Positions 1 through 48,388 of a stretch of DNA of 48,388 nucleotides are shown here, piece after piece. The notes below the pieces were generated by a model. That model was not told the DNA's origin. It made no database searches and saw only the letters and a program-made list of their open reading frames with translations. Origin of the DNA: Candidatus Goldiibacteriota bacterium (lineage in GTDB: Bacteria; Oederibacteriota; JAAXVQ01); contig JAGVPM010000127.1 of NCBI GenBank assembly GCA_020052235.1, positions 1 to 48,388 of the forward strand, in the 5' to 3' direction. The position numbers and the translations under genes are program-made. How positions within the stretch are numbered: position 1 is the first letter of the stretch; every line of letters begins with the position of its first letter.

Positions 1-1
1 A

Positions 2-802
2 GCGGTTTTAGACGAGATGATTCACCGGTTAACCCCGCAAAATCGTTTATTACTGTTTTTTAATTACGATTCGGTATTAAACACATCTTCCGCCGGCGGT
101 TCCATGCCGTTGGATTTACCCATGCGTGAACAATTGCGTGAACTGTCGGAATTAAATATCCTGACTTTAATCCTGGTGAGTGATTTTTCCCTGGCGGTCT
201 TAAAAAAAGCCATTGGATTTTCGGGCATATATTTGATTGCCAACAATGGCATGGAAATTTTTGGGCCGGATTTAAATGTTGTGCATGCGGAAGGCAAAAG
301 GATCCGGCAAGTTTTGAAGGACGTCATGAAGGCCTTGGACGGCAAGCGGCATGAATTGCCGGATGTGGTGTTTGACAACCGGGATTTGTCAATGGTCGTG
401 GATTTCAGCCAAGCCAAACCTTTAATTCAAAGACGGACACGCATTGTGCTGGAACAGACGTGGACCCCGCTGATGGATTCATTTACCCTGCACGAAAAGA
501 ACAATACGTTGGTCCTGCGCCCGCGCTTGGGCTGGGGCAAGGGGCGCGCGGTCATGTTTCTATGGAATAAATTTGCCACGCCCCGGCGCCGGCCTTTGGT
601 CATGGCCATAGGCGCGTATGAAAGCGAAGAGGAAATTTTCGGATTTATGGGGCGTGAAGGCATGGGCGTGGTGGTCGGCAATGAAACCCGGCTGGCGAAT
701 TCCAAGGCAAATTATTTCCTCAAAAACCGCAGTGAAGTTACGAAGCTGATTTCCTGGCTCTTGCAAAACCTTCCTCATCCAAATCATTCAGGGGCGCGTT
801 GA
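2..802 (+). CDS. Degenerate trehalose-6-phosphate phosphatase (OtsB-like HAD) domain, probably 5'-partial
   Basis: The layout matches the HAD-family trehalose-phosphatase fold: an N-terminal hydrophobic strand with motif I, a mid-domain NNGMEI block like the NHGAE block of OtsB, the GWGKGRAV block with Lys175, and the motif III/IV region near residue 199 (numbered from the ATG at 17). The catalytic motifs are broken. Motif I reads NYDSVL instead of DxDGTL, so the nucleophile Asp is Asn16. The Ser-Gly-Arg of motif II reads VSDF. The GDD metal-binding pair reads GAY (199-201). It is therefore probably not a working phosphatase. The frame is open to the first bases of the window and the ATG at 17 has no clear ribosome site, so this may be the C-terminal domain of a synthase-phosphatase fusion, where such domains are often degenerate. 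That fusion is an inference. Confidence 0.7.
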   Translation, partial: AVLDEMIHRLTPQNRLLLFFNYDSVLNTSSAGGSMPLDLPMREQLRELSELNILTLILVSDFSLAVLKKAIGFSGIYLIANNGMEIFGPDLNVVHAEGKRIRQVLKDVMKALDGKRHELPDVVFDNRDLSMVVDFSQAKPLIQRRTRIVLEQTWTPLMDSFTLHEKNNTLVLRPRLGWGKGRAVMFLWNKFATPRRRPLVMAIGAYESEEEIFGFMGREGMGVVVGNETRLANSKANYFLKNRSEVTKLISWLLQNLPHPNHSGAR

Positions 803-963
803 GGAAAAAACTAACAACCAGCCCCGTGAACCTCTGGCGGTCAATTTTTAAAATTTAAAAATACTTCGCTACTATTTTAGTAATGTGTTGTCATAAACAA
901 TAGGCCTGGAATAATCACCGCCCCCGGGGCGTTATAGCGAGACGCAACTCACCGTAAAAGCAG

Positions 964-984
964 TTTCCACCGAGCGGCTGGAAA
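964..984 (+). other. Hairpin in the leader of the 532-residue exported protein gene
   Basis: The arms TTTCCA (964-969) and TGGAAA (979-984) are perfectly complementary around a CCGAGCGGC loop that can itself pair CCG with CGG. A GC-rich self-complementary stretch, CGCCCCCGGGGCG, lies about 45 bases upstream. The two suggest a folded 5' leader in the 218-base gap before 1021. No known riboswitch is recognised. Confidence 0.3.
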
Positions 985-1020
985 ATTTATCGCCCTAAAA
1001 TAGAGGTTTAACTGATCAAG

Positions 1021-2619
1021 ATGAGCGTATTGAACTTGCGAATGGTAAAAACAAGTTTGCACTTGCTGTCAGCAGCAGTATTTCTTTTGGTTTTATCAGT
1101 TAATCATGCCTGGGCCTCAGAATCCTGGAATCCGGATCAGTTTAGGGTAATAGATGCCCCCTGGGTGGACAACCAACAATTTTCCCTGTATTTGAGCGGT
1201 GGCGGCAATTTTAACATGCACGATGATCAACATGGAAACCAACCGGTTCTTAACACCTATGATGACCGGGTTCATACCACGGAAAATCAAAGCAATATAA
1301 ACGTTTATCCGAATTTTAACTACCAGTACCAAACTTTAGCCTGGGAATTGGGCGTGAAGCTTCCCTTTTCGGTTTCTTTTTCGCTCAATGAATCTATTGA
1401 TGACAGATCGCCTGTTTATTCGTTCGGAACACCAAGTTGGCAAAGAGAGATTGCGGAAAATACCCAACTGGGAGCCGATCCGCAAATCGCTCTTACGTAT
1501 TATTATGAATCGTGGTTTATTAATCCGGTTTTTTCGGCTAATGGGGATGAATCTTTTAATCATGCTAAAATTCAAAAACGAAATTTTTCGAACGGCAGTT
1601 GGCAGCCCGAAGTTGTGACTTTCGTAGTTACTGAAAATTACTCGTTTCAGGCGAACCAAGTTTTCCGAATGGGGTGGGGCAGAATTTACGAGGGGAACCA
1701 CGCTTTTCAAGCCTTACAACTTTTGGAAGAACTATCCGAAGAGGGACAATTACAACATTCTGCGTGCGCCGGAGATATTCGCGATTTGAGCGGAATTATC
1801 ATGCACGCCCGCCGGGCGGATATCAAGGACACGCGTTTGAAAATTAAAGCGGCTCTAAAAAATATCCTGCTTTTTTTAGAAAAACGGGGATTGGTTTTAC
1901 CCGGCAATACGGATGCATTTTTAACCGTGGATGATGTATATCGGAATATAACTGAGGATAACAGGCCGTTTGGGTTTTCAGTCAACAGCCGTTTGGGAGC
2001 AGGCCTATTCGTGAAAAATCATGAACAAAACACGCTTGATCAAAACGGAGCTTGGACGGACTATCGCAAAGATGAATCAGTGCCGCAGCAGGCGTTTGCC
2101 GGTGCCGAATTCCGTTATGAAGTGCCGCTTTCCAGGCAGTGGCAGGTTGGAACCTCAGCCAACTTGGACTGTACTTTTATTAGTTTTGGTTTTTCTGACA
2201 TGAGGTATACGCCCTATCAAATAATTGCCGAAGGAAACGTGTATGCTGATTATTATTTCAACACACGCTGGAAAATCGGCGCTTCTGCCAAAGTGGATTT
2301 TCAATGTGACACGGAGCCTAAGCAGGATGCTATCGAGGTCAACGATCAATCGGTGCTCCTGCATTTTCAAAGAGAATATGCGAAAATTGATGCATCCATT
2401 CACGCGCAAAATCAATTGGCACCGGACTTCTATCTTACTGCATCTTTGGGCGGCTTTTTTGAAAATCAAAGGTATAAAGAATTGTTTTTAACCGGAGAAT
2501 ACCACCCCGCAGCTTATCAGCCGACTTTGGAAGAAATCAATACAGCTAATCAAACAGCTCCGAAGATATTTGAGATGAATTGGTATTTTACTGTGAGTAT
2601 CAATTACCGGCTGATGTAA
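1021..2619 (+). CDS. Exported protein of unknown function, possible outer-membrane barrel
   Basis: A 532-residue protein with a typical signal peptide (hydrophobic core at about residues 12-27, cleavage probably after HAWA at 32). The mature chain is rich in aromatic and polar alternation and ends in a strand-like YFTVSINYRLM, resembling an outer-membrane barrel end. A more helical, charged insert around residues 240-310 interrupts the barrel-like pattern. I do not recognise a named family. The start at 1021 lies 12 bases after GAGG; the in-frame ATG at 1042 is an alternative. It is followed 13 bases later by a second exported barrel-like protein, so the two are probably co-transcribed and may work in the same envelope structure. 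Confidence 0.75.
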   Translation: MSVLNLRMVKTSLHLLSAAVFLLVLSVNHAWASESWNPDQFRVIDAPWVDNQQFSLYLSGGGNFNMHDDQHGNQPVLNTYDDRVHTTENQSNINVYPNFNYQYQTLAWELGVKLPFSVSFSLNESIDDRSPVYSFGTPSWQREIAENTQLGADPQIALTYYYESWFINPVFSANGDESFNHAKIQKRNFSNGSWQPEVVTFVVTENYSFQANQVFRMGWGRIYEGNHAFQALQLLEELSEEGQLQHSACAGDIRDLSGIIMHARRADIKDTRLKIKAALKNILLFLEKRGLVLPGNTDAFLTVDDVYRNITEDNRPFGFSVNSRLGAGLFVKNHEQNTLDQNGAWTDYRKDESVPQQAFAGAEFRYEVPLSRQWQVGTSANLDCTFISFGFSDMRYTPYQIIAEGNVYADYYFNTRWKIGASAKVDFQCDTEPKQDAIEVNDQSVLLHFQREYAKIDASIHAQNQLAPDFYLTASLGGFFENQRYKELFLTGEYHPAAYQPTLEEINTANQTAPKIFEMNWYFTVSINYRLM

Positions 2620-2632
2620 AAAGGCGGGGAAA

Positions 2633-3343
2633 ATGTTGAAAAATTCATTTGGGTTGAACAGATTAAGCCTATGTTTGCTGGTTATTGCTGTCATGATCGC
2701 GGTAGCAACAAGGGCTTGGACTATGGATTTTTCCGGCGAAGGCAACTCCGGCACAGTTCAGGCGGATGTGTCTATCAGCCCGGTTTATTCCATATTCTCA
2801 AATGACCGGGTTATTCCTTACAAACCCGTGCATAACTCTGGCTATGTTGATTTAGGCGGAAAAATCCAATCCCTTGTGGGAAAGTTGTCTTTTTTCAGTG
2901 CCGTGCACGGCGGCTGGATCATCAACCGGCATGTTTATCTCGGTTTGGGCGCGTATGCGCTCCATGCACCCAAAGATCAATTAAATCCAAGCGGGTATAT
3001 GTGGTACGACCAAAGTTCCATGTTTTACGGAGGCGTTGAAGGCGGTTATCGGTTTCCTCTCAACGAAAGAATTAATCTCAGGGCGCAGCTTTTGCTGGGC
3101 ATTATCAGCACAAATTTTTTCAGTCAGCTAAATGCGCAGAATGGGCATATGAATGTTTTCAGCAATGACTCCATGCTGATTGAGCCGGGCGTATATGCGG
3201 ATATGAAAATTTGGCGCGAGTTTGGAATTTCTCTGGGTGTTCACTATCACTTCACGCAAGGCGCCGAAGGCCCGGAGGGAATGAATCAAAGCGGGCTCAA
3301 TCAGCCAGGCTTGGAGCTGACCGTGAAGTGGGCCGGCGATTGA
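2633..3343 (+). CDS. Small predicted outer-membrane beta-barrel protein
   Basis: A 236-residue protein with an N-terminal signal peptide (hydrophobic stretch at about residues 10-27) and alternating glycine/aromatic strands such as YLGLGAYAL, GVEGGYRF and GISLGVHYHF. It ends with LELTVKWAGD. Size and pattern fit an 8- to 10-stranded barrel of the porin-like or OmpW/OmpX size class; the exact family is not recognised. GGGGA lies about 7 bases before the ATG. It probably forms an operon with the preceding exported protein. The 120 bases after it contain only a weak hairpin (TGTCC/GGACA) and no obvious terminator. Confidence 0.7.
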   Translation: MLKNSFGLNRLSLCLLVIAVMIAVATRAWTMDFSGEGNSGTVQADVSISPVYSIFSNDRVIPYKPVHNSGYVDLGGKIQSLVGKLSFFSAVHGGWIINRHVYLGLGAYALHAPKDQLNPSGYMWYDQSSMFYGGVEGGYRFPLNERINLRAQLLLGIISTNFFSQLNAQNGHMNVFSNDSMLIEPGVYADMKIWREFGISLGVHYHFTQGAEGPEGMNQSGLNQPGLELTVKWAGD

Positions 3344-3466
3344 CATAGCTGTCCAAATTCGGACAAATTCAATTATGGTTTTAATACGTTAATCCATGAA
3401 TAATTGCTTTTCAAGATAAGGAATTAAGATTAGAATTCACACATCACTTTATTTGGATGAACTCTG

Positions 3467-6400
3467 ATGAGATGGTTAAAATGGTTTGCCTTTATAAATA
3501 TGGCGCTCTTAACCGTGGCGCCTTCCACTTTCGCGGAAATTCCTGCGGAACAAATGTTTCGCCTGGCGTATGGCCTTTATCAAAATCATAATTTTGAGTT
3601 GGCCAGGACCCAGTGGAGCAAATTTGTTCAGTCGTATCCGCAGCACCCCCGGGCGGGTGATGCCCAGTATTTATGGGCTGAGAGTTGGTACCAAGAAGGG
3701 GTGTATACGCGCGCTGAAGAAGGGTTCAGGCGGGTTTTGCAGCAATATCCCTTGAGCCAATATTTGCCCGAGTCACGCTACCGTTTGGCGCGCTGCCTGT
3801 TTCATACGGAACAATTTGCCGAAGCCGGCCGTGAATTCCGTTCGTTTCTCCGTGGTTATCCGGATAATTATCTATTTCCCGAAGCTTGGTTTTGGCTTGG
3901 GGAGTGCGAATACCGCCAGGCGGAATATGCCCACGCCGCAGAAGAATATGCCTGGTTTATCCAACATTATCCCAAGCATGAATTGGTTTCCTATGCGCTT
4001 TATTCGGAAAGCAGAACCTATTACGATTGGGCGCGGGCGGATGCTAAAGTAACCTCAATTACGGGAAACAGCCAAATTTTATTTCAACAGGCAGACGAAT
4101 GTTTTGGGAAATTTCAGAATGATTTTCCCGAGGCGCCCTTGTATCCGGATTCATTATATTACCGCGCCGAAACCTTGGTGGTGCTGGAAAAATATGATTT
4201 GGCGTTGAGCCAATACACACAGTTGCAGGAAAAATTTTCCGAACATCCTTTGGCGCCATATGCGGGCTATGGCCGGGGGATCGTTGGATTGCTTAAAGAC
4301 GAACCGGTGAATGCCGAGAAGGAGTTTCGGGCTTTGTTGGAGAAGTATCCGGGGCATGCCATGAATCCTCTGGTGCGTTTGCGCCTGGGGCAGGCATTGG
4401 CGCGTCAGGAAAAATTTGAAGAGGCGGTTCAGGAATTAATGGCCGTGGCGCTCAAGTATCCCTCCAGCCCATTTGTGGCGCGTGCGTTGTATACGGCAGG
4501 CTGGTGTTGCCTGCGGGAAAATAAGGAAAATGAAGCCATCAATTTGTTTCAGCGGCTGCTGGATTCTGACCCTTCGCAGGATCTGGCCGCCCAGGCCCTG
4601 TTTTTGGTGGGAAATGCTTTTTATCGCCTGCAACGGTATGATTCGGCAGGCAAGGCTTACCGTGATCTTTACAGTGATTACCCGGAATCATCCTGGACCC
4701 CCGCGGCCATGTATTGGACCGGCTGGTGCGAGTTTCAGTTGGGTAAACCGGATGCGGCTTTGCCGGAATTTGAACGATTGTTGAAAAATTATCCCACGCA
4801 TGCCCTGGCGGCTGAAGCGCGGCTGCGTTTGGGCGATGCCCGGTTCCGCATGGAAAAAATGGAGGATGCCCGCCGGGAATACCAAACCGTGTTGGACCAA
4901 TTTCCCCTGGCACGCGAAGCGGCATTGGCGCAATCGGGGATTGCGTGGACTTATTTTAAAACCAACAACTTTGAATCGGCGGAGACCGGGTTTAAACGCA
5001 TCTTGCTGCTTTATCCGGTTGGGCCGGTTCAAGCCGATGCTTTATTGCGCCTGGGGGATATTGCCTACAACCGCAAGGACTATACGGCGGCGGATGAAAA
5101 TTACAGCCGGGTTATTTCCCAATACCCGAATACGCAGGAATATTTTGAGGGGTTGTTTCAAAGCGGGTGGTGTGCTTACCGGAATGAGGATTTTGCCCGC
5201 GCCATCGCCCGTTGGAACCGGCTGGTGGCGGAGCAACCCAAACACGCCCTGGCCGGTGAAGCCTTGTATTGGATTGCGTGGGCGAAATTCCGCCAAGGCC
5301 AATATGCGGATGCCCGGCAGGTATTTAAACAGATGTCCGAAGCCTATGCGGCCAGCCACCTGGCAGTGGATGCGCAACTGCGCGTAGGCATGTGTTACTA
5401 CAATGCCAAACAATACGGCGACGCCATTGCGTCCTATCAGAAGTTTGTGGAACGGCATTCCGATCACACCTTGGTGCCGGATGCACTGTATGGGATTCAA
5501 TGGTCGTATTATCAAATGGGTAAATTCAAAGAGGCGGTTGAAGCTTCGAAACGCTTTGTGAAAACGTACCCGCAAAGTCCCTTGTCGGCGGATGTGCAAT
5601 ACCGCATCGGGGAGCATTATTATCAGCATCAGCAGTTCGAACGGGCGCGCAAGGAATTTCAGGAATTAATTGTAAAGTATCCGAAAAGTCCCTTGGTGGC
5701 CGAGGCTTTGTATTGGTCGGGATGGTGTGATTTAAAGGAACGGAAATTTGCCGATGCCTTGGGGAAGTTCCGGAAAGTCATGACCGATTATCCCGACCGC
5801 GACGCGGTCGGCCAGTCCGCTTTTTGGATTGGGACCACGTATTACCAGATGCACGAATACGATCAAGCCATCAACACGTTCAATAAATTTGTGGAAGATC
5901 ATCCGGATCACAAATTGGCCGCCGATGCCCGGTTCAACAAAGCCATGGCGTTTAAGCGGTTGGATTTGGATGCGGAGGCCAAGCAGGCATATGAAGAAGT
6001 CATAGATCATTATCCGCAAACCGAGCTGGCGTTCCGCGCGCATATGCATATCGGGTACATGCTCCAGGATGCCCATCATTGGCCTGAAGCCATTGAAGCG
6101 TTTAACCAAGTCGTGGCCAATGCGCCCACCGATATGGCGGCTGAAGCGCAGTTTTGGATTGCGGATATCTATGAAAGCCAGCAGCAGTCGAAAATGGCGG
6201 CGCGTGAATACTTGAAGGTGGCGGATAAATTTACCGCGTCCAACCGCTGGGCCGTCACGGCCTTGGCGCGTGTGGCCGAACTAAATGAAAAAGACGGTGA
6301 GTTTGAAGCCGCCATCAGCATTTATCAGCGCATTGCCCGCACCAGCCCGGATAAGCGGGCTAAAAAATCAGCCAAGGATAGAATCAAATTGATACAGGAA

Positions 6401-6469
6401 AAATTGGCGGCCATCAATGTGCCGCCCCCAGCTCCGGAAAAACCCGCCGGAGGTGAGAAACATGAATAA
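3467..6469 (+). CDS. Very large periplasmic tetratricopeptide-repeat protein (YbgF/BamD-like repeats)
   Basis: A 1000-residue protein with a signal peptide (cleavage probably after STFA, about residue 23), then almost entirely TPR units of about 36-38 residues. Typical elements recur: AxYxxGxxxYxxxxYxxAxxxFxxFLxxYPxxxLxxxAxYWxGxC. The PxxxLAxxAxY pattern is that of periplasmic YbgF/CpoB and BamD-type repeats. The C-terminus is a short Pro/Lys-rich tail. It is the first gene of a run containing a TonB-receptor-like barrel, exbB, exbD and tonB, and its stop overlaps the next start by 8 bases. It is therefore likely a scaffold linking the Ton motor to an outer-membrane structure. The partner is not known. 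Confidence 0.88.
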   Translation: MRWLKWFAFINMALLTVAPSTFAEIPAEQMFRLAYGLYQNHNFELARTQWSKFVQSYPQHPRAGDAQYLWAESWYQEGVYTRAEEGFRRVLQQYPLSQYLPESRYRLARCLFHTEQFAEAGREFRSFLRGYPDNYLFPEAWFWLGECEYRQAEYAHAAEEYAWFIQHYPKHELVSYALYSESRTYYDWARADAKVTSITGNSQILFQQADECFGKFQNDFPEAPLYPDSLYYRAETLVVLEKYDLALSQYTQLQEKFSEHPLAPYAGYGRGIVGLLKDEPVNAEKEFRALLEKYPGHAMNPLVRLRLGQALARQEKFEEAVQELMAVALKYPSSPFVARALYTAGWCCLRENKENEAINLFQRLLDSDPSQDLAAQALFLVGNAFYRLQRYDSAGKAYRDLYSDYPESSWTPAAMYWTGWCEFQLGKPDAALPEFERLLKNYPTHALAAEARLRLGDARFRMEKMEDARREYQTVLDQFPLAREAALAQSGIAWTYFKTNNFESAETGFKRILLLYPVGPVQADALLRLGDIAYNRKDYTAADENYSRVISQYPNTQEYFEGLFQSGWCAYRNEDFARAIARWNRLVAEQPKHALAGEALYWIAWAKFRQGQYADARQVFKQMSEAYAASHLAVDAQLRVGMCYYNAKQYGDAIASYQKFVERHSDHTLVPDALYGIQWSYYQMGKFKEAVEASKRFVKTYPQSPLSADVQYRIGEHYYQHQQFERARKEFQELIVKYPKSPLVAEALYWSGWCDLKERKFADALGKFRKVMTDYPDRDAVGQSAFWIGTTYYQMHEYDQAINTFNKFVEDHPDHKLAADARFNKAMAFKRLDLDAEAKQAYEEVIDHYPQTELAFRAHMHIGYMLQDAHHWPEAIEAFNQVVANAPTDMAAEAQFWIADIYESQQQSKMAAREYLKVADKFTASNRWAVTALARVAELNEKDGEFEAAISIYQRIARTSPDKRAKKSAKDRIKLIQEKLAAINVPPPAPEKPAGGEKHE

Positions 6470-8369
6470 ACGCGCCGCAATATTCCCCTCCCCAGGATTT
6501 GGTGGGAGGGGACAAAAGGGAGGGGGTAAAAGTTTTGCATTTAAAGATTTATCCCCTCACCTTCATCCTCTCCCACAAGGGGAGAGGAATTTAATAAATA
6601 AAAAATGTTTTTTCTGCAATCAGAGCTATCTAGGGTTACTAGTCGTATGCTTGTTACTCGGGTTAGGTATGATCCCGTATCCGGTTTTTGCAGCCGAGGA
6701 TAGGACCGGTGAATTGTCCGGGATTGTGGAAACCGTAAAACCCGAGCAGGCAGCACCGGGGATTAAAGAACCCGAAGCCACCCTGCCGTCGAAAAATGAA
6801 GCCAGCCGGCCTGCTTTGAAAATGCCTGAGGTGGTAGTCAAGGGGGAACGTCAATTTCGGGTAACTGCCGAGCGGCGCGAACTGTTGATGCTGGATCCCA
6901 TGTCGGGGACTAAAGAGATTCCTTCGGATTTGGCCGCAGTGGCCATTCCCGGCCTGGATACCCATAAAGGCGCTCCGGTTTTGCAAACCCTCACGGCCAA
7001 AAATTACCTCATGTCATTTGAAGCCGGTGTTGGTACCTCGCGGCTGACCGAAAGCCGTTTGGCTTTAGGGCAGGAATTTACCGGATTTAATTATTTGTTC
7101 CGAAGCGAATATGCCGCCGGTCAGGAACCGGAAGCATTCGGATTTACTCCCTATGGGCAAGGAGTAGACGCCGGTTTGGATCTGCGGGCTAATTTAACTC
7201 AGGATCTAAATATCATGTTCACGTTAACCGGCCGCGGAGAAACGCAAAGCCAACCAAATCAAGCCTTGGCCTGGGGAGAGTGGCTGGAGCGGGGACATGT
7301 TGGAGCCGCGTTGCAGGCAGAGCAAGTTTTTGGCGCACTGGCGGATTTAAAATGCAGCGGGAAGTTTCAGTCGTTCGTGCAGCGCGGGACACCTGCGGAG
7401 CAGCCGGCATTGAATGCCCAGGTTTATGGCGGCAAAGCGGAATATGAGCAAAAGATCGGCCATGTGTTAAATGACGGATTGAGTTTTTGGGCTCAGTTTG
7501 ACGTCCAGGGCCAAAAAACGCGGACTTCAAATTTTGCTCCTCAAGATCAGGAAGTTTCCGAACAATTAAAAACCACTTCACTCCTTGGCCGTTTTCGGTT
7601 TGCAACGCTTTTGCTTCTGGACTTGGGTGTGGAATTAGGCGATTATCAGGGCGAGGTGACCCGCAACACGGCCAACATTATCGGGAGCTTGTCGTTAGTT
7701 TTTCCCACGGGAAGTTTTTTATACACCCAATCTCATCCCGGGTTGCGGTGGAAACCGATGAGCGATTGGGCCTATGAACAACCGCATCCTGGCCGGGCGT
7801 TTTTACCCAAACCCGAAGTTATGCAGTCTAATTATCGCGCGGGCTGGCGCCAAAGTTGGCTGGGGATGGTTTCCAGTGATTTGGCTTGGTTCCGGCAAAA
7901 GAGCGGCGATACCTTGGTTTGGCTGGACATGAATCAAGACGGATTGTTCGAATTTCAAAACTTGGAAAACACGTACGTGGATGGCGCTGAAGCCGGAGTG
8001 GAGATTCACTATTCGCCCAGCGTGTCTCAGAGTGTTATTTATACCTATCGTTACGCAACAGCCGGATCGGATTTTTTTTGGCCCTACGTTCCCAAGCATC
8101 AAATTCAAACCGAATTGCGCGTCACCCGGCTTCCTTGGGAAGTCAGCGTCCAATATAAATATGCAGGGGAACGTTATGCGGCAACGGATGAAAATGCCAG
8201 CCAATTGAACCCTGCGCATCTGTTGGGTGCGAAAATAGATTATGAATTAAGACCTGGCTGGACGGTGTTTATGCGTTTGGAGAATTTGCTTAATGCAAAT
8301 TGGGAAGAATGGGCGGGCTATCCGGCCCGGTCACTGTCGGCCTTGGCCGGATTGCGGGTCGGTTTTTAG
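6462..8369 (+). CDS. TonB-dependent-receptor-like outer-membrane barrel lacking a plug domain
   Basis: A 635-residue protein from the ATG at 6462, which has a good ribosome site (GGAGGTGAG). Residues 1-45 are translated from a palindromic repeat; a normal signal peptide follows (hydrophobic core SYLGLLVVCLLLGLG, cleavage near VFAA). A TonB-box-like PEVVVKGER occurs around residue 125. The C-terminal half is a classic receptor barrel, with NLLNANWEEW and a final strand ending in LRVGF. The roughly 130-residue plug expected after the TonB box is missing: only about 60 non-plug residues separate it from the first barrel strands. Operon context (TPR protein before, exbB-exbD-tonB after) supports coupling to the Ton motor. 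The substrate is unknown. Confidence 0.8.
   Translation: MNKRAAIFPSPGFGGRGQKGGGKSFAFKDLSPHLHPLPQGERNLINKKCFFCNQSYLGLLVVCLLLGLGMIPYPVFAAEDRTGELSGIVETVKPEQAAPGIKEPEATLPSKNEASRPALKMPEVVVKGERQFRVTAERRELLMLDPMSGTKEIPSDLAAVAIPGLDTHKGAPVLQTLTAKNYLMSFEAGVGTSRLTESRLALGQEFTGFNYLFRSEYAAGQEPEAFGFTPYGQGVDAGLDLRANLTQDLNIMFTLTGRGETQSQPNQALAWGEWLERGHVGAALQAEQVFGALADLKCSGKFQSFVQRGTPAEQPALNAQVYGGKAEYEQKIGHVLNDGLSFWAQFDVQGQKTRTSNFAPQDQEVSEQLKTTSLLGRFRFATLLLLDLGVELGDYQGEVTRNTANIIGSLSLVFPTGSFLYTQSHPGLRWKPMSDWAYEQPHPGRAFLPKPEVMQSNYRAGWRQSWLGMVSSDLAWFRQKSGDTLVWLDMNQDGLFEFQNLENTYVDGAEAGVEIHYSPSVSQSVIYTYRYATAGSDFFWPYVPKHQIQTELRVTRLPWEVSVQYKYAGERYAATDENASQLNPAHLLGAKIDYELRPGWTVFMRLENLLNANWEEWAGYPARSLSALAGLRVGF
6484..6590. 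repeat. Palindromic dispersed repeat inserted inside a coding region
   Basis: Two GC-rich hairpins flank an A/T-rich centre: CCCCTCCC (6485-6492) with GGGAGGGG (6504-6511), and CCTCTCCC (6667 minus 100, that is 6567-6574) with GGGAGAGG (6580-6587). The outer segments are also complementary (GGAGGGGGTAA against ATCCCCTCACC). The reading frame through it gives a SPHLHPLPQGERN peptide, the well-known translation of a repeat common in many bacterial genomes. It lies between the ribosome site and the signal peptide of the barrel gene and keeps the frame. Confidence 0.8.
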
Positions 8370-8400
8370 GTTAAATCATACATTGCCAAATTAAGCAATA

Positions 8401-8455
8401 TCTCACCGCAGAGGCGCAGAGGACAGGGTTTCTCTGCGTCTCTGCGGTGAATGAG
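8401..8455. repeat. Palindromic CCGCAGAG repeat, copy 1
   Basis: The arm at 8403-8421 (TCACCGCAGAGGCGCAGAG) pairs with 8432-8450 over 19 bases with a single G-T pair, around a short loop. It lies in the 126-base gap between the barrel gene and exbB. Related copies occur at 35018 and 39742. In RNA it would form a long hairpin that could weaken read-through or protect the upstream transcript end. Confidence 0.85.
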
Positions 8456-8495
8456 ATTAAATCAAAATTGATATCCTTGAGGAGGAACTAAAAGC

Positions 8496-9176
8496 ATGTT
8501 CGCAAATATGACGTTGTGGCAGTTGTTGGCAAAGGGCGGTTGGACCATGATTATCCTGCTGGGATTTTCAGGGGTCTCCTGGTTTATTATTTTTGAGCGC
8601 ATTATTCGCTATCACCAGGCAAAATTGGATGTGGACGGATTTATGGCTAAAATTAAAAAACTGGTGCAAACCAATCATATGGTAGAAGCCGCGGATTTGT
8701 GCCAGGAAACGCCTGGGCCCGTGGCCGCGACCCTCAAGGCGGGATTGCGGCATTTTGACAAAGGCGTGGTTTCGGCGCGTGAAGCCATGGAGCGGGTCAG
8801 TGCCATGGAACTGCTCCGCTTGGAGCATATGCTTTCCACCCTGGCCACGGTGGGTTCGGTTTCTCCATTTGTGGGGTTGTTCGGAACCGTGCTGGGGATT
8901 ATCAGCGCCTTTACCGCGTTGGCGGGCAATGCAGGCGCGGGTCCCACGGTTGTTGCCAATGGCATTGCCGAAGCCTTGGTGGCCACGGCCGCTGGTTTGT
9001 TTACGGCCGTACCGGCCGTGGTTTTATATAACTATTTCGTCCGGCGCGTTACCCGGTTCGATACCGAGATGGCAACAACCGCTTCGGATTTATTGGATGC
9101 CATGTACACCAAAAGTGAGCCGGAAGATAATTCAGCACCCGCCACGCCCACGCATTTGCGCCCGGGGAGGGGTTAA
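8496..9176 (+). CDS. exbB: ExbB/TolQ-type proton channel subunit
   Basis: A 226-residue inner-membrane protein of the MotA/TolQ/ExbB family. It has three hydrophobic segments (about residues 15-37, 122-147 and 160-185) with the long cytoplasmic loop between the first two. The signature FVGLFGTVLGIISAF occurs in the second segment and GIAEALVATAAGLFTAVPAVV in the third. With ExbD it forms the proton-driven motor that energises TonB. A strong AGGAGG ribosome site precedes the ATG. exbD follows after 2 bases. TolQ is the alternative family name, but the adjacent tonB gene and receptor-like barrel favour ExbB. Confidence 0.95.
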   Translation: MFANMTLWQLLAKGGWTMIILLGFSGVSWFIIFERIIRYHQAKLDVDGFMAKIKKLVQTNHMVEAADLCQETPGPVAATLKAGLRHFDKGVVSAREAMERVSAMELLRLEHMLSTLATVGSVSPFVGLFGTVLGIISAFTALAGNAGAGPTVVANGIAEALVATAAGLFTAVPAVVLYNYFVRRVTRFDTEMATTASDLLDAMYTKSEPEDNSAPATPTHLRPGRG

Positions 9177-9178
9177 CC

Positions 9179-9616
9179 ATGCGCCGACCTGCGCAACGCA
9201 ACCGGGTCATGGGGGAGATTAATATTACCCCGTTGACCGATGTTATGTTGGTGTTGTTGGTGATTTTTATGGTTACCACGCCTTTGATTTTAAAGGCGGG
9301 AATTGACATTAATCTGCCCAAAGCCCATGTTAAACCGGCTTCGCCGATCCAGCGGCTTACCATTTCACTGAGTGCGGACGGAAAAGTTATGCTGGATAAT
9401 GAAGCGATTGCTTTGGACCAATTGGGCCCGCGCTTGAGCACGATGTTTAAACAAGGCGCGGATCCCAGTGTGACGGTTTCAGCCGACGAACAGGTTCCCT
9501 ACGGAGATGCGGTCCGGGTTTTGGATATTGCGCGGCAAGCCGGAGCCGCCAAACTTGTTTTGGCCGCGGAACCGGTTTCTTTGCCCCTAATGTCTCAGGA
9601 GATGATGAAAAAGTGA
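9179..9616 (+). CDS. exbD: ExbD/TolR-type motor subunit
   Basis: A 145-residue protein with one N-terminal membrane segment (about residues 20-40) and a periplasmic domain. The segment contains the family signature ITPLTDVMLVLLVIFMV, and Asp21 is the conserved proton-carrying residue. The periplasmic part has the usual VTVSADEQVPYGDAVRVLDIARQAGA pattern in short form. It starts 2 bases after exbB and its TGA overlaps the GTG start of tonB, indicating translational coupling. Confidence 0.95.
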   Translation: MRRPAQRNRVMGEINITPLTDVMLVLLVIFMVTTPLILKAGIDINLPKAHVKPASPIQRLTISLSADGKVMLDNEAIALDQLGPRLSTMFKQGADPSVTVSADEQVPYGDAVRVLDIARQAGAAKLVLAAEPVSLPLMSQEMMKK

Positions 9617-10308
9617 CCTTGGATCGAACCACGGGTTTTTCAATAACCTTGGCTTGTGTCCTGCATGGCTTGCTGGCTTTGGGACTGGGTTCTTTGGCCT
9701 TGTCCAGCAAGCCGGTTTCACAAGTTCCCATGCTGATCGAAGTGACACTGCTGGGTACCGGTGCGCCGCAATCCATGTCCGAAGGCATAAAAGACACGGG
9801 TGAAGTGGTCGCCCCCAAGGGGGATGAAGCCGGGAAGGCACCGGCCATAACGCCTGAGCAAATCAAAGCTTGGCAAACGGAGCGCCGGAAACAAATGATC
9901 CGTGAATTGGCGCAATCGCGGAATAACGTTAAAATCGGCGTTTCGGCCAAGGAATTGCGGCAGCAAAGCGCGGGTTTGGCAGAAGGCCGGGGAGCCGGTG
10001 AATACGGGCAGCCCGGGTCGCCGAACGGCACCCTGAGTTTATCCGGCGCCATTGCCACCCGCGGATATAAAGAACCGGATTTTTCGGTTTTGAAGTCTTT
10101 GATTACCGAAGAAACCCAGTTGCGCCTGAATTTAATTGTGTCTCCCGGCGGCGAGGTCAGGCAGGCGACCCTGTTTGAGACCTCGGGGTACCCGTTTGTG
10201 GATCAAAAGGCGATTGAAATGGCCCGCAAGATTACGTTTGATCCGCTTCCGACCGATTGGAAACAAGTGGAACAATCGGGTATTTTAACCATTAAATTGA
10301 AGTTGTAG
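9613..10308 (+). CDS. tonB: TonB-family energy transducer
   Basis: A 231-residue protein starting at GTG 9613 in a GTGA overlap with exbD. It has a short cytoplasmic N-terminus, one membrane anchor (about residues 8-28), a periplasmic linker containing Lys/Gln-rich helical sequence, and a C-terminal TonB domain (about residues 150-231) with the typical LRLNLIVSPGGEV, ETSGYPFVDQKAIE and ITFDPL elements. The linker is less proline-rich than enterobacterial TonB. It should carry force from ExbBD to the outer-membrane barrel encoded upstream. The next gene begins one base after the stop. Confidence 0.92.
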   Translation: MTLDRTTGFSITLACVLHGLLALGLGSLALSSKPVSQVPMLIEVTLLGTGAPQSMSEGIKDTGEVVAPKGDEAGKAPAITPEQIKAWQTERRKQMIRELAQSRNNVKIGVSAKELRQQSAGLAEGRGAGEYGQPGSPNGTLSLSGAIATRGYKEPDFSVLKSLITEETQLRLNLIVSPGGEVRQATLFETSGYPFVDQKAIEMARKITFDPLPTDWKQVEQSGILTIKLKL

Positions 10309-10309
10309 C

Positions 10310-13234
10310 ATGGACTTCTCACTGGAACGGATCCTCGCTGATTTAAATACCAACCAACAAGCCGCGGTATTGCATCGAACCGGGCCTCAATTGGTGATTG
10401 CCGGAGCCGGCACTGGGAAAACCACGGTCATCACCAAGCGCATTGCCTATCTGGTGGCGGAAAAAATTTGTTCAGCCAAGGAAATTCTGGCATTAACCTT
10501 TACGGATAAAGCCGCCGAAGAAATGGAAAGCCGCGTTGATCTGTTGGTCCCCTATGGGTATACCGACAGCACCATTTGCACCTTTCATGCCTTTGGCGAG
10601 AGGGTATTGCGGGAACAGGGATTTTTGTTGGGGCTTACCCCGGATTACCGGGTTTTATCCCAAGCCGAGCAATTGGTTTTTTTGCGGGAACGCCTGTTTG
10701 ATTTGCCCTTGGCCAAGCTGCGGCCTTTGGGAGACCCGACCCGGCATTTGGGAATCATCCTTTCCACCATATCCCGCGCCAAAGATGAGGATGTTTCCCC
10801 GGCGCGCTATCTGGAATTTTGCACTCAACAATGGGAAACGGCCCGCACGGCCGGAGACGAAGCGCAGAGTGCATATTGGGAAAAACAGTCGGAACTGGCG
10901 GCTATTTATACCCAGTATCAAACTTGGATGATGGCAACCGGTTTTGTGGATTTTGGCGATTTGATCACCTTGACCTTGGAATTGTTCCGCAAACATCCGG
11001 ATATCTTGGAGGAATTCCGGCAACGATACCAATATATTTTAGTGGATGAGTTCCAGGACACCAATGTCGCACAATTTGAGTTAATCAAATTGCTGGCCGG
11101 GGATAAGGCCAATTTAACCGTGGTCGGGGATGATGATCAAAGCATTTACAAATTCCGCGGCGCCGCCATTTCCAATATCCTGCAATTTACCCACCTGTAT
11201 CCCCAGACGCAAATCCGGGTTTTAAATGAAAATTACCGGTCGGCGCAAGGCATCTTGGATTCGGCCAACAGGCTGATCCATCACAATGATCCGGACCGCT
11301 TGGAATGCAAGCATGGTTTGAATAAGCGGTTGATTTCGCAGCGCGGCGAGGGCTTGCCGGTTTCGTTTCACCCATTTGACGGGGTTTCGGGGGAAGCGGA
11401 CTGGGTGGCGCAGCAAATTCTGCAACGCCAAGCCCAGGGCCGTCCTTGGACGGATTTTTGCATTTTGGTCCGCTCCAACCAACAGGCCGATCCGTTTATC
11501 CGGGCCTTGAATCTGCGGGGGATTCCGTTCCGTTTTTCGGGCAGTCAGGGACTTTACAAACGTCCCGAAGTTAAATTGTGCCTGGCATTTTTAAGGGCCG
11601 TGGCTGATCCCAATCATTCCTTGTCCTGGCACGAATTGGCCGCTTCCGAATTATATAATGTTCCGGCTCAGGATTTGGCGGTCTTGACCGCGCAATGCCA
11701 GCGCAGTCATAAGCCGTTGAGTCAAGGCATATATTGGGCGCTGCATTTGGAAGAAAATCCGGTGCTCACGGACGAAGGGAAGCCGGCCTGCGCGAAATTG
11801 GTTGAGGACATCCACAAATATACTGAACTGGCCCGGCGCCTGCCTACGGGCCAGGTGTTGTACCGGTTTTTATCCGAGAGCGGCTTGCTGAGCCAGTATA
11901 CCCAGGCCAATACCGTGGAAGCGGATTTTGCCATTAAAAATTTGGCCAAGTTTTTCAATCTGGTTCAAAGGTACGAACGGCTTGCCCCCCTGGACCGGGT
12001 GCTTTATTTTGTGCGGCATTTGGATATGCTGCAGGATGCAGGGGACGATCCGGCCTTGGCTGAACCTGACGAAGATTTGGATGCGGTTACCATCTATACG
12101 GTTCACCGGTCCAAGGGTTTGGAATTTCCCGTGGTGTTTATGGTGGGCATGGCAGCCAACCGTTTCCCGCCGGTTTCACGTCAGGCTTCCATGGGATTTC
12201 CGGTTGAACTTGCCAAGGAAGAAGGCGTCCTGCAGGATCCGTTTTTGGCTGAAGAACGCCGGTTGTGTTATGTGGGCATGACCCGGGCCAAGGAAGAATT
12301 GATGCTTACGGCAGCCAGGGACTATGGCGGGAAACGCATGTATAAGATCTCGCGGTTTGTTCTGGAAGCCTTGGAATTGCCCCCGGCGTTTGCGCAGACA
12401 CAAAAAATAATTTCGACGGGCATGGAACAAATCCACGCGCATGCGCCAGTGCCGGAAGAGAAGCTGTTGCCTTTGAATCCCTTGCCGGAAAATGCGCCAT
12501 TGGCACTTTCGTATTACCAGATTAATGATTTTTTAACGTGTCCTTTGAAGTACAAATATATCCATCTTTTGCACATTCCGGTATTGCCGCATCATGCACT
12601 CATCTATGGCAATGCCTTGCATACCGCGATTCAGGCATTTTATCGCCAGCGCCTGCGGGATAATACCCTCATGTTGGAAGAAGAAGTCCGGGCTGTCTTT
12701 GAGAAGGCCTGGGTAAATGAAGGCTTTATTTCGCGCGAACATGAGGAAATGCGGTTTCAAACCGGTTTGAAAGTAATTCAGAGAATACTGAATAAGGAAC
12801 GCGTAACTCCTTCAAATCCAAGATTTATTGAAAAGTCTTTCAACTATACTTTAGGCCCTAATAAAATTGTGGGACGCATTGACCGGGTTGATATCTTGGC
12901 AGATTCCAAAGCCGTGATTATTGATTATAAAAGCACCGAAGTGCATAGTCAGGAAGATGCTGATTTGAAGGCCAAAGAGAGCATGCAGTTAAAGATTTAT
13001 GCGGCTGCCTGGCTGCGTACCGAAGGCGCGCTTCCGGACCGGTTGGAACTCCATTTTCTGGATTCGGACCGGATCGGCGGGGTGGTTTTTAGTGAAGCTG
13101 ATATAGACGCGGTAGAGGCAAAAATCGTGGAAGTGGCGGACGAAATCCGCAAACAAAAGTTTCCTTCCAAAGCCGGTGCCTGGACTTGCAGCTATTGTCC
13201 TTACCGGGTTATTTGCCCGGATGCCGAGAATTGA
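10310..13234 (+). CDS. UvrD-like superfamily 1 helicase fused to a PD-(D/E)XK nuclease with Fe-S staple
   Basis: A 974-residue DNA helicase-nuclease. The helicase part carries all SF1A motifs: GAGTGKTT (Walker A, near residue 32), ALTFTDKAAEEM, VDEFQDTN (Walker B), VVGDDDQSIYKFRGA, LNENYRS, TVHRSKGLEFPVVF and YVGMTRAKEEL. The C-terminal 230 residues form a PD-(D/E)XK nuclease with GRIDRVDI, IIDYKST, a lone Cys in FLTCPLKYKY and a terminal CSYCPYRVIC. The four cysteines match the 4Fe-4S staple known from AddB and Cas4-type nucleases. This suggests double-strand-break processing or DNA repair. It starts 1 base after tonB, which places it in the Ton operon without an obvious functional link. Confidence 0.9.
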   Translation: MDFSLERILADLNTNQQAAVLHRTGPQLVIAGAGTGKTTVITKRIAYLVAEKICSAKEILALTFTDKAAEEMESRVDLLVPYGYTDSTICTFHAFGERVLREQGFLLGLTPDYRVLSQAEQLVFLRERLFDLPLAKLRPLGDPTRHLGIILSTISRAKDEDVSPARYLEFCTQQWETARTAGDEAQSAYWEKQSELAAIYTQYQTWMMATGFVDFGDLITLTLELFRKHPDILEEFRQRYQYILVDEFQDTNVAQFELIKLLAGDKANLTVVGDDDQSIYKFRGAAISNILQFTHLYPQTQIRVLNENYRSAQGILDSANRLIHHNDPDRLECKHGLNKRLISQRGEGLPVSFHPFDGVSGEADWVAQQILQRQAQGRPWTDFCILVRSNQQADPFIRALNLRGIPFRFSGSQGLYKRPEVKLCLAFLRAVADPNHSLSWHELAASELYNVPAQDLAVLTAQCQRSHKPLSQGIYWALHLEENPVLTDEGKPACAKLVEDIHKYTELARRLPTGQVLYRFLSESGLLSQYTQANTVEADFAIKNLAKFFNLVQRYERLAPLDRVLYFVRHLDMLQDAGDDPALAEPDEDLDAVTIYTVHRSKGLEFPVVFMVGMAANRFPPVSRQASMGFPVELAKEEGVLQDPFLAEERRLCYVGMTRAKEELMLTAARDYGGKRMYKISRFVLEALELPPAFAQTQKIISTGMEQIHAHAPVPEEKLLPLNPLPENAPLALSYYQINDFLTCPLKYKYIHLLHIPVLPHHALIYGNALHTAIQAFYRQRLRDNTLMLEEEVRAVFEKAWVNEGFISREHEEMRFQTGLKVIQRILNKERVTPSNPRFIEKSFNYTLGPNKIVGRIDRVDILADSKAVIIDYKSTEVHSQEDADLKAKESMQLKIYAAAWLRTEGALPDRLELHFLDSDRIGGVVFSEADIDAVEAKIVEVADEIRKQKFPSKAGAWTCSYCPYRVICPDAEN

Positions 13235-13286
13235 AGAGTGTGATAGTATGATGCGGCGGAAGTTTAATTACAGAAAGGAATTGAAT

Positions 13287-14471
13287 ATGTTTAGAACGTC
13301 GATCATTGCTTTGACGCTGGGCATGATGCTGATAAGTGCTTGTGCCACGACGCATGCCAAGCGCAAAGGTGCGTTTTATCCCGCGCGTATTCCGGCTTCT
13401 TCGGAAACTCAGCGTTTGGCCAATGTCCGGGTGGCGTTGTTCCAATCCATCCCGCGCCTGCGGGTTGCGTCGAAAGAACCGGTGAAAATTTATGACATGA
13501 ACACCCGGTCGATGATGGCGGATTCGGTTTTAAAAGAAGAGAGCCAATTGACTCCCCGGAATCAGCATTTTATGCTGAACGGGCAAACCCTGCTGGCGCA
13601 AAAAATTCGTTTGGTTCCGGCGGAAAAAGATTTTATTAAATGCAATGGGCAGCGTTTTCGGGGGCAAATTGAGGTGAGTTGCAATGCCCGAGGGGGATTG
13701 CTGGTAGTGAATTTTGTGCCGCTTGAAGAATACGTAAAAGGCGTGGTGCCCAATGAAGTCCAGGGCAATTGGCCCTTGGAAGCATTGAAAGCGCAAGCCG
13801 TGGCCGCGCGCACATTCACCTTGTCGCGCATGGGTTCATCCGCGAATGCGGAATTCGACGTTGAGGCCAATACCAACAGCCAGGTTTACCGGGGAATGGA
13901 TTCGGAACGGGAGGCCACCAACCAGGCCGTCGAGGGTACGGCCCATTTGGCCGCAACCTATCAGGGCCGGTTTATTTCAGCTTTTTACCATTCCAATTGC
14001 GGGGGGCATACGGCGGACGTAAGGAACGTTTGGGGCAATGATATTGTTTACCTTAAGGGCGTTGCTTGCGGTTTTTGCGATGACAGTCCGCATTACAACT
14101 GGTCTTTAACACTTTCCTTAAAGGAGATCACCAATTTACTTTCGCAGCGCAATATTGAATTCATCCGCAGCATTGAAGTCATGGGCCGCTTGCCCGACAA
14201 CCGGGTTTTAAGCCTGGAGATTGTGCACGGAGGCGGCAAAGAGATTATGAAAGCCCCAGCGTTCCGGATGCTGCTCGGTCCCGAACGGTTGAAAAGCACG
14301 AATTTTGAAATTACACCCAATGCCAAGTCGCTGGTATTCAAAGGCAAAGGCTGGGGGCACGGCGTGGGTTTATGCCAGGAAGGCGCTTATGGCATGGCGC
14401 GCGCCGGATATGGATTCAGTGAGATTTTAGAATATTATTATCCTGGGATTGAAATTAAGTTTTTGGAATGA
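13287..14471 (+). CDS. SpoIID/LytB-type peptidoglycan lytic transglycosylase, lipoprotein
   Basis: A 394-residue protein from the ATG at 13287, chosen because AAAGGA lies 8 bases upstream and a lipoprotein signal follows (hydrophobic segment then LISAC, lipidation at about Cys20). The longer frame from 13176 overlaps the helicase gene and adds an unlikely N-terminus. The SpoIID signature is clear: VPLEEYVKGVVPNEV, LKAQAVAARTF, SAFYHSNCGGHTADV, WGNDIVYLKGV and the C-terminal GKGWGHGVGLCQEGAYGMA. SpoIID cleaves glycan strands without stem peptides. In a double-membraned bacterium the role is likely wall remodelling or division, not sporulation. The stop overlaps queA (ATGA). Confidence 0.93.
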   Translation: MFRTSIIALTLGMMLISACATTHAKRKGAFYPARIPASSETQRLANVRVALFQSIPRLRVASKEPVKIYDMNTRSMMADSVLKEESQLTPRNQHFMLNGQTLLAQKIRLVPAEKDFIKCNGQRFRGQIEVSCNARGGLLVVNFVPLEEYVKGVVPNEVQGNWPLEALKAQAVAARTFTLSRMGSSANAEFDVEANTNSQVYRGMDSEREATNQAVEGTAHLAATYQGRFISAFYHSNCGGHTADVRNVWGNDIVYLKGVACGFCDDSPHYNWSLTLSLKEITNLLSQRNIEFIRSIEVMGRLPDNRVLSLEIVHGGGKEIMKAPAFRMLLGPERLKSTNFEITPNAKSLVFKGKGWGHGVGLCQEGAYGMARAGYGFSEILEYYYPGIEIKFLE

Positions 14472-15514
14472 GCGCGCCTATGTTGGCCAAAGATTTTTCC
14501 TTTCAGTTGCCGCCTGAATTAATCGCGCAAATTCCGCGGCGACGGGGATTTTCCCGCTTGTTGGTCGTGCCTCAAGAAAAACAGCAGCCCCTGGTCCATA
14601 CCATGATCCGTTCCTTGCCCGGACAGTTGGAGCCCGGGGATTGCCTGGTGGTGAACAATTCCAAAGTCATTCCCGCCCGCTTGCGGGCCATCAAGCAGCC
14701 CACCGGTGCGCGCATGGAAATATTGCTTCATCGCGAACTCTCACCCGGGACGTGGGAAGCGTTGGTGCGTCCTTACCGGCGGGTAAAATCCGGCATGGTA
14801 TTGCGGGTGGGAAGCGGCGATATCCGCGTGGCCGGGCTTTGCGGCGAAGGCCGGATTGTGGTGGATTTCGGATCGCGCCGGATCGCCCAGCGGATTATGC
14901 GCCAGCATGGCGAACCGCCCTTGCCGCCCTATATCCGCCGGAGCGGCCGGACCGATTGGCAAGCCGACCGCCGGCGGTACCAAACGCTATTTGCCCATCC
15001 GCCGGGATCGGTTGCGGCGCCTACGGCAGGGCTGCATTTTTCAGCAGGGCTTTTAAAGCAGTTGCAGGCACGCGGAGTGAACATAGTAACCATCACTCTC
15101 CATGTCGGTTGGGGCACGTTTTCACCGCTCCCCGAAGGGGATCTGACCGGCCGCTCCCTGCATCCGGAGCGGTATTTTATTCCCAAGGAAACTGTGGCTG
15201 CGATTGCCCGCTGCCATGCAGAGCAAAAACGCGTCATCGCATGCGGCACTACCGTGACACGCGCTTTGGAAGCGGCGGCACTGAGTCCGGGGAACCTGCA
15301 TGCCGGAGAGGGCGAAACCGGGATTTTCATTCAGCCCGGCTATCGCTGGAAAATCATCGATGGATTGCTGACCAATTTTCACCTGCCGGAATCGTCCTTA
15401 TTTATGCTGGTGTGCGCCCGGGGAGGGAAACAACGCATTTTGCAGGCCTATCAGGAAGCGATCAGCCAAAAATATCATTTTTATAGTTACGGAGATGCGA
15501 TGCTTTTGTTATGA
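14468..15514 (+). CDS. queA: S-adenosylmethionine:tRNA ribosyltransferase-isomerase
   Basis: A 348-residue QueA of full family length. It transfers and isomerises the ribosyl group of SAM onto preQ1-modified tRNA to give epoxyqueuosine. Family blocks seen: FSFQLPPELIAQIP at the N-terminus, DCLVVNNSKVIPARL, PPLPPYIRR, VAAPTAGLHFSAGLL, TLHVGWGTFSP, VIACGTTVTRALE and LLTNFHLPESSLFMLV. It is translationally coupled to the SpoIID gene by ATGA. The other tRNA enzyme of the pathway, tgt, lies about 15 kb downstream instead of next to it as in many bacteria. Confidence 0.97.
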   Translation: MSAPMLAKDFSFQLPPELIAQIPRRRGFSRLLVVPQEKQQPLVHTMIRSLPGQLEPGDCLVVNNSKVIPARLRAIKQPTGARMEILLHRELSPGTWEALVRPYRRVKSGMVLRVGSGDIRVAGLCGEGRIVVDFGSRRIAQRIMRQHGEPPLPPYIRRSGRTDWQADRRRYQTLFAHPPGSVAAPTAGLHFSAGLLKQLQARGVNIVTITLHVGWGTFSPLPEGDLTGRSLHPERYFIPKETVAAIARCHAEQKRVIACGTTVTRALEAAALSPGNLHAGEGETGIFIQPGYRWKIIDGLLTNFHLPESSLFMLVCARGGKQRILQAYQEAISQKYHFYSYGDAMLLL

Positions 15515-15566
15515 TACCAAGAGTACTGAAAAAATAAGGTGAAAAGGTATTGGTCCATACCAAACC

Positions 15567-17657
15567 ATGAGCCCTAAACTATTGTTAACCTTTTTCAACA
15601 CCATTGAAACGCAGCGGGCCTCTCTATTGGAAGTATTATCTCAAACCCCGGAACGCACCGGGGCGCTGTCGGCCCGCAAAAAAAACTATCTGAATAATTT
15701 TAAAAAGCATGCGCAGGTCATTTTTGAAGTTTTTTTCCCCCCGCAATGCGACTTGAGCCGGAAAGGCTGGAATGAATCCGCCCGCCGCAGGCAAATTCTG
15801 AACATTCAAAAAATCACCGATACGTCACTGGGATTTGAAGTGCTCTGGGACATCATGCGCGAGGTCCGCAGCCTGATTCACGGCCATATCGAAATCCGCA
15901 GCCTGATTCACGGGCATGTTGAAAATGAGGCTGCGAAATCCCAGCGGGTTACGCTGCATGAAGCCTGGGAAACACTGTGGCTTCAGGGTGTGGCGGAAGC
16001 CGTCAAGGCTTATTTGCAGAAACGCGACAAGGCCTTGCGGGAAAAAAGCATGGAAAGTTCGATTCTGTTTCATACGCTGCAAAGCCTTTCGGCAGAGCCG
16101 GATTTGGACACCCTGTTGCACAAAGTTGTGGCGCAGGCGGCCGCACTTATGCATGCCAAACAAGTGTATCTGTTTTGGGCCGAGGAATTTGTAAACGGGA
16201 CCGTGAAACAACACCGGTTGCAATTGAAAGCGACCAATCATTCGGGAACGGCCTACGGAGAATACCTGATCGGTTTTGGGGATGGGCCGATCGGGAAAGC
16301 GGCGGAAACGCGCCAGCCCTTGATCGTGGATGATTATCAAGGCGTTTCTGAAAAGATACCTTTTTTATCCGATGTGGATCAAATGCTGATCGTGCCGATT
16401 GTTTATTCGGAAGATGTGTTGGGGGTTTTGGTTACGGCCGATACCCGGAAACGCCGCCGGTTTGTTGCCTCGGACCAGGAATTGTTGATGATTTTTATGA
16501 ATCAGATTGCCGCGATGCTGAAAACGGTCATACTGTATCAACGGCAGGCGGATATTGCCGCGGTGATGGAAGAAAAAAACCGTATTCTTGAATCCCAGGC
16601 GGATGTGATTTTGCGCAAAAAAGCGCAATTGGAAGTTATGAATGAAGTGGGCCAACAGATTAATTCCTCCCTGGATCTGCCCGAGGTATTGTCGCTTTTA
16701 ACCCGGCATGCGGCGGAAAGCATTGGCGTGAACCGCAGCGTGGTTTGGCTGATGAATGAAAAGAAAACAGGCTTGGACGCGGTCGCGGCGTATGGTTTCC
16801 CTCAAGGGCTGCTCAGCCAGGTTTCGCTGTTTCTGCCGGATATGCGCAAGACGAGATTTTTTCAGGCTTTGTTTGAACGCCATGCGGTTGAAATTTCCGA
16901 AGGCCAGGATACGGAATTTTTCCAGAAAAAATTGCAGGCGTTAACCAATATCCAGTCATTGCTGGTGGTGCCCTTGCTTTTGAAACAGCATGCGGTGGGG
17001 TTGCTCTCGGTGGATGATACCCGCGAAAAACACGAGTTTTTGGAGGATGAAGTCACCTTGGTTTCGGCCGTTGCCAATCAGGCGATTTTGGCCATAGAAA
17101 ACGCCCGCCTGCATCAACAGGTTAAGGAACAAGCCATTACGGATGTGATGACCGGTTTGTTTAATCACCGCTACTTTCAGCTGCGGTTTACGGAGGAATT
17201 TTCGAATTCCAAACGGTACGGCAACGCGCTTTCCGTTATCATGATGGACATCGATCATTTTAAGCACTACAACGACACCTATGGCCATATTGCCGGTGAT
17301 TTGGCCCTGAAAGAAATCGCGCAGTTAACCAAAGTGTCGATGCGCGAGAATGATATTTTAGCCCGGTACGGCGGGGAAGAGTTCGTTATTATTTTACCCA
17401 TGACCAATTTGGAAGGCGCTCAGGTAGTCGCCGAACGCATCCGCAGCGGGGTGCAGGAATGCAAATTTTTGGGTGATTTCAATCTTCCGCAAGTCAGCAT
17501 TACCGTCTCGTTGGGCGTTTCCACGTATTCCGCCTCGCATAATAAAAGTGAAATACTCCTGCGTGAAGCCGATACGGCCCTTTATCAAGCCAAAGAAGGC
17601 GGCAGGAATCGGGTAGTTATTTATAACCCCGGCATGCCTGAGGAATCACAAGTGTAG
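15567..17657 (+). CDS. Cytoplasmic diguanylate cyclase with two GAF domains
   Basis: A 696-residue protein with no membrane segment. Order: an N-terminal helical region (1-160), GAF domain (about 170-320), coiled coil (about 325-355), second GAF (about 360-510), GGDEF domain (about 520-690). The active site reads RYGGEEF, an accepted variant of GGDEF, and an intact RxxD inhibitory site (REND) lies five residues before it, so product inhibition is expected. The metal-binding MDIDHFKHYND block is present. It makes cyclic di-GMP from GTP in response to ligands of the GAF domains. A 30-base tandem duplication sits in the N-terminal region. A PilZ effector gene lies further along the window. Confidence 0.95.
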   Translation: MSPKLLLTFFNTIETQRASLLEVLSQTPERTGALSARKKNYLNNFKKHAQVIFEVFFPPQCDLSRKGWNESARRRQILNIQKITDTSLGFEVLWDIMREVRSLIHGHIEIRSLIHGHVENEAAKSQRVTLHEAWETLWLQGVAEAVKAYLQKRDKALREKSMESSILFHTLQSLSAEPDLDTLLHKVVAQAAALMHAKQVYLFWAEEFVNGTVKQHRLQLKATNHSGTAYGEYLIGFGDGPIGKAAETRQPLIVDDYQGVSEKIPFLSDVDQMLIVPIVYSEDVLGVLVTADTRKRRRFVASDQELLMIFMNQIAAMLKTVILYQRQADIAAVMEEKNRILESQADVILRKKAQLEVMNEVGQQINSSLDLPEVLSLLTRHAAESIGVNRSVVWLMNEKKTGLDAVAAYGFPQGLLSQVSLFLPDMRKTRFFQALFERHAVEISEGQDTEFFQKKLQALTNIQSLLVVPLLLKQHAVGLLSVDDTREKHEFLEDEVTLVSAVANQAILAIENARLHQQVKEQAITDVMTGLFNHRYFQLRFTEEFSNSKRYGNALSVIMMDIDHFKHYNDTYGHIAGDLALKEIAQLTKVSMRENDILARYGGEEFVIILPMTNLEGAQVVAERIRSGVQECKFLGDFNLPQVSITVSLGVSTYSASHNKSEILLREADTALYQAKEGGRNRVVIYNPGMPEESQV
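15866..15925 (+). repeat. 30-base tandem duplication inside the diguanylate cyclase gene
   Basis: CCGCAGCCTGATTCACGG recurs exactly 30 bases apart (15866 and 15896). The encoded peptide repeats RSLIHGH twice in a row. The second copy has diverged slightly at its 3' end (GGCATGTTGAA against GCCATATCGAA), so the duplication is not brand new. Confidence 0.85.
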
Positions 17658-17713
17658 TGTCCACACGGGCCGTCATTCCTTACATAATATTTTTTTGAAA
17701 TCTTGAGGTATCA

Positions 17714-19003
17714 ATGAAAAAATGGCTGGGCATAATATTGTTGCTGGGTTTGCCCTTGATAAGTTGGGCCGATGTAAATAACTATGGCGCGGAATCCGAT
17801 TTGCGGCAAGGCGCAGGGGCGCGAGCCGGCGGGATGGGCGGGGCTTTCATCGCCTTGGCGGACGATGCTACTGCCGGATATTGGAATCCTGCCGGTTTAT
17901 CCCAAATGGAATTAGAAATTTATCAAGCCGCTTTTCAGCATGGTCTTTTAACCAATAATGCCAGCACGAGTTTTTTAAGTTATGCTTTTTTATGGCCGAA
18001 TGTTGGGGAGTTTTCAATTTCCTGGTTTAATTTTTATATTGGCAATATTGAAACTCGGGATGAAAACGGAAATATTCTTGGGCAAGTTAGCGTTGCCGAA
18101 AACGCATTTTTAATCAGTTATGGACGCAAAGCGTATGAGTTATATGAGGGACTAAGCCTAGGCGCAAGTTTAAAAGTAATTCAGCAAAGCAGTGGTGATT
18201 TTTCAGCGTTGGGGCCCGGGTTGGATTTGGGGATTTTATGGCAACCTATACTTTATTGGGACCATACCGTGGGTTTAACCGCGCAAAATCTTTTCCAAGG
18301 GTTATATTGGAATAGTGGAACATATGATTCATCCGCCGTTTCGGTTAATGTGGGCGCGGCTTTTAAATTTTTTCGCTCTAAAGAAGAACTCTATTTCAAT
18401 CACCTTATTCAAACTATAGACTTAAATATTTTCGAATATTCCCGTTTAGAATTTCGGGCTGGGGTTGAATGTTGGCTTACACGGAATTTTGGCTTGCGCG
18501 CGGGATACAATAGCCAGGAAGTTACAGCCGGGGCGTCGTACCGGCCTGAAAATTTTGAAATTGATTATGCGTTTCATTATGGTTTGACGGAATTGTCCAA
18601 CAATCAGCACCGGATTTCGCTGCTGTTGCGTTTCAAATCCGCCCCACTACCGCCCGCTGAGCGCGCGGGGATGCCGGAACTAAAGGAAACCTTGGAGCCG
18701 GAAGTCGCCGTGTATGAGGATTCCACGCCGCATGATGATGCCAATGCACCTAAAATTGCAGCCAAAGTCTTGGAAATCCAGCGCGTTGGGGGAAAAGCTT
18801 ATAAAGTTATTTTGAACGTGGGCGCCAACCAGGGGATTAAACGGGGTTACCAAGGTTCGCTGGTGGATGCCGGAGGCCAGACTATGGCGGGTATTATCGT
18901 ACAGCAAGTTGATCCGAAATTGTGTTTGGCTGAAATTGCCGGGGTGGCGAAAGATGTTCCGAATGACGCGACGGCGATTATTCGATTGCCGGTAAGAAAA
19001 TAG
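17714..19003 (+). CDS. PorV/UPF0164-family outer-membrane protein with extra C-terminal domain
   Basis: A 429-residue protein with a signal peptide cleaved near WADV (residue 20). The mature start carries the family hallmark: GARAGGMGGAFIALADDATAGYWNPAGL. Barrel strands fill residues 25-305. Residues 325-429 form a separate domain (QRVGGKAYKVILNVGANQGIKRGYQGSLV...) resembling small periplasmic OB-like domains that follow such barrels; its role is unclear. PorV proteins in Bacteroidota shuttle cargo of the type IX secretion system. Here the next gene encodes a large surface protein with a sorting-like C-terminal domain, which fits a cargo-shuttle role. No other secretion-system component is in the window. 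Confidence 0.88.
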   Translation: MKKWLGIILLLGLPLISWADVNNYGAESDLRQGAGARAGGMGGAFIALADDATAGYWNPAGLSQMELEIYQAAFQHGLLTNNASTSFLSYAFLWPNVGEFSISWFNFYIGNIETRDENGNILGQVSVAENAFLISYGRKAYELYEGLSLGASLKVIQQSSGDFSALGPGLDLGILWQPILYWDHTVGLTAQNLFQGLYWNSGTYDSSAVSVNVGAAFKFFRSKEELYFNHLIQTIDLNIFEYSRLEFRAGVECWLTRNFGLRAGYNSQEVTAGASYRPENFEIDYAFHYGLTELSNNQHRISLLLRFKSAPLPPAERAGMPELKETLEPEVAVYEDSTPHDDANAPKIAAKVLEIQRVGGKAYKVILNVGANQGIKRGYQGSLVDAGGQTMAGIIVQQVDPKLCLAEIAGVAKDVPNDATAIIRLPVRK

Positions 19004-19149
19004 AAAGACTGGTTTGTTATTGGATAACCTCAGGCTGTTGTAGTGAATTTATTGAGTAAGGATTTAGATAAAAGCACGGAAGCCAGGATATAAAAACTGT
19101 TCGAGACTGAATCGTCATTTGTATGGAATTTAAGCGGGATGGTAACGTC

Positions 19150-21936
19150 ATGAAATTGATTAAATTCGGGATTGTGATCTGTAGCCTGCTAACATTAAGC
19201 CAATGGAGCTGGGGTGACTGGATTCAGGATGGCGGGAGTATTAGTAATAATACAAACCCCGCATTGTATTACCCGAGCATTGCTTCTAACAACAATATAC
19301 CCTATGTCTCTTGGCAGGAACCTGACGGGGCATACCAAATATATGTAAAACATTTTTCCGGAAATACATGGGTACAAGATGCCGGTAGTTTAAATATTAA
19401 TACAACCTCAAACGGAGGTGGCCCCAAAATTGCGTTTGTCGGAACGACGCCTTATGTTGCTTGGACGGAGTATGCTTCAGTTTGGCGAATTTATGTAAAA
19501 CATTATAATGGCTCAAATTGGTTGAGTGACGGAAGCGGAAGTTTGAATATTAATGATAATTATTACGGTATTGATCCTTCAATTGCAATTCTTGGCAGCG
19601 TCCCTTATGTTACCTGGAGCGAGCGCAATGCGTCGGGAAAATTTCAGATCTATGTAAAACATCTATCCGGAACCACATGGATTCAAGATGGGTTAGAGTT
19701 GAATATCGATACGGCCCAAGAGGCCAGGGCACCCGATATTTCCTGTTCGGCAACGGCCCCCTATGTTGCTTGGTATGAAACCAAAGCTGGAACCAACCAA
19801 ATTAATGTAAAACATTTTAATGGAGCAGCTTGGATTGCGGACGGAGCGAGCCTGAATAATAATGCTCTGAAGAGCGCCCAATATCCAAGCTTGATGATGT
19901 CTGCTAATATTCCATATGTTGCGTTTCAAGAACAAAATTTATCGGATGTGTGGCAAGTTTACGTAAAATGTTTTAATGGGACGTCGTGGATTCAGTTAGG
20001 GAATGCTTTAAACAACCTTACGGCACAAAATGCCCAATATCCAAGGATTGCATTTGCGGGTGCAATTCCCTATGTTACCTGGATTGAGAGCGTGGGGAAC
20101 ACTGTTGATATAGTATATGTAAAGCATTTTGATGCCGGATCGAATCAATGGGTGGCGGACGGTGATTCTTTAAATTTAGATTCCACAAAAAATGCCCAAA
20201 CACCTCGAATTGCAATAAATAATCAAACGCCTTATGTTGTCTGGCAAGAAACAAATGTTTCGGGTGGCGAACAATTCTATGTAAAGCACATTGCGGACTC
20301 AACTCCTTCGGTTTTTTCTTGTTATCCGAAAAACGCAGTAAAAGATAACGTCCTCCCGAATGTACTCATTGAAGGATATAATTTAAATGCCCCCGTGGCA
20401 GTGAAGTTAATCCGTACGGATAATGCGGCGAGTATCGTTAACGGCTTTAACATTGTGAGAAAAAAGGGGACGGTTCTTAGTTGCGGATTTGACCTTACTA
20501 ATGCCGCACCGGGTTTTTATAATGTCCAAGTCGAAAGTGGTACGTTGAAAGGTGTTTTAAAACGTGGTTTTTTAATTCAAGAACGAGGGGTTTTACCTGC
20601 TCAATGGGCGATAACCGATATTGGCAATGTAACGAAATCAGCAGCGGCCGGATCATTGTGCGGTATTTCAGTGGAAGATGGGGATAATGATGGCGTGCAG
20701 GAGCTTTTCTTAGCCAATCGAAATCCGACTTTGTTCCGGGCAAAAAAAATGGCTGGTGGTTGGAGTATATCAGCCGTGGGGCAAGAAACTGTGGGGGAAT
20801 TGTACCTTGATACCTTGATTTGTGATCCTGCCAATAACGGTATGCTTAAAGTCTATGGAACGACATCAAATAGTTATCTTTACCAATACAGCGGAATAAC
20901 ACTGGATAAATCGAATTTTGGAACTTCAGTTAGTCCAGGGTATCGTTTGTGTATTGGCGATGGATTTAATGACGGTTGGTTTAAAATTTTTATGGCTGCG
21001 GGGAATGGCCATATTTATCAATTTCCTCAAAATGGCAACCAGAATAAGGATGATCTTTTGGCGGGCGTAGGCACTATGAATCCAATGAATAGCGTTGCAG
21101 TGGGGGATGGGAATTTAGATGGCGGTTTTGAAGTTTATGGTGCTTCATCGGATCACAGTATTTACCAATTTGTTTTCAATGGAACGGCTTGGGATAAAAC
21201 GGTAGTTGGTGCTGGAGGTGGTGAAATGTACGCTGTTACTTTGGCGGACATTGACAACGATGGAGGCATGGAAGTGTATGGCGCAAATGAAGATGGCGCT
21301 ATTTATCAGTTTAAATGGGGCTTTTCCGCATGGCAAAAGAATCAAGTTGGAACGTGTGGCGGAAAACTATTTGATCTGACCATAAACGACGGAGATAATA
21401 CCGGCGCGGTGGGAATATATGCCGCTTGCGCAGATGGACATGTTTATCAATTTAAACCTTCGGGTACTCAATGGATAAAAATGGATTTAAGCGGAACTTC
21501 GACACCCTTATATAAAATTGCCGCCGGAGATGGCGATAATGATAATTTGGTTGAAATATACGCCATTGGCGATAATGGGCATGTTTTTCAATTTAAAATG
21601 GCGGCGATTTTGAATCCCACCCCAACGCCAATTCCTGATTTCCGTGGTCAGATTATTTCTGCCAATTATGTTTTTTGCGCCCCCAATCCTGCTCGTGGAT
21701 CGTTCGCGAATCTGAATATTTTCACTCAGCAACCTGCGCATATTGATGTGAAAATATTCACTCCCGGCAGCCAATTGGTTTTTTCCTTTACGCGTGATTA
21801 CGCGGATATTGGAAAACATATAGAACGGATTGATCTCCATGACTTGGCCAATGGAGTTTATTTTATCTTAGTAAAAGCAAGAAATGAACAAGGTGCGGAA
21901 GAAAAAGTTACCTACAAAATGATATGGATAAAATGA
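19150..21936 (+). CDS. Giant secreted protein with two seven-bladed beta-propellers and a sorting-like C-terminal domain
   Basis: A 928-residue protein from the ATG at 19150, chosen because a signal peptide follows at once (cleavage near SWG). Residues 20-400 hold exactly seven repeats of about 52 residues built as W-x2-DG-x-SLN ... PxIA ... PYVxWxE ... IYVKHFNG. An IPT/TIG-like domain follows (about 400-490). A second set of seven repeats carries acidic turns such as DGDNDG ... EVYGA ... IYQF (about 495-820), like FG-GAP/VCBS blades that bind calcium. After a Pro/Thr linker (NPTPTPIP) comes a domain starting CAPNPARG and ending GVYFILVKARN, resembling type IX sorting or FlgD-Ig domains. A surface-exposed binding protein is likely; the ligand is unknown. 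Confidence 0.85.
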   Translation: MKLIKFGIVICSLLTLSQWSWGDWIQDGGSISNNTNPALYYPSIASNNNIPYVSWQEPDGAYQIYVKHFSGNTWVQDAGSLNINTTSNGGGPKIAFVGTTPYVAWTEYASVWRIYVKHYNGSNWLSDGSGSLNINDNYYGIDPSIAILGSVPYVTWSERNASGKFQIYVKHLSGTTWIQDGLELNIDTAQEARAPDISCSATAPYVAWYETKAGTNQINVKHFNGAAWIADGASLNNNALKSAQYPSLMMSANIPYVAFQEQNLSDVWQVYVKCFNGTSWIQLGNALNNLTAQNAQYPRIAFAGAIPYVTWIESVGNTVDIVYVKHFDAGSNQWVADGDSLNLDSTKNAQTPRIAINNQTPYVVWQETNVSGGEQFYVKHIADSTPSVFSCYPKNAVKDNVLPNVLIEGYNLNAPVAVKLIRTDNAASIVNGFNIVRKKGTVLSCGFDLTNAAPGFYNVQVESGTLKGVLKRGFLIQERGVLPAQWAITDIGNVTKSAAAGSLCGISVEDGDNDGVQELFLANRNPTLFRAKKMAGGWSISAVGQETVGELYLDTLICDPANNGMLKVYGTTSNSYLYQYSGITLDKSNFGTSVSPGYRLCIGDGFNDGWFKIFMAAGNGHIYQFPQNGNQNKDDLLAGVGTMNPMNSVAVGDGNLDGGFEVYGASSDHSIYQFVFNGTAWDKTVVGAGGGEMYAVTLADIDNDGGMEVYGANEDGAIYQFKWGFSAWQKNQVGTCGGKLFDLTINDGDNTGAVGIYAACADGHVYQFKPSGTQWIKMDLSGTSTPLYKIAAGDGDNDNLVEIYAIGDNGHVFQFKMAAILNPTPTPIPDFRGQIISANYVFCAPNPARGSFANLNIFTQQPAHIDVKIFTPGSQLVFSFTRDYADIGKHIERIDLHDLANGVYFILVKARNEQGAEEKVTYKMIWIK

Positions 21937-21964
21937 ATATAAGATACAGTACTGGGAGCTATAA

Positions 21965-24553
21965 TTGGGAAACGATAAATTAAGCCCATATAAAGGATAT
22001 ATTAATGCCGGTTTTATAGCGGCCGCAGCGATATTTTTCTTTTTTAAAGGTGATTATTTTACGGGGATTTTGGCCGGTATAATTGCTTGGTTTAGTTGGC
22101 AATCGAGGTTTTATTTTAATCGGGAAAATACCTGGATTGAATGCGTGGTTTTAACTGGAATGGTTGTTGTGTTTTTAGGAGTGGCTGCAAACATTCCAGG
22201 TGCCTTAAAACCAACAATTTTAATTTCGAATTTATCCGTTCCTTTTCTTCTAATAGCAAGCATATTATGGTTTTATCCACGGATTTATTCACAGTTCCGG
22301 CAGGGAAATGTTCAGCAAACCTTGCTGCCCATTAAACAGCGGGAATTGTATAGCGATGGGCTGGTAGTTTTGATATTTGTTTTTCTGATTTTGAAAAGTG
22401 CTTGGGTGGTTGATGATGCGTTTATCACATTTAGAACAATTGATAATTTTATTCATGGACTAGGTTTGGTGTGGAACACGGGTGACCGTGTGCAAGCTTA
22501 TACGCACCCATTGTGGCTTTTTGTTATAGCGGTTGCTTATTTCGTTACTCACGAAGCATATTATACATGCATTGTTTTCGGCTTGGTTTGCACCGTGATA
22601 GCCGTGATTTTAGCTAAACGGATATCGGAAACGGCTGGGACCGGTCATTATTCTTGGCTGCTGGGTATTTCACTTCTGAGTTTTTCTAAAGCTTTTATTG
22701 ATTATTCGACTTCGGGGCTGGAAAATCCGCTAATCTATTTTTTAATGGCAATGTTTTTCTTTTTCTATTTCCGTCCTGTCCAAACGTCTAAAACGATATT
22801 TTTACTTTCCGTAATAACTGCATTGGGAACATTAACGCGGATGGATGCGTTCTTGTTTTTTGCCATACCCCTTTGCCATGCGATGTGGACTGCCTATGCC
22901 GCCGAAGGACGAAAAGTATTTGGACTATTTTTGAAGGGATTTATTCCTTTTTTTGTGTGGGAGGCATTTTCGGTATTTTATTATGGGTTCCCATTTCCGA
23001 ATACCGCATATGCCAAATTAAACACTGGAATATCCACGTTACTTTTAATCCAGCAAGGCATGAAATATTTGGTCCATTCTTTGCGGATTGATCCGGTCAC
23101 CCTAACGATGATAACCGCTGGTTTAATCATTGCATTTATTCAGCGCAAACCGAAACCTCGTATGCTCGCGTTGGGCGTGCTTTGTTATTTGCTTTATGTG
23201 ATCTCAATCGGCGGGGATTCGATGAGCGGTCGTTTTTTAGCGGCGCCTTTTTTCGGTATGGTGTTGGTAATGATGTATTCCATTACATTAACACCTCGTT
23301 CAAGTGCTTGGATGATTATTCCCATGCTGGGTTTAATGCTGATATCGCCCGCCAATCCTTGGCGCGCCGATGCGTTTTATGATCGAACCCGTACGGCGAT
23401 TGATGCGGTGAATGATATTGATGACACTCGTGGCGGGTATTATCAGTCCACGGGTTTGTTTAGGGCCTCGGCAACGCAAAATCATGTCGGTATAGCCCGG
23501 GGGCAAGAGCTTAAAGAACAGGATGTGCCGGTATTCGTATATTCGATTATTGGGTATTTGGGGTATTACGCGGGACCGCGCGTATATATTGTGGATATTT
23601 GGGCTTTGGCCGATCCCCTATTAGCACGGTTGCCATGCGCTGCTTGGGGCTGGCGAATTGGCCATTTCATGCGCGCGCTGCCAACTGGGTATATTGAAAC
23701 GATTCAAAATCATAGGCTGGAATTTAAAGATGAAAATCTTGCGCTGTATTATGAAAAATTAAAAATAATCACCCAAGGTGAATTGTTTGGTTTTGAACGG
23801 CTTAAAACTATTGTGCTTATGAATTTGGGCTTTTACGAAAAATATATTGATCAAAAATTTTATAAAAATAGCGTGCCGGAGCAAGCAGTGCGTAATCTTG
23901 TCCCGGCCGTGGAATTTTTAATTCCGGCAAAAGACCGGTGCCCATATGCCGACTTAGTCAACCAAGGAATGGTTGCTGCGCAACTGGATGATTGGAATCG
24001 AGCTACGGGTTTATGGCAAAACGCCAAACAATTAAATCCGGCTAGAGTGGAAGCAGTTGCCAATTTGGGTGTTTATTATGAGAGAATTGGAAATAGTGAT
24101 GCGGCCTTGGAGGCATATAAGGTTGTTGCGGAAAAAATAGGATTACCGTGGAGCCAATATTGTGAACAATTAAAAGTGAATTTGATTTCGGAAAATAATT
24201 TGCCCACGCCAGTGATTCCAAAGAAAAACAGTGCGCCTCAATCAGAAACGAAAAGAATATTGGCAATGGCGCAAGATAAGAGCGCGTATGCAGAGTTGAA
24301 TAATTTGGGGGTTAAAGCCTTGATGCAACGCCAGGTGGAGGATGCAAGGCGAATTTGGTCTCAGGCAGAAGCACTCGATCCTTCGCGGCCGGAAGCTAAA
24401 GCGAATCTTGGGGTTTGGAATGAGCATGCTGGAAATTTTCCGTTGGCGTTAGAGGAATATAAATTTGCCGCACGGAAACTGGGCGAACCTTGGGATCGAT
24501 ATTATAATCAAGTGAAAGAACGAATTAAACGAAATGGGCCAAACAATCATTGA
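21965..24553 (+). CDS. GT-C fold membrane glycosyltransferase with C-terminal TPR modules
   Basis: An 862-residue protein starting at TTG 21965, 7 bases after GGGAG. About 10-12 membrane segments fill residues 10-480. The first large loop has VDDAFITFRTIDNF...GLVWNTGDRVQAYTHPLW, the acidic signature of polytopic GT-C enzymes related to AftB-like arabinosyltransferases, which use lipid-phosphate sugars. Residues 650-862 hold two copies of an approximately 100-residue TPR module (LGVYYERIGNSDAALEAYK and LGVWNEHAGNFPLALEEYK). It follows the double-propeller gene by 28 bases, so glycosylation of that protein or of a related envelope polymer is plausible. Sugar and acceptor are unknown. Confidence 0.82.
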   Translation: MGNDKLSPYKGYINAGFIAAAAIFFFFKGDYFTGILAGIIAWFSWQSRFYFNRENTWIECVVLTGMVVVFLGVAANIPGALKPTILISNLSVPFLLIASILWFYPRIYSQFRQGNVQQTLLPIKQRELYSDGLVVLIFVFLILKSAWVVDDAFITFRTIDNFIHGLGLVWNTGDRVQAYTHPLWLFVIAVAYFVTHEAYYTCIVFGLVCTVIAVILAKRISETAGTGHYSWLLGISLLSFSKAFIDYSTSGLENPLIYFLMAMFFFFYFRPVQTSKTIFLLSVITALGTLTRMDAFLFFAIPLCHAMWTAYAAEGRKVFGLFLKGFIPFFVWEAFSVFYYGFPFPNTAYAKLNTGISTLLLIQQGMKYLVHSLRIDPVTLTMITAGLIIAFIQRKPKPRMLALGVLCYLLYVISIGGDSMSGRFLAAPFFGMVLVMMYSITLTPRSSAWMIIPMLGLMLISPANPWRADAFYDRTRTAIDAVNDIDDTRGGYYQSTGLFRASATQNHVGIARGQELKEQDVPVFVYSIIGYLGYYAGPRVYIVDIWALADPLLARLPCAAWGWRIGHFMRALPTGYIETIQNHRLEFKDENLALYYEKLKIITQGELFGFERLKTIVLMNLGFYEKYIDQKFYKNSVPEQAVRNLVPAVEFLIPAKDRCPYADLVNQGMVAAQLDDWNRATGLWQNAKQLNPARVEAVANLGVYYERIGNSDAALEAYKVVAEKIGLPWSQYCEQLKVNLISENNLPTPVIPKKNSAPQSETKRILAMAQDKSAYAELNNLGVKALMQRQVEDARRIWSQAEALDPSRPEAKANLGVWNEHAGNFPLALEEYKFAARKLGEPWDRYYNQVKERIKRNGPNNH

Positions 24554-24634
24554 AAAATTTCATTATAGTTTGAAAAAAGTATAAAGTTAAAGGAATGATG
24601 TATTTTTTTACGGTGTGTGATTTAGAATTGAACT

Positions 24635-24656
24635 TACTTGCTGAAATGAGCAAGTA
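24635..24656. other. Perfect inverted repeat upstream of the KaiC-receiver gene
   Basis: TACTTGCT (24635-24642) and AGCAAGTA (24649-24656) are perfect 8-base complements around GAAATG. There is no T-run after it. The position about 85 bases before the chosen start makes it either an operator or a leader hairpin of the signalling operon. Confidence 0.45.
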
Positions 24657-24740
24657 GGCAGAGTAAAAGGCTTGCTGAGGGATTTAAGCCAGTGTTATAA
24701 TGATACGTTTTATACCCCATTTTCGAGCGAGGTGGCAGCC

Positions 24741-26579
24741 TTGACAACACCGAGACTTAAAACCGGCGTAACCGGTTTGGATGAATTATTGCTGGGTGGT
24801 TTTTTGGAAGGGGAAAGTATTTTGGTGGAAGGCTTGCCGGGCACGGGGAAAACCACCTTGGGCCTGCATTTTATTCTTCAAGGCATCGCCGATGGGCAGC
24901 CTGGAATTGTAATCACCTTTGAGGAATTTCCCGCGCAATATTACCGCGATGCGCTCAATTTTGGCTGGGATTTAAGGCAGTTGGAAAAAGACGGGCGCTT
25001 GCGCATCATTATGACCTCGCCGGAGGTTCTGCGCGGTGAAATGGAACGGCCGGGAGGCATGTTTGACCGTTTGACGCATGAATTGGGCGCCCGCCGGGTT
25101 CTGGTGGATTCAATCAACTTCCTGCATAAAATTAAAGATGAAGCCGGCACGCAGCGGGAACTGATTAATCATTTCATCAGCGGCTTCAAGCGCCAGGGGA
25201 TCACCAGCTTTTTAATCAAAGACATCGAAGGCGAGCACATCTCCCATTGGGGCATGTATTCCGTGGATTGCTATATCCGCCTGACGTTTGAATTGTTCCG
25301 CGATTACCAGCGGCGCCGGCTGATTGAAGTGTTTAAGGCGCGCGGTCAAAAACACATTTATGGCCAGCATCCGTTTGAAATAACCGAAGAAGGGGTTGAG
25401 ATTTATCCCACCTCGCTGCCGACGCCCATTTCAGTGGCCACCAAAGATACGGGCCAGGAAATACGCCGGATCAACAGCGGGGTTGCGGGACTGGATGAAA
25501 TGCTGGGTGGCGGTTTTTTCAGCGGGCAAACCATCCTGGTGGCGGGAACCTCCGGAACCGGAAAAACCAATCTGGCGCTGCACTTTTTGGCCCGCGGGCT
25601 GGAAAACGGCGAAACGTGCCTGTATTTTTCCCTGGAGGAGCAAGGCGGGAATTTATTGCGCCATGCCCGTTCCTTAGGTCTGGATTTATCCGGGTCGGTT
25701 CAGGATGAAAGATTGGTGGTGTTGAATGTTCCCGGAGCGGGCATCAGCGAAGGTGAATTTTTACACCTGTTGCGGCGTTACATCAATGAAGTGCGCCCGC
25801 AGCGTTTGGTGATTGATCCCATTTCATTTTTGAACAATATCGCAGCTTCGCCGGGAACGGCGCATATTACCTTCCAGACCATGGTCCGGATATTGCGCAA
25901 CGCGGGAGTAACGACGCTATGCACTTCCGAAATTCCTGAAATGGTGTGGGAATTCAAACTGAGCGATTCCAATTTGTCCTACTTGGTGGATACGGTCATT
26001 TTATTGCGTTTGGTGGAAATTGAAACCACCATCCGCAAAGCCATCATGATTATCAAGCAACGCGGTTCCAGCCATGACCGCAATTTGCGTGAATTGCTGA
26101 TTGACAACCAAGGCGTCCGCATCGGCGAACCGTTTTTAAGCCATGAGGGGATTTTGACCGGCATGACCCGCCGCCGTTCTGGCAGGGAGCCGAATAAAAT
26201 TTTAATCGTCGATGACGATCCCCGCATGGTGGAACTGATTAAAGCCAGTTTTCGGGATGAACGTTTTGTATTGGTGGATTGCGGCGACGGTGAATCCGCT
26301 CTGCGCATGAGTGTGATGGAAGAACCGGATTTAATCATTTTGGATTTGATGCTGCCGAAGTTAAACGGGTTTGAAGTTTGCCAAAAATTGAAAGCGGAAC
26401 CGGGGACCGCCGATATTCCCGTCATTATGCTTTCCGCAAAAGGAGAAACGGAATCCAAAGTCCAAAGCATGAATTTAGGGGCGGATGACTATATGACCAA
26501 ACCGTTTTCTCCCTTGGAACTGGTGGCGCGCGTAAAAATGATTCTCAGGCGGTCGTACGGCAAGAGGAAACATGAATGA
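24741..26579 (+). CDS. Tandem KaiC-domain ATPase fused to a response-regulator receiver
   Basis: A 612-residue protein from TTG 24741, favoured because GAGGTGG lies 5 bases upstream and KaiC homology starts directly; a TTG at 24672 would add 23 residues. KaiC domain 1 (about 1-240) has GLPGTGKTT (31-39), the catalytic pair Glu61-Glu62 and VLVDS. Domain 2 (about 245-480) has GTSGTGKTN (269-277), Glu299-Glu300 and LVIDP. At the KaiC phosphosite the sequence is NLSYLVDT: Ser413 is kept, but the neighbouring Thr is Tyr414. A receiver follows (about 490-612) with IVDDD, phospho-acceptor Asp535 and the final Lys of MTKPF. No kaiA or kaiB is nearby. The next two genes are histidine kinases, likely phosphodonors for the receiver. 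Confidence 0.93.
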   Translation: MTTPRLKTGVTGLDELLLGGFLEGESILVEGLPGTGKTTLGLHFILQGIADGQPGIVITFEEFPAQYYRDALNFGWDLRQLEKDGRLRIIMTSPEVLRGEMERPGGMFDRLTHELGARRVLVDSINFLHKIKDEAGTQRELINHFISGFKRQGITSFLIKDIEGEHISHWGMYSVDCYIRLTFELFRDYQRRRLIEVFKARGQKHIYGQHPFEITEEGVEIYPTSLPTPISVATKDTGQEIRRINSGVAGLDEMLGGGFFSGQTILVAGTSGTGKTNLALHFLARGLENGETCLYFSLEEQGGNLLRHARSLGLDLSGSVQDERLVVLNVPGAGISEGEFLHLLRRYINEVRPQRLVIDPISFLNNIAASPGTAHITFQTMVRILRNAGVTTLCTSEIPEMVWEFKLSDSNLSYLVDTVILLRLVEIETTIRKAIMIIKQRGSSHDRNLRELLIDNQGVRIGEPFLSHEGILTGMTRRRSGREPNKILIVDDDPRMVELIKASFRDERFVLVDCGDGESALRMSVMEEPDLIILDLMLPKLNGFEVCQKLKAEPGTADIPVIMLSAKGETESKVQSMNLGADDYMTKPFSPLELVARVKMILRRSYGKRKHE

Positions 26580-28618
26580 TGCGCCTGCCTGAGTTGGTTT
26601 TAAAGGTTTCCCTCGCTCTGGTTTTCCTGCTGGTCGTTGCCAACCATGGTTTTTCACTTGAACGCCCCAATCGGCTGCGCGTCGGCGGTCCTTTGGCATT
26701 TGCCCCCTATGCTTATTTGGATGGAACCTATACGGGGTTTTCCGCGGATGTGGTGCAGGCCTTGGGTCAAAATTTGGCCATTGACAATGTTTTGTTCTAT
26801 CCCGCCACGCCCGGCGAAAATTGGCGCGCGTTGTCGGAAAACGAAGTGGATTGTTTGCATTGCATCCGGTATACGCCGTCGTTAAGCGCCACTTATATTT
26901 GGGCGGGAAGTTACTTGGATACCGCCTCGATGATATTTGTGCTAAACTCGTGTTTTGACATTTCACGTTTGCGCGATTTAAACGGGAAACGGGTGGCGGT
27001 GCTGGGCGATGATGCGGCCTACGAACGTTTCAAGAGCCTGCCGGATATTCAAGTGGTGCTGGTGGATTCCTTGGAAAAAGGCCTGGAGTATTTGCGTTCC
27101 GGCCGGGTGGACGCGTATGCCGGGGAGCGGTTGAGTACCCTGCGCTATTTAGGCGAGCATAAAAAACAAGCGCAGATTAAAATGATCGGTTCGGAAGTGG
27201 CGCACGCGCATTACGGATTGGTGGTTAAGAAGAACAAAGCTGCGCTGGCGCGGCGCCTCATTCAGGCGCTAAAGGATATGGAAACCTCCGGAGAACGGGA
27301 ACGGATTTTCCGGCAATGGTTCGGGGAAGAAATTCAGCCCCAAACGCCCTTATCGCGCCGGGTCATCCGTTGGGTTTTTGTTTTTGTGGGAGGCTCGTTG
27401 TTGGTGGCCATGATCGTGCTGGGCTGGAATCTGCTGCTGCAGCGTGAATTGGAACTAAAGGCGATTGCCGTTGAAAAAGCGCACCTGGATCAGGCCATTG
27501 CCGAGGAAAAAGGGCGTTTTGAAGCCATTGTACAATCCATGACCGAAGGGTTGATGCTGGTGGATCCCCAAGGCCGCATTGCTTTTGTTAATGCCCGGGG
27601 CGCGCAATACTTGGGACGGCAGATCGATGACTTGCTGGGAAAACCGTTGTCGGCCTTAAAGGAATATTTATTGGGAGTCGTCAAGGACCCGGAATTGCTT
27701 ACCCGTAAATTGGAACACGCCGAGAGTTATCCGACCCGGCCGAACGTGATTGAATACCATATTGTTACTACGCGGCGTACGGACATGCGCTTGAAAGTAT
27801 TCCCGGTGAGCGATCCCAAGGGGGAATTTGCCGGGCGGGGTGTTTTAATCGAGGATATGACCCACGAACGCGAGATTGAACGCATTAAATCGGAATTTGT
27901 TTCCATCGCCAGCCACGAGTTGCGGACGCCCATGACCAGCATCCTGGGGTTTTCCGAGATTATACTTACCCAGGAATTGCCGGCGGAATTGGGACGGCGG
28001 TACACCGAACAAATCCATAAAGAAGCGGAGCGGTTGACCCGGATTCTTAACGATATGCTGGATATCAGTTACCTGGAAAGCGGCGAAGGCATATTGGATA
28101 AAAAACAAATCAAGATATCCGGGTTGGTTCAGGATGTGGTGAATGCGTTTCACGCCCAATTAAAGGACCGGCGCGAAATTCATATTGCGGTTCAATCCCA
28201 GGTGGAAACTCTGCCTGGGGACCGGGACAAATTGACGCAGGTACTGTGGAATTTGCTCTCCAATGCGGATAAATATTCTCTGCCCGGAAAAGAGATACGG
28301 ATCGAAATCGCACAGCATGAAACCTTAAATCCCCAATGGGAAATTCCGGCGGATGAGAGCGAAAATTTATTGCCGTTGCTGGAAATACGCGTAGTCGATT
28401 TTGGGCAGGGAATTCCGGCGGATCAATTATCCCTGATTTTTATTCCGTTTCACCGCGTTGAGACCGCGGTGCATACGATTCGGGGAACAGGGTTGGGTTT
28501 GGCGATCGTCAAACGCATTGTGGAAGCGCACGGAGGAAGGGTGTGGGCCTGGAGTGAATTGGGACAGCAAACCGTTTTTACGGTGCTGCTGCCCATCCGG
28601 CCCCAGCCTGTACTCTAA
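26576..28618 (+). CDS. Membrane histidine kinase with periplasmic solute-binding sensor domain
   Basis: A 680-residue sensor kinase, translationally coupled to the KaiC-receiver gene (ATGA). Order: signal/anchor (8-25), periplasmic type 3 solute-binding domain (about 32-255, with LRVGGPLAFAPYAYLDG and GFSADVVQAL), membrane segment (about 263-285), short coiled coil, PAS (about 300-420), HisKA with ASHELRTPMTSI (His447, Glu448), and HATPase with NLLSNADKYS, DFGQGIPADQ and GTGLGLAIV. The sensor domain should bind an amino acid or similar small molecule. The normal H-box predicts full autokinase activity. The REC domain of the preceding gene is the obvious target. Confidence 0.94.
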   Translation: MMRLPELVLKVSLALVFLLVVANHGFSLERPNRLRVGGPLAFAPYAYLDGTYTGFSADVVQALGQNLAIDNVLFYPATPGENWRALSENEVDCLHCIRYTPSLSATYIWAGSYLDTASMIFVLNSCFDISRLRDLNGKRVAVLGDDAAYERFKSLPDIQVVLVDSLEKGLEYLRSGRVDAYAGERLSTLRYLGEHKKQAQIKMIGSEVAHAHYGLVVKKNKAALARRLIQALKDMETSGERERIFRQWFGEEIQPQTPLSRRVIRWVFVFVGGSLLVAMIVLGWNLLLQRELELKAIAVEKAHLDQAIAEEKGRFEAIVQSMTEGLMLVDPQGRIAFVNARGAQYLGRQIDDLLGKPLSALKEYLLGVVKDPELLTRKLEHAESYPTRPNVIEYHIVTTRRTDMRLKVFPVSDPKGEFAGRGVLIEDMTHEREIERIKSEFVSIASHELRTPMTSILGFSEIILTQELPAELGRRYTEQIHKEAERLTRILNDMLDISYLESGEGILDKKQIKISGLVQDVVNAFHAQLKDRREIHIAVQSQVETLPGDRDKLTQVLWNLLSNADKYSLPGKEIRIEIAQHETLNPQWEIPADESENLLPLLEIRVVDFGQGIPADQLSLIFIPFHRVETAVHTIRGTGLGLAIVKRIVEAHGGRVWAWSELGQQTVFTVLLPIRPQPVL

Positions 28619-28630
28619 GAGGGGGGTGTC

Positions 28631-30808
28631 ATGCTAAGGCTGATTACTTTTTTAGATCAACATCTGAATGATATGATCGCCGAAATGATAGGCGAATATG
28701 AAAAGAAGCTGGCGCGCTATCGCAGTGCGTCCCTGAGTGAAAAAGAAAATGTCCGCGAGGTAACCCGGCATAATTTACAGTTCATGCTGGAGTATTTTAA
28801 GGGAAAAAATGTTGAGCTGGATAAGTTTACCGCCGCCCTGGCGGAATTGGGCGAAAAACGCGCGCGGCAGGGGTTTCCCTTGGACGAATTATTGGAAACG
28901 TTCCACATTGCGCGCGCGGTTATTTATCGTTTTGTGAAAAAAGGATTTCAGAAAAATCGTGATTTACAGGTACGCCATTTGCTTGAATTTGACATGTTGC
29001 TGGGTGATTTATTCAACCGCATTGATTCCGGGGTCGCCAAGCCGTATTTGCAATTTCAAGAGAACATTATTCAAGCCCAGCAATCGTTTTTAAAGCATAA
29101 ATTTTCGAGTTTGTTCAAATTGGTGGAGGCGATTTCCAATAATTTGAACATTCAGGAGTTTTGTGAAATTCTTTTGGATTATTTGTGCCGGTTTTATGAC
29201 GTGAAAGTGTCGGCGATTTATTTAATGGATGAACGCAACCGGGAACTGTATCCGCAGCATGCCACCGGTTTGTCCCGGCGTTTTTTACGGGAACAGCGTT
29301 TTTCGATTACCGCCCAACCTTTTAAACAATGCTTGGACATTGGGCACGTCATAAGTTTATCCGACACCCCGTTTCATATGGATGATTTAATGATCCCGGT
29401 TCCGGAATTGGGAAAAAAAGAAAAACCGAATAACGCTGCCATGAAGAAAAACATCAAGAAAACGGAACCCAAAACCCCGGACACGCACCCGGGCTTTTCT
29501 TCCATTTACGCGCCTATGATTGGGCGGCAAAGAACCTACGGCGTGGTATCCCTGCATGCCTTGGAGATGAGGCGTTATTCCCAGATTGAATTGCAACAAC
29601 TGGAAACCTTGGCGCGCATTGTCGCCATTGCCCTGGAAAATGCCCGCTTTTACGATAATTTAATTGAAGAAAAAGGAAAGCTGGATGCCATTATTAATTC
29701 GGTGTCCGATGGTTTGATCCTGACTAATTTTCATGAGGAAATCGTTTTTATTAACGAACAAGCCGCTCATTATCTCCATGTACCGGCGCCCAAATTGGTG
29801 GGCGCTTCCGCTTCCTTGATTCCGGAGCGCCTGCTGGAAAATGCCAAGGAACCGCAAAGCATTCAAGCGGCGTATTTGCGCGCTTTGATGAACATCGTTG
29901 ATCATCCGGTGTTGGAATTTACATTATACCGTCCGGATGTGACGGACATCCGGCTGACTATGTTTCCGGTCAAGGATCGCGACCAGCGGTTTATCGGGCG
30001 CGGGTTGATCATAGAAGACATAAGCCGCGAAAAAGAAATCAACCGCATGAAATCGGAATTTGTGGCTATTGCCAGCCACACCATGCGCACGCCCATGACC
30101 AGCATTTTGGGTTTTGCCAGCTTGCTGGTGGAGCGCCAATTGCACGAATCCATTCAAACCAAATATCTCCAGAATATTTACCGGGAATCGCAGCGTTTGA
30201 TGAACATACTCAATGACATGCTTGATTTGGCCAACATTGAGGCAGGTAAGATTTCGTTAAAGTTGATGACCGTGGATGTGGCCAAGCTCGCGGCTGATGT
30301 GGTGCAGGAACTGCAGAAAAAAAACAAGCGTGCGTTGACCGTAAAATGTGCCGCTAAAATTCCCAAGATTATTGTGGATCCGGAAAAAATGCGGCAAATA
30401 TTCCAAAATTTATTGCAAAATTCACTGAAATATACTGAAGGAGCCATTCAGCTCAATATTACTCAATGGTTGGCGCCGAGGTTTAGGAATGGCTGGCATC
30501 GTTCCCATGTGATCCTGGATTCACCCGGATATTTTCCGGCGTTGGCCATCAGCCTGGAGGATCAGGGCGAAGGGATTCCGGCAGATCAATTGGATGATAT
30601 TTTCGAACCGTTCCATCGGGTTGAAAATGAAAAAACGCAAAAAATTTCCGGTTCGGGATTGGGGTTGACCATTGTGCGCTATTTGGTGGAAGCCCATGGC
30701 GGGAAGATTTGGGTGGAGATAAAATCAGGCAAGGGTAGTGTTTTTACGTTTATTCTTCCGCTTGAATTAACCCGGCCGGACCGGGATTTGGGCCGTTTGG
30801 CCAGTTAA
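28631..30808 (+). CDS. Cytoplasmic histidine kinase with RsbRD-like N-terminus, GAF and PAS domains
   Basis: A 725-residue soluble kinase starting 12 bases after the previous gene, with a strong GAGGGGGG ribosome site. The N-terminus (about 10-140) resembles the RsbRD_N helical domain: GFPLDELLETFHIARAVIYR. A GAF domain follows (about 160-335, with a Lys/Pro-rich insert near 260-290), then PAS (about 345-460), HisKA and HATPase (NLLQNSLKYT, EDQGEGIPADQ, GSGLGLTIV). The H-box reads ASHTMRTPMTSI: His483 is present, but the adjacent acidic residue is Thr484. That residue normally acts as the base in autophosphorylation, so activity may be reduced or biased. It probably integrates an internal signal with the membrane kinase upstream. 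Confidence 0.93.
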   Translation: MLRLITFLDQHLNDMIAEMIGEYEKKLARYRSASLSEKENVREVTRHNLQFMLEYFKGKNVELDKFTAALAELGEKRARQGFPLDELLETFHIARAVIYRFVKKGFQKNRDLQVRHLLEFDMLLGDLFNRIDSGVAKPYLQFQENIIQAQQSFLKHKFSSLFKLVEAISNNLNIQEFCEILLDYLCRFYDVKVSAIYLMDERNRELYPQHATGLSRRFLREQRFSITAQPFKQCLDIGHVISLSDTPFHMDDLMIPVPELGKKEKPNNAAMKKNIKKTEPKTPDTHPGFSSIYAPMIGRQRTYGVVSLHALEMRRYSQIELQQLETLARIVAIALENARFYDNLIEEKGKLDAIINSVSDGLILTNFHEEIVFINEQAAHYLHVPAPKLVGASASLIPERLLENAKEPQSIQAAYLRALMNIVDHPVLEFTLYRPDVTDIRLTMFPVKDRDQRFIGRGLIIEDISREKEINRMKSEFVAIASHTMRTPMTSILGFASLLVERQLHESIQTKYLQNIYRESQRLMNILNDMLDLANIEAGKISLKLMTVDVAKLAADVVQELQKKNKRALTVKCAAKIPKIIVDPEKMRQIFQNLLQNSLKYTEGAIQLNITQWLAPRFRNGWHRSHVILDSPGYFPALAISLEDQGEGIPADQLDDIFEPFHRVENEKTQKISGSGLGLTIVRYLVEAHGGKIWVEIKSGKGSVFTFILPLELTRPDRDLGRLAS

Positions 30809-31945
<1,137 letters not shown>

Positions 31946-31978
31946 ATCGTATTTTATTATTAAAAAGGAGCATGATTA

Positions 31979-32335
31979 ATGAAAACAGATATGATGATGG
32001 CAATGGGAACGACACCAGCTGGTTCCGGAGGAGCCGCAGGCGCTGCTGATCCTATGGCAGGTTTAATGTCATTACTGCCTTTGGTGCTGATTTTTGTACT
32101 TTTTTATGTGCTGTTCATTCTTCCCCAGCGCAAACAGCAAAAAAAGCATCAGGAGCTTTTAAAGGCTTTAAAAAAAGGCGATGAGGTTTTGACCACTGGG
32201 GGCATGTTTGGGACGATCGTTGGATTCAATGAAAGTGAAAATACCGTTTTTTTAAAATTGGGCGATAATAAAATTGAAATGCAGCGCGCGTCCATTGCGG
32301 GTTTGAGAAAGCCGTTTGTAGCCGAAAAAAAATGA
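31979..32335 (+). CDS. yajC: Sec translocase accessory subunit YajC
   Basis: A 118-residue protein with one membrane segment (about residues 28-50, LLPLVLIFVLFYVLFILPQRKQQKKH) and the cytoplasmic KKGDEVLTTGGMFGTIVGF block, both diagnostic of YajC. AAGGAG lies 9 bases before the ATG. YajC binds SecDF and the SecYEG channel. It follows tgt as in many genomes, but the expected secD and secF do not follow; galT does. Confidence 0.96.
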   Translation: MKTDMMMAMGTTPAGSGGAAGAADPMAGLMSLLPLVLIFVLFYVLFILPQRKQQKKHQELLKALKKGDEVLTTGGMFGTIVGFNESENTVFLKLGDNKIEMQRASIAGLRKPFVAEKK

Positions 32336-32391
32336 ATTTACCCGCGGCCCGCCGCAGGGTATAAAACCATTTCTAAAATCGGGAGCATCCG

Positions 32392-33387
32392 TTGTCTGAG
32401 CTAAGAAAAGATCCGATCACCGGCCGCTGGGTTGTATTTGCCACGGAATTTCGGCAAGCGCTCAACACCGCGCCTCAAAGCGGGACACCGGCCGGTTCGC
32501 TTTGTCCATTTTGCCCCGGACACGAGTCCTTGACCCCGCCGGAGATCATGGCACAGAGGCCGGCAAATTCCGTGGCCAATGATTCCAAGTGGGAAATTCG
32601 CGTCATCCCCAACAAATTCCCGGTTCTGCGCGTGGAAGGCCTTTTGGATTCGCATGGGGACGGCATGTATGACAGATTGAATGGCATAGGCGCCAACGAA
32701 ATATTGATCGAGAGTCCGGATCATCTGCACAATTTGGACAATTTGCCAATCGAGCATGGGGAACAGGTTTTGGGAATCTTGCGCGATCGGTTTATAGACC
32801 TCAAAAAAGACATTCGCATTCAATACATACAAGCCTTTAAAAACCACGGCGAATTTGCCGGCGCCAATGTTGCCCATCCCCATATACAAATGATCGGCTT
32901 GCCCATTGTCCCCAAAACGGTAGCGGATGAACTGGAAGGCGTGCGCCGTTATCATGCTTACCGCGGCCGCTGCATTTATTGCGACCTTATCCGCCAGGAC
33001 ACGCGCACACCGGAACGATTAATTTCCGAAAATGAATTTTTTATCGCCCTGGCTCCGTATGCTTCCCGCGTTCCGTTTGAAACTTGGATTTTGCCCAAGC
33101 AGCATCATGCGGATTTTACGGGCTTGGGGAAATCGGAATTGCGCGCCTGTGTGAGGATCATGCAGGAAGTTTTAACGCGGTATCAGCGGGTATTGAAAGA
33201 TCCTGCCTACAATTGGGTCTTGCATACGGCGCCTTTTCAAACCGCAGATGCCCATTTGTATCATTGGCACATTGAACTTATTCCCAGGTTGGCCCGCTTT
33301 ACGGGTTTTGAATGGGGAACTGATTATTATATTAATCCCACCTTGCCTGAGGATGCAGCGCGTTTTTTACGTGAAGCGAGTATTTAA
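32392..33387 (+). CDS. galT: Galactose-1-phosphate uridylyltransferase
   Basis: A 331-residue enzyme of the GalT/HIT-like family, starting at TTG 32392 six bases after GGGAG. N-terminus LRKDPITGRWVVFA is typical. Zinc-binding CPFCPGHE, the active-site AHPHIQMIGLP (His-Pro-His nucleophile loop), and the late HWHIELIPR are all present, with a second CIYC pair near residue 200. It moves UMP from UDP-glucose to galactose-1-phosphate, or acts on another sugar-1-phosphate. No other Leloir gene is adjacent. With two GT-C enzymes in the window, a role in sugar-nucleotide supply for envelope glycans is plausible. Confidence 0.93.
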   Translation: MSELRKDPITGRWVVFATEFRQALNTAPQSGTPAGSLCPFCPGHESLTPPEIMAQRPANSVANDSKWEIRVIPNKFPVLRVEGLLDSHGDGMYDRLNGIGANEILIESPDHLHNLDNLPIEHGEQVLGILRDRFIDLKKDIRIQYIQAFKNHGEFAGANVAHPHIQMIGLPIVPKTVADELEGVRRYHAYRGRCIYCDLIRQDTRTPERLISENEFFIALAPYASRVPFETWILPKQHHADFTGLGKSELRACVRIMQEVLTRYQRVLKDPAYNWVLHTAPFQTADAHLYHWHIELIPRLARFTGFEWGTDYYINPTLPEDAARFLREASI

Positions 33388-33388
33388 C

Positions 33389-35011
33389 ATGAAGCGTTTT
33401 TTCAGATGGTCTGGATGGCTGGTGGTTTTGGGGCTGTGCACCCAAGCGTGGGCCGCACTGCAACCACAGGAATTTGATGAGTTGTATTACACGTATGCCG
33501 TCAATCCCCAGCCCCACCGGCTCACCGAAGCCTTGGATTATTATATTCACGTCACAGGCACGGCGGGCGGGAGCCAGGATAAGGACTATCGCTTGTATGT
33601 CGCCTCGCGCGCGCGTTTTTTTGCCGTTTTGGCCGCAACCAATCCGGCTGTTTTACACCATGCGGAGTCTCTATTTCCTCAATCGTATTGGGCGCAAAAA
33701 AGAATATTGCTTGAAATATTTAAGCGTTCCAAAGACCCCGGAGTGACGGCCGGTTTAAACCATTGGGCGCAGTTGGAAGAGGATGATGACCGGCGTTTGA
33801 TGCTGGAACAGGCCGCTTTGGCCGGGAATGCTGCGCCGGAAGTTATTCTGGAAAAGCCGGCGGTGAATCCCGGCATACTGGAAGAGCAATGGGCGGTTTT
33901 TTTTGCCACGGGAAACACTGCGGTTGTCCAGGCCAGCCTGAGAAGCTTTCAGGCAGACGCATCTGCGGCAACGAATTCGATCAACGCGCAAGGGGAGTTT
34001 ATCAACCAGGGCAGCACCGTATTTAAGGAACGGATTTGGGAAAAATTGGAGCAATACAGTTCGGTTTATCCCGCGGTCCGTTTGACCCTGCAAACAGAGA
34101 TCGGCAGGCAGATTTTTTCCGAAGAAAATCAAAAGAAAATAGTCGGGATGTTGGCCTGGCAAAATTTGGAAGCGGGAGATGCGGCGCACAGTCAGGCCTT
34201 GATGCCGTTTTTAGAAAACGATTGGAAACTTAATTCCGAAAAGCTGAATTATTACCGCGGAGCCTTGGCGGTTTTAAATGATCGGCCGGATGAAACCCGC
34301 GATTGGGTGGGGAAATTATCCGCTGCCGAGCCTATGTGGGCTGAACGTTTGCTGGCTTGGGAAGCCTATTGGAAATACAAGAAAATCCGCGCCACCCTAA
34401 CCGAGAGCGAACCGCAACCCGGCGGGGAAAAATACGCCCGGCAATGCGCGCAATACTTAAAAACGTTAAAATCATTTCTTACCTATGAGTCTTTGACAAT
34501 GATTCCGCAGATGATTGCCGGCGATGAAAAAATTATGGTGCGGCAACAAGTGAAACGCGTTTCTTTGCCGGATGACTATAAAGGTTGGCAACGTGAAGGG
34601 GTGAATCAATCCGCTTGGAAGATAGAGCAGGATAAATTTTTCCTCTGGACGGAGCGAAACCAACAATGGACCGAAATACGAAATCAGCGGGTACGGGAGA
34701 AAATCGTCAATGCCTATACGCTGAACCGTTGGTACGATTTTTTAAGCCGACAAATACCCAAAACCTACCGGGAATTGAAGAATTCCGGGGAAGAATGGGT
34801 TGCACTGCACTATGAAACGGATGCCCTGGAATCGTTCAGCCTGTGGGATGATGCCTATGGTCCGGTATTTCCAAGCACCGGCGTTTTTAAGACTGAAATC
34901 ACAATAGAATTGAATAAAGGGAACGGCCAATTGCAGCGCATTGAAATCTTTGTGCCCAATATCGTCTCAGGGCGTTCAATTCAGATCGAGAAAATTTATT
35001 TCAATCAATAA
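33389..35011 (+). CDS. Exported protein of unknown function
   Basis: A 540-residue protein from the ATG at 33389, one base after the galT stop. The longer frame from 33248 runs inside galT and is unlikely. A clear signal peptide (residues 1-24, cleavage after WA A) is followed by a mostly helical, acidic, repeat-poor chain with many Trp and Glu residues. The last 100 residues turn strand-like (VALHYETDALESF ... IEIFVPNIVSGRSIQIEKIYFNQ). No known domain is recognised. The position after galT suggests an envelope role, but nothing more can be said. Confidence 0.75.
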   Translation: MKRFFRWSGWLVVLGLCTQAWAALQPQEFDELYYTYAVNPQPHRLTEALDYYIHVTGTAGGSQDKDYRLYVASRARFFAVLAATNPAVLHHAESLFPQSYWAQKRILLEIFKRSKDPGVTAGLNHWAQLEEDDDRRLMLEQAALAGNAAPEVILEKPAVNPGILEEQWAVFFATGNTAVVQASLRSFQADASAATNSINAQGEFINQGSTVFKERIWEKLEQYSSVYPAVRLTLQTEIGRQIFSEENQKKIVGMLAWQNLEAGDAAHSQALMPFLENDWKLNSEKLNYYRGALAVLNDRPDETRDWVGKLSAAEPMWAERLLAWEAYWKYKKIRATLTESEPQPGGEKYARQCAQYLKTLKSFLTYESLTMIPQMIAGDEKIMVRQQVKRVSLPDDYKGWQREGVNQSAWKIEQDKFFLWTERNQQWTEIRNQRVREKIVNAYTLNRWYDFLSRQIPKTYRELKNSGEEWVALHYETDALESFSLWDDAYGPVFPSTGVFKTEITIELNKGNGQLQRIEIFVPNIVSGRSIQIEKIYFNQ

Positions 35012-35017
35012 CCCACA

Positions 35018-35089
35018 TCACCGCAGAGACGCTGAGATCGCAGAGTGTTTTTTAAGTATTTTTTTGCGTCCTCTGCGCCTCTGCGGTGA
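35018..35089. repeat. Palindromic CCGCAGAG repeat, copy 2
   Basis: TCACCGCAGAGACGCTGAGATCGCAGAG on the left (35018-35045) is complementary to the CTCTGCGCCTCTGCGGTGA block ending at 35089, with a T-rich loop. It fills the gap between the converging exported-protein gene and the minus-strand PilZ gene, so its hairpin could terminate transcription from both sides. Confidence 0.85.
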
Positions 35090-35103
35090 AGGATATAAAA
35101 AGA

Positions 35104-35466
35104 TTACAGTGTTTTTTCCGGCTCATCCTGGATTTCATTAATAATGGTGTCCAAATCCGTCAAATGATTAATACTCAGCGGTGAAAGTTTTAAACCGCAG
35201 GTTGTACATTTTTTTTCAGCATCCCAGCGTTTCCATTGAATCTCACCATTGCCCTTAATGCGTTTAAACGGTTTCGGCAATTCAAGCACAAAATCAATGA
35301 CTTTTGAAGTAATGGAGTGAACAGGGTTGGGGAAACTGATTTTCATTCCGTTAATGCTGAGGTTATCAACCCGTCCCAGCATTTCAAAAGGTTGTGCTTG
35401 CGTGTCCAACCTGAAGCTAATGGGCAATTCAACCTCAACCCGGTCATTCAAGCGTTTGGCACTCAC
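35104..35466 (-). CDS. PilZ-domain cyclic di-GMP-binding protein
   Basis: A 120-residue single-domain protein on the minus strand, starting at GTG 35466 in a GTGA overlap with the small gene upstream. Both PilZ ligand motifs are present: RLNDR (RxxxR) at the N-terminus and NLSING ([D/N]xSxxG) about 30 residues later. The barrel strands follow (VIDFVLELP, GNGEIQWKRW). Two cysteines (CTTCGLKLS) near residue 88 are uncommon and could bind metal or sense redox state. It is a likely effector for the cyclic di-GMP made by the cyclase at 15567, paired with a DNA-binding-type protein. Confidence 0.88.
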   Translation of the reverse strand: MSAKRLNDRVEVELPISFRLDTQAQPFEMLGRVDNLSINGMKISFPNPVHSITSKVIDFVLELPKPFKRIKGNGEIQWKRWDAEKKCTTCGLKLSPLSINHLTDLDTIINEIQDEPEKTL

Positions 35467-35636
35467 CGTCTCGCCTCCTTTTTGGATACTTTTTTTATTT
35501 TTGAAGATACTCCAACATAGGATTCCAAAGCCTCGCGAATGATATAACTGACACTGCGGTTTTTCTCCTCGGAAATAAGCCTCAATTGATCGATTAAACG
35601 GGTTTCCTGATCGGAAATATAAAAATTGATAATCAT
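35463..35636 (-). CDS. Small ribbon-helix-helix (CopG/Arc-like) protein
   Basis: A 57-residue protein on the minus strand: it begins MIINFYISDQETRLIDQL, continues with a SVSYIIREALESYV helix and ends in a Lys-rich tail. A beta strand, then two helices with the N-terminal-capping S-V-S-Y-I-I-REALE pattern, is characteristic of CopG/Arc/MetJ-type DNA-binding proteins. A very strong AGGAGGGG site lies 7 bases before the ATG. The TGA overlaps the GTG of the PilZ gene, so the two are translationally coupled. It is shorter than most gene callers accept. Autoregulation through the AT-rich palindrome just upstream is plausible. No toxin gene accompanies it. Confidence 0.82.
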   Translation of the reverse strand: MIINFYISDQETRLIDQLRLISEEKNRSVSYIIREALESYVGVSSKIKKVSKKEARR

Positions 35637-35659
35637 AGTTCGTCCCCTCCTAATATAGG

Positions 35660-35689
35660 ATATTATAATATAATAAAATATAATATCAA
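35660..35689 (-). promoter_or_regulatory. Predicted promoter and operator of the RHH-PilZ operon
   Basis: On the minus strand a TTGATA -35 box (35684-35689) and a perfect TATAAT -10 box (35662-35667) are separated by 16 bases. The -10 box lies inside a perfect 12-base palindrome, ATATTATAATAT (35660-35671), and similar TATAATAT runs follow. Ribbon-helix-helix dimers commonly bind such short palindromic repeats, so this may be the operator. The start codon of the RHH gene is about 25 bases away. Confidence 0.6.
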
Positions 35690-35769
35690 CAAAAAAATAT
35701 CCCTCGCCGGTGCAAAAAACGCGGAAAATCGCCGGGATCTTTTTGGTTGTTTTTTGAAAGAAAATCGAT

Positions 35770-35846
35770 TATGGTAAGGGCCGATGAAGCGCCCTGCGCC
35801 GGCCAAACGAAGGCTCCCGGCGGGACAAGCCACAGGGTACTTGAGG
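35770..35846 (+). ncRNA. Structured leader upstream of the TPR-SPOR gene, possible riboswitch-like element
   Basis: Nested complementarity is evident. CCCTG (near 35793) pairs with CAGGG (near 35833), enclosing CGCCGG pairing with CCGGCG, and GGGC/GCCC can form a further stem 5' of it. The string GGCCAAAC ... GGGACAAGCCACAGGG recalls the conserved GGCAAACC ... GGGACGCAAAGCC of class I cyclic di-GMP riboswitches, but the match is imperfect and the P3 stem is absent. It sits directly in front of the ribosome site of the gene at 35852. Confidence 0.3.
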
Positions 35847-35851
35847 TAAAA

Positions 35852-36907
35852 ATGCAAAAAGAGCGGCTGATGAGGATATGGATATGGGTTTATCTGTGCG
35901 CATGCCTGGGGTTGATGCCGGCAGCCAAGGGATGGACCATTGAAACGGCTGTGGAAGAAGCATCCTACAGCAGCGCCATGCTTCTTTTTAACCAACAACA
36001 TTGGGATGAGGCTCAGGAAAAATTTGCGGAATTTCAACTTCAATTTCCCAAATCACGCTGGCATTGGGCTGTGCAACTCCGGCTGGCGGATTTGGAATCC
36101 GAACCGGAACGTGCTGAGAAATTGTACACTGAAATCATTCGGCAGGCAGAACAAACCGAATGGGCGTGGGAGGCGCGGTGGGGATTGGCGAATAATGAAT
36201 ACGGCTTAGCGCAATACGAAACGGCGTTGAAGCAATTCCGCTTCATTGCGCAAAGCCGCGGCAGCCGGAAAATCCGCGCCATGTATTATGTGGGGTTATG
36301 TTATTTGGCCATGAAAAATTTGCCTGCGGCGTTTGACGCATTCAATGGAATTGCCGCCCAATATCCCAATTCAGCATTGGCCGGCGCAGCGCTGGCCGGG
36401 ATGGGTGATGTGGAACAGGAACGTAATAACCCTGAAGCCGCCCGGCGCTATTATGCCCAATATATGAAAAATTATCCCAGTGGTGAATTGAGCTCCCAGG
36501 TATTGGAAAAACAAAAAAACTTGAATCAGCCGGATACTGCCCGGCAAACCCCGAAAAATGCCGGAAATTTGGAAGCCCCTGCGGCGTTGCATAAAAAAAA
36601 GGGGGATCAGGAAATTGGCAATGAAAAGTATTGTGTTCAGGTTGGCGCCTTTTCCAAACCGGAATATGCGCAAATTTTAGTGCGGAAATTGAAAAGTAAA
36701 GGGTTCTCGGCCTATTCGCTGGAGGTTAAAACAACGGATAGCGTATTTCACCAGGTTCGGGTCGGCTGTTACAACCAAAGGCAATTGGCGGAACAAATTT
36801 CCACTCAATTGACTAAAAAAGAAGCGCTGCCTGCCCTGATCGTTCCATTTGTTGCCCAAGGAGAAAACGCGGGAAATCATGGTAAACCTAAGCCGTCTAA
36901 ACTTTGA
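35852..36907 (+). CDS. Exported TPR protein with C-terminal SPOR peptidoglycan-binding domain
   Basis: A 351-residue protein from the ATG at 35852, chosen because TGAGG lies 6 bases upstream and a signal peptide follows (LMRIWIWVYLCACLGLMPAAKG). An upstream in-frame ATG at 35747 would translate the leader element. Residues 35-220 hold four or five YbgF-like TPR units (AMLLFNQQHWDEAQEKFAEFQLQFPKS). A low-complexity linker follows (220-265), then a SPOR domain (about 268-345: YCVQVGAFSKPEYAQILVRKLKSKGFSAY). SPOR domains bind glycan stripped of peptides at division sites, the same material SpoIID cleaves. A cell-division or envelope-maintenance role is likely. Confidence 0.88.
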   Translation: MQKERLMRIWIWVYLCACLGLMPAAKGWTIETAVEEASYSSAMLLFNQQHWDEAQEKFAEFQLQFPKSRWHWAVQLRLADLESEPERAEKLYTEIIRQAEQTEWAWEARWGLANNEYGLAQYETALKQFRFIAQSRGSRKIRAMYYVGLCYLAMKNLPAAFDAFNGIAAQYPNSALAGAALAGMGDVEQERNNPEAARRYYAQYMKNYPSGELSSQVLEKQKNLNQPDTARQTPKNAGNLEAPAALHKKKGDQEIGNEKYCVQVGAFSKPEYAQILVRKLKSKGFSAYSLEVKTTDSVFHQVRVGCYNQRQLAEQISTQLTKKEALPALIVPFVAQGENAGNHGKPKPSKL

Positions 36908-36943
36908 CGTGTTTAACACGACAGCGGCGTTTTGGATAAATAA

Positions 36944-37022
36944 TTGTCATTTCGAGCGAAGCGAGAAATCTAATTCACACGTTTTTTTAGATTTCTCGTC
37001 GCTAATGCTCCTCGAAATGACA
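36944..37022. repeat. Dispersed inverted repeat of the GTCATTTCGAGCGAAGCGAG type, copy 1
   Basis: The left arm (36944-36973, TTGTCATTTCGAGCGAAGCG and on) is complementary to the right arm (36986-37022, ending CTCGAAATGACA), separated by a short AT-rich loop. This resembles palindromic elements abundant in many uncultured bacterial genomes. A diverged relative lies at the window end (48322 on). It sits in the 199-base gap between the SPOR gene and mutS. Confidence 0.8.
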
Positions 37023-37106
37023 TGGCATTGGAAACGCAGCTGTGTAATCATCGTAAAAAGTATCATGGCCTGAAAACGGCTGATCAACCCTCAACGAGGT
37101 AATTAC

Positions 37107-39731
37107 GTGAGCAAGATTGAATCTGAAAATTTATCGCCGATGATGCAGCAATATCGGCGGATCAAACAGGAAAACCCCGATGCGCTGCTTTTTTTCCGTT
37201 TGGGTGATTTTTATGAGCTTTTTGGAGAGGATGCCAAGGAGGCATCGGGGTTGTTGGATATTACCTTGACGGCGCGTTCCTCGGGGGAAGGCCGGGCGAA
37301 TAAAATCCCCATGTGCGGCGTGCCGTACCATGCCGCGGAAGGGTACATTGCCAAGCTGTTAAAGGCCGGGCGGAAAGTTGCCGTGGTTGAGCAAGTGGAA
37401 GACCCGCGCAAGGCGAAGGGCATGGTCAAGCGCGAGCTGGTGCGGATTATTACGCCGGGTACGATTTTAGAAGCCAATAGTTTGGATGCCAAACAAAATA
37501 ATTATTTGGCAGCCATTGCCTTGGGCGCGGTTGGGATCGGTTTGGCGGCCGTGGATCTTTCCACGGGTGAATTTTTAGTCACCGAGTTTCGGTCCGCGGA
37601 GACGTTGGATGGCTTGTTCATTGAACTCAACCGGTTGCGTCCGGCGGAATTGTTGATTCCCGATGATTTGGCCGAGTCCCTGCGAAGACGTTTGGCGGCA
37701 TTGGAATTTACCTATGTGACGCAACAACCGGGTTTCAGGTTTGATGCGGAAGCAGGGCGGATCCAATTGCTGGAACATTTCCGGATTTCTTCTTTGGATC
37801 AGTTCGGGTGCGGTGAGTTGGAACCGGGCCTGGGCGCGGCGGCTGCTGCCTTGCATTATCTCTTGGAAACCCAGCGCGGAACGCTTGTGCATATTCGCTC
37901 ACTAACCCCCTATACCCTGCAGTCGCATATGATTTTGGATCAGGCGACGGTCCGGAATTTGGAATTGGTACGCAATTCGGCGGATGGTTCGCGCCGGAAT
38001 ACTTTGCTTCACGTTTTGGATTTTACGCACACGGCCATGGGCGGGAGGCGATTGTACCAATGGATTCTCCGGCCTTTGCTGAATTTAAAGGAAATTCATG
38101 CACGGCAAGCGGCAGTAACGGAGTTGCAGTTATCCTTGCAACTCCGCCGGAATCTGACGGAAATTTTAAAAAGTTTTCACGATTTGGAAAGACTGGCCGG
38201 GCGGGTGGGCAGCAGCGCCGCACACGCGCGTGATTTGGTTGCTTTGGGCTCCTCGTTAACGCATATTCCCGCCTTGAAAACCGCACTGCTGGGAACCCAT
38301 TCGGAAATTCTCACACGCATGGCATCGGGAATGCCGGAATGCCAAACCGTTCAGCGGTTATTGGCGCATGCATTGATGGCCGAACCCCCGCTTTCAATTA
38401 AAGAAGGCGGCATTATCCGATTAGGGTATCATCCCGAGGTGGATGAGCTGCGTTCGCTGGCTAAGACAGGGAAGAGTTTTATTGCGGATCTGCAAGTACG
38501 CGAACGCGAACGCACCGGTATTGGATCGCTTAAAGTTGAATACAATTCGGTTTTTGGATATTACATCGAGGTTTCCAAAGCCAATTCCAAATTGGTGCCC
38601 GAGGATTACCAAAGAAAACAAACGCTGGTCAATGCCGAGCGCTACATCACACCGGAGTTAAAGGAATATGAACAAAAGGTTTTAGGCGCGGAAGAAAAAC
38701 TCATGGTGTTGGAATTGGAGCTTTTCTTGAAAATCCGTGAGTTGGTTGCCGCCGAGCTTTCCGGAATTTTAAAAGCCGCGGATATGATTGCGGATTTGGA
38801 TGTATTGGTCTCCCTGGCGGAGTCGGCCAGCAGGAATAATTTCTGCCGTCCGCACATGGATGAGAGCGGGATTTTGCGTATCCGCGGCAACAGGCATCCG
38901 GTTGTGGAGCAGTTGACCGCAAGCCCGTTTGTGCCGAATGATGTTTACTTGGACAATGCGAACCAGCAAATTATGGTCTTGACCGGCCCCAATATGGCCG
39001 GAAAATCCACGTATTTGCGCCAACTGGCTCTGGCGGTCATCATGGCGCAGATCGGCGGTTTTGTACCGGCGGCAGAAGCGCAGATCGGTTTGGTGGACCG
39101 GGTTTTTACGCGCGTGGGGGCGTCGGATAATTTGGCGGCCGGCCAAAGCACGTTTATGGTGGAAATGACGGAGACTGCCAATATACTAAAAAATGCCACC
39201 ACGCGCTCGTTGGTAATTTTGGATGAAGTGGGACGGGGAACCAGCACATTTGATGGGGTTTCCATTGCCTGGGCCGTGGTGGAATACCTGCATGACACGG
39301 TAGGCGCCAAGACTTTGTTTGCCACCCATTATTATGAAATCACCGAACTGGCGTTGTCCAAGGCGCGGGTGAAAAATTTCAATATTGCGGTCCGGGAATG
39401 GAAAGAGGATATTATTTTCCTCAGGAAAATAATCGAAGGCAGTGCCGATCGTTCCTACGGCATCCAGGTCGCCCGGCTGGCCGGGTTGCCCGCGGCGGTT
39501 ATAGAACGATCGCGGGAAGTATTGACGAATTTGGAGCGGGCCAATTATACGGATTCGGGAAATTCGCGCCTGGCGCTGCATATGGGCGAAATCCCGGGAG
39601 AACAACCCAGCCTGTTTGAAGATCCGCGCGGCCCCGAGTTGCTTGAGCAGATCCAACGGTTGGATATTGACCGGATGATGCCGTTGGATGCCTTAAACGC
39701 ATTATCCGAATGGAAAAAAAAATATTCCTGA
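37107..39731 (+). CDS. mutS: DNA mismatch repair ATPase MutS
   Basis: An 874-residue MutS of normal length, starting at GTG 37107 with GAGG upstream. The mismatch-binding loop reads FFRLGDFYELF (the Phe-x-Glu wedge is FYE). Connector, lever and clamp domains follow in order. The ATPase has GPNMAGKSTYLRQ (Walker A), the STFMVEM block, VILDEVGRGTSTFDG (Walker B) and ATHYYEIT. The C-terminal part ends with LNALSEWKKKYS, a usual MutS tail. No mutL is in the window. Confidence 0.97.
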   Translation: MSKIESENLSPMMQQYRRIKQENPDALLFFRLGDFYELFGEDAKEASGLLDITLTARSSGEGRANKIPMCGVPYHAAEGYIAKLLKAGRKVAVVEQVEDPRKAKGMVKRELVRIITPGTILEANSLDAKQNNYLAAIALGAVGIGLAAVDLSTGEFLVTEFRSAETLDGLFIELNRLRPAELLIPDDLAESLRRRLAALEFTYVTQQPGFRFDAEAGRIQLLEHFRISSLDQFGCGELEPGLGAAAAALHYLLETQRGTLVHIRSLTPYTLQSHMILDQATVRNLELVRNSADGSRRNTLLHVLDFTHTAMGGRRLYQWILRPLLNLKEIHARQAAVTELQLSLQLRRNLTEILKSFHDLERLAGRVGSSAAHARDLVALGSSLTHIPALKTALLGTHSEILTRMASGMPECQTVQRLLAHALMAEPPLSIKEGGIIRLGYHPEVDELRSLAKTGKSFIADLQVRERERTGIGSLKVEYNSVFGYYIEVSKANSKLVPEDYQRKQTLVNAERYITPELKEYEQKVLGAEEKLMVLELELFLKIRELVAAELSGILKAADMIADLDVLVSLAESASRNNFCRPHMDESGILRIRGNRHPVVEQLTASPFVPNDVYLDNANQQIMVLTGPNMAGKSTYLRQLALAVIMAQIGGFVPAAEAQIGLVDRVFTRVGASDNLAAGQSTFMVEMTETANILKNATTRSLVILDEVGRGTSTFDGVSIAWAVVEYLHDTVGAKTLFATHYYEITELALSKARVKNFNIAVREWKEDIIFLRKIIEGSADRSYGIQVARLAGLPAAVIERSREVLTNLERANYTDSGNSRLALHMGEIPGEQPSLFEDPRGPELLEQIQRLDIDRMMPLDALNALSEWKKKYS

Positions 39732-39741
39732 AAATTCATCT

Positions 39742-39806
39742 TCACCGCAGAGGCGCTTAGATCGCAGAGCAAATCTTTCTCTGCGGCCTCTGCGCCTCTG
39801 CGGTAA
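39742..39806. repeat. Palindromic CCGCAGAG repeat, copy 3
   Basis: TCACCGCAGAGGCGC at the left (from 39742) is complementary to GCGCCTCTGCGGT at the right (to 39806), with a second inner pairing of GATCGCAGAG and CTCTGCGGCC. It begins 10 bases after the mutS stop and could act as its transcription terminator. Confidence 0.85.
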
Positions 39807-39883
39807 AGTTCCTGCCTCATTATTGATTCGAATTGTGCCGATAGTAAAGGTGGATAAGCCATTTCGCCTGCGGACTGGAAACC

Positions 39884-40360
39884 ATGTTTAAATTAGCGGA
39901 AAAATTATATTTGGCGCAATGCAATGAAAGCCAGGGATTGTTGAGGCAAGGATATTCGCTGATTTATTCCTGCCATTGGCCTTGTGCGCATTCACGCCAT
40001 AAAAAAGACCTGCCGCAGTGCATCGGGATAAAAAAAGGCCTGAAAGCAAACGGGGAAAATCAATCGGTCTTTATTGATATCACTAATTTAGAGATACCGA
40101 ATTATAGTGTTGAACAATTCAATTTGCACCTGAATCTAATCGATCAGGTATTGAAACGCGATGAAGTGGTGCTGATCAGCGAGCGTGGGGAATCGCGCGC
40201 GCCGTCCCTGGCCTTGCTTTGGATGGCCTTCCGCGGAAAGATGATCAGCAGCAGTTCATTTGCCGCAGCACGTTCGGATTTTACGCGTTTGTATCCGAAA
40301 TACGTCCCATGGCCGGGTTGGGTTATTTTTTTTGAACAGGAATGGGATGCCTTCCGCTGA
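39884..40360 (+). CDS. Dual-specificity-phosphatase-fold protein lacking the catalytic cysteine
   Basis: A 158-residue protein whose layout matches small dual-specificity phosphatases: a strand-rich N-terminus, an Asp-bearing loop (FIDITNLEIPNYS, near residues 64-76), and a P-loop at 97-108 followed by a long helix (LALLWMAF). The Cx5R signature reads S-E-R-G-E-S-R: Ser99 replaces the catalytic Cys, while Gly102, Ser104 and Arg105 are kept. This predicts phosphate binding without hydrolysis, a pseudophosphatase. Three cysteines at positions near 30, 34 and 46 (YSCHWPCAHS and PQCIG) could bind metal. It stands alone between mutS and the hydrogenase genes. Confidence 0.65.
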   Translation: MFKLAEKLYLAQCNESQGLLRQGYSLIYSCHWPCAHSRHKKDLPQCIGIKKGLKANGENQSVFIDITNLEIPNYSVEQFNLHLNLIDQVLKRDEVVLISERGESRAPSLALLWMAFRGKMISSSSFAAARSDFTRLYPKYVPWPGWVIFFEQEWDAFR

Positions 40361-40417
40361 CGGGAAAATTGAATAACCGGCATAATAATTGAGCTTTATT
40401 TTTTAAGACCATTTCCG

Positions 40418-40423
40418 TATAAT
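40418..40423 (+). promoter_or_regulatory. Predicted -10 box for the hydrogenase operon
   Basis: A perfect TATAAT lies about 100 bases before the start codon. The -35 position holds only a weak TTTATT at 17 bases spacing. Two small inverted repeats follow in the leader: GGGAA/TTCCC around 40441-40469 and CTCCA/TGGAG around 40485-40500. They may take part in regulation, but no known factor site is recognised. Confidence 0.4.
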
Positions 40424-40521
40424 ATTGCAAATTATTGTATGGGAACGAATCCATTATTCCCGCATTAATCGTAGTATCCCCTCCACAATCAAATGGAGAA
40501 CCTGCCGAGAGGAGACAGAGC

Positions 40522-42282
40522 ATGCTGGAAAGCGAACGTCTACGACTGAGTCAGGAAATTGAGGATCTCGCCGCCAAGTACAATTATCAGCGCCAAAGCC
40601 TTTTGCCTATTCTGCAAGCCATCAAAACCAAGCATCACCACATCAGCGATTTTGCCTTACAGGAGGTTGCCCGCCTGCTGTCCATACATCCGGTGGAAGT
40701 TTATGGGGTGGTCAGTTTTTACTCATTTCTTTCCACCAGCCAGCAAGGGAATTTTGTTATCCGTCTTTGCCGGACTATTTCCTGCGAACTCGCCGGCAAG
40801 GATGTTATTGCCCGGCAACTTCAGAATGAATTGGGAATCAAGTTTGGGGAAACAACCGCAGACGGACGTTTTTCACTCTTTTGGGCCAATTGCCTGGGCA
40901 TGTGCGACCAAGGACCGGCCTTGTTGATTAATGATTATGTTTTTACCAAGGTCACGGCTGACCAGGTTTTTGATATTTTGGAAGCTTGCCGGCGCAGTTT
41001 CGGCGTGTTTGCGCTCCAAGGCCGAAATACACTCAACAGTGAAGCTGCCGTGCAATCCAATGTGAAAACCGGCGTCTCCGTGGAATCCGGAGTTTTATCC
41101 AATAATGATTTAAATCAGGGCTTGAAAGCCTCAATCCAAGGCACGCCTGAAAACGTGATCCAAATCATCAAGGAATCCGGGCTTAAGGGCCGCGGTGGCG
41201 CCGGATTTCCCACGCACATTAAATGGGAACTGGCAGCCAAGAGCAAGTCCGAACAAAAATATGTGGTCTGCAATGCCGACGAAGGGGAACCCGGAACCTT
41301 TAAAGACCGCATGTTGATCTCCGATTACCCAGACTTGGTCCTAGAAGGCATGACCATTGCCGGCTATGCCTTGGGCGCTAAAAGCGGCATTGTTTATTTG
41401 CGGGGTGAGTATTCGTATCTATTGAAATCCTTGCAAAAGGCGGTGGATGCGCGCCGGGCGCAGCATTTGCTGGGTGCGGATATTCTCGGTAAAAAAGGTT
41501 TTACTTTTGATGTCGATATTCGCCTGGGATCCGGCGCCTACGTATGCGGCGAAGAGACCGCTTTGATTGAATCCCTGGAAGGGCAGCGTGGCGAGCCGAG
41601 GAACCGCCCGCCGTTCCCGGTCAATACCGGGTATAACTCCAATCCCACCATTGTCAATAACGTGGAAACGTTTGTCATGGCGGCGCATATCCTGGCCAAA
41701 GGACCGGGTTGGCTGAAGCAGCAGGGTACCAAATTATCGACCGGAACCAAACTTTTTTCCGTGTCGGGCAATTGTGCCCATCCGGGCATTTATGAATTTC
41801 CCTACGGCGTCACCATCTCGGAGCTCTTGCGGAAAGTCGGCGGCGAAGATGCCAAGGCAGTGCAGGTTGGAGGGGCTTCCGGCCGGTGTGTTCCGCGTTC
41901 GCAATTCGAGCATATTATCGCTTTCGAGGATATTCCCACCGGCGGCTCGGTTATTGTTCTGGGGCCAGATACCAGCATGCTTAATGTCGCTAAAAATTTC
42001 CTGGAATTTTTCAATGAAGAAAGCTGCGGGCAATGCACACCCTGCCGTATTGGCAACCGGCGGCTGTTGGAAGGGGTGGAAATGCTCGAAGAAGGCAAGT
42101 GTTCCATTAAATACCTGCGTGAGCTCCAGAATTTGGGCAAAAGCATGCAGTTGGCCAGTAAATGCGGTTTGGGCCAGTCCTCACCCAATGCTTTTTTGAG
42201 CATTACCGAATATTTCAAAGATGAAATTCTAGGCAAAGTTCATGAAACGGTTCAGCTGGAAAAAGGAGGAACACGCGCATGA
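40522..42282 (+). CDS. Fused NuoE-NuoF-like NAD(P)H-oxidoreductase subunit of [FeFe] hydrogenase
   Basis: A 586-residue protein from the ATG at 40522, which follows GAGGAGA by 7 bases. Residues 1-160 are a thioredoxin-fold NuoE/HydC domain with the 2Fe-2S ligands CRTISC and CLGMC. Residues about 195-586 are a NuoF/HydB core: GLKGRGGAGFPTHIKW and CNADEGEPGTFKDR for FMN and NADH, GSGAYVCGEETALIESLEG, and CGQCTPCRIG plus a later Cys for the 4Fe-4S cluster. The extra C-terminal 2x[4Fe-4S] ferredoxin domain of typical HydB is missing; the protein ends shortly after the cluster. It passes electrons between NAD(P)H and the HydA subunit encoded by the next gene, which overlaps by 4 bases. Confidence 0.92.
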   Translation: MLESERLRLSQEIEDLAAKYNYQRQSLLPILQAIKTKHHHISDFALQEVARLLSIHPVEVYGVVSFYSFLSTSQQGNFVIRLCRTISCELAGKDVIARQLQNELGIKFGETTADGRFSLFWANCLGMCDQGPALLINDYVFTKVTADQVFDILEACRRSFGVFALQGRNTLNSEAAVQSNVKTGVSVESGVLSNNDLNQGLKASIQGTPENVIQIIKESGLKGRGGAGFPTHIKWELAAKSKSEQKYVVCNADEGEPGTFKDRMLISDYPDLVLEGMTIAGYALGAKSGIVYLRGEYSYLLKSLQKAVDARRAQHLLGADILGKKGFTFDVDIRLGSGAYVCGEETALIESLEGQRGEPRNRPPFPVNTGYNSNPTIVNNVETFVMAAHILAKGPGWLKQQGTKLSTGTKLFSVSGNCAHPGIYEFPYGVTISELLRKVGGEDAKAVQVGGASGRCVPRSQFEHIIAFEDIPTGGSVIVLGPDTSMLNVAKNFLEFFNEESCGQCTPCRIGNRRLLEGVEMLEEGKCSIKYLRELQNLGKSMQLASKCGLGQSSPNAFLSITEYFKDEILGKVHETVQLEKGGTRA

Positions 42283-44231
42283 CCCCGGAAAAAAATGTGA
42301 GTAACAATCCAGCCCCCTGTGGGGTGGATACCCGTACACCCGTCAGCCAGCGGCTCAATGAGGATGAGGTTTCCTGCCGCATGGCGGCGGAAGGCGTTAA
42401 AATTAAAGTAACGATTAATCAGCAAATTGTGGAAGTCACAGCCCGAACCACTATTTTACAGGCAGCCAAGCAAGTCAATATTCATATCCCTACGCTGTGT
42501 TACCATCCGGATCTTTGCGTGGCGGGCGTTTGCCGGATCTGCGTGGTGGAAGTGGAAGGGCAAAAAGCCCTGCAGACAGCCTGTTCCTATCCGATTACCG
42601 AGCCGATCGTGGTGCAAACCTCCACCCCGAAGGTGAGAAGAGCCCGCAGGCATATTTTGGACTTGATGCTCTCGGAGCACTATGGAGAATGTTACTCCTG
42701 CGTGCGGAACAACAACTGTGAACTGCAATCCTTGGCCAAGGAATACGGCGTGGATTTTTACCGTTTTGGGCACGTGCATGAGCCCAAGTATGTGGTGGAC
42801 AGTTCCTCCTATTCCGTGGTCCGGGATATGAATAAGTGCATTTTGTGCCGCCGGTGCGTGCGCACCTGTATTGATCTCCAGGAAGTCGGTGTGCTGGAAG
42901 CCATCAATCGCGGAGCTCAGACTAAGATTGCCACCTTCATGGACAAGCCGCTCGCGGATGTTGTTTGCATTAATTGCGGCCAGTGCATAAACCGTTGTCC
43001 CACCGGTGCGCTGCGGGCCAATGACCCCTCGGACGATATTTGGGCCGCCATTGACGACCCGGACAAGCATGTGATTATTCAAACCGCGCCCAGCCCCCGG
43101 GCCGCCATTGGCGAGGCTTTTGGCGCTGCGCCGGGAACTTCCTTGACGCGGGAAATGAATACCGCGCTGCGCCGTTGCGGATTCAGCAAAGTATTTGACA
43201 CGGATTTCACGGCGGATTTGACCATACTGGAAGAAGGCACGGAATTGTTATTGCGGCTGAAAAAAGCCTTGGTTGACAAAGATGCCGGCGTTGCGCTTCC
43301 GCAATTCACTTCCTGCTCCCCGGGTTGGGTTAAATACCTGGAACATTTTTTCCCGGAATACATTCCCAATATGAGCACGGCGAAAAGCCCGCAGCAAATG
43401 TTCGGGACCATCATGAAAACGTATTATGCCCAGAAAAACAATATTGATCCCGCCAAAATCGTTACCGTGGCTTTGATGCCCTGCTCAGCGAAAAAATTCG
43501 AATGCAATCGCCCGGAAATGTCGGATTCCGGCTACAAGGACATTGATTATGGGTTAACCACCCGGGAAATGGCCCAAATGATTCAGGAAGCGGGCATAGA
43601 TCTGCTTTCGCTGCCCAAAAGCGATTTTGACGATCCTTTTGGCGAAGCCTCAGGCGCGGGCGTTATCTTTGGGGCCACGGGCGGGGTTATGGAAGCCGCA
43701 CTGCGTTCGGTCGTAGAGATTGTCACCGGTTTAAAGGCTGAACAGGTATTTGAAAATCTGGAGGTAAAGCCGATTCGCGGATTTGAAGGCATTAAGTATA
43801 TGGAATTGAAAATTCCGCAAGTCGGACCGGTTCCGGAAATTTTAAAGAATTTGAAAATAGCGAATTGGGATTTCCTCAACGGGGCGACGCTTAAAATCGC
43901 CGTGGCGCACGGAACTGCCAATGCCAAAAAAGTCATGGAGGACATCAAAGCCGGCGGTAAATTTTCAGAGTGCCACTTTATAGAATTCATGGCCTGTCCG
44001 GGCGGGTGTTTGGGAGGCGGTGGGCAACCCATACCGACTTCACCCGAAATCCGCGAGGCCCGGGCCAAAGCCATTTACGCTGAGGATGAGTCCCAGAAAA
44101 TCCGCAAGTCCCATGAAAACCCCTACGTGCTTAAGATATACAAGGAATTTTTCACGGACGGGCCTTGCAGTGAAAAGAGCCATCATCTTCTGCATACGCA
44201 CTACATCAACCGGGGAAAAGCCATTGTATAA
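42279..44231 (+). CDS. [FeFe] hydrogenase catalytic subunit (HydA/HndD type)
   Basis: A 650-residue enzyme starting in an ATGA overlap. N-terminal 2Fe-2S domain (CYHPDLCVAGVCRIC ... C), His-Cys3 cluster (HYGECYSCVRNNNC), two ferredoxin clusters (CILCRRCVRTC and CINCGQCINRC), then the H-cluster domain. Its motifs are L1 TSCSPGW (Cys346, Ser347), L2 LMPCSAKKFE and L3 EFMACPGGCLGGGGQP. L1 has Ser where the canonical TSCCPxW has the second Cys. The C-terminal small-subunit-like segment (HENPYVLKIYKEF ... HTHYINR) is present. With the fused NuoEF partner this makes a two-gene, soluble, NAD(P)H-linked hydrogenase, bidirectional or H2-producing. Confidence 0.95.
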   Translation: MTPEKNVSNNPAPCGVDTRTPVSQRLNEDEVSCRMAAEGVKIKVTINQQIVEVTARTTILQAAKQVNIHIPTLCYHPDLCVAGVCRICVVEVEGQKALQTACSYPITEPIVVQTSTPKVRRARRHILDLMLSEHYGECYSCVRNNNCELQSLAKEYGVDFYRFGHVHEPKYVVDSSSYSVVRDMNKCILCRRCVRTCIDLQEVGVLEAINRGAQTKIATFMDKPLADVVCINCGQCINRCPTGALRANDPSDDIWAAIDDPDKHVIIQTAPSPRAAIGEAFGAAPGTSLTREMNTALRRCGFSKVFDTDFTADLTILEEGTELLLRLKKALVDKDAGVALPQFTSCSPGWVKYLEHFFPEYIPNMSTAKSPQQMFGTIMKTYYAQKNNIDPAKIVTVALMPCSAKKFECNRPEMSDSGYKDIDYGLTTREMAQMIQEAGIDLLSLPKSDFDDPFGEASGAGVIFGATGGVMEAALRSVVEIVTGLKAEQVFENLEVKPIRGFEGIKYMELKIPQVGPVPEILKNLKIANWDFLNGATLKIAVAHGTANAKKVMEDIKAGGKFSECHFIEFMACPGGCLGGGGQPIPTSPEIREARAKAIYAEDESQKIRKSHENPYVLKIYKEFFTDGPCSEKSHHLLHTHYINRGKAIV

Positions 44232-44248
44232 TATTTCGAGATTATCGG

Positions 44249-44283
44249 CGGGGGGCAAGCCTAAGCTTGCCCCCCGTTTTTTT
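44249..44283 (+). terminator. Strong rho-independent terminator after the hydrogenase genes
   Basis: A perfect 12-base stem, CGGGGGGCAAGC (44249-44260) with GCTTGCCCCCCG (44265-44276), closes a CTAA loop and is followed by seven T. It separates hydA from hydE, so the maturase has its own transcription or relies on read-through. Confidence 0.95.
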
Positions 44284-44322
44284 ATGATTGAATCGATGTT
44301 TTTTTAGGTGTAAAAGGAATGC

Positions 44323-45366
44323 ATGATGTTAACCCGGTTTATGACATTGGAAACCATAGAGGCTTGGCTGCGGGAAACGAACCCGGAGCGTTTGGAACTG
44401 CTTTGGCAAACCGCGGATAAAGTGCGCAAGCAGACCGTGGGAGATGAAGTTTATTTTCGCGGTTTGATTGAGCTTTCGAACTATTGTTCGCGGAATTGTT
44501 TGTATTGCGGACTCCGGGGCGAGAGGAAAAACCTGGAGCGTTACAGGATGACGGTTGGGGAAATTAAAGCCTGTGTTTTGGAGGCCAAGGTTTTGGGGTA
44601 TGGCACAGTGGTGCTGCAATCAGGCGAAGACCCCGGGTTGGACCCCGAAGTGATGGCGGATTTAATCCGCTGGATCAAACGCGAAGCCGGTTTGGCAATT
44701 ACGCTTTCCTTGGGAGAACGTTCGGAAGCAGTTTTCCGTTTGTGGAAACAAGCGGGTGCGGACCGTTACCTGCTCAGGATAGAGACTACGGATGATGCAT
44801 TCATGCAGGTCATTCATCCTGGGGAACCCCACGGTTCCCGCAAGGCAAATATTGACCGTTTGTTTGCCTTGGGATACGAGGTTGGTTCAGGGGTCATGGT
44901 GGGTATTCCAGGACAGACTTACGGTATTCTAGCCAAGGATTTACTTTGGTTCAGGGAGCGAGATTTTGACATGATCGGCATTGGTCCACACTTGGCGCAT
45001 CCGGATACACCTTTGGCCAAGGTCAATACAAATCAGCCGGATCAGGTTCCGAATACGGAAGTGGTTACGCACAAGGCAGTGGCTTTAACCCGGATTTTAT
45101 GCCCCGAAGCCAATTTACCTGCCACCACGGCTTTGGCCACCGTGAATCGTGAAGACGGCAGGGAAATGGCGCTTAAGCGCGGGGCCAATGTGGTTATGCC
45201 CAATGTCACGCCGACCAAGTACCGCAAGTTATATGAGATTTATCCGTCCAAAGCCTGCATTGATGAGACCGCGGATATGTGCAAAAATTGTTTGGGAGGA
45301 CGTATTTTATCCCTTGATCGCAAGGTCGGAAAAGGGCCTGGAGCACGGCAGAGGAATAAATACTAA
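44323..45366 (+). CDS. hydE: [FeFe] hydrogenase H-cluster radical SAM maturase HydE
   Basis: A 347-residue radical SAM protein. The SAM cluster motif is CSRNCLYC (Cx3Cx2C, near residue 52). HydE-like blocks follow: GTVVLQSGEDPG, ITLSLGERSE, LRIETTDDAFMQVIHPG, GSGVMVGIPGQTY and IGIGPHLAHPDTPL. A second cysteine set near the C-terminus (CIDETADMCKNC, Cx7Cx2C) matches the optional extra cluster of Thermotoga HydE. It helps build the diiron subcluster of HydA. AAGGA precedes two consecutive ATGs (44323 and 44326); the second has better spacing. hydF and hydG are not in the window. Confidence 0.93.
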   Translation: MMLTRFMTLETIEAWLRETNPERLELLWQTADKVRKQTVGDEVYFRGLIELSNYCSRNCLYCGLRGERKNLERYRMTVGEIKACVLEAKVLGYGTVVLQSGEDPGLDPEVMADLIRWIKREAGLAITLSLGERSEAVFRLWKQAGADRYLLRIETTDDAFMQVIHPGEPHGSRKANIDRLFALGYEVGSGVMVGIPGQTYGILAKDLLWFRERDFDMIGIGPHLAHPDTPLAKVNTNQPDQVPNTEVVTHKAVALTRILCPEANLPATTALATVNREDGREMALKRGANVVMPNVTPTKYRKLYEIYPSKACIDETADMCKNCLGGRILSLDRKVGKGPGARQRNKY

Positions 45367-45407
45367 ATCATGAAAACAGCGGCATTTTTTTGGGAAATGA
45401 GCGCACA

Positions 45408-47078
45408 ATGATCGGCATTAGGCAGGAACCAATATGGGCAAGATCAAATTTTGACATAGTGTTAGGATTCTTGACGGCCCTAGCTGCGTTATTTCTGTTA
45501 CGGTTGCAGATTTCGGTTTCGGGATGGAGTTTGTTAGCACTTTCAGCTTTTTTTCTTTGGCACATTACGGAAGTCAAGGAATCGGAAGCTATACTCAATG
45601 ATTTTTCGCCGCGTACCGAACTTGTTTTATTTTTTATAATTTTCGTAGTTGGTATTGTATTGCGTCTTTGGGATCTGCATCAAATACCGCCCGCTTGCTG
45701 GTTTGACGAAGCAGAAAATGGCTTGGAAACGTTGGGCGTATTGTCAGGAAAACATTTAGTCTTTACGTCACAAAATAATGGCAGAGGTGCCTTGCAATTC
45801 TATTGGGCCTCTCCGTTTTTTCTTTTTTTTGGCGCGACTGTGTTTTCTTTGCGTTTGTCCATGGCCACTTTAGGAATTATAACCATCCCCGCTGCCTGGC
45901 AATTATTCCGAAAAATAGGCGGTCCTTTTGTCGGCTTGGCTGCCTCTGCGTTTGTAGCCTTCTCCGTATGGCATATTACCATCAGCCGCACAGGCTTTGA
46001 TGCCGTTATGACCCCTCTGTTTGATGTTCTTATTATCTATTCCATTTTCAAAGCTGTTCACACCAAAAAATACGTGTGGTTTGGATTTTTGGGTTTTTTA
46101 ATCGGTTTGGCAAACTATGGTTATGTCGCTTCACGACTAAGTATATTACTGGCGGGAATTGCCTTCTGGTTGTTTTTGCCGAAGGAGAAAAATGAGAAGA
46201 AGCGAGTTGTTTATGGAATCATTCTTGCCGGAGCGGTACTGCTTATAACTCTGCTCCCTTTGGTTGTTCATTTCGCGCATTTTCCAGATGACTTGGCAAA
46301 AAGGACAAACCAAACCTCGGTACTAAGCACGGTTATCCAGAAAAAGTCGTTAATGCCACTGGCCAAAACGGTAAAATCCACCTTTGAAATGTTTTATGGG
46401 CGTGGTGACCCCAATGCCCGTCACAATTTATCGAAAGCGCCAATGTTGGATATTCTCACCGGGCTTATGTTTTTTGTAGGCTTGATCTCATTTATTAAAA
46501 ACCTCAAGGGTAAAGACCCTTGGTTAATATTTGTGTTGATATGGTTGTCATTACCTTTGATATTTGGCGGCATGATGACGGAACCGGCACCACACGGATT
46601 GAGAACGCTAGCGGCACTCATGCCAATTTGCTTTATTGCTGCCAATGGTCTTAATTTTTCTTTGAACCTTATACCAACAACCAAACGGCTCCGGTTGGTG
46701 TTGGGCGGTGTGTTTTTTTTCTTGGTGGCAATTTTGGCTTCTCACCAATATTTTATTGTTTATCCTGCTAATCCAGAAACACGCGCTGCTTTTAGTCCCA
46801 CGGCTTACCAGGCAGGGAAATATGTTAAAGCATTGCCGCTCAGTGAGTCAGTCGCGGTATCAAAAGATATAGACCTAAGCATAGTGAAATTTATTTCCAA
46901 CCAGCCAGAACGAAAGTTGAATGTTTTTGATCCGAACATGGCAATTTTATACACCACGACATATATACTTGCGAATCAACCTGAAGCAACGGACATCATT
47001 CGAAACAATAAGCACCATTGCGAAATAATAACTATTGAGCATGAACAATTCATTGTCTGCAAGCCAATGACACACTAA
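45408..47078 (+). CDS. GT-C fold polytopic glycosyltransferase (PMT/ArnT-like)
   Basis: A 556-residue membrane protein from the ATG at 45408; a TTG at 45390 would add six residues. About 11-12 hydrophobic segments cover residues 15-455. The first periplasmic loop carries WFDEAENGLETLGVLSGKH, the acidic pair expected for lipid-phosphate-sugar-using mannosyltransferase-like GT-C enzymes. A C-terminal soluble region (about 455-556) follows. It has no TPR extension, unlike the GT-C at 21965. Forty-two bases later comes another seven-bladed propeller gene, repeating the pairing seen at 19150-24553. Donor and acceptor are unknown. Confidence 0.83.
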   Translation: MIGIRQEPIWARSNFDIVLGFLTALAALFLLRLQISVSGWSLLALSAFFLWHITEVKESEAILNDFSPRTELVLFFIIFVVGIVLRLWDLHQIPPACWFDEAENGLETLGVLSGKHLVFTSQNNGRGALQFYWASPFFLFFGATVFSLRLSMATLGIITIPAAWQLFRKIGGPFVGLAASAFVAFSVWHITISRTGFDAVMTPLFDVLIIYSIFKAVHTKKYVWFGFLGFLIGLANYGYVASRLSILLAGIAFWLFLPKEKNEKKRVVYGIILAGAVLLITLLPLVVHFAHFPDDLAKRTNQTSVLSTVIQKKSLMPLAKTVKSTFEMFYGRGDPNARHNLSKAPMLDILTGLMFFVGLISFIKNLKGKDPWLIFVLIWLSLPLIFGGMMTEPAPHGLRTLAALMPICFIAANGLNFSLNLIPTTKRLRLVLGGVFFFLVAILASHQYFIVYPANPETRAAFSPTAYQAGKYVKALPLSESVAVSKDIDLSIVKFISNQPERKLNVFDPNMAILYTTTYILANQPEATDIIRNNKHHCEIITIEHEQFIVCKPMTH

Positions 47079-47120
47079 GTTTGGAGATAAAATGTAAATT
47101 TTTTAGAGAAAGGACGATAG

Positions 47121-48299
47121 ATGAATTTTAAAAATATTATATTATTAATGGTTTGTTGTTTGGCATTATTAGGTTCGCTGGGTGGAACATGTTGGGCAAA
47201 ATGGGTTCAGGATGGCGAAAGTTTAAATGTTGAACCACAAAAAAGAACAATGCTTGCTGGAATAGCTTTGGCTCCAAACGCGCTTTATGTGGCCTTCGTT
47301 GAAGGAAACACGCATTCAGCTTGGGATGAGAATCGCCTTGATCTGAAAATTTATGTCAAGCATTGGGATGGGGAAAAGTGGCTCCAGGATGGTGAAAATG
47401 TTAATGAGACAAGTAAGTCCGGCATATATTTGCCAAGCATAACGGTTATTCAAAACAAGCCGTATGTCGCATGGCATGGAAGCGATTATGTAGGGCATGT
47501 CCGTCACTTAGAAAACGGTAAATGGGCAGATGATGGAAAACCTATCCAACGTGTCGAATTTCCCCGGATTATTAATTTAAACAACACTCCCTATTTAATC
47601 TTAAACCGAGGCAGTTTGATGTCCACAAATCGCTTGTTAAATCATGAGTGGGTTGCTGAAGGCAATCCTCTATTAACTCAACAGATTTTTTGTTATCCAA
47701 CTTGGACTTTTTCTTTTAAAGGTGATTTATACGGTACCTGGGTTGAGCGTTCGCTCCAAAAAAAATATCAAGTTTACGTCAAGCATATTCAAAAAGGTGT
47801 TTGGGGCTATAATGCAGGCCCGGTATTTGAAAGCGCCGTGCTTCCCGCTGCGAATCCTAATTTGATTGTGGTGAACGAAACTCCCTATGTGGCTGCGGAT
47901 GACGGGAAGGAAATTTATGTCAAACATTTTGAAACCGATAAGTGGGTGCAGGATGGCCAGGCTATGGATGGCGGTGGTCCTGTACTGTTTTATGTTGATG
48001 GCATGTTGCATGTGACCTGGACGGCAGATAAAATATATTTTGCTCATTTTACTGGAAAAGAATGGAGGTCGGACGGGCTGACCCTTGAAGGGTATTATCC
48101 GGCTGTGGGTTATATGAACGGAATACTTTATGTTATCTATCAACGCGATGACAAAGCGGGAGTACCGCATATATATGTTAGCCATTGGGAGATGGTACCA
48201 ATGCCTTTGCCCACCCCGGAGCCAGCAGGAACACCGGTCATTATTCCTGATGACCAACGTAATTCGGGTAGCATTACAAATCCGGTTAGACTAGTGTAG
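47121..48299 (+). CDS. Secreted seven-bladed beta-propeller protein, C-terminal domain truncated
   Basis: A 392-residue protein with a signal peptide (residues 1-27, cleavage near CWA) and AAAGGA about 7 bases upstream of the ATG. Seven repeats follow, each starting W-x2-DG or a variant (WVQDGE, WLQDGE, WADDGK, WVAEGN, WGYNAG, WVQDGQ, WRSDGL) and most ending in IYVKH or a related strand. They match the first propeller of the 928-residue protein. A Pro/Thr linker (PLPTPEP) comes next, and the chain stops at ITNPVRLV. The NPVR string aligns with the NPAR that opens the sorting-like domain of the larger protein, so that domain appears lost here. A dispersed repeat begins about 25 bases after the stop. 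Confidence 0.85.
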   Translation: MNFKNIILLMVCCLALLGSLGGTCWAKWVQDGESLNVEPQKRTMLAGIALAPNALYVAFVEGNTHSAWDENRLDLKIYVKHWDGEKWLQDGENVNETSKSGIYLPSITVIQNKPYVAWHGSDYVGHVRHLENGKWADDGKPIQRVEFPRIINLNNTPYLILNRGSLMSTNRLLNHEWVAEGNPLLTQQIFCYPTWTFSFKGDLYGTWVERSLQKKYQVYVKHIQKGVWGYNAGPVFESAVLPAANPNLIVVNETPYVAADDGKEIYVKHFETDKWVQDGQAMDGGGPVLFYVDGMLHVTWTADKIYFAHFTGKEWRSDGLTLEGYYPAVGYMNGILYVIYQRDDKAGVPHIYVSHWEMVPMPLPTPEPAGTPVIIPDDQRNSGSITNPVRLV

Positions 48300-48321
48300 T
48301 GTTTCTTAAATGGCTTTACAT

Positions 48322-48388
48322 TTGTCATTGCGAGCAAAGCGAAGCAATCTCGCTTTTTCGGAGCGTTTAGAGCTTAAAAACAGATTGC
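48322..48388. repeat. Dispersed inverted repeat of the GTCATTGCGAG type, copy 2, cut by the window end
   Basis: TTGTCATTGCGAGCAAAGCG and the following GAAGCAATCTCG form the left arm. The window ends in AGATTGC, the start of the complementary right arm. It resembles the element at 36944 in its GTCATT-x-CGAG core and the GCGAAGC block, but the loop differs. Confidence 0.7.

Follow-up and report, generated by a model that had tools for sequence, protein, structure and literature searches.

Described systems and the first locus

Among the closest described counterparts of the first of the two loci treated here is the type IX secretion system (T9SS) of Porphyromonas and Flavobacterium. The window, which is the whole stretch of 48,388 nucleotides that was analyzed, comes from the genome of an uncultured bacterium, which shares with these organisms an SprA homolog scoring above the cut-off, PorV-family barrels, a C25 peptidase and an Ig-like C-terminal sorting domain (CTD) resembling that of PorU. 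It differs in belonging to candidate division FCPU426, outside Bacteroidota, in having cargo cassettes with their own PorV paralog, and in the tie between one CTD subtype and GT-C glycosyltransferases.

The T9SS cargos TfsA and TfsB of Tannerella forsythia receive their glycan from a general O-glycosylation route, and we know of no GT-C beside each cargo in that organism. The resemblance to the cargo proposed here is that these S-layer proteins use T9SS and are glycoproteins of the cell surface (PMC10202324). In Cytophaga hutchinsonii, the CTD of Cel9A is glycosylated in the periplasm (PMC10202324, PMC11858162). The proposed route at the first locus, for which this is a precedent, is similar in that a sugar would reach the T9SS cargo in the periplasm. 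However, the C. hutchinsonii enzyme, CHU_3842, is described as PglA-like whereas the neighbors here are GT-Cs, and the cargo, protein A, has no DxNxS motif in its CTD.

Two further comparisons concern the enzyme. TMTC1-4, a further precedent, are TPR-tailed GT-Cs implicated in protein O-mannosylation, with the TPRs in the ER lumen (PMC7801869). The order of parts is the same, a GT-C membrane region and then a TPR tail, which is expected to lie on the side of catalysis. In contrast to TMTC1-4, the enzymes described here are bacterial, have fewer TPRs and an AftB-like or PMT_2 core, and act on an acceptor that is putative; DUF1736 (PF08409), the TMTC loop, had no match in a Pfam scan. The arabinofuranosyltransferase AftB, whose substrate is a polysaccharide and not a protein, aligns with the membrane core of the enzyme at the first locus (9dlf, 2.7e-17; profile, 1.1e-24). 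Unlike AftB, this enzyme scores far under the cut-off of the AftB equivalog NF041481 (56 against 1050 bits), carries a TPR tail and sits in a T9SS cassette.

Gene content of the two loci

The first-pass annotation had placed a propeller gene beside a GT-C gene at each of two loci and a PorV-like barrel at the first. All of these genes are real:

17714-19003, + strand: outer-membrane barrel of the PorV/UPF0164 family, extended by a C-terminal domain of ~100 aa (NF033709, UPF0164)
19123-21936, + strand: protein A, putative T9SS-type cargo consisting of signal peptide, propeller, FG-GAP-like half, P/T linker and CTD
19219-20313, + strand: propeller of A, residues 24-388, with seven blades of the W-x2-DG/PYVxW/YVKH type (blade HMM and model)
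20320-21639, + strand: second half of A, the "secA" region, FG-GAP-like, residues ~391-830 (PF13517 at 20 bits, below cut-off; homologs)
21670-21924, + strand: CTD of A, an order-specific subtype of the type IX secretion sorting domain (A2 profile, 108 bits; PF18962)
21965-24553, + strand: AftB-like GT-C with a soluble C-terminal part and, following a transmembrane helix, the DD motif VVDDAFITFR (9dlf; profile; motif)
23885-24550, + strand: C-terminal TPR module of this GT-C, with a G-x-PW-x2-Y motif (A3, motif scan, Pfam TPR)
45390-47078, + strand: PMT_2-type GT-C of locus 2, no TPR (PF13231 at 34 bits, cut-off 26.1)
47121-48299, + strand: protein B of locus 2, 392 aa, signal peptide followed by a degenerate propeller of seven blades, CTD absent

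Protein A has 937 residues if it starts at the ATG at 19123 and 928 if it starts at that at 19150. The latter is more likely, as it gives a cleaner signal peptide; the hydrophobic N-terminus, MKLIKFGIVICSLLTLSQWSWG, was read as such by eye. A first scan of the genome contigs with protein A as query gave no match. The seven blades of A lie in register and score 83-94 bits each against the blade HMM. Protein B reaches 110 bits in seven fragments, compared with 6.8 for the best of 400 shuffled sequences, and phmmer connects it with A, so that the common repeat is not due to chance. The repeat reported earlier for both proteins is thus confirmed, but its motifs do not occur "exactly seven" times in either: A contains five exact copies of W-x2-DG and six of PYVxW, B five of W-x2-DG, one of PYVxW and three of YVKH. 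Structure models are propeller-like for both proteins, the count of seven blades coming from the HMM. The B model (pLDDT 77, pTM 0.73) is all-beta and its Foldseek matches are propellers, e.g., the LGI1 EPTP domain and PLL lectins. In A, the propeller part is modeled at a pLDDT of about 75 and the remainder unreliably.

The earlier observation therefore holds in part, and it had overlooked the second, propeller-like half of A, its CTD and the TPR tail of the neighboring GT-C. The CTD exceeds the cut-off of PF18962 (29.8 against 27 bits), falls narrowly under that of TIGR04183 (20.9 against 23) and resembles the CTD of PorU (6za2, 7.7e-7). Neither N-x-S/T nor the O-glycosylation motif D(S/T)(A/I/L/M/T/V) was found in it by motif scan; no N-x-S/T occurs in A beyond residue 677, and the CTD begins near residue 841. 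The barrel upstream passes NF033709 (114.8 bits, cut-off 90), misses the PorV equivalog NF033710 (41 against 250 bits), and is one of at least seven close paralogs in its own genome, 53-72% identical by alignment. The downstream enzyme has the mark of the GT-C superfamily, a polytopic core with an acidic motif in the first non-cytoplasmic loop. Its orthologs in genomes G002 and G007 have no strong-subtype cargo (defined below) adjacent to them.

Recurrence of the cassette

The set of GT-C, CTD cargo and PorV of the same subgroup occurs on six contigs of the genome: C114 (the window), C169, C28, C30, C56 and C132. Two more, C53 and C154, carry cargo and PorV without a GT-C, and genome G006 has five further GT-C-TPR genes beside such cargo (C198, C353, C221, C6 and C196). 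At C30, a flippase-like Polysacc_synt gene adjoins the cassette. Homologs of the secretion machinery are present: SprA/Sov (G000:C134; TIGR04189, 263.9 bits, cut-off 200), numerous barrels resembling PorV, and a C25 peptidase (135 bits), although the PorU profile NF033707 scores below its curated cut-off. Across the order, the best-conserved PMT_2 gene is a divergent neighbor of SprA, located just before LptF/LptG (G000:C134, G004:C12, G007:C293). The one NCBIfam family that it matches, weakly, is ArnT, a modifier of lipid A.

The GT-C genes follow a CTD subtype

The counts below refer to the eight genomes of one order within FCPU426, that of the window, a GT-C neighbor being a PMT_2 (PF13231) gene within 6 kb. 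Propeller homologs show no enrichment beside GT-Cs (5 of 47, 3.4 expected), the outcome named beforehand as contradicting a propeller pairing, and the GT-C homologs of both loci lie mostly on contigs without propellers. On the count of 5 of 47, the propeller was rejected as a conserved GT-C partner. Pure coincidence, a view drawn from ortholog searches of the two GT-Cs alone, was in turn overturned for locus 1 by direct reading of neighborhoods.

What the GT-C genes track is a subtype of the CTD, carried by A and lacking in B. With the strong subtype set at 95 bits, a threshold chosen after the score list was seen, 13 of 36 such CTDs have a PF13231 GT-C within 6 kb (2.5 expected by random placement), compared with 5 of the 114 other CTDs (7.6 expected; Fisher P 4.6e-6; within-genome permutation P 0.00028). 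The count of 13 is conservative, since PF13231 misses the GT-Cs of the window, C28 and G004:C5. When loci were read directly, 10 of the 38 strong-subtype cargos and none of 62 others had a large polytopic gene immediately next to them. Roughly half of the cargos of the strong subtype lack a nearby GT-C, but several of these are situated at contig ends. Among 32 other FCPU426 genomes outside the order, the strong subtype gave only two weak matches, at ~70 bits (E 1e-18). A P/T-rich linker was rejected as a mark of the subtype (P/T/S fraction 0.40, against 0.37 in the others).

Could the propeller itself still be the partner, locus 2 being another case of the pair? The pair is present at both loci of the window, and A-type propellers (blades, second half and CTD) adjoin GT-Cs at C169, G006:C198, C353 and C221 (truncated). 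This is nevertheless very improbable, given that the propeller class is unenriched, that GT-Cs also adjoin cargos in which NHL repeats or a small N-terminal domain (~100 aa) accompany the same CTD, and that the closest homolog of the locus 2 GT-C (G007:C7, L115) has no propeller nearby. The earlier proposal of a display system linked to GT-Cs thus finds partial support: it stands beside one CTD subtype, whatever the N-terminal domain of the cargo, and fails for the propeller as such.

A second explanation, that GT-Cs and T9SS cargo merely share generic envelope or polysaccharide neighborhoods, the cargo perhaps being a propeller of lectin type to hold a polymer that the GT-C helps to build, fits the 11-20 PF13231 matches per genome, the clustering of envelope genes and the resemblance of the B model to PLL lectins and polysaccharide lyases. 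We consider it distinctly unlikely, because the other CTDs of the same genomes show no GT-C excess, and generic clustering hence fails to explain the effect of the subtype. Nor is the association due to one duplicated cassette, as the GT-Cs beside the subtype fall into at least six groups without mutual alignment at E 1e-4. Several share a C-terminal TPR module, which, with its G-x-PW-x2-Y motif, is common to AftB-like and PMT_2-type enzymes. Surface-cargo genes that adjoin sugar-adding membrane enzymes in this way suggest dedicated sets of enzyme and cargo.

Proposed role of the GT-C

From the enrichment beside the subtype and the presence of SprA, PorV and C25 homologs, locus 1 (17714-24553) is read as a T9SS cassette, one of six such sets in the genome. 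Tentatively, it would be a display cassette made up of a dedicated PorV-like barrel, a CTD propeller cargo and a GT-C-TPR that glycosylates the cargo or its anchor. The signal peptide would take protein A across the inner membrane, and the catalytic loop and TPR tail of the GT-C are expected on the periplasmic side. There, the TPR module may hold the cargo or its anchor while the enzyme moves a sugar from a polyprenyl-phosphate donor onto it. Delivery of the cargo to the surface would then fall to SprA and the PorV of the cassette, and processing of the CTD to a PorU-like C25 peptidase. Periplasmic glycosylation of the neighboring cargo, or of its surface anchor, is the likeliest role of the GT-C. 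Against this reading count the closeness of the locus 1 enzyme to AftB, which does not act on protein, the lack of both glycosylation motifs in the CTD of A, the strong-subtype cargos that have no GT-C in their vicinity, the placement of the G002 and G007 orthologs and the PorU score under its cut-off.

Alternatively, the GT-C may trim or decorate a lipid or LPS anchor rather than protein, with a PorU-like sortase joining the CTD class to that glycan; A-LPS is an anchor of this kind in Porphyromonas. The PMT_2 gene beside SprA with its weak ArnT match, the action on a glycan of AftB, the closest relative of the window enzyme, the C25 peptidase and the flippase-like gene at C30 all agree with this reading. 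However, the many GT-C families beside individual cargos agree better with work on particular cargos than with a single common anchor, the common TPR modules suggest a protein partner, and the PorU score is below cut-off; action on the anchor only is therefore possible, though on the unlikely side.

Returning to glycosylation of the cargo or its anchor, a broader and rather doubtful extension is a modular glycoprotein display, in which each cargo of one CTD subtype has its own GT-C, drawn from many families, and the TPR adaptor present in several would recognize cargo or CTD, so that glycosylation is built into sorting. Glycosylation of T9SS cargo is already known, but little is known of which enzyme serves which cargo. 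In these genomes, candidate pairs of the two follow from gene order alone, together with a CTD subtype that predicts GT-C-partnered cargos, and candidate phylum FCPU426 is added with an SprA translocon above the curated cut-off. If the TPR tails recognize cargo, they would be a natural case of one adaptor swapped between unrelated membrane glycosyltransferases.

Locus 2 and the contig end

Locus 2, in which the GT-C precedes B, falls outside the CTD/GT-C pattern, because B is without a CTD (none was found in any frame between B and the contig end) and no propeller adjoins the closest relative of the locus 2 GT-C. The two genes are probably unrelated neighbors whose pairing is coincidental. Beyond B lies one more feature:

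48326-48350, + strand: dispersed repeat CATTGCGAGCAAAGCGAAGCAATCT at the contig end

Allowing for up to 1 mismatch, the genome contains 28 copies of this repeat.

Gene Layout and Secretion Components

The window spans all of contig C114; the genome to which it belongs (G000) measures 3.17 Mb, comprises 200 contigs and is 99% complete. The PorV gene of the window has its closest named relatives in two MAGs, RS_6_11 and one labelled candidate division FCPU426, and this one protein family would place the host in FCPU426. The two loci and the contig end are arranged as follows.

17714-19003, plus strand: PorV-like barrel, locus 1
Start 19123 or 19150, end 21936, plus strand: propeller protein A, locus 1
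21965-24553, plus strand: GT-C (polytopic glycosyltransferase) with TPR tail, locus 1
44323-45366: HydE, upstream in locus 2
45390-47078: PMT_2 (PF13231) GT-C, locus 2
47121-48299: propeller protein B, locus 2, followed at the contig end by a dispersed repeat
48326-48350: the dispersed repeat, CATTGCGAGCAAAGCGAAGCAATCT

In locus 1, 28 bases separate A from the GT-C gene. The repeat has 28 genome copies with at most one mismatch, many of them about 40-130 bases from contig ends, and probably caused the assembly break.

The first-pass annotation overlooked that A terminates in a type IX secretion system (T9SS) sorting domain (CTD; PF18962, 29.8 bits against a cut-off of 27), which lies close to the PorU CTD in a profile search (7.7e-7). 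B has no CTD, and a look at the remaining frames as far as the contig end revealed none either. The same genome encodes SprA/Sov (over the curated cut-off), a C25 peptidase (the catalytic family of PorU) and at least seven close PorV paralogues, 53-72% identical to the window copy. Across the eight genomes searched in this order, CTDs number 28 to 90 per genome. In an alignment (A1), the cassette PorV paralogues, including the window copy (17714-19003), show an extra, well-conserved C-terminal domain of about 100 aa beyond the barrel.

The Propeller Repeat

The seven-bladed repeat proposed as common to A and B is real in substance, although its exact motifs are less regular than claimed. With a blade HMM derived from A, seven blades score 83-94 bits apiece in that protein, and B shows seven weaker fragments that sum to 110 bits; the top score among 400 shuffled sequences is 6.8. 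Structure prediction, suggested in the first-pass annotation, supports propellers in B (AlphaFold pLDDT 77, pTM 0.73) and in residues 24-382 of A (about 75), with no confident model for the region after the blades. Foldseek matches to the B model are beta-propellers throughout the top hits, including LGI1 EPTP and PLL lectins.

GT-C Genes Track a Sorting-Domain Subtype

The pairing first proposed exists at sequence level, but its interpretation holds only by half: the GT-C genes are better described as tracking one T9SS sorting-domain subtype than the propeller. PF13231 genes occur within 6 kb of 5/47 propeller homologues, against 3.4 expected under random placement. For CTDs of the window type (at least 95 bits to the window-type profile, a threshold chosen after the score list was seen) the count is 13/36, against 2.5 expected. 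The first-pass annotation had called for secreted proteins as a control; the other CTDs serve as such and give 5/114 against 7.6 expected among the matches listed, which reach down to about 54 bits. The two classes differ among the CTDs listed (Fisher P = 4.6e-6), also when subtype labels are shuffled only within genomes (permutation P = 0.00028). Related cassettes are not independent, but the GT-C neighbours represent six or more groups without mutual alignment at E 1e-4, which counts against this concern. Where loci were inspected one gene at a time, 10/38 strong-subtype cargos and none of 62 others directly adjoin a polytopic protein of at least 400 aa; these counts are only supporting because most of the loci were chosen for propeller, second-half or CTD matches and some for GT-C matches.

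Locus 2, presented as a second instance of the pairing, is probably not one: B lacks a CTD, and the top-scoring hit of its GT-C beyond the window (contig C7 of G007, 40% identity) has no propeller in its vicinity. Since the 3.17 Mb genome contains some 18 PMT_2 matches and around eight propeller genes, one neighbouring pair is unsurprising. The pairing is regarded as coincidence, with some doubt since the sequence stops at the contig end.

Cassette Architecture

Cargo, GT-C and same-subgroup PorV occur together on six contigs of the host genome (C114, C169, C28, C30, C56, C132); C53 and C154 carry cargo and PorV without GT-C. Cargo N-termini vary, with A-like blades in C114 and C169 and NHL-repeat propellers in C30, C56 and C154. 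A TPR module with G-x-PW-x2-Y ends the GT-Cs of the window and of loci L052, L079, L080, L083, L102 and L105, whose membrane parts come from different groups. The module also occurs in three AftB-like relatives from G002 and G007 that have no adjoining strong-subtype cargo.

A second cassette type, in G004 and G006, has a short CTD protein (about 200 aa) and then a protein of some 220-335 aa, with GT-C-like genes nearby. The former share an N-terminal domain (L214, L215, L216, L217; G004:C26, G006:C128, G004:C60); the latter have a weak tail-fibre-like C-terminus in 2/4 cases (gp53-like in L215 and L217). DUF2298 membrane proteins, which we take to be GT-C-like, are paired with PMT_2 genes near two CTD cargos (L052 4148-6349, L057 7069-9576).

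Proposed Mechanism

GT-C enzymes expose their catalytic loop and a soluble C-terminal domain to the periplasm. The TPR region of TMTC1-4 is located in the ER lumen (PMC7801869), and the CTD of Cel9A of Cytophaga hutchinsonii is glycosylated in the periplasm, as needed for secretion (PMC10202324, PMC11858162). Most likely, the cassette GT-C would modify the adjoining cargo, or an anchor joined to it, before or during T9SS export, and its TPR tail would provide recognition. Glycosylation of T9SS cargo is of a known kind, of which the cassettes would be a variant. In contrast to Cel9A, the CTD of A lacks the Cel9A-type glycosylation motif; hence the acceptor here must differ. The main rival holds that the anchor, rather than the cargo protein, is modified, and is favored by a conserved PMT_2 gene adjoining SprA, LptF and LptG:

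L124 5302-13571 (G000:C134): conserved PMT_2 GT-C, divergent to SprA, just before LptF/LptG

This arrangement is also seen in G004:C12 and G007:C293; in these three genomes the gene is the top PMT_2 match.

Other Genes of the Window

Positions 40435-45366 form a hydrogenase operon with a NuoF-like subunit, an [FeFe] hydrogenase of group A6 (814 bits) and HydE. By inspection, the protein at 24672-26579 combines a receiver domain with a pair of KaiC/RadA-like ATPase repeats; its match to mad8, a model for MADS defence, is weak (43.6 bits).

Follow-up and report, generated by a model that had tools for sequence, protein, structure and literature searches.

The two-propeller gene and its neighbors

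The window, by which we mean the whole 48,388-nucleotide stretch of DNA that was analysed, carries on its forward strand a gene for a protein with two propellers, placed between a gene for an outer-membrane barrel and a gene for a GT-C-like membrane glycosyltransferase. The open reading frame of the two-propeller gene spans 19123..21936 (+) and encodes 937 aa when counted from the first ATG. An alternative ATG at 19150 is preceded by a Shine-Dalgarno-like GCGGGATGG and followed by a signal peptide, and is therefore the likelier start (928 aa). The features of the locus are as follows.

17714..19003, + strand: PorV/PorQ-family outer-membrane barrel gene, 429 aa (NF033709, 114.8 bits, cut-off 90)
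19150..21936, + strand: two-propeller gene, 928 aa (other start 19123)
19150..19215, + strand: signal peptide, residues 1-22 (by inspection: hydrophobic N-terminus MKLIKFGIVICSLLTLSQWSWG)
19216..20301, + strand: propeller 1, seven YVKH-type blades, residues 23-384 (leave-one-out profiles, AlphaFold, structure comparison)
20302..20601, + strand: Ig-like, IPT/TIG-like domain, residues 385-484 (strands in the AlphaFold model)
20605..21615, + strand: propeller 2, seven FG-GAP-like blades, residues 486-822 (profiles, AlphaFold, structure comparison, Pfam)
21616..21648, + strand: PTPTP-type linker (model residues 800-831 below pLDDT 50)
21649..21933, + strand: C-terminal T9SS-type sorting domain, seven-stranded and Ig-like (PF18962, AlphaFold, fold comparison)
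21965..24553, + strand: GT-C-like membrane glycosyltransferase with C-terminal TPRs, 29 nt downstream (TPR over the Pfam cut-off; conserved neighborhood)

The mature protein thus runs from seven blades through an Ig-like domain to seven further blades, the PTPTP linker and the Ig-like tail. Elsewhere in the window, a protein that joins a KaiC-type double ATPase to a response-regulator receiver is followed by two histidine kinases (24672-26579), and the queuosine genes QueA and Tgt (14468-15514 and 30821-31945), about 15 kb apart, flank the surface-protein cluster.

Two closed propellers built from different repeats

Each blade was scored with an HMM built from the other six blades of its set, with shuffled copies as the control. 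The first set, seven repeats of about 51 residues starting at residues 24, 74, 124, 177, 228, 280 and 334, scored 59.9-71.1 bits (maximum of 13.0 bits for shuffled copies). The second set, seven repeats of about 47 residues, scored 17.1-52.8 bits (maximum of 12.6 bits for shuffled copies), its first two blades being the weakest (17.1 and 19.5 bits). No real blade score was reached by its own shuffles (893-977 of 1000 shuffles scored, depending on the blade). Both repeat sets are contiguous in sequence, with self-similarity peaking at lags of 51 (set 1) and 47 (set 2). Cross-matching the blade profiles of the two sets gave 0.9 bits at best; as the two profiles are blind to each other, the sets belong to two different repeat families.

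The AlphaFold model of the whole chain, computed from five aligned sequences (the window protein, L105 as a full-length relative, and three relatives represented by their C-terminal halves), is all-strand, with blade-like groups of four strands. The individual domains mostly lie above pLDDT 70, and the relative placement of the domains is uncertain given a pTM of 0.47 and a mean pLDDT of 77.5. Structure comparison by VIA-align matched model residues 4-363 to the propeller of CylK (7roo; Z 36.2, 335 residues, 2.6 A, 11% identity), which is described as seven-bladed (PMC8916777) and is the closest fold of propeller 1. Model residues 463-801 matched the WD40 propeller of Doa1 (Z 32.3), the integrin alphaIIb propeller (9e8b; Z 31.8, 11% identity), which is among the closest folds of propeller 2, and the designed seven-bladed protein 7big (Z 31.4). 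A sequence search of solved structures with the window protein returned chance matches only (best E 0.27).

The initial annotation had proposed two different seven-bladed propellers, and the leave-one-out profiles, the AlphaFold model and the fold matches to CylK, WD40 and integrin propellers agree with it. That the propellers are closed, at seven plus seven blades, is supported by the AlphaFold run and the structure comparison (Z 36.2 and 31-32). Taken together, the blade profiles, AlphaFold and structure comparison lead us to reject a continuous solenoid as well as any blade count but seven.

The FG-GAP character proposed for the second set is supported by Pfam FG-GAP_3 (PF13517), which reached 35.0 bits when propeller 2 was scanned alone (cut-off 26.9) and 20.3 bits when the whole protein was scanned. 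By inspection the acidic DxDxDG motif is complete in two of the seven blades (DGDNDG and DIDNDG) and degenerate in the other five. Calcium binding by propeller 2 is only partly suggested by its motifs.

An Ig-like domain between the propellers and a type IX-like tail

The segment between the propellers had been called an IPT/TIG domain. Its Ig-like strands are present in the AlphaFold model, but Pfam IPT/TIG (PF01833) has no match in this segment of the window protein and matches four of five homologous segments at 13.4-17.4 bits, all below the cut-off of 20.9. We therefore describe the domain as Ig-like and, at a sub-threshold level, IPT-like.

For the C-terminal tail, both a type IX and a FlgD-Ig relationship had been offered. 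The tail matches Pfam Por_Secre_tail (PF18962) at 29.8 bits (gathering cut-off 27), and at 28.1 bits in the genome search. With NCBIfam TIGR04183 it scores 20.9 bits in the whole protein and 22.8 bits alone, under the cut-off of 23 bits, which 7 of the 10 tails scanned reach, the window tail not among these seven. An AlphaFold model of the tail alone, aligned with six other tails, has seven strands at pLDDT 90.8, and resembles the C-terminal region of PorU (residues 1055-1157; Z 12.0, 2.0 A) at 24% identity, the highest identity listed. FlgD_ig has no match in the window protein (Pfam, E up to 1). The PF18962 match, the seven-stranded Ig-like model and the PorU match argue for the type IX-like assignment over the FlgD-Ig alternative.

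If the tail were a structural FlgD-like Ig domain, the window protein could be periplasmic or otherwise exported, lying beside FadL-type porins and having nothing to do with T9SS. Ig folds are common, the PorU match is tied in Z with unrelated glycosidase Ig-like domains, and several sister tails match FlgD_ig, some paired tails elsewhere doing so better than they match the sorting-tail family. The PF18962 score of the window tail and the missing FlgD_ig match speak against this reading, which we consider very unlikely also in view of the genomic evidence given below.

A PorZ-like plan

The initial annotation knew of no standard name for this domain order, yet a close parallel has been described: PorZ of Porphyromonas, a T9SS component in which a CTD follows two seven-bladed propellers (PMC5121618). 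PorZ of Porphyromonas gingivalis shares with the window protein a signal peptide, two seven-bladed propellers and a terminal seven-stranded CTD (PMC5121618). Unlike PorZ, the window protein combines unrelated propeller repeat types, separates its propellers by an Ig-like domain and has a PTPTP linker. The second propeller of PorZ is closed by an N-terminal strand (PMC5121618). The PorZ model NF052228 is absent for the whole window protein (E up to 1) and gives 11.8 bits with the tail (cut-off 260), on which ground we do not accept PorZ membership. The nearest architecture being that of PorZ and the PorZ model having failed, the protein is PorZ-like and not PorZ: a variant near PorZ, in which a PorZ-like plan is built from different propellers. 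The PorZ structure 5M11 is not among the structure-comparison matches listed, which excludes nothing.

In a Foldseek search with the whole chain, multi-propeller proteins lead, among them BT4663 (top), DDB1 and AIP1, at TM-scores that are low overall (0.25-0.27 by query length for BT4663 and AIP1). BT4663-type sensor ectodomains and AIP1 likewise hold two seven-bladed propellers in one chain; unlike the window protein, they are made of other repeat families and are without a T9SS tail. BT4663 is the protein that PorZ is reported to resemble, and the propellers of both have been linked to glycans (PMC5121618).

These parallels raise the question of whether the window protein and its barrel are a working counterpart of PorZ and PorQ, that is, a machinery component whose task is to present other cargo with a surface glycan, and not a cargo with a job of its own. 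The shared plan and the BT4663 match would fit, the CTD of PorZ is reported to be retained and bound to PorQ, a PorV-family barrel (PMC10202324), and the window barrel fits the PorQ model (67.5 bits) better than the PorV model (41.1 bits). However, the PorZ model scores argue against it, and the many paralogues with varied N-terminal modules look like a cargo family and not like one machine part, so that we regard such a role as quite unlikely.

Paralogues and relatives

The genome that holds the window has 38 matches to the two-propeller protein. One paralogue (C169) has the full order of propeller 1, Ig-like domain, propeller 2 and tail at 42-43% identity. Others have propeller 1 only, a different N-terminal part ahead of the Ig-like domain, propeller 2 and tail, or the tail alone; judged by these sequences, the family is a modular one. 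Of 59 genomes searched, counting that of the window, 40 have a match to the two-propeller protein. The full domain order is present in relatives at G006 C206 and G003 C325, both genomes belonging to the order of the window's genome, and is split over two frames at G006 C353 and C198. As a paralogue and relatives share the arrangement, it is not unique to the window protein. A propeller-2 cargo gene split over two frames also occurs on C28 of the window's own genome, and all three splits may stem from either assembly error or decay.

A first scan of public contigs with the window protein found no relative. A second scan, with an alignment of the IPT, propeller 2 and tail part, found four loci, in candidate division FCPU426 bacterium and bacterium RS_6_11. 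The source genome, that of an uncultured bacterium, belongs to the FCPU426 phylum group, whose 16S cluster has been placed within Goldbacteria (PMC7031533).

T9SS machinery in the genome

The genome encodes a SprA-like frame of 2139 aa, which reaches the TIGR04189 cut-off of 200 bits only when its pieces are summed. No PorU sortase was recognized in it, the best match being 37.5 bits against a cut-off of 420. This best partial match is a frame on C195 (L095 2274-4064) covering model positions 585-773, which is possibly a diverged sortase or a cargo protein; the remaining PorU-model matches fall in the C-terminal tail part of the model. The GldM/PorM motor part (TIGR03517) has no match in the genome at E up to 1. 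With PorU and GldM not found, the machine is incomplete by Bacteroidota standards. The missing GldM match would be expected if the window protein had no part in T9SS; the SprA-like gene, and the gene pairing described next, argue against that.

PorV-family barrels are encoded beside tailed proteins

The window barrel carries a C-terminal extension of about 120 aa (122). It is encoded ahead of the two-propeller gene at a distance of 119-146 nt, the reverse of the usual cargo-then-barrel order. Its nearest relative is the C28 barrel (64%), next to a cargo that also has propeller 2 blades and a related tail. PorV-family extensions vary: there may be none, about 120 residues (the window class), or 200-480 residues (TPR- or OmpA-like by eye). 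In the window's own genome, 39 PorV-family genes exceed the cut-off (54 places once pieces are merged), and sorting tails give 54 hits at E up to 1, of which 17 are over the cut-off. Every one of the 44 genomes searched (the window's own and phylum relatives) has PorV-family genes, with 6 to at least 43 matches each, counts that are lower bounds in some genomes since the best 38 candidates were scored; none of 14 control genomes has a match over the cut-off.

We compared the positions of tails and barrels with those expected from uniform placement. In the window's own genome a PorV-family gene starts within 600 nt downstream on the same strand for 20 of the 54 tail hits (0.28 expected). The pairing is likewise above chance in three relatives, where, among the matches listed, a downstream PorV gene accompanies 12 of 72 tails in G004 (0.25 expected; opposite strand, 1), 10 of 54 in G002 (0.26 expected; opposite strand, 0) and 6 of 24 in G012 (0.07 expected; opposite strand, 0). 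A PorV gene ending just ahead of a tail was found 0, 1 and 0 times in these three genomes, again among the matches listed. Seen from the barrel side in the window's own genome, a tail-bearing frame lies just upstream of 23 of 45 PorV genes (45 of the 54 places examined, with tails judged by eye from the C-termini), several with 4-nt overlaps; 20 of these 23 frames have a PF18962 hit and three have a hit only to the tail part of the PorU model. That about half of dozens of barrel genes directly follow a tailed protein suggests one barrel per surface protein. The proteins so paired (20 of the 23 scanned) are dominated by extracellular domain types, including NHL (2), Kelch (1), one subtilase, Ig-like Big_1, carboxypeptidase-regulatory and Rha78A-type domains.

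The distance matrices of barrels and tails are correlated over 24 pairs (Mantel r 0.76), as they are without the truncated C132 barrel (r 0.68, n = 23) and without the window's tail class (r 0.53, n = 18), the value being reached in 0 of 20000 permutations in each case. The nearest neighbors of barrel and tail concur in only 6 of the 24 pairs, and co-duplication of the gene pairs alone, without contact, would give the same correlation.

In Bacteroidota, type A tails are reported to be collected from SprA by one shared PorV, and dedicated shuttles are described only for type B tails, whose cognate PorP/SprF is encoded directly downstream (PMC12618676). The type B cargo of Flavobacterium johnsoniae resembles the pairs found here in having a cognate barrel gene directly downstream (PMC12618676, PMC9143113), and its PorP/SprF barrel is thought to anchor it (PMC12618676, PMC9143113). 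Unlike in F. johnsoniae, the tails here are type A-like and the barrels belong to the PorV/PorQ family: all of the 10 paired barrels that were scanned fit PorV/PorQ, with 7 exceeding the cut-off, the PorP model has no match in these 10 or in the window barrel, and the type B tail model (TIGR04131) has none in the 10 tails scanned. With neither tail nor shuttle model matched, a type B/PorP assignment is ruled out for these tails and barrels.

The window protein could then be an ordinary type A cargo, shuttled by any PorV-family barrel and cleaved by a diverged sortase, with the neighboring barrel there by chance or for merely operonic reasons. Its tail family is type A-like, a single PorV is reported to serve all type A tails in Bacteroidota (PMC12618676), and the C195 frame weakly matches part of the PorU model. 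On the other side, the adjacency of tails and barrels is far over chance in four genomes, and the barrels diverge along with the tails of their neighbors. We think this explanation rather doubtful, though the strongest of the competing ones.

Glycosyltransferases beside the cargo genes

The GT-C-like protein downstream of the two-propeller gene matches only a distant arabinofuranosyltransferase model (NF041481, 56 bits, far under the cut-off). A membrane protein assigned to the GT-C type lies directly beside the cargo at 8 of 22 loci of the window's tail class (the window, C169, C30, C56, G006 C353, C198, C6 and G004 C5), and several other loci stop at contig ends. PMT_2 is over the cut-off in five of the seven such neighbors scanned, and also in that of C169 on a longer contig; no model matched the neighbor at G004 C5. 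Four PMT_2 domains lie within 1.5 kb at 26 loci in the window's own genome (0.44 expected) and five within 2.3 kb at 13 loci in G006 (0.33 expected), enrichments that are suggestive and not strict, as the distances were picked after the loci had been seen.

A second glycosyltransferase-propeller pair occupies 45390-48299 of the window, where a PMT_2-type membrane protein (45390-47078, PMT_2 38.1 bits) is followed after 42 nt by a propeller-1-type protein that has a signal peptide and no tail (47121-48299). At G006 C221 (L108 3618-5656), a GT-C gene is followed by a propeller-1 frame that stops early, and the next frame is transposase-like by eye.

A model for display at the cell surface

We favor, with a probability of about 0.55, a reading in which the window protein is a T9SS-like surface protein whose uncleaved tail keeps it on its own barrel and whose propellers are binding modules. 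The protein would be exported by Sec and displayed at the surface as a binding protein. It would cross the outer membrane via the SprA-like T9SS translocon, directed by its C-terminal Ig-like tail, which would then be passed to the PorV/PorQ-family barrel encoded just upstream. The tail, then, probably routes the protein to the cell surface, and the adjacent barrel is probably what receives it.

Because no PorU sortase was recognized, the tail is probably kept, with the barrel as its anchor. One barrel per cargo is most simply accounted for by a tail that stays uncleaved and anchored in the barrel of its own cargo. Barrels are reported to play this part for PorZ, which sits on PorQ, and for type B cargo, which sits on PorP/SprF, and one review puts forward that CTDs are shielded from cleavage by cognate PorV-like barrels (PMC10202324). 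The two propellers, spaced by the Ig-like domain, would face outward as glycan or protein binding modules, and the glycan link of the PorZ and BT4663 propellers may be taken as a lead only to the ligand. The adjacent GT-C-like enzyme may glycosylate the two-propeller protein.

More tentatively, and with less confidence than in the surface-protein reading itself, the same arrangement could be extended to the FCPU426 group as a whole. The PorV/PorQ family may there have diversified into dozens of barrels, each dedicated to a single type A-like cargo or tail class and encoded beside that cargo. Such barrels would anchor uncleaved tails permanently, with neither PorU nor a recognizable GldM at work. 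The two-propeller protein would be one such cargo, with a GT-C glycosyltransferase of its own.

The pairing of type A-like tails with PorV-family barrels in four genomes is a more interesting result than the protein itself. The literature covered (titles and abstract openings, mostly outside subscription journals) does not describe PorV barrels dedicated to type A tails within this phylum, and the introduction of one paper has T9SS genes absent outside the FCB group (PMC11285876). The model raises the question of how export is powered and cargo anchored without the known motor and sortase. If true, it would mean a one-barrel-one-cargo surface display of type A tails that arose in parallel with the system formed by PorP and type B tails in Bacteroidota. 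With 6 to at least 43 PorV-family genes per genome, a SprA-like gene (in the genome tested) and tail-barrel pairs, the phylum would offer dozens of matched type A pairs from which the rules of recognition may be read.

Follow-up and report, generated by a model that had tools for sequence, protein, structure and literature searches.

What does a KaiC-family ATPase do when a receiver domain is fused to its C-terminus and two histidine kinase genes follow it on the same strand? KaiC relatives are widespread in bacteria without clock partners, and their roles are mostly open. We analysed a window of 48,388 nucleotides, which is one entire contig (C114) of a 3.17-Mb draft genome that is 99% complete. 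Bases 24741-30808 of its plus strand carry, in this order, the genes for a KaiC-KaiC-receiver protein (KaiC-REC) and for two kinases, HK1 and HK2 (Table 1). The reading that KaiC is the response regulator of this cassette is well supported by the sequence comparisons presented here. The fuller proposal, a two-component system with the tandem KaiC ATPase as regulator, HK1 as phosphodonor, HK2 as phosphatase and a nearby cyclase as candidate output, was given about an even chance. The input would then be built into the protein itself: a KaiC whose catalytic motifs are intact bears a canonical receiver, and the kinases are encoded next to it.

Table 1. Positions of the cassette genes, their domains and the flanking genes in the window.
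Feature	Position	Strand	Description and basis
queA, left flank of signalling cassette	14468..15514	+	PRK00147, 398 bits; synteny
GAF-GAF-GGDEF diguanylate cyclase	15567..17657	+	Pfam; synteny; GGEEF and RxxD I-site
Three inserted genes between cyclase and kaiC	17714..24553	+	
KaiC-KaiC-REC	24741..26579	+	612 aa, TTG start; Pfam, ribosome site, ortholog alignment
KaiC-REC CI ATPase	about 24753-25424	+	Pfam ATPase/KaiC
KaiC-REC CII ATPase	about 25467-26165	+	Pfam ATPase/KaiC
KaiC-REC receiver	26193-26549	+	Pfam Response_reg
Phospho-acceptor Asp535 codon of KaiC-REC	26343-26345	+	7-sequence alignment
HK1	26576..28618	+	680 aa; Pfam; H-box, N, G1 and G2 motifs in orthologs
HK1 sensor part	SBP_bac_3 26675-27328; PAS about 27515-27871	+	order: signal/TM, periplasmic SBP_bac_3, TM, PAS
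HK1 catalytic part	H447 27914-27916; HATPase_c 28217-28600	+	HisKA H447 within SHELRTP
HK2	28631..30808	+	725 aa; Pfam; H-box motif; reciprocal nearest kinase is HK1
HK2 sensor part	GAF 29144-29638; PAS 29708-30025	+	weak RsbRD_N-like N-terminus; Pfam
HK2 catalytic part	H483 and Thr484 30077-30082; HATPase_c 30377-30766	+	HisKA H483 and Thr484 within SHTMRTP
tgt, right flank	30821..31945	+	Pfam TGT, 487 bits

Architecture of the cassette and of KaiC-REC

An AGGTGG ribosome-site match (24730-24735) lies five bases 5' of the TTG at 24741, and full-length orthologs of KaiC-REC start at the same place or within a few residues of it. The gene overlaps that of HK1 by 4 nt, and gaps of 12 nt separate HK1 from HK2 and HK2 from tgt (in genome G002, HK2 and tgt overlap by 4 nt). 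With the corresponding Pfam domains present, the original prediction of a KaiC-KaiC-REC gene overlapping that of a membrane kinase with a solute-binding sensor was confirmed. The soluble RsbRD-GAF-PAS kinase that it placed 12 bases further on was borne out in spacing and in the GAF and PAS domains, but the RsbRD label fell below its cut-off (20.7 versus 24.3 bits), and this N-terminus was the least conserved part of HK2. Promoter-like sites 5' of kaiC were consensus matches only, and no upstream RNA element or riboswitch scored above the gathering score within the window.

In KaiC-REC, Pfam recognized a pair of KaiC domains, together scoring 317 bits, and a Response_reg domain (99 bits); the protein has the tandem KaiC/RecA domains, the Walker A motifs and the catalytic Glu pair of the KaiC family. 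Both Walker A motifs and the CI Glu pair (E61/E62) were invariant among seven aligned orthologs, two of which had Asp in place of the second CII Glu. The acid pair (D491 and D492), phospho-acceptor Asp (D535), Ser/Thr (S565) and Lys (K587) of the receiver were likewise invariant in this alignment, and Asp535, the acceptor originally named, is at the correct position. Between the two families of the order, identity was 73-75% for KaiC-REC and 52-60% for the kinases. In the comparison with G001, which belongs to the same genus, dN was 0.10 for KaiC, 0.07 for REC, 0.25 for HK1, 0.19 for HK2 and 0.17 for tgt at a dS of about 2, near saturation, and dN/dS was about 0.05 for KaiC and about 0.03 for REC, values to be read with that near-saturated dS. 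Within the cassette, KaiC-REC was under the strongest constraint, by identity as well as by dN, which was lowest for it. The C-terminus of clock KaiC consists of the A-loop and a KaiA-binding tail, the role of which is established. Because the alignment of KaiC-REC to solved KaiC stops at about residue 485, the receiver is placed by alignment where clock KaiC has these elements, about ten residues past the end of the CII ring.

Distribution and relatives of the fusion

Conservation of the three-gene order had been suggested as a check, and the same order was kept in 8/8 genomes of the order examined, source genome included; in G001, G003 and G005 the cassette was spread across two contigs. Full-length KaiC-REC was found in none of the 37 other genomes examined in the phylum. 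Partial KaiC matches in G016, G008 and G028 were rejected as different proteins, namely a 469-aa KaiC-like protein, a single-domain KaiC and a KaiC-SBP-AraC protein. A genome-contig search with the full KaiC-REC protein returned receiver-domain matches from unrelated regulators. About 1,160 different genomes were searched for KaiC domains, and the numbers with tandem KaiC above the cut-off in the three large sets were 19, 182 and 42. No fused receiver was found on other KaiC genes in the loci that were read; the loci not read individually were judged by frame length alone, which is not proof.

In those loci, the gene next to kaiC encoded a kinase, a hybrid kinase, a GGDEF protein or, in G172, a lone receiver. 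In a tree of 33 KaiCs, the KaiC-REC proteins formed one clade (100/100), which grouped with KaiCs of the G172, G231 and G768 type (91/95, moderate) apart from the cyanobacterial type (the phylum of G366 being taken as Cyanobacteria from the frequency of kaiC in it); some branches of this tree are long and its deep joins are unsure. Related KaiCs adjoin the lone receiver in G172 or a kinase in G231, G086, G768, G770 and G774. Pairs of kaiC and a kinase gene without a fused receiver were common, being found in the latter five genomes, in most loci of the phylum of G105 and on plasmids of Variovorax, Agrobacterium C58 and Sphingobium, with KaiC adjoining the kinase gene and often overlapping it, as here. 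The Variovorax plasmid kaiC overlaps a kinase gene, that of Agrobacterium C58 overlaps a kinase gene starting with a receiver-like domain, and that of the Novosphingobium plasmid precedes a gene for a lone response regulator, so that in the latter two a neighbouring gene supplies the receiver and there is no fusion. In the loci read elsewhere none of these pairs had a fused receiver, and usually there was one kinase, whereas two sister kinases are present here.

A fusion of this kind is already known in archaea. In Methanosarcinaceae, iKaiC-REC response regulators (9 proteins in 6 genera) are reported to have an inactivated KaiC domain (PMC5847659). They share with the present protein a KaiC-family ATPase with a C-terminal receiver and a narrow phyletic range. 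Set against the description of the archaeal proteins (PMC5847659), KaiC-REC differs in keeping Walker A in both KaiC domains and the CI Glu pair; it is moreover bacterial and locked to two kinases, and represents a variant with the KaiC catalytic motifs intact. A bacterial KaiC-REC fusion was not found in the open papers searched, which does not establish its absence from the literature.

Two sister kinases and one receiver

Both kinases belong to the PhoR/PnpS type, and the receiver to the PhoB type. The classes thus match as they do in PhoR/PnpS-PhoB systems, with the DNA-binding output replaced here by an N-terminal KaiC ATPase. The two kinases share 39% identity over 390 residues and are reciprocal nearest kinases in the genome (177 bits versus 115 for the next), for which our searches gave at least 35 kinases and, outside the cassette, at least 20 receivers. 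An old duplication with a common target is the simplest reading, and, given how close the two kinases are to one another within the genome, that target is likely to be KaiC-REC. No second receiver was found within the window or the orthologous loci. Operons with a separate dedicated response regulator were looked for in the orthologous cassettes and none was found, the receiver of KaiC being the sole one. The claim that no other response regulator is present therefore held for the window and the orthologous loci but not genome-wide, and cross-talk with the other receivers and kinases of the genome may occur. Since its receiver is the only adjacent one, the kinases are sisters and none of the eight genomes departs from the gene order, KaiC-REC is very probably the response regulator of HK1 and HK2.

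In HK1, SBP_bac_3 (E-value 7e-15) was accompanied by PAS, HisKA and HATPase_c domains (Pfam). Its H-box read HELRT in 8/8 genomes, with the bifunctional HisKA motif H-E/D-x-x-T/N and the ATP-binding boxes present. Amino-acid binding proteins usually carry a carboxylate-binding Arg in a TPxR motif. Read by eye, this site is TPSL in the window and the Arg is not conserved in orthologs; the "nutrient" signal earlier assigned to HK1 was a guess, and the Arg that usually goes with such binding appears to be missing.

The GAF, PAS, HisKA and HATPase_c domains of HK2 were clear by Pfam and its ATP-binding boxes were kept. Its H-box, however, was HTMRT or HSMRS in 8/8 genomes of the order, with Thr/Ser instead of Glu/Asp at H+1 and the hydroxyl at H+4 retained (Ser, not Thr/Asn, in the two g2 genomes). 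Among the 15 kinases of the genome with a readable H-box, HK2 alone lacked E/D beside the His, which the other 14, HK1 included, possessed. Ala at H+1 abolishes the kinase activity of CrdS, HK1190, HK4262 and HK853, and the phosphatase activity of HisKA kinases does not need the H+1 acid but does need the Thr/Asn three residues later (PMC3510030). Because all eight genomes have lost the H+1 acid but retain the phosphatase Thr/Ser, HK2 probably opposes HK1 as a phosphatage and is not a second donor, although the Ser of the g2 genomes counts against this and the residue motif does not prove a kinase-dead state. With the residue for kinase activity consistently lost in HK2, the two proteins would offer a natural kinase/phosphatase pair on a single target.

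In the mechanism that we favour, HK1 would sense a periplasmic cue via its solute-binding domain, as its domain anatomy suggests, and would phosphorylate Asp535 of the receiver. This phosphorylation would probably alter CII ATPase activity or ring assembly, because the receiver stands at the position of the clock KaiA-binding tail. HK2 would sense an internal cue via its GAF and PAS domains and, as its conserved residues suggest, most likely take the phosphate off the receiver. The KaiC ring would then act by protein contacts. KaiC-REC makes it testable whether receiver phosphorylation sets KaiC ATPase activity or assembly, and what the target of the ring is.

The original prediction made the receiver the likely acceptor of both kinases, with external and internal cues adding up on one KaiC hexamer. 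The part of it in which KaiC-REC is their regulator was supported, while the part in which HK2 is a donor was weakened by the HK2 H-box. The sister relationship, the lack of another receiver nearby and the ATP-binding boxes of HK2 would suit two donors, but Thr/Ser at H+1 in every genome of the order argues against it, as do the four HisKA kinases in which H+1 Ala abolished kinase activity and spared phosphatase activity (PMC3510030); we consider two donors rather unlikely. Given the many other kinases and receivers of the genome, HK1 and HK2 might instead serve a distant regulator and KaiC-REC be phosphorylated by another kinase, the cassette being a co-inherited island between queA and tgt, nested as it is in an otherwise housekeeping region. 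This we regard as quite improbable, in view of the gene spacing (in each genome measured, kaiC and HK1 overlap by 1-22 nt and HK2 lies a short gap after HK1), the co-presence of the genes in 8/8 and the lack of a lone receiver in the cassette.

The direction of signalling could also be reversed. Clock KaiC gates SasA, and the nucleotide or ring state of KaiC-REC might similarly gate HK1 and HK2, with the receiver as feedback brake or phosphate sink and the output regulator elsewhere. The common kaiC-kinase pairs without a fused receiver and the numerous other receivers of the genome agree with this arrangement. It is nevertheless unlikely: a KaiB-like sensor domain, as in SasA, was not found by Pfam in HK1 or HK2, KaiB (PF07689) stayed below the cut-off throughout the order (0/8 genomes), and constraint on the receiver equals that on the ATPase. 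KaiC-REC resembles the cyanobacterial clock KaiC in its tandem RecA-like rings and catalytic framework, with about 480 residues aligned, and its tandem KaiC with intact CI ATPase motifs could be taken to favour a KaiB-less circadian or hourglass clock. However, CII S431/T432 of clock KaiC align with S413/Y414 in the window, the orthologs have Tyr at both positions (Y413/Y414) or lack two residues here and have Asn ahead of the Tyr, so the autophosphorylation pair is not conserved, and a receiver replaces the KaiA-binding tail. Because KaiB is absent above the cut-off, the phosphosites of CII are lost or altered and the protein falls outside the cyanobacterial KaiC clade, the clock reading was rejected, in line with the earlier statements that there is no kaiB and probably no circadian clock, and a KaiB-less one would be extremely improbable.

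The neighbouring cyclase and a possible output

A conserved diguanylate cyclase gene 5' of the cassette, a neighbour overlooked by the original prediction, is a candidate for the output. This GAF-GAF-GGDEF cyclase gene lies directly 5' of kaiC-REC in G001, G002, G003, G004 and G007; in G006 it follows queA, on another contig. The cyclases of the window and of five relatives carry GGEEF with an I-site, whereas that of G002 reads GGEEL. In the source genome it is 7 kb from kaiC, separated by genes for a PorV-like protein, a type IX secretion system (T9SS) cargo with a Por_Secre_tail and an 862-aa membrane/TPR protein. Two of these three inserted genes are related to type IX secretion, and all three are absent at that spot in same-genus G001 and in G002, G003, G004 and G007. 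Elsewhere in the phylum, two genomes have queA and tgt next to each other, with about 45 nt between them, and in family f8 they lie 1-3.6 kb apart, without cassette genes; from this adjacency or cassette-free spacing, the signalling block seems to have arrived between the two genes specifically in this order.

If the favoured two-component reading is carried on to its output, the likeliest partner of the ring would be this cyclase and the output c-di-GMP, which is the weakest step. The cyclase may be a mere neighbour, because of its distance from kaiC in the source genome and because cyanobacterial KaiC showed no consistent direct response to c-di-GMP in vitro (PMC13001216). As a whole, a switch of four genes seems improbable, in which the kinase HK1 and the dedicated anti-kinase HK2, one with an external and the other with an internal sensor, set the phosphorylation of the KaiC ring and the ring drives the cyclase through direct contact; if true, it would be a KaiC hub wired to c-di-GMP rather than time. 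GGDEF proteins also adjoin unrelated KaiCs in G104 and G245 and are found near one in G248.

Flanks and interior of the signalling block

The GAF-GAF-GGDEF cyclase, kaiC-REC and the kinase genes HK1 and HK2 lay between queA and tgt. G009 and G015, which belong to the same phylum, have queA adjoining tgt, and this gene order suggests that the signalling block was inserted into an older operon. Between cyclase and kaiC, the window carried genes for a PorV-like protein, a T9SS cargo with a Por_Secre_tail, and an 862-aa membrane/TPR protein (17714-24553), and a genome of the same genus (G001) was without these three at that position.

Coordinates of the flanking genes and the KaiC fusions
Feature	Location	Strand	Context
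queA	window 14468-15514		one flank of signalling block
tgt	window 30821-31945		other flank of signalling block
KaiC + SBP_bac_1 protein	L206:1899-4001	+	family f3, same phylum
KaiC + SBP_bac_1 + AraC HTH protein	L207:142-2400	-	family f3, same phylum

Solute-binding domains and KaiC

The usual carboxylate-binding Arg appeared to be missing from the solute-binding domain of the membrane kinase HK1 (26675-27328) when read by eye against the known motif; judged from its sequence, a plain amino acid is probably not the ligand.

Two loci of family f3 encoded fusions of 700-760 aa with an N-terminal KaiC domain and an SBP_bac_1 sugar-binding-type domain, the AraC HTH of the L207 protein lying at its end. 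Further frames of 735-762 aa in G008 and G028, identified by KaiC-like matches, may be additional copies. In the phylum of comparison genome G105, a histidine kinase gene adjoined most kaiC genes read (loci L237-L265), with frequent overlap between these neighbours.

Hydrogenase-like genes

Elsewhere in the window (40435-44231), an NADH-binding diaphorase-like subunit beside an [FeFe] hydrogenase large subunit, with a radical SAM gene next, looks like a bifurcating hydrogenase cluster.
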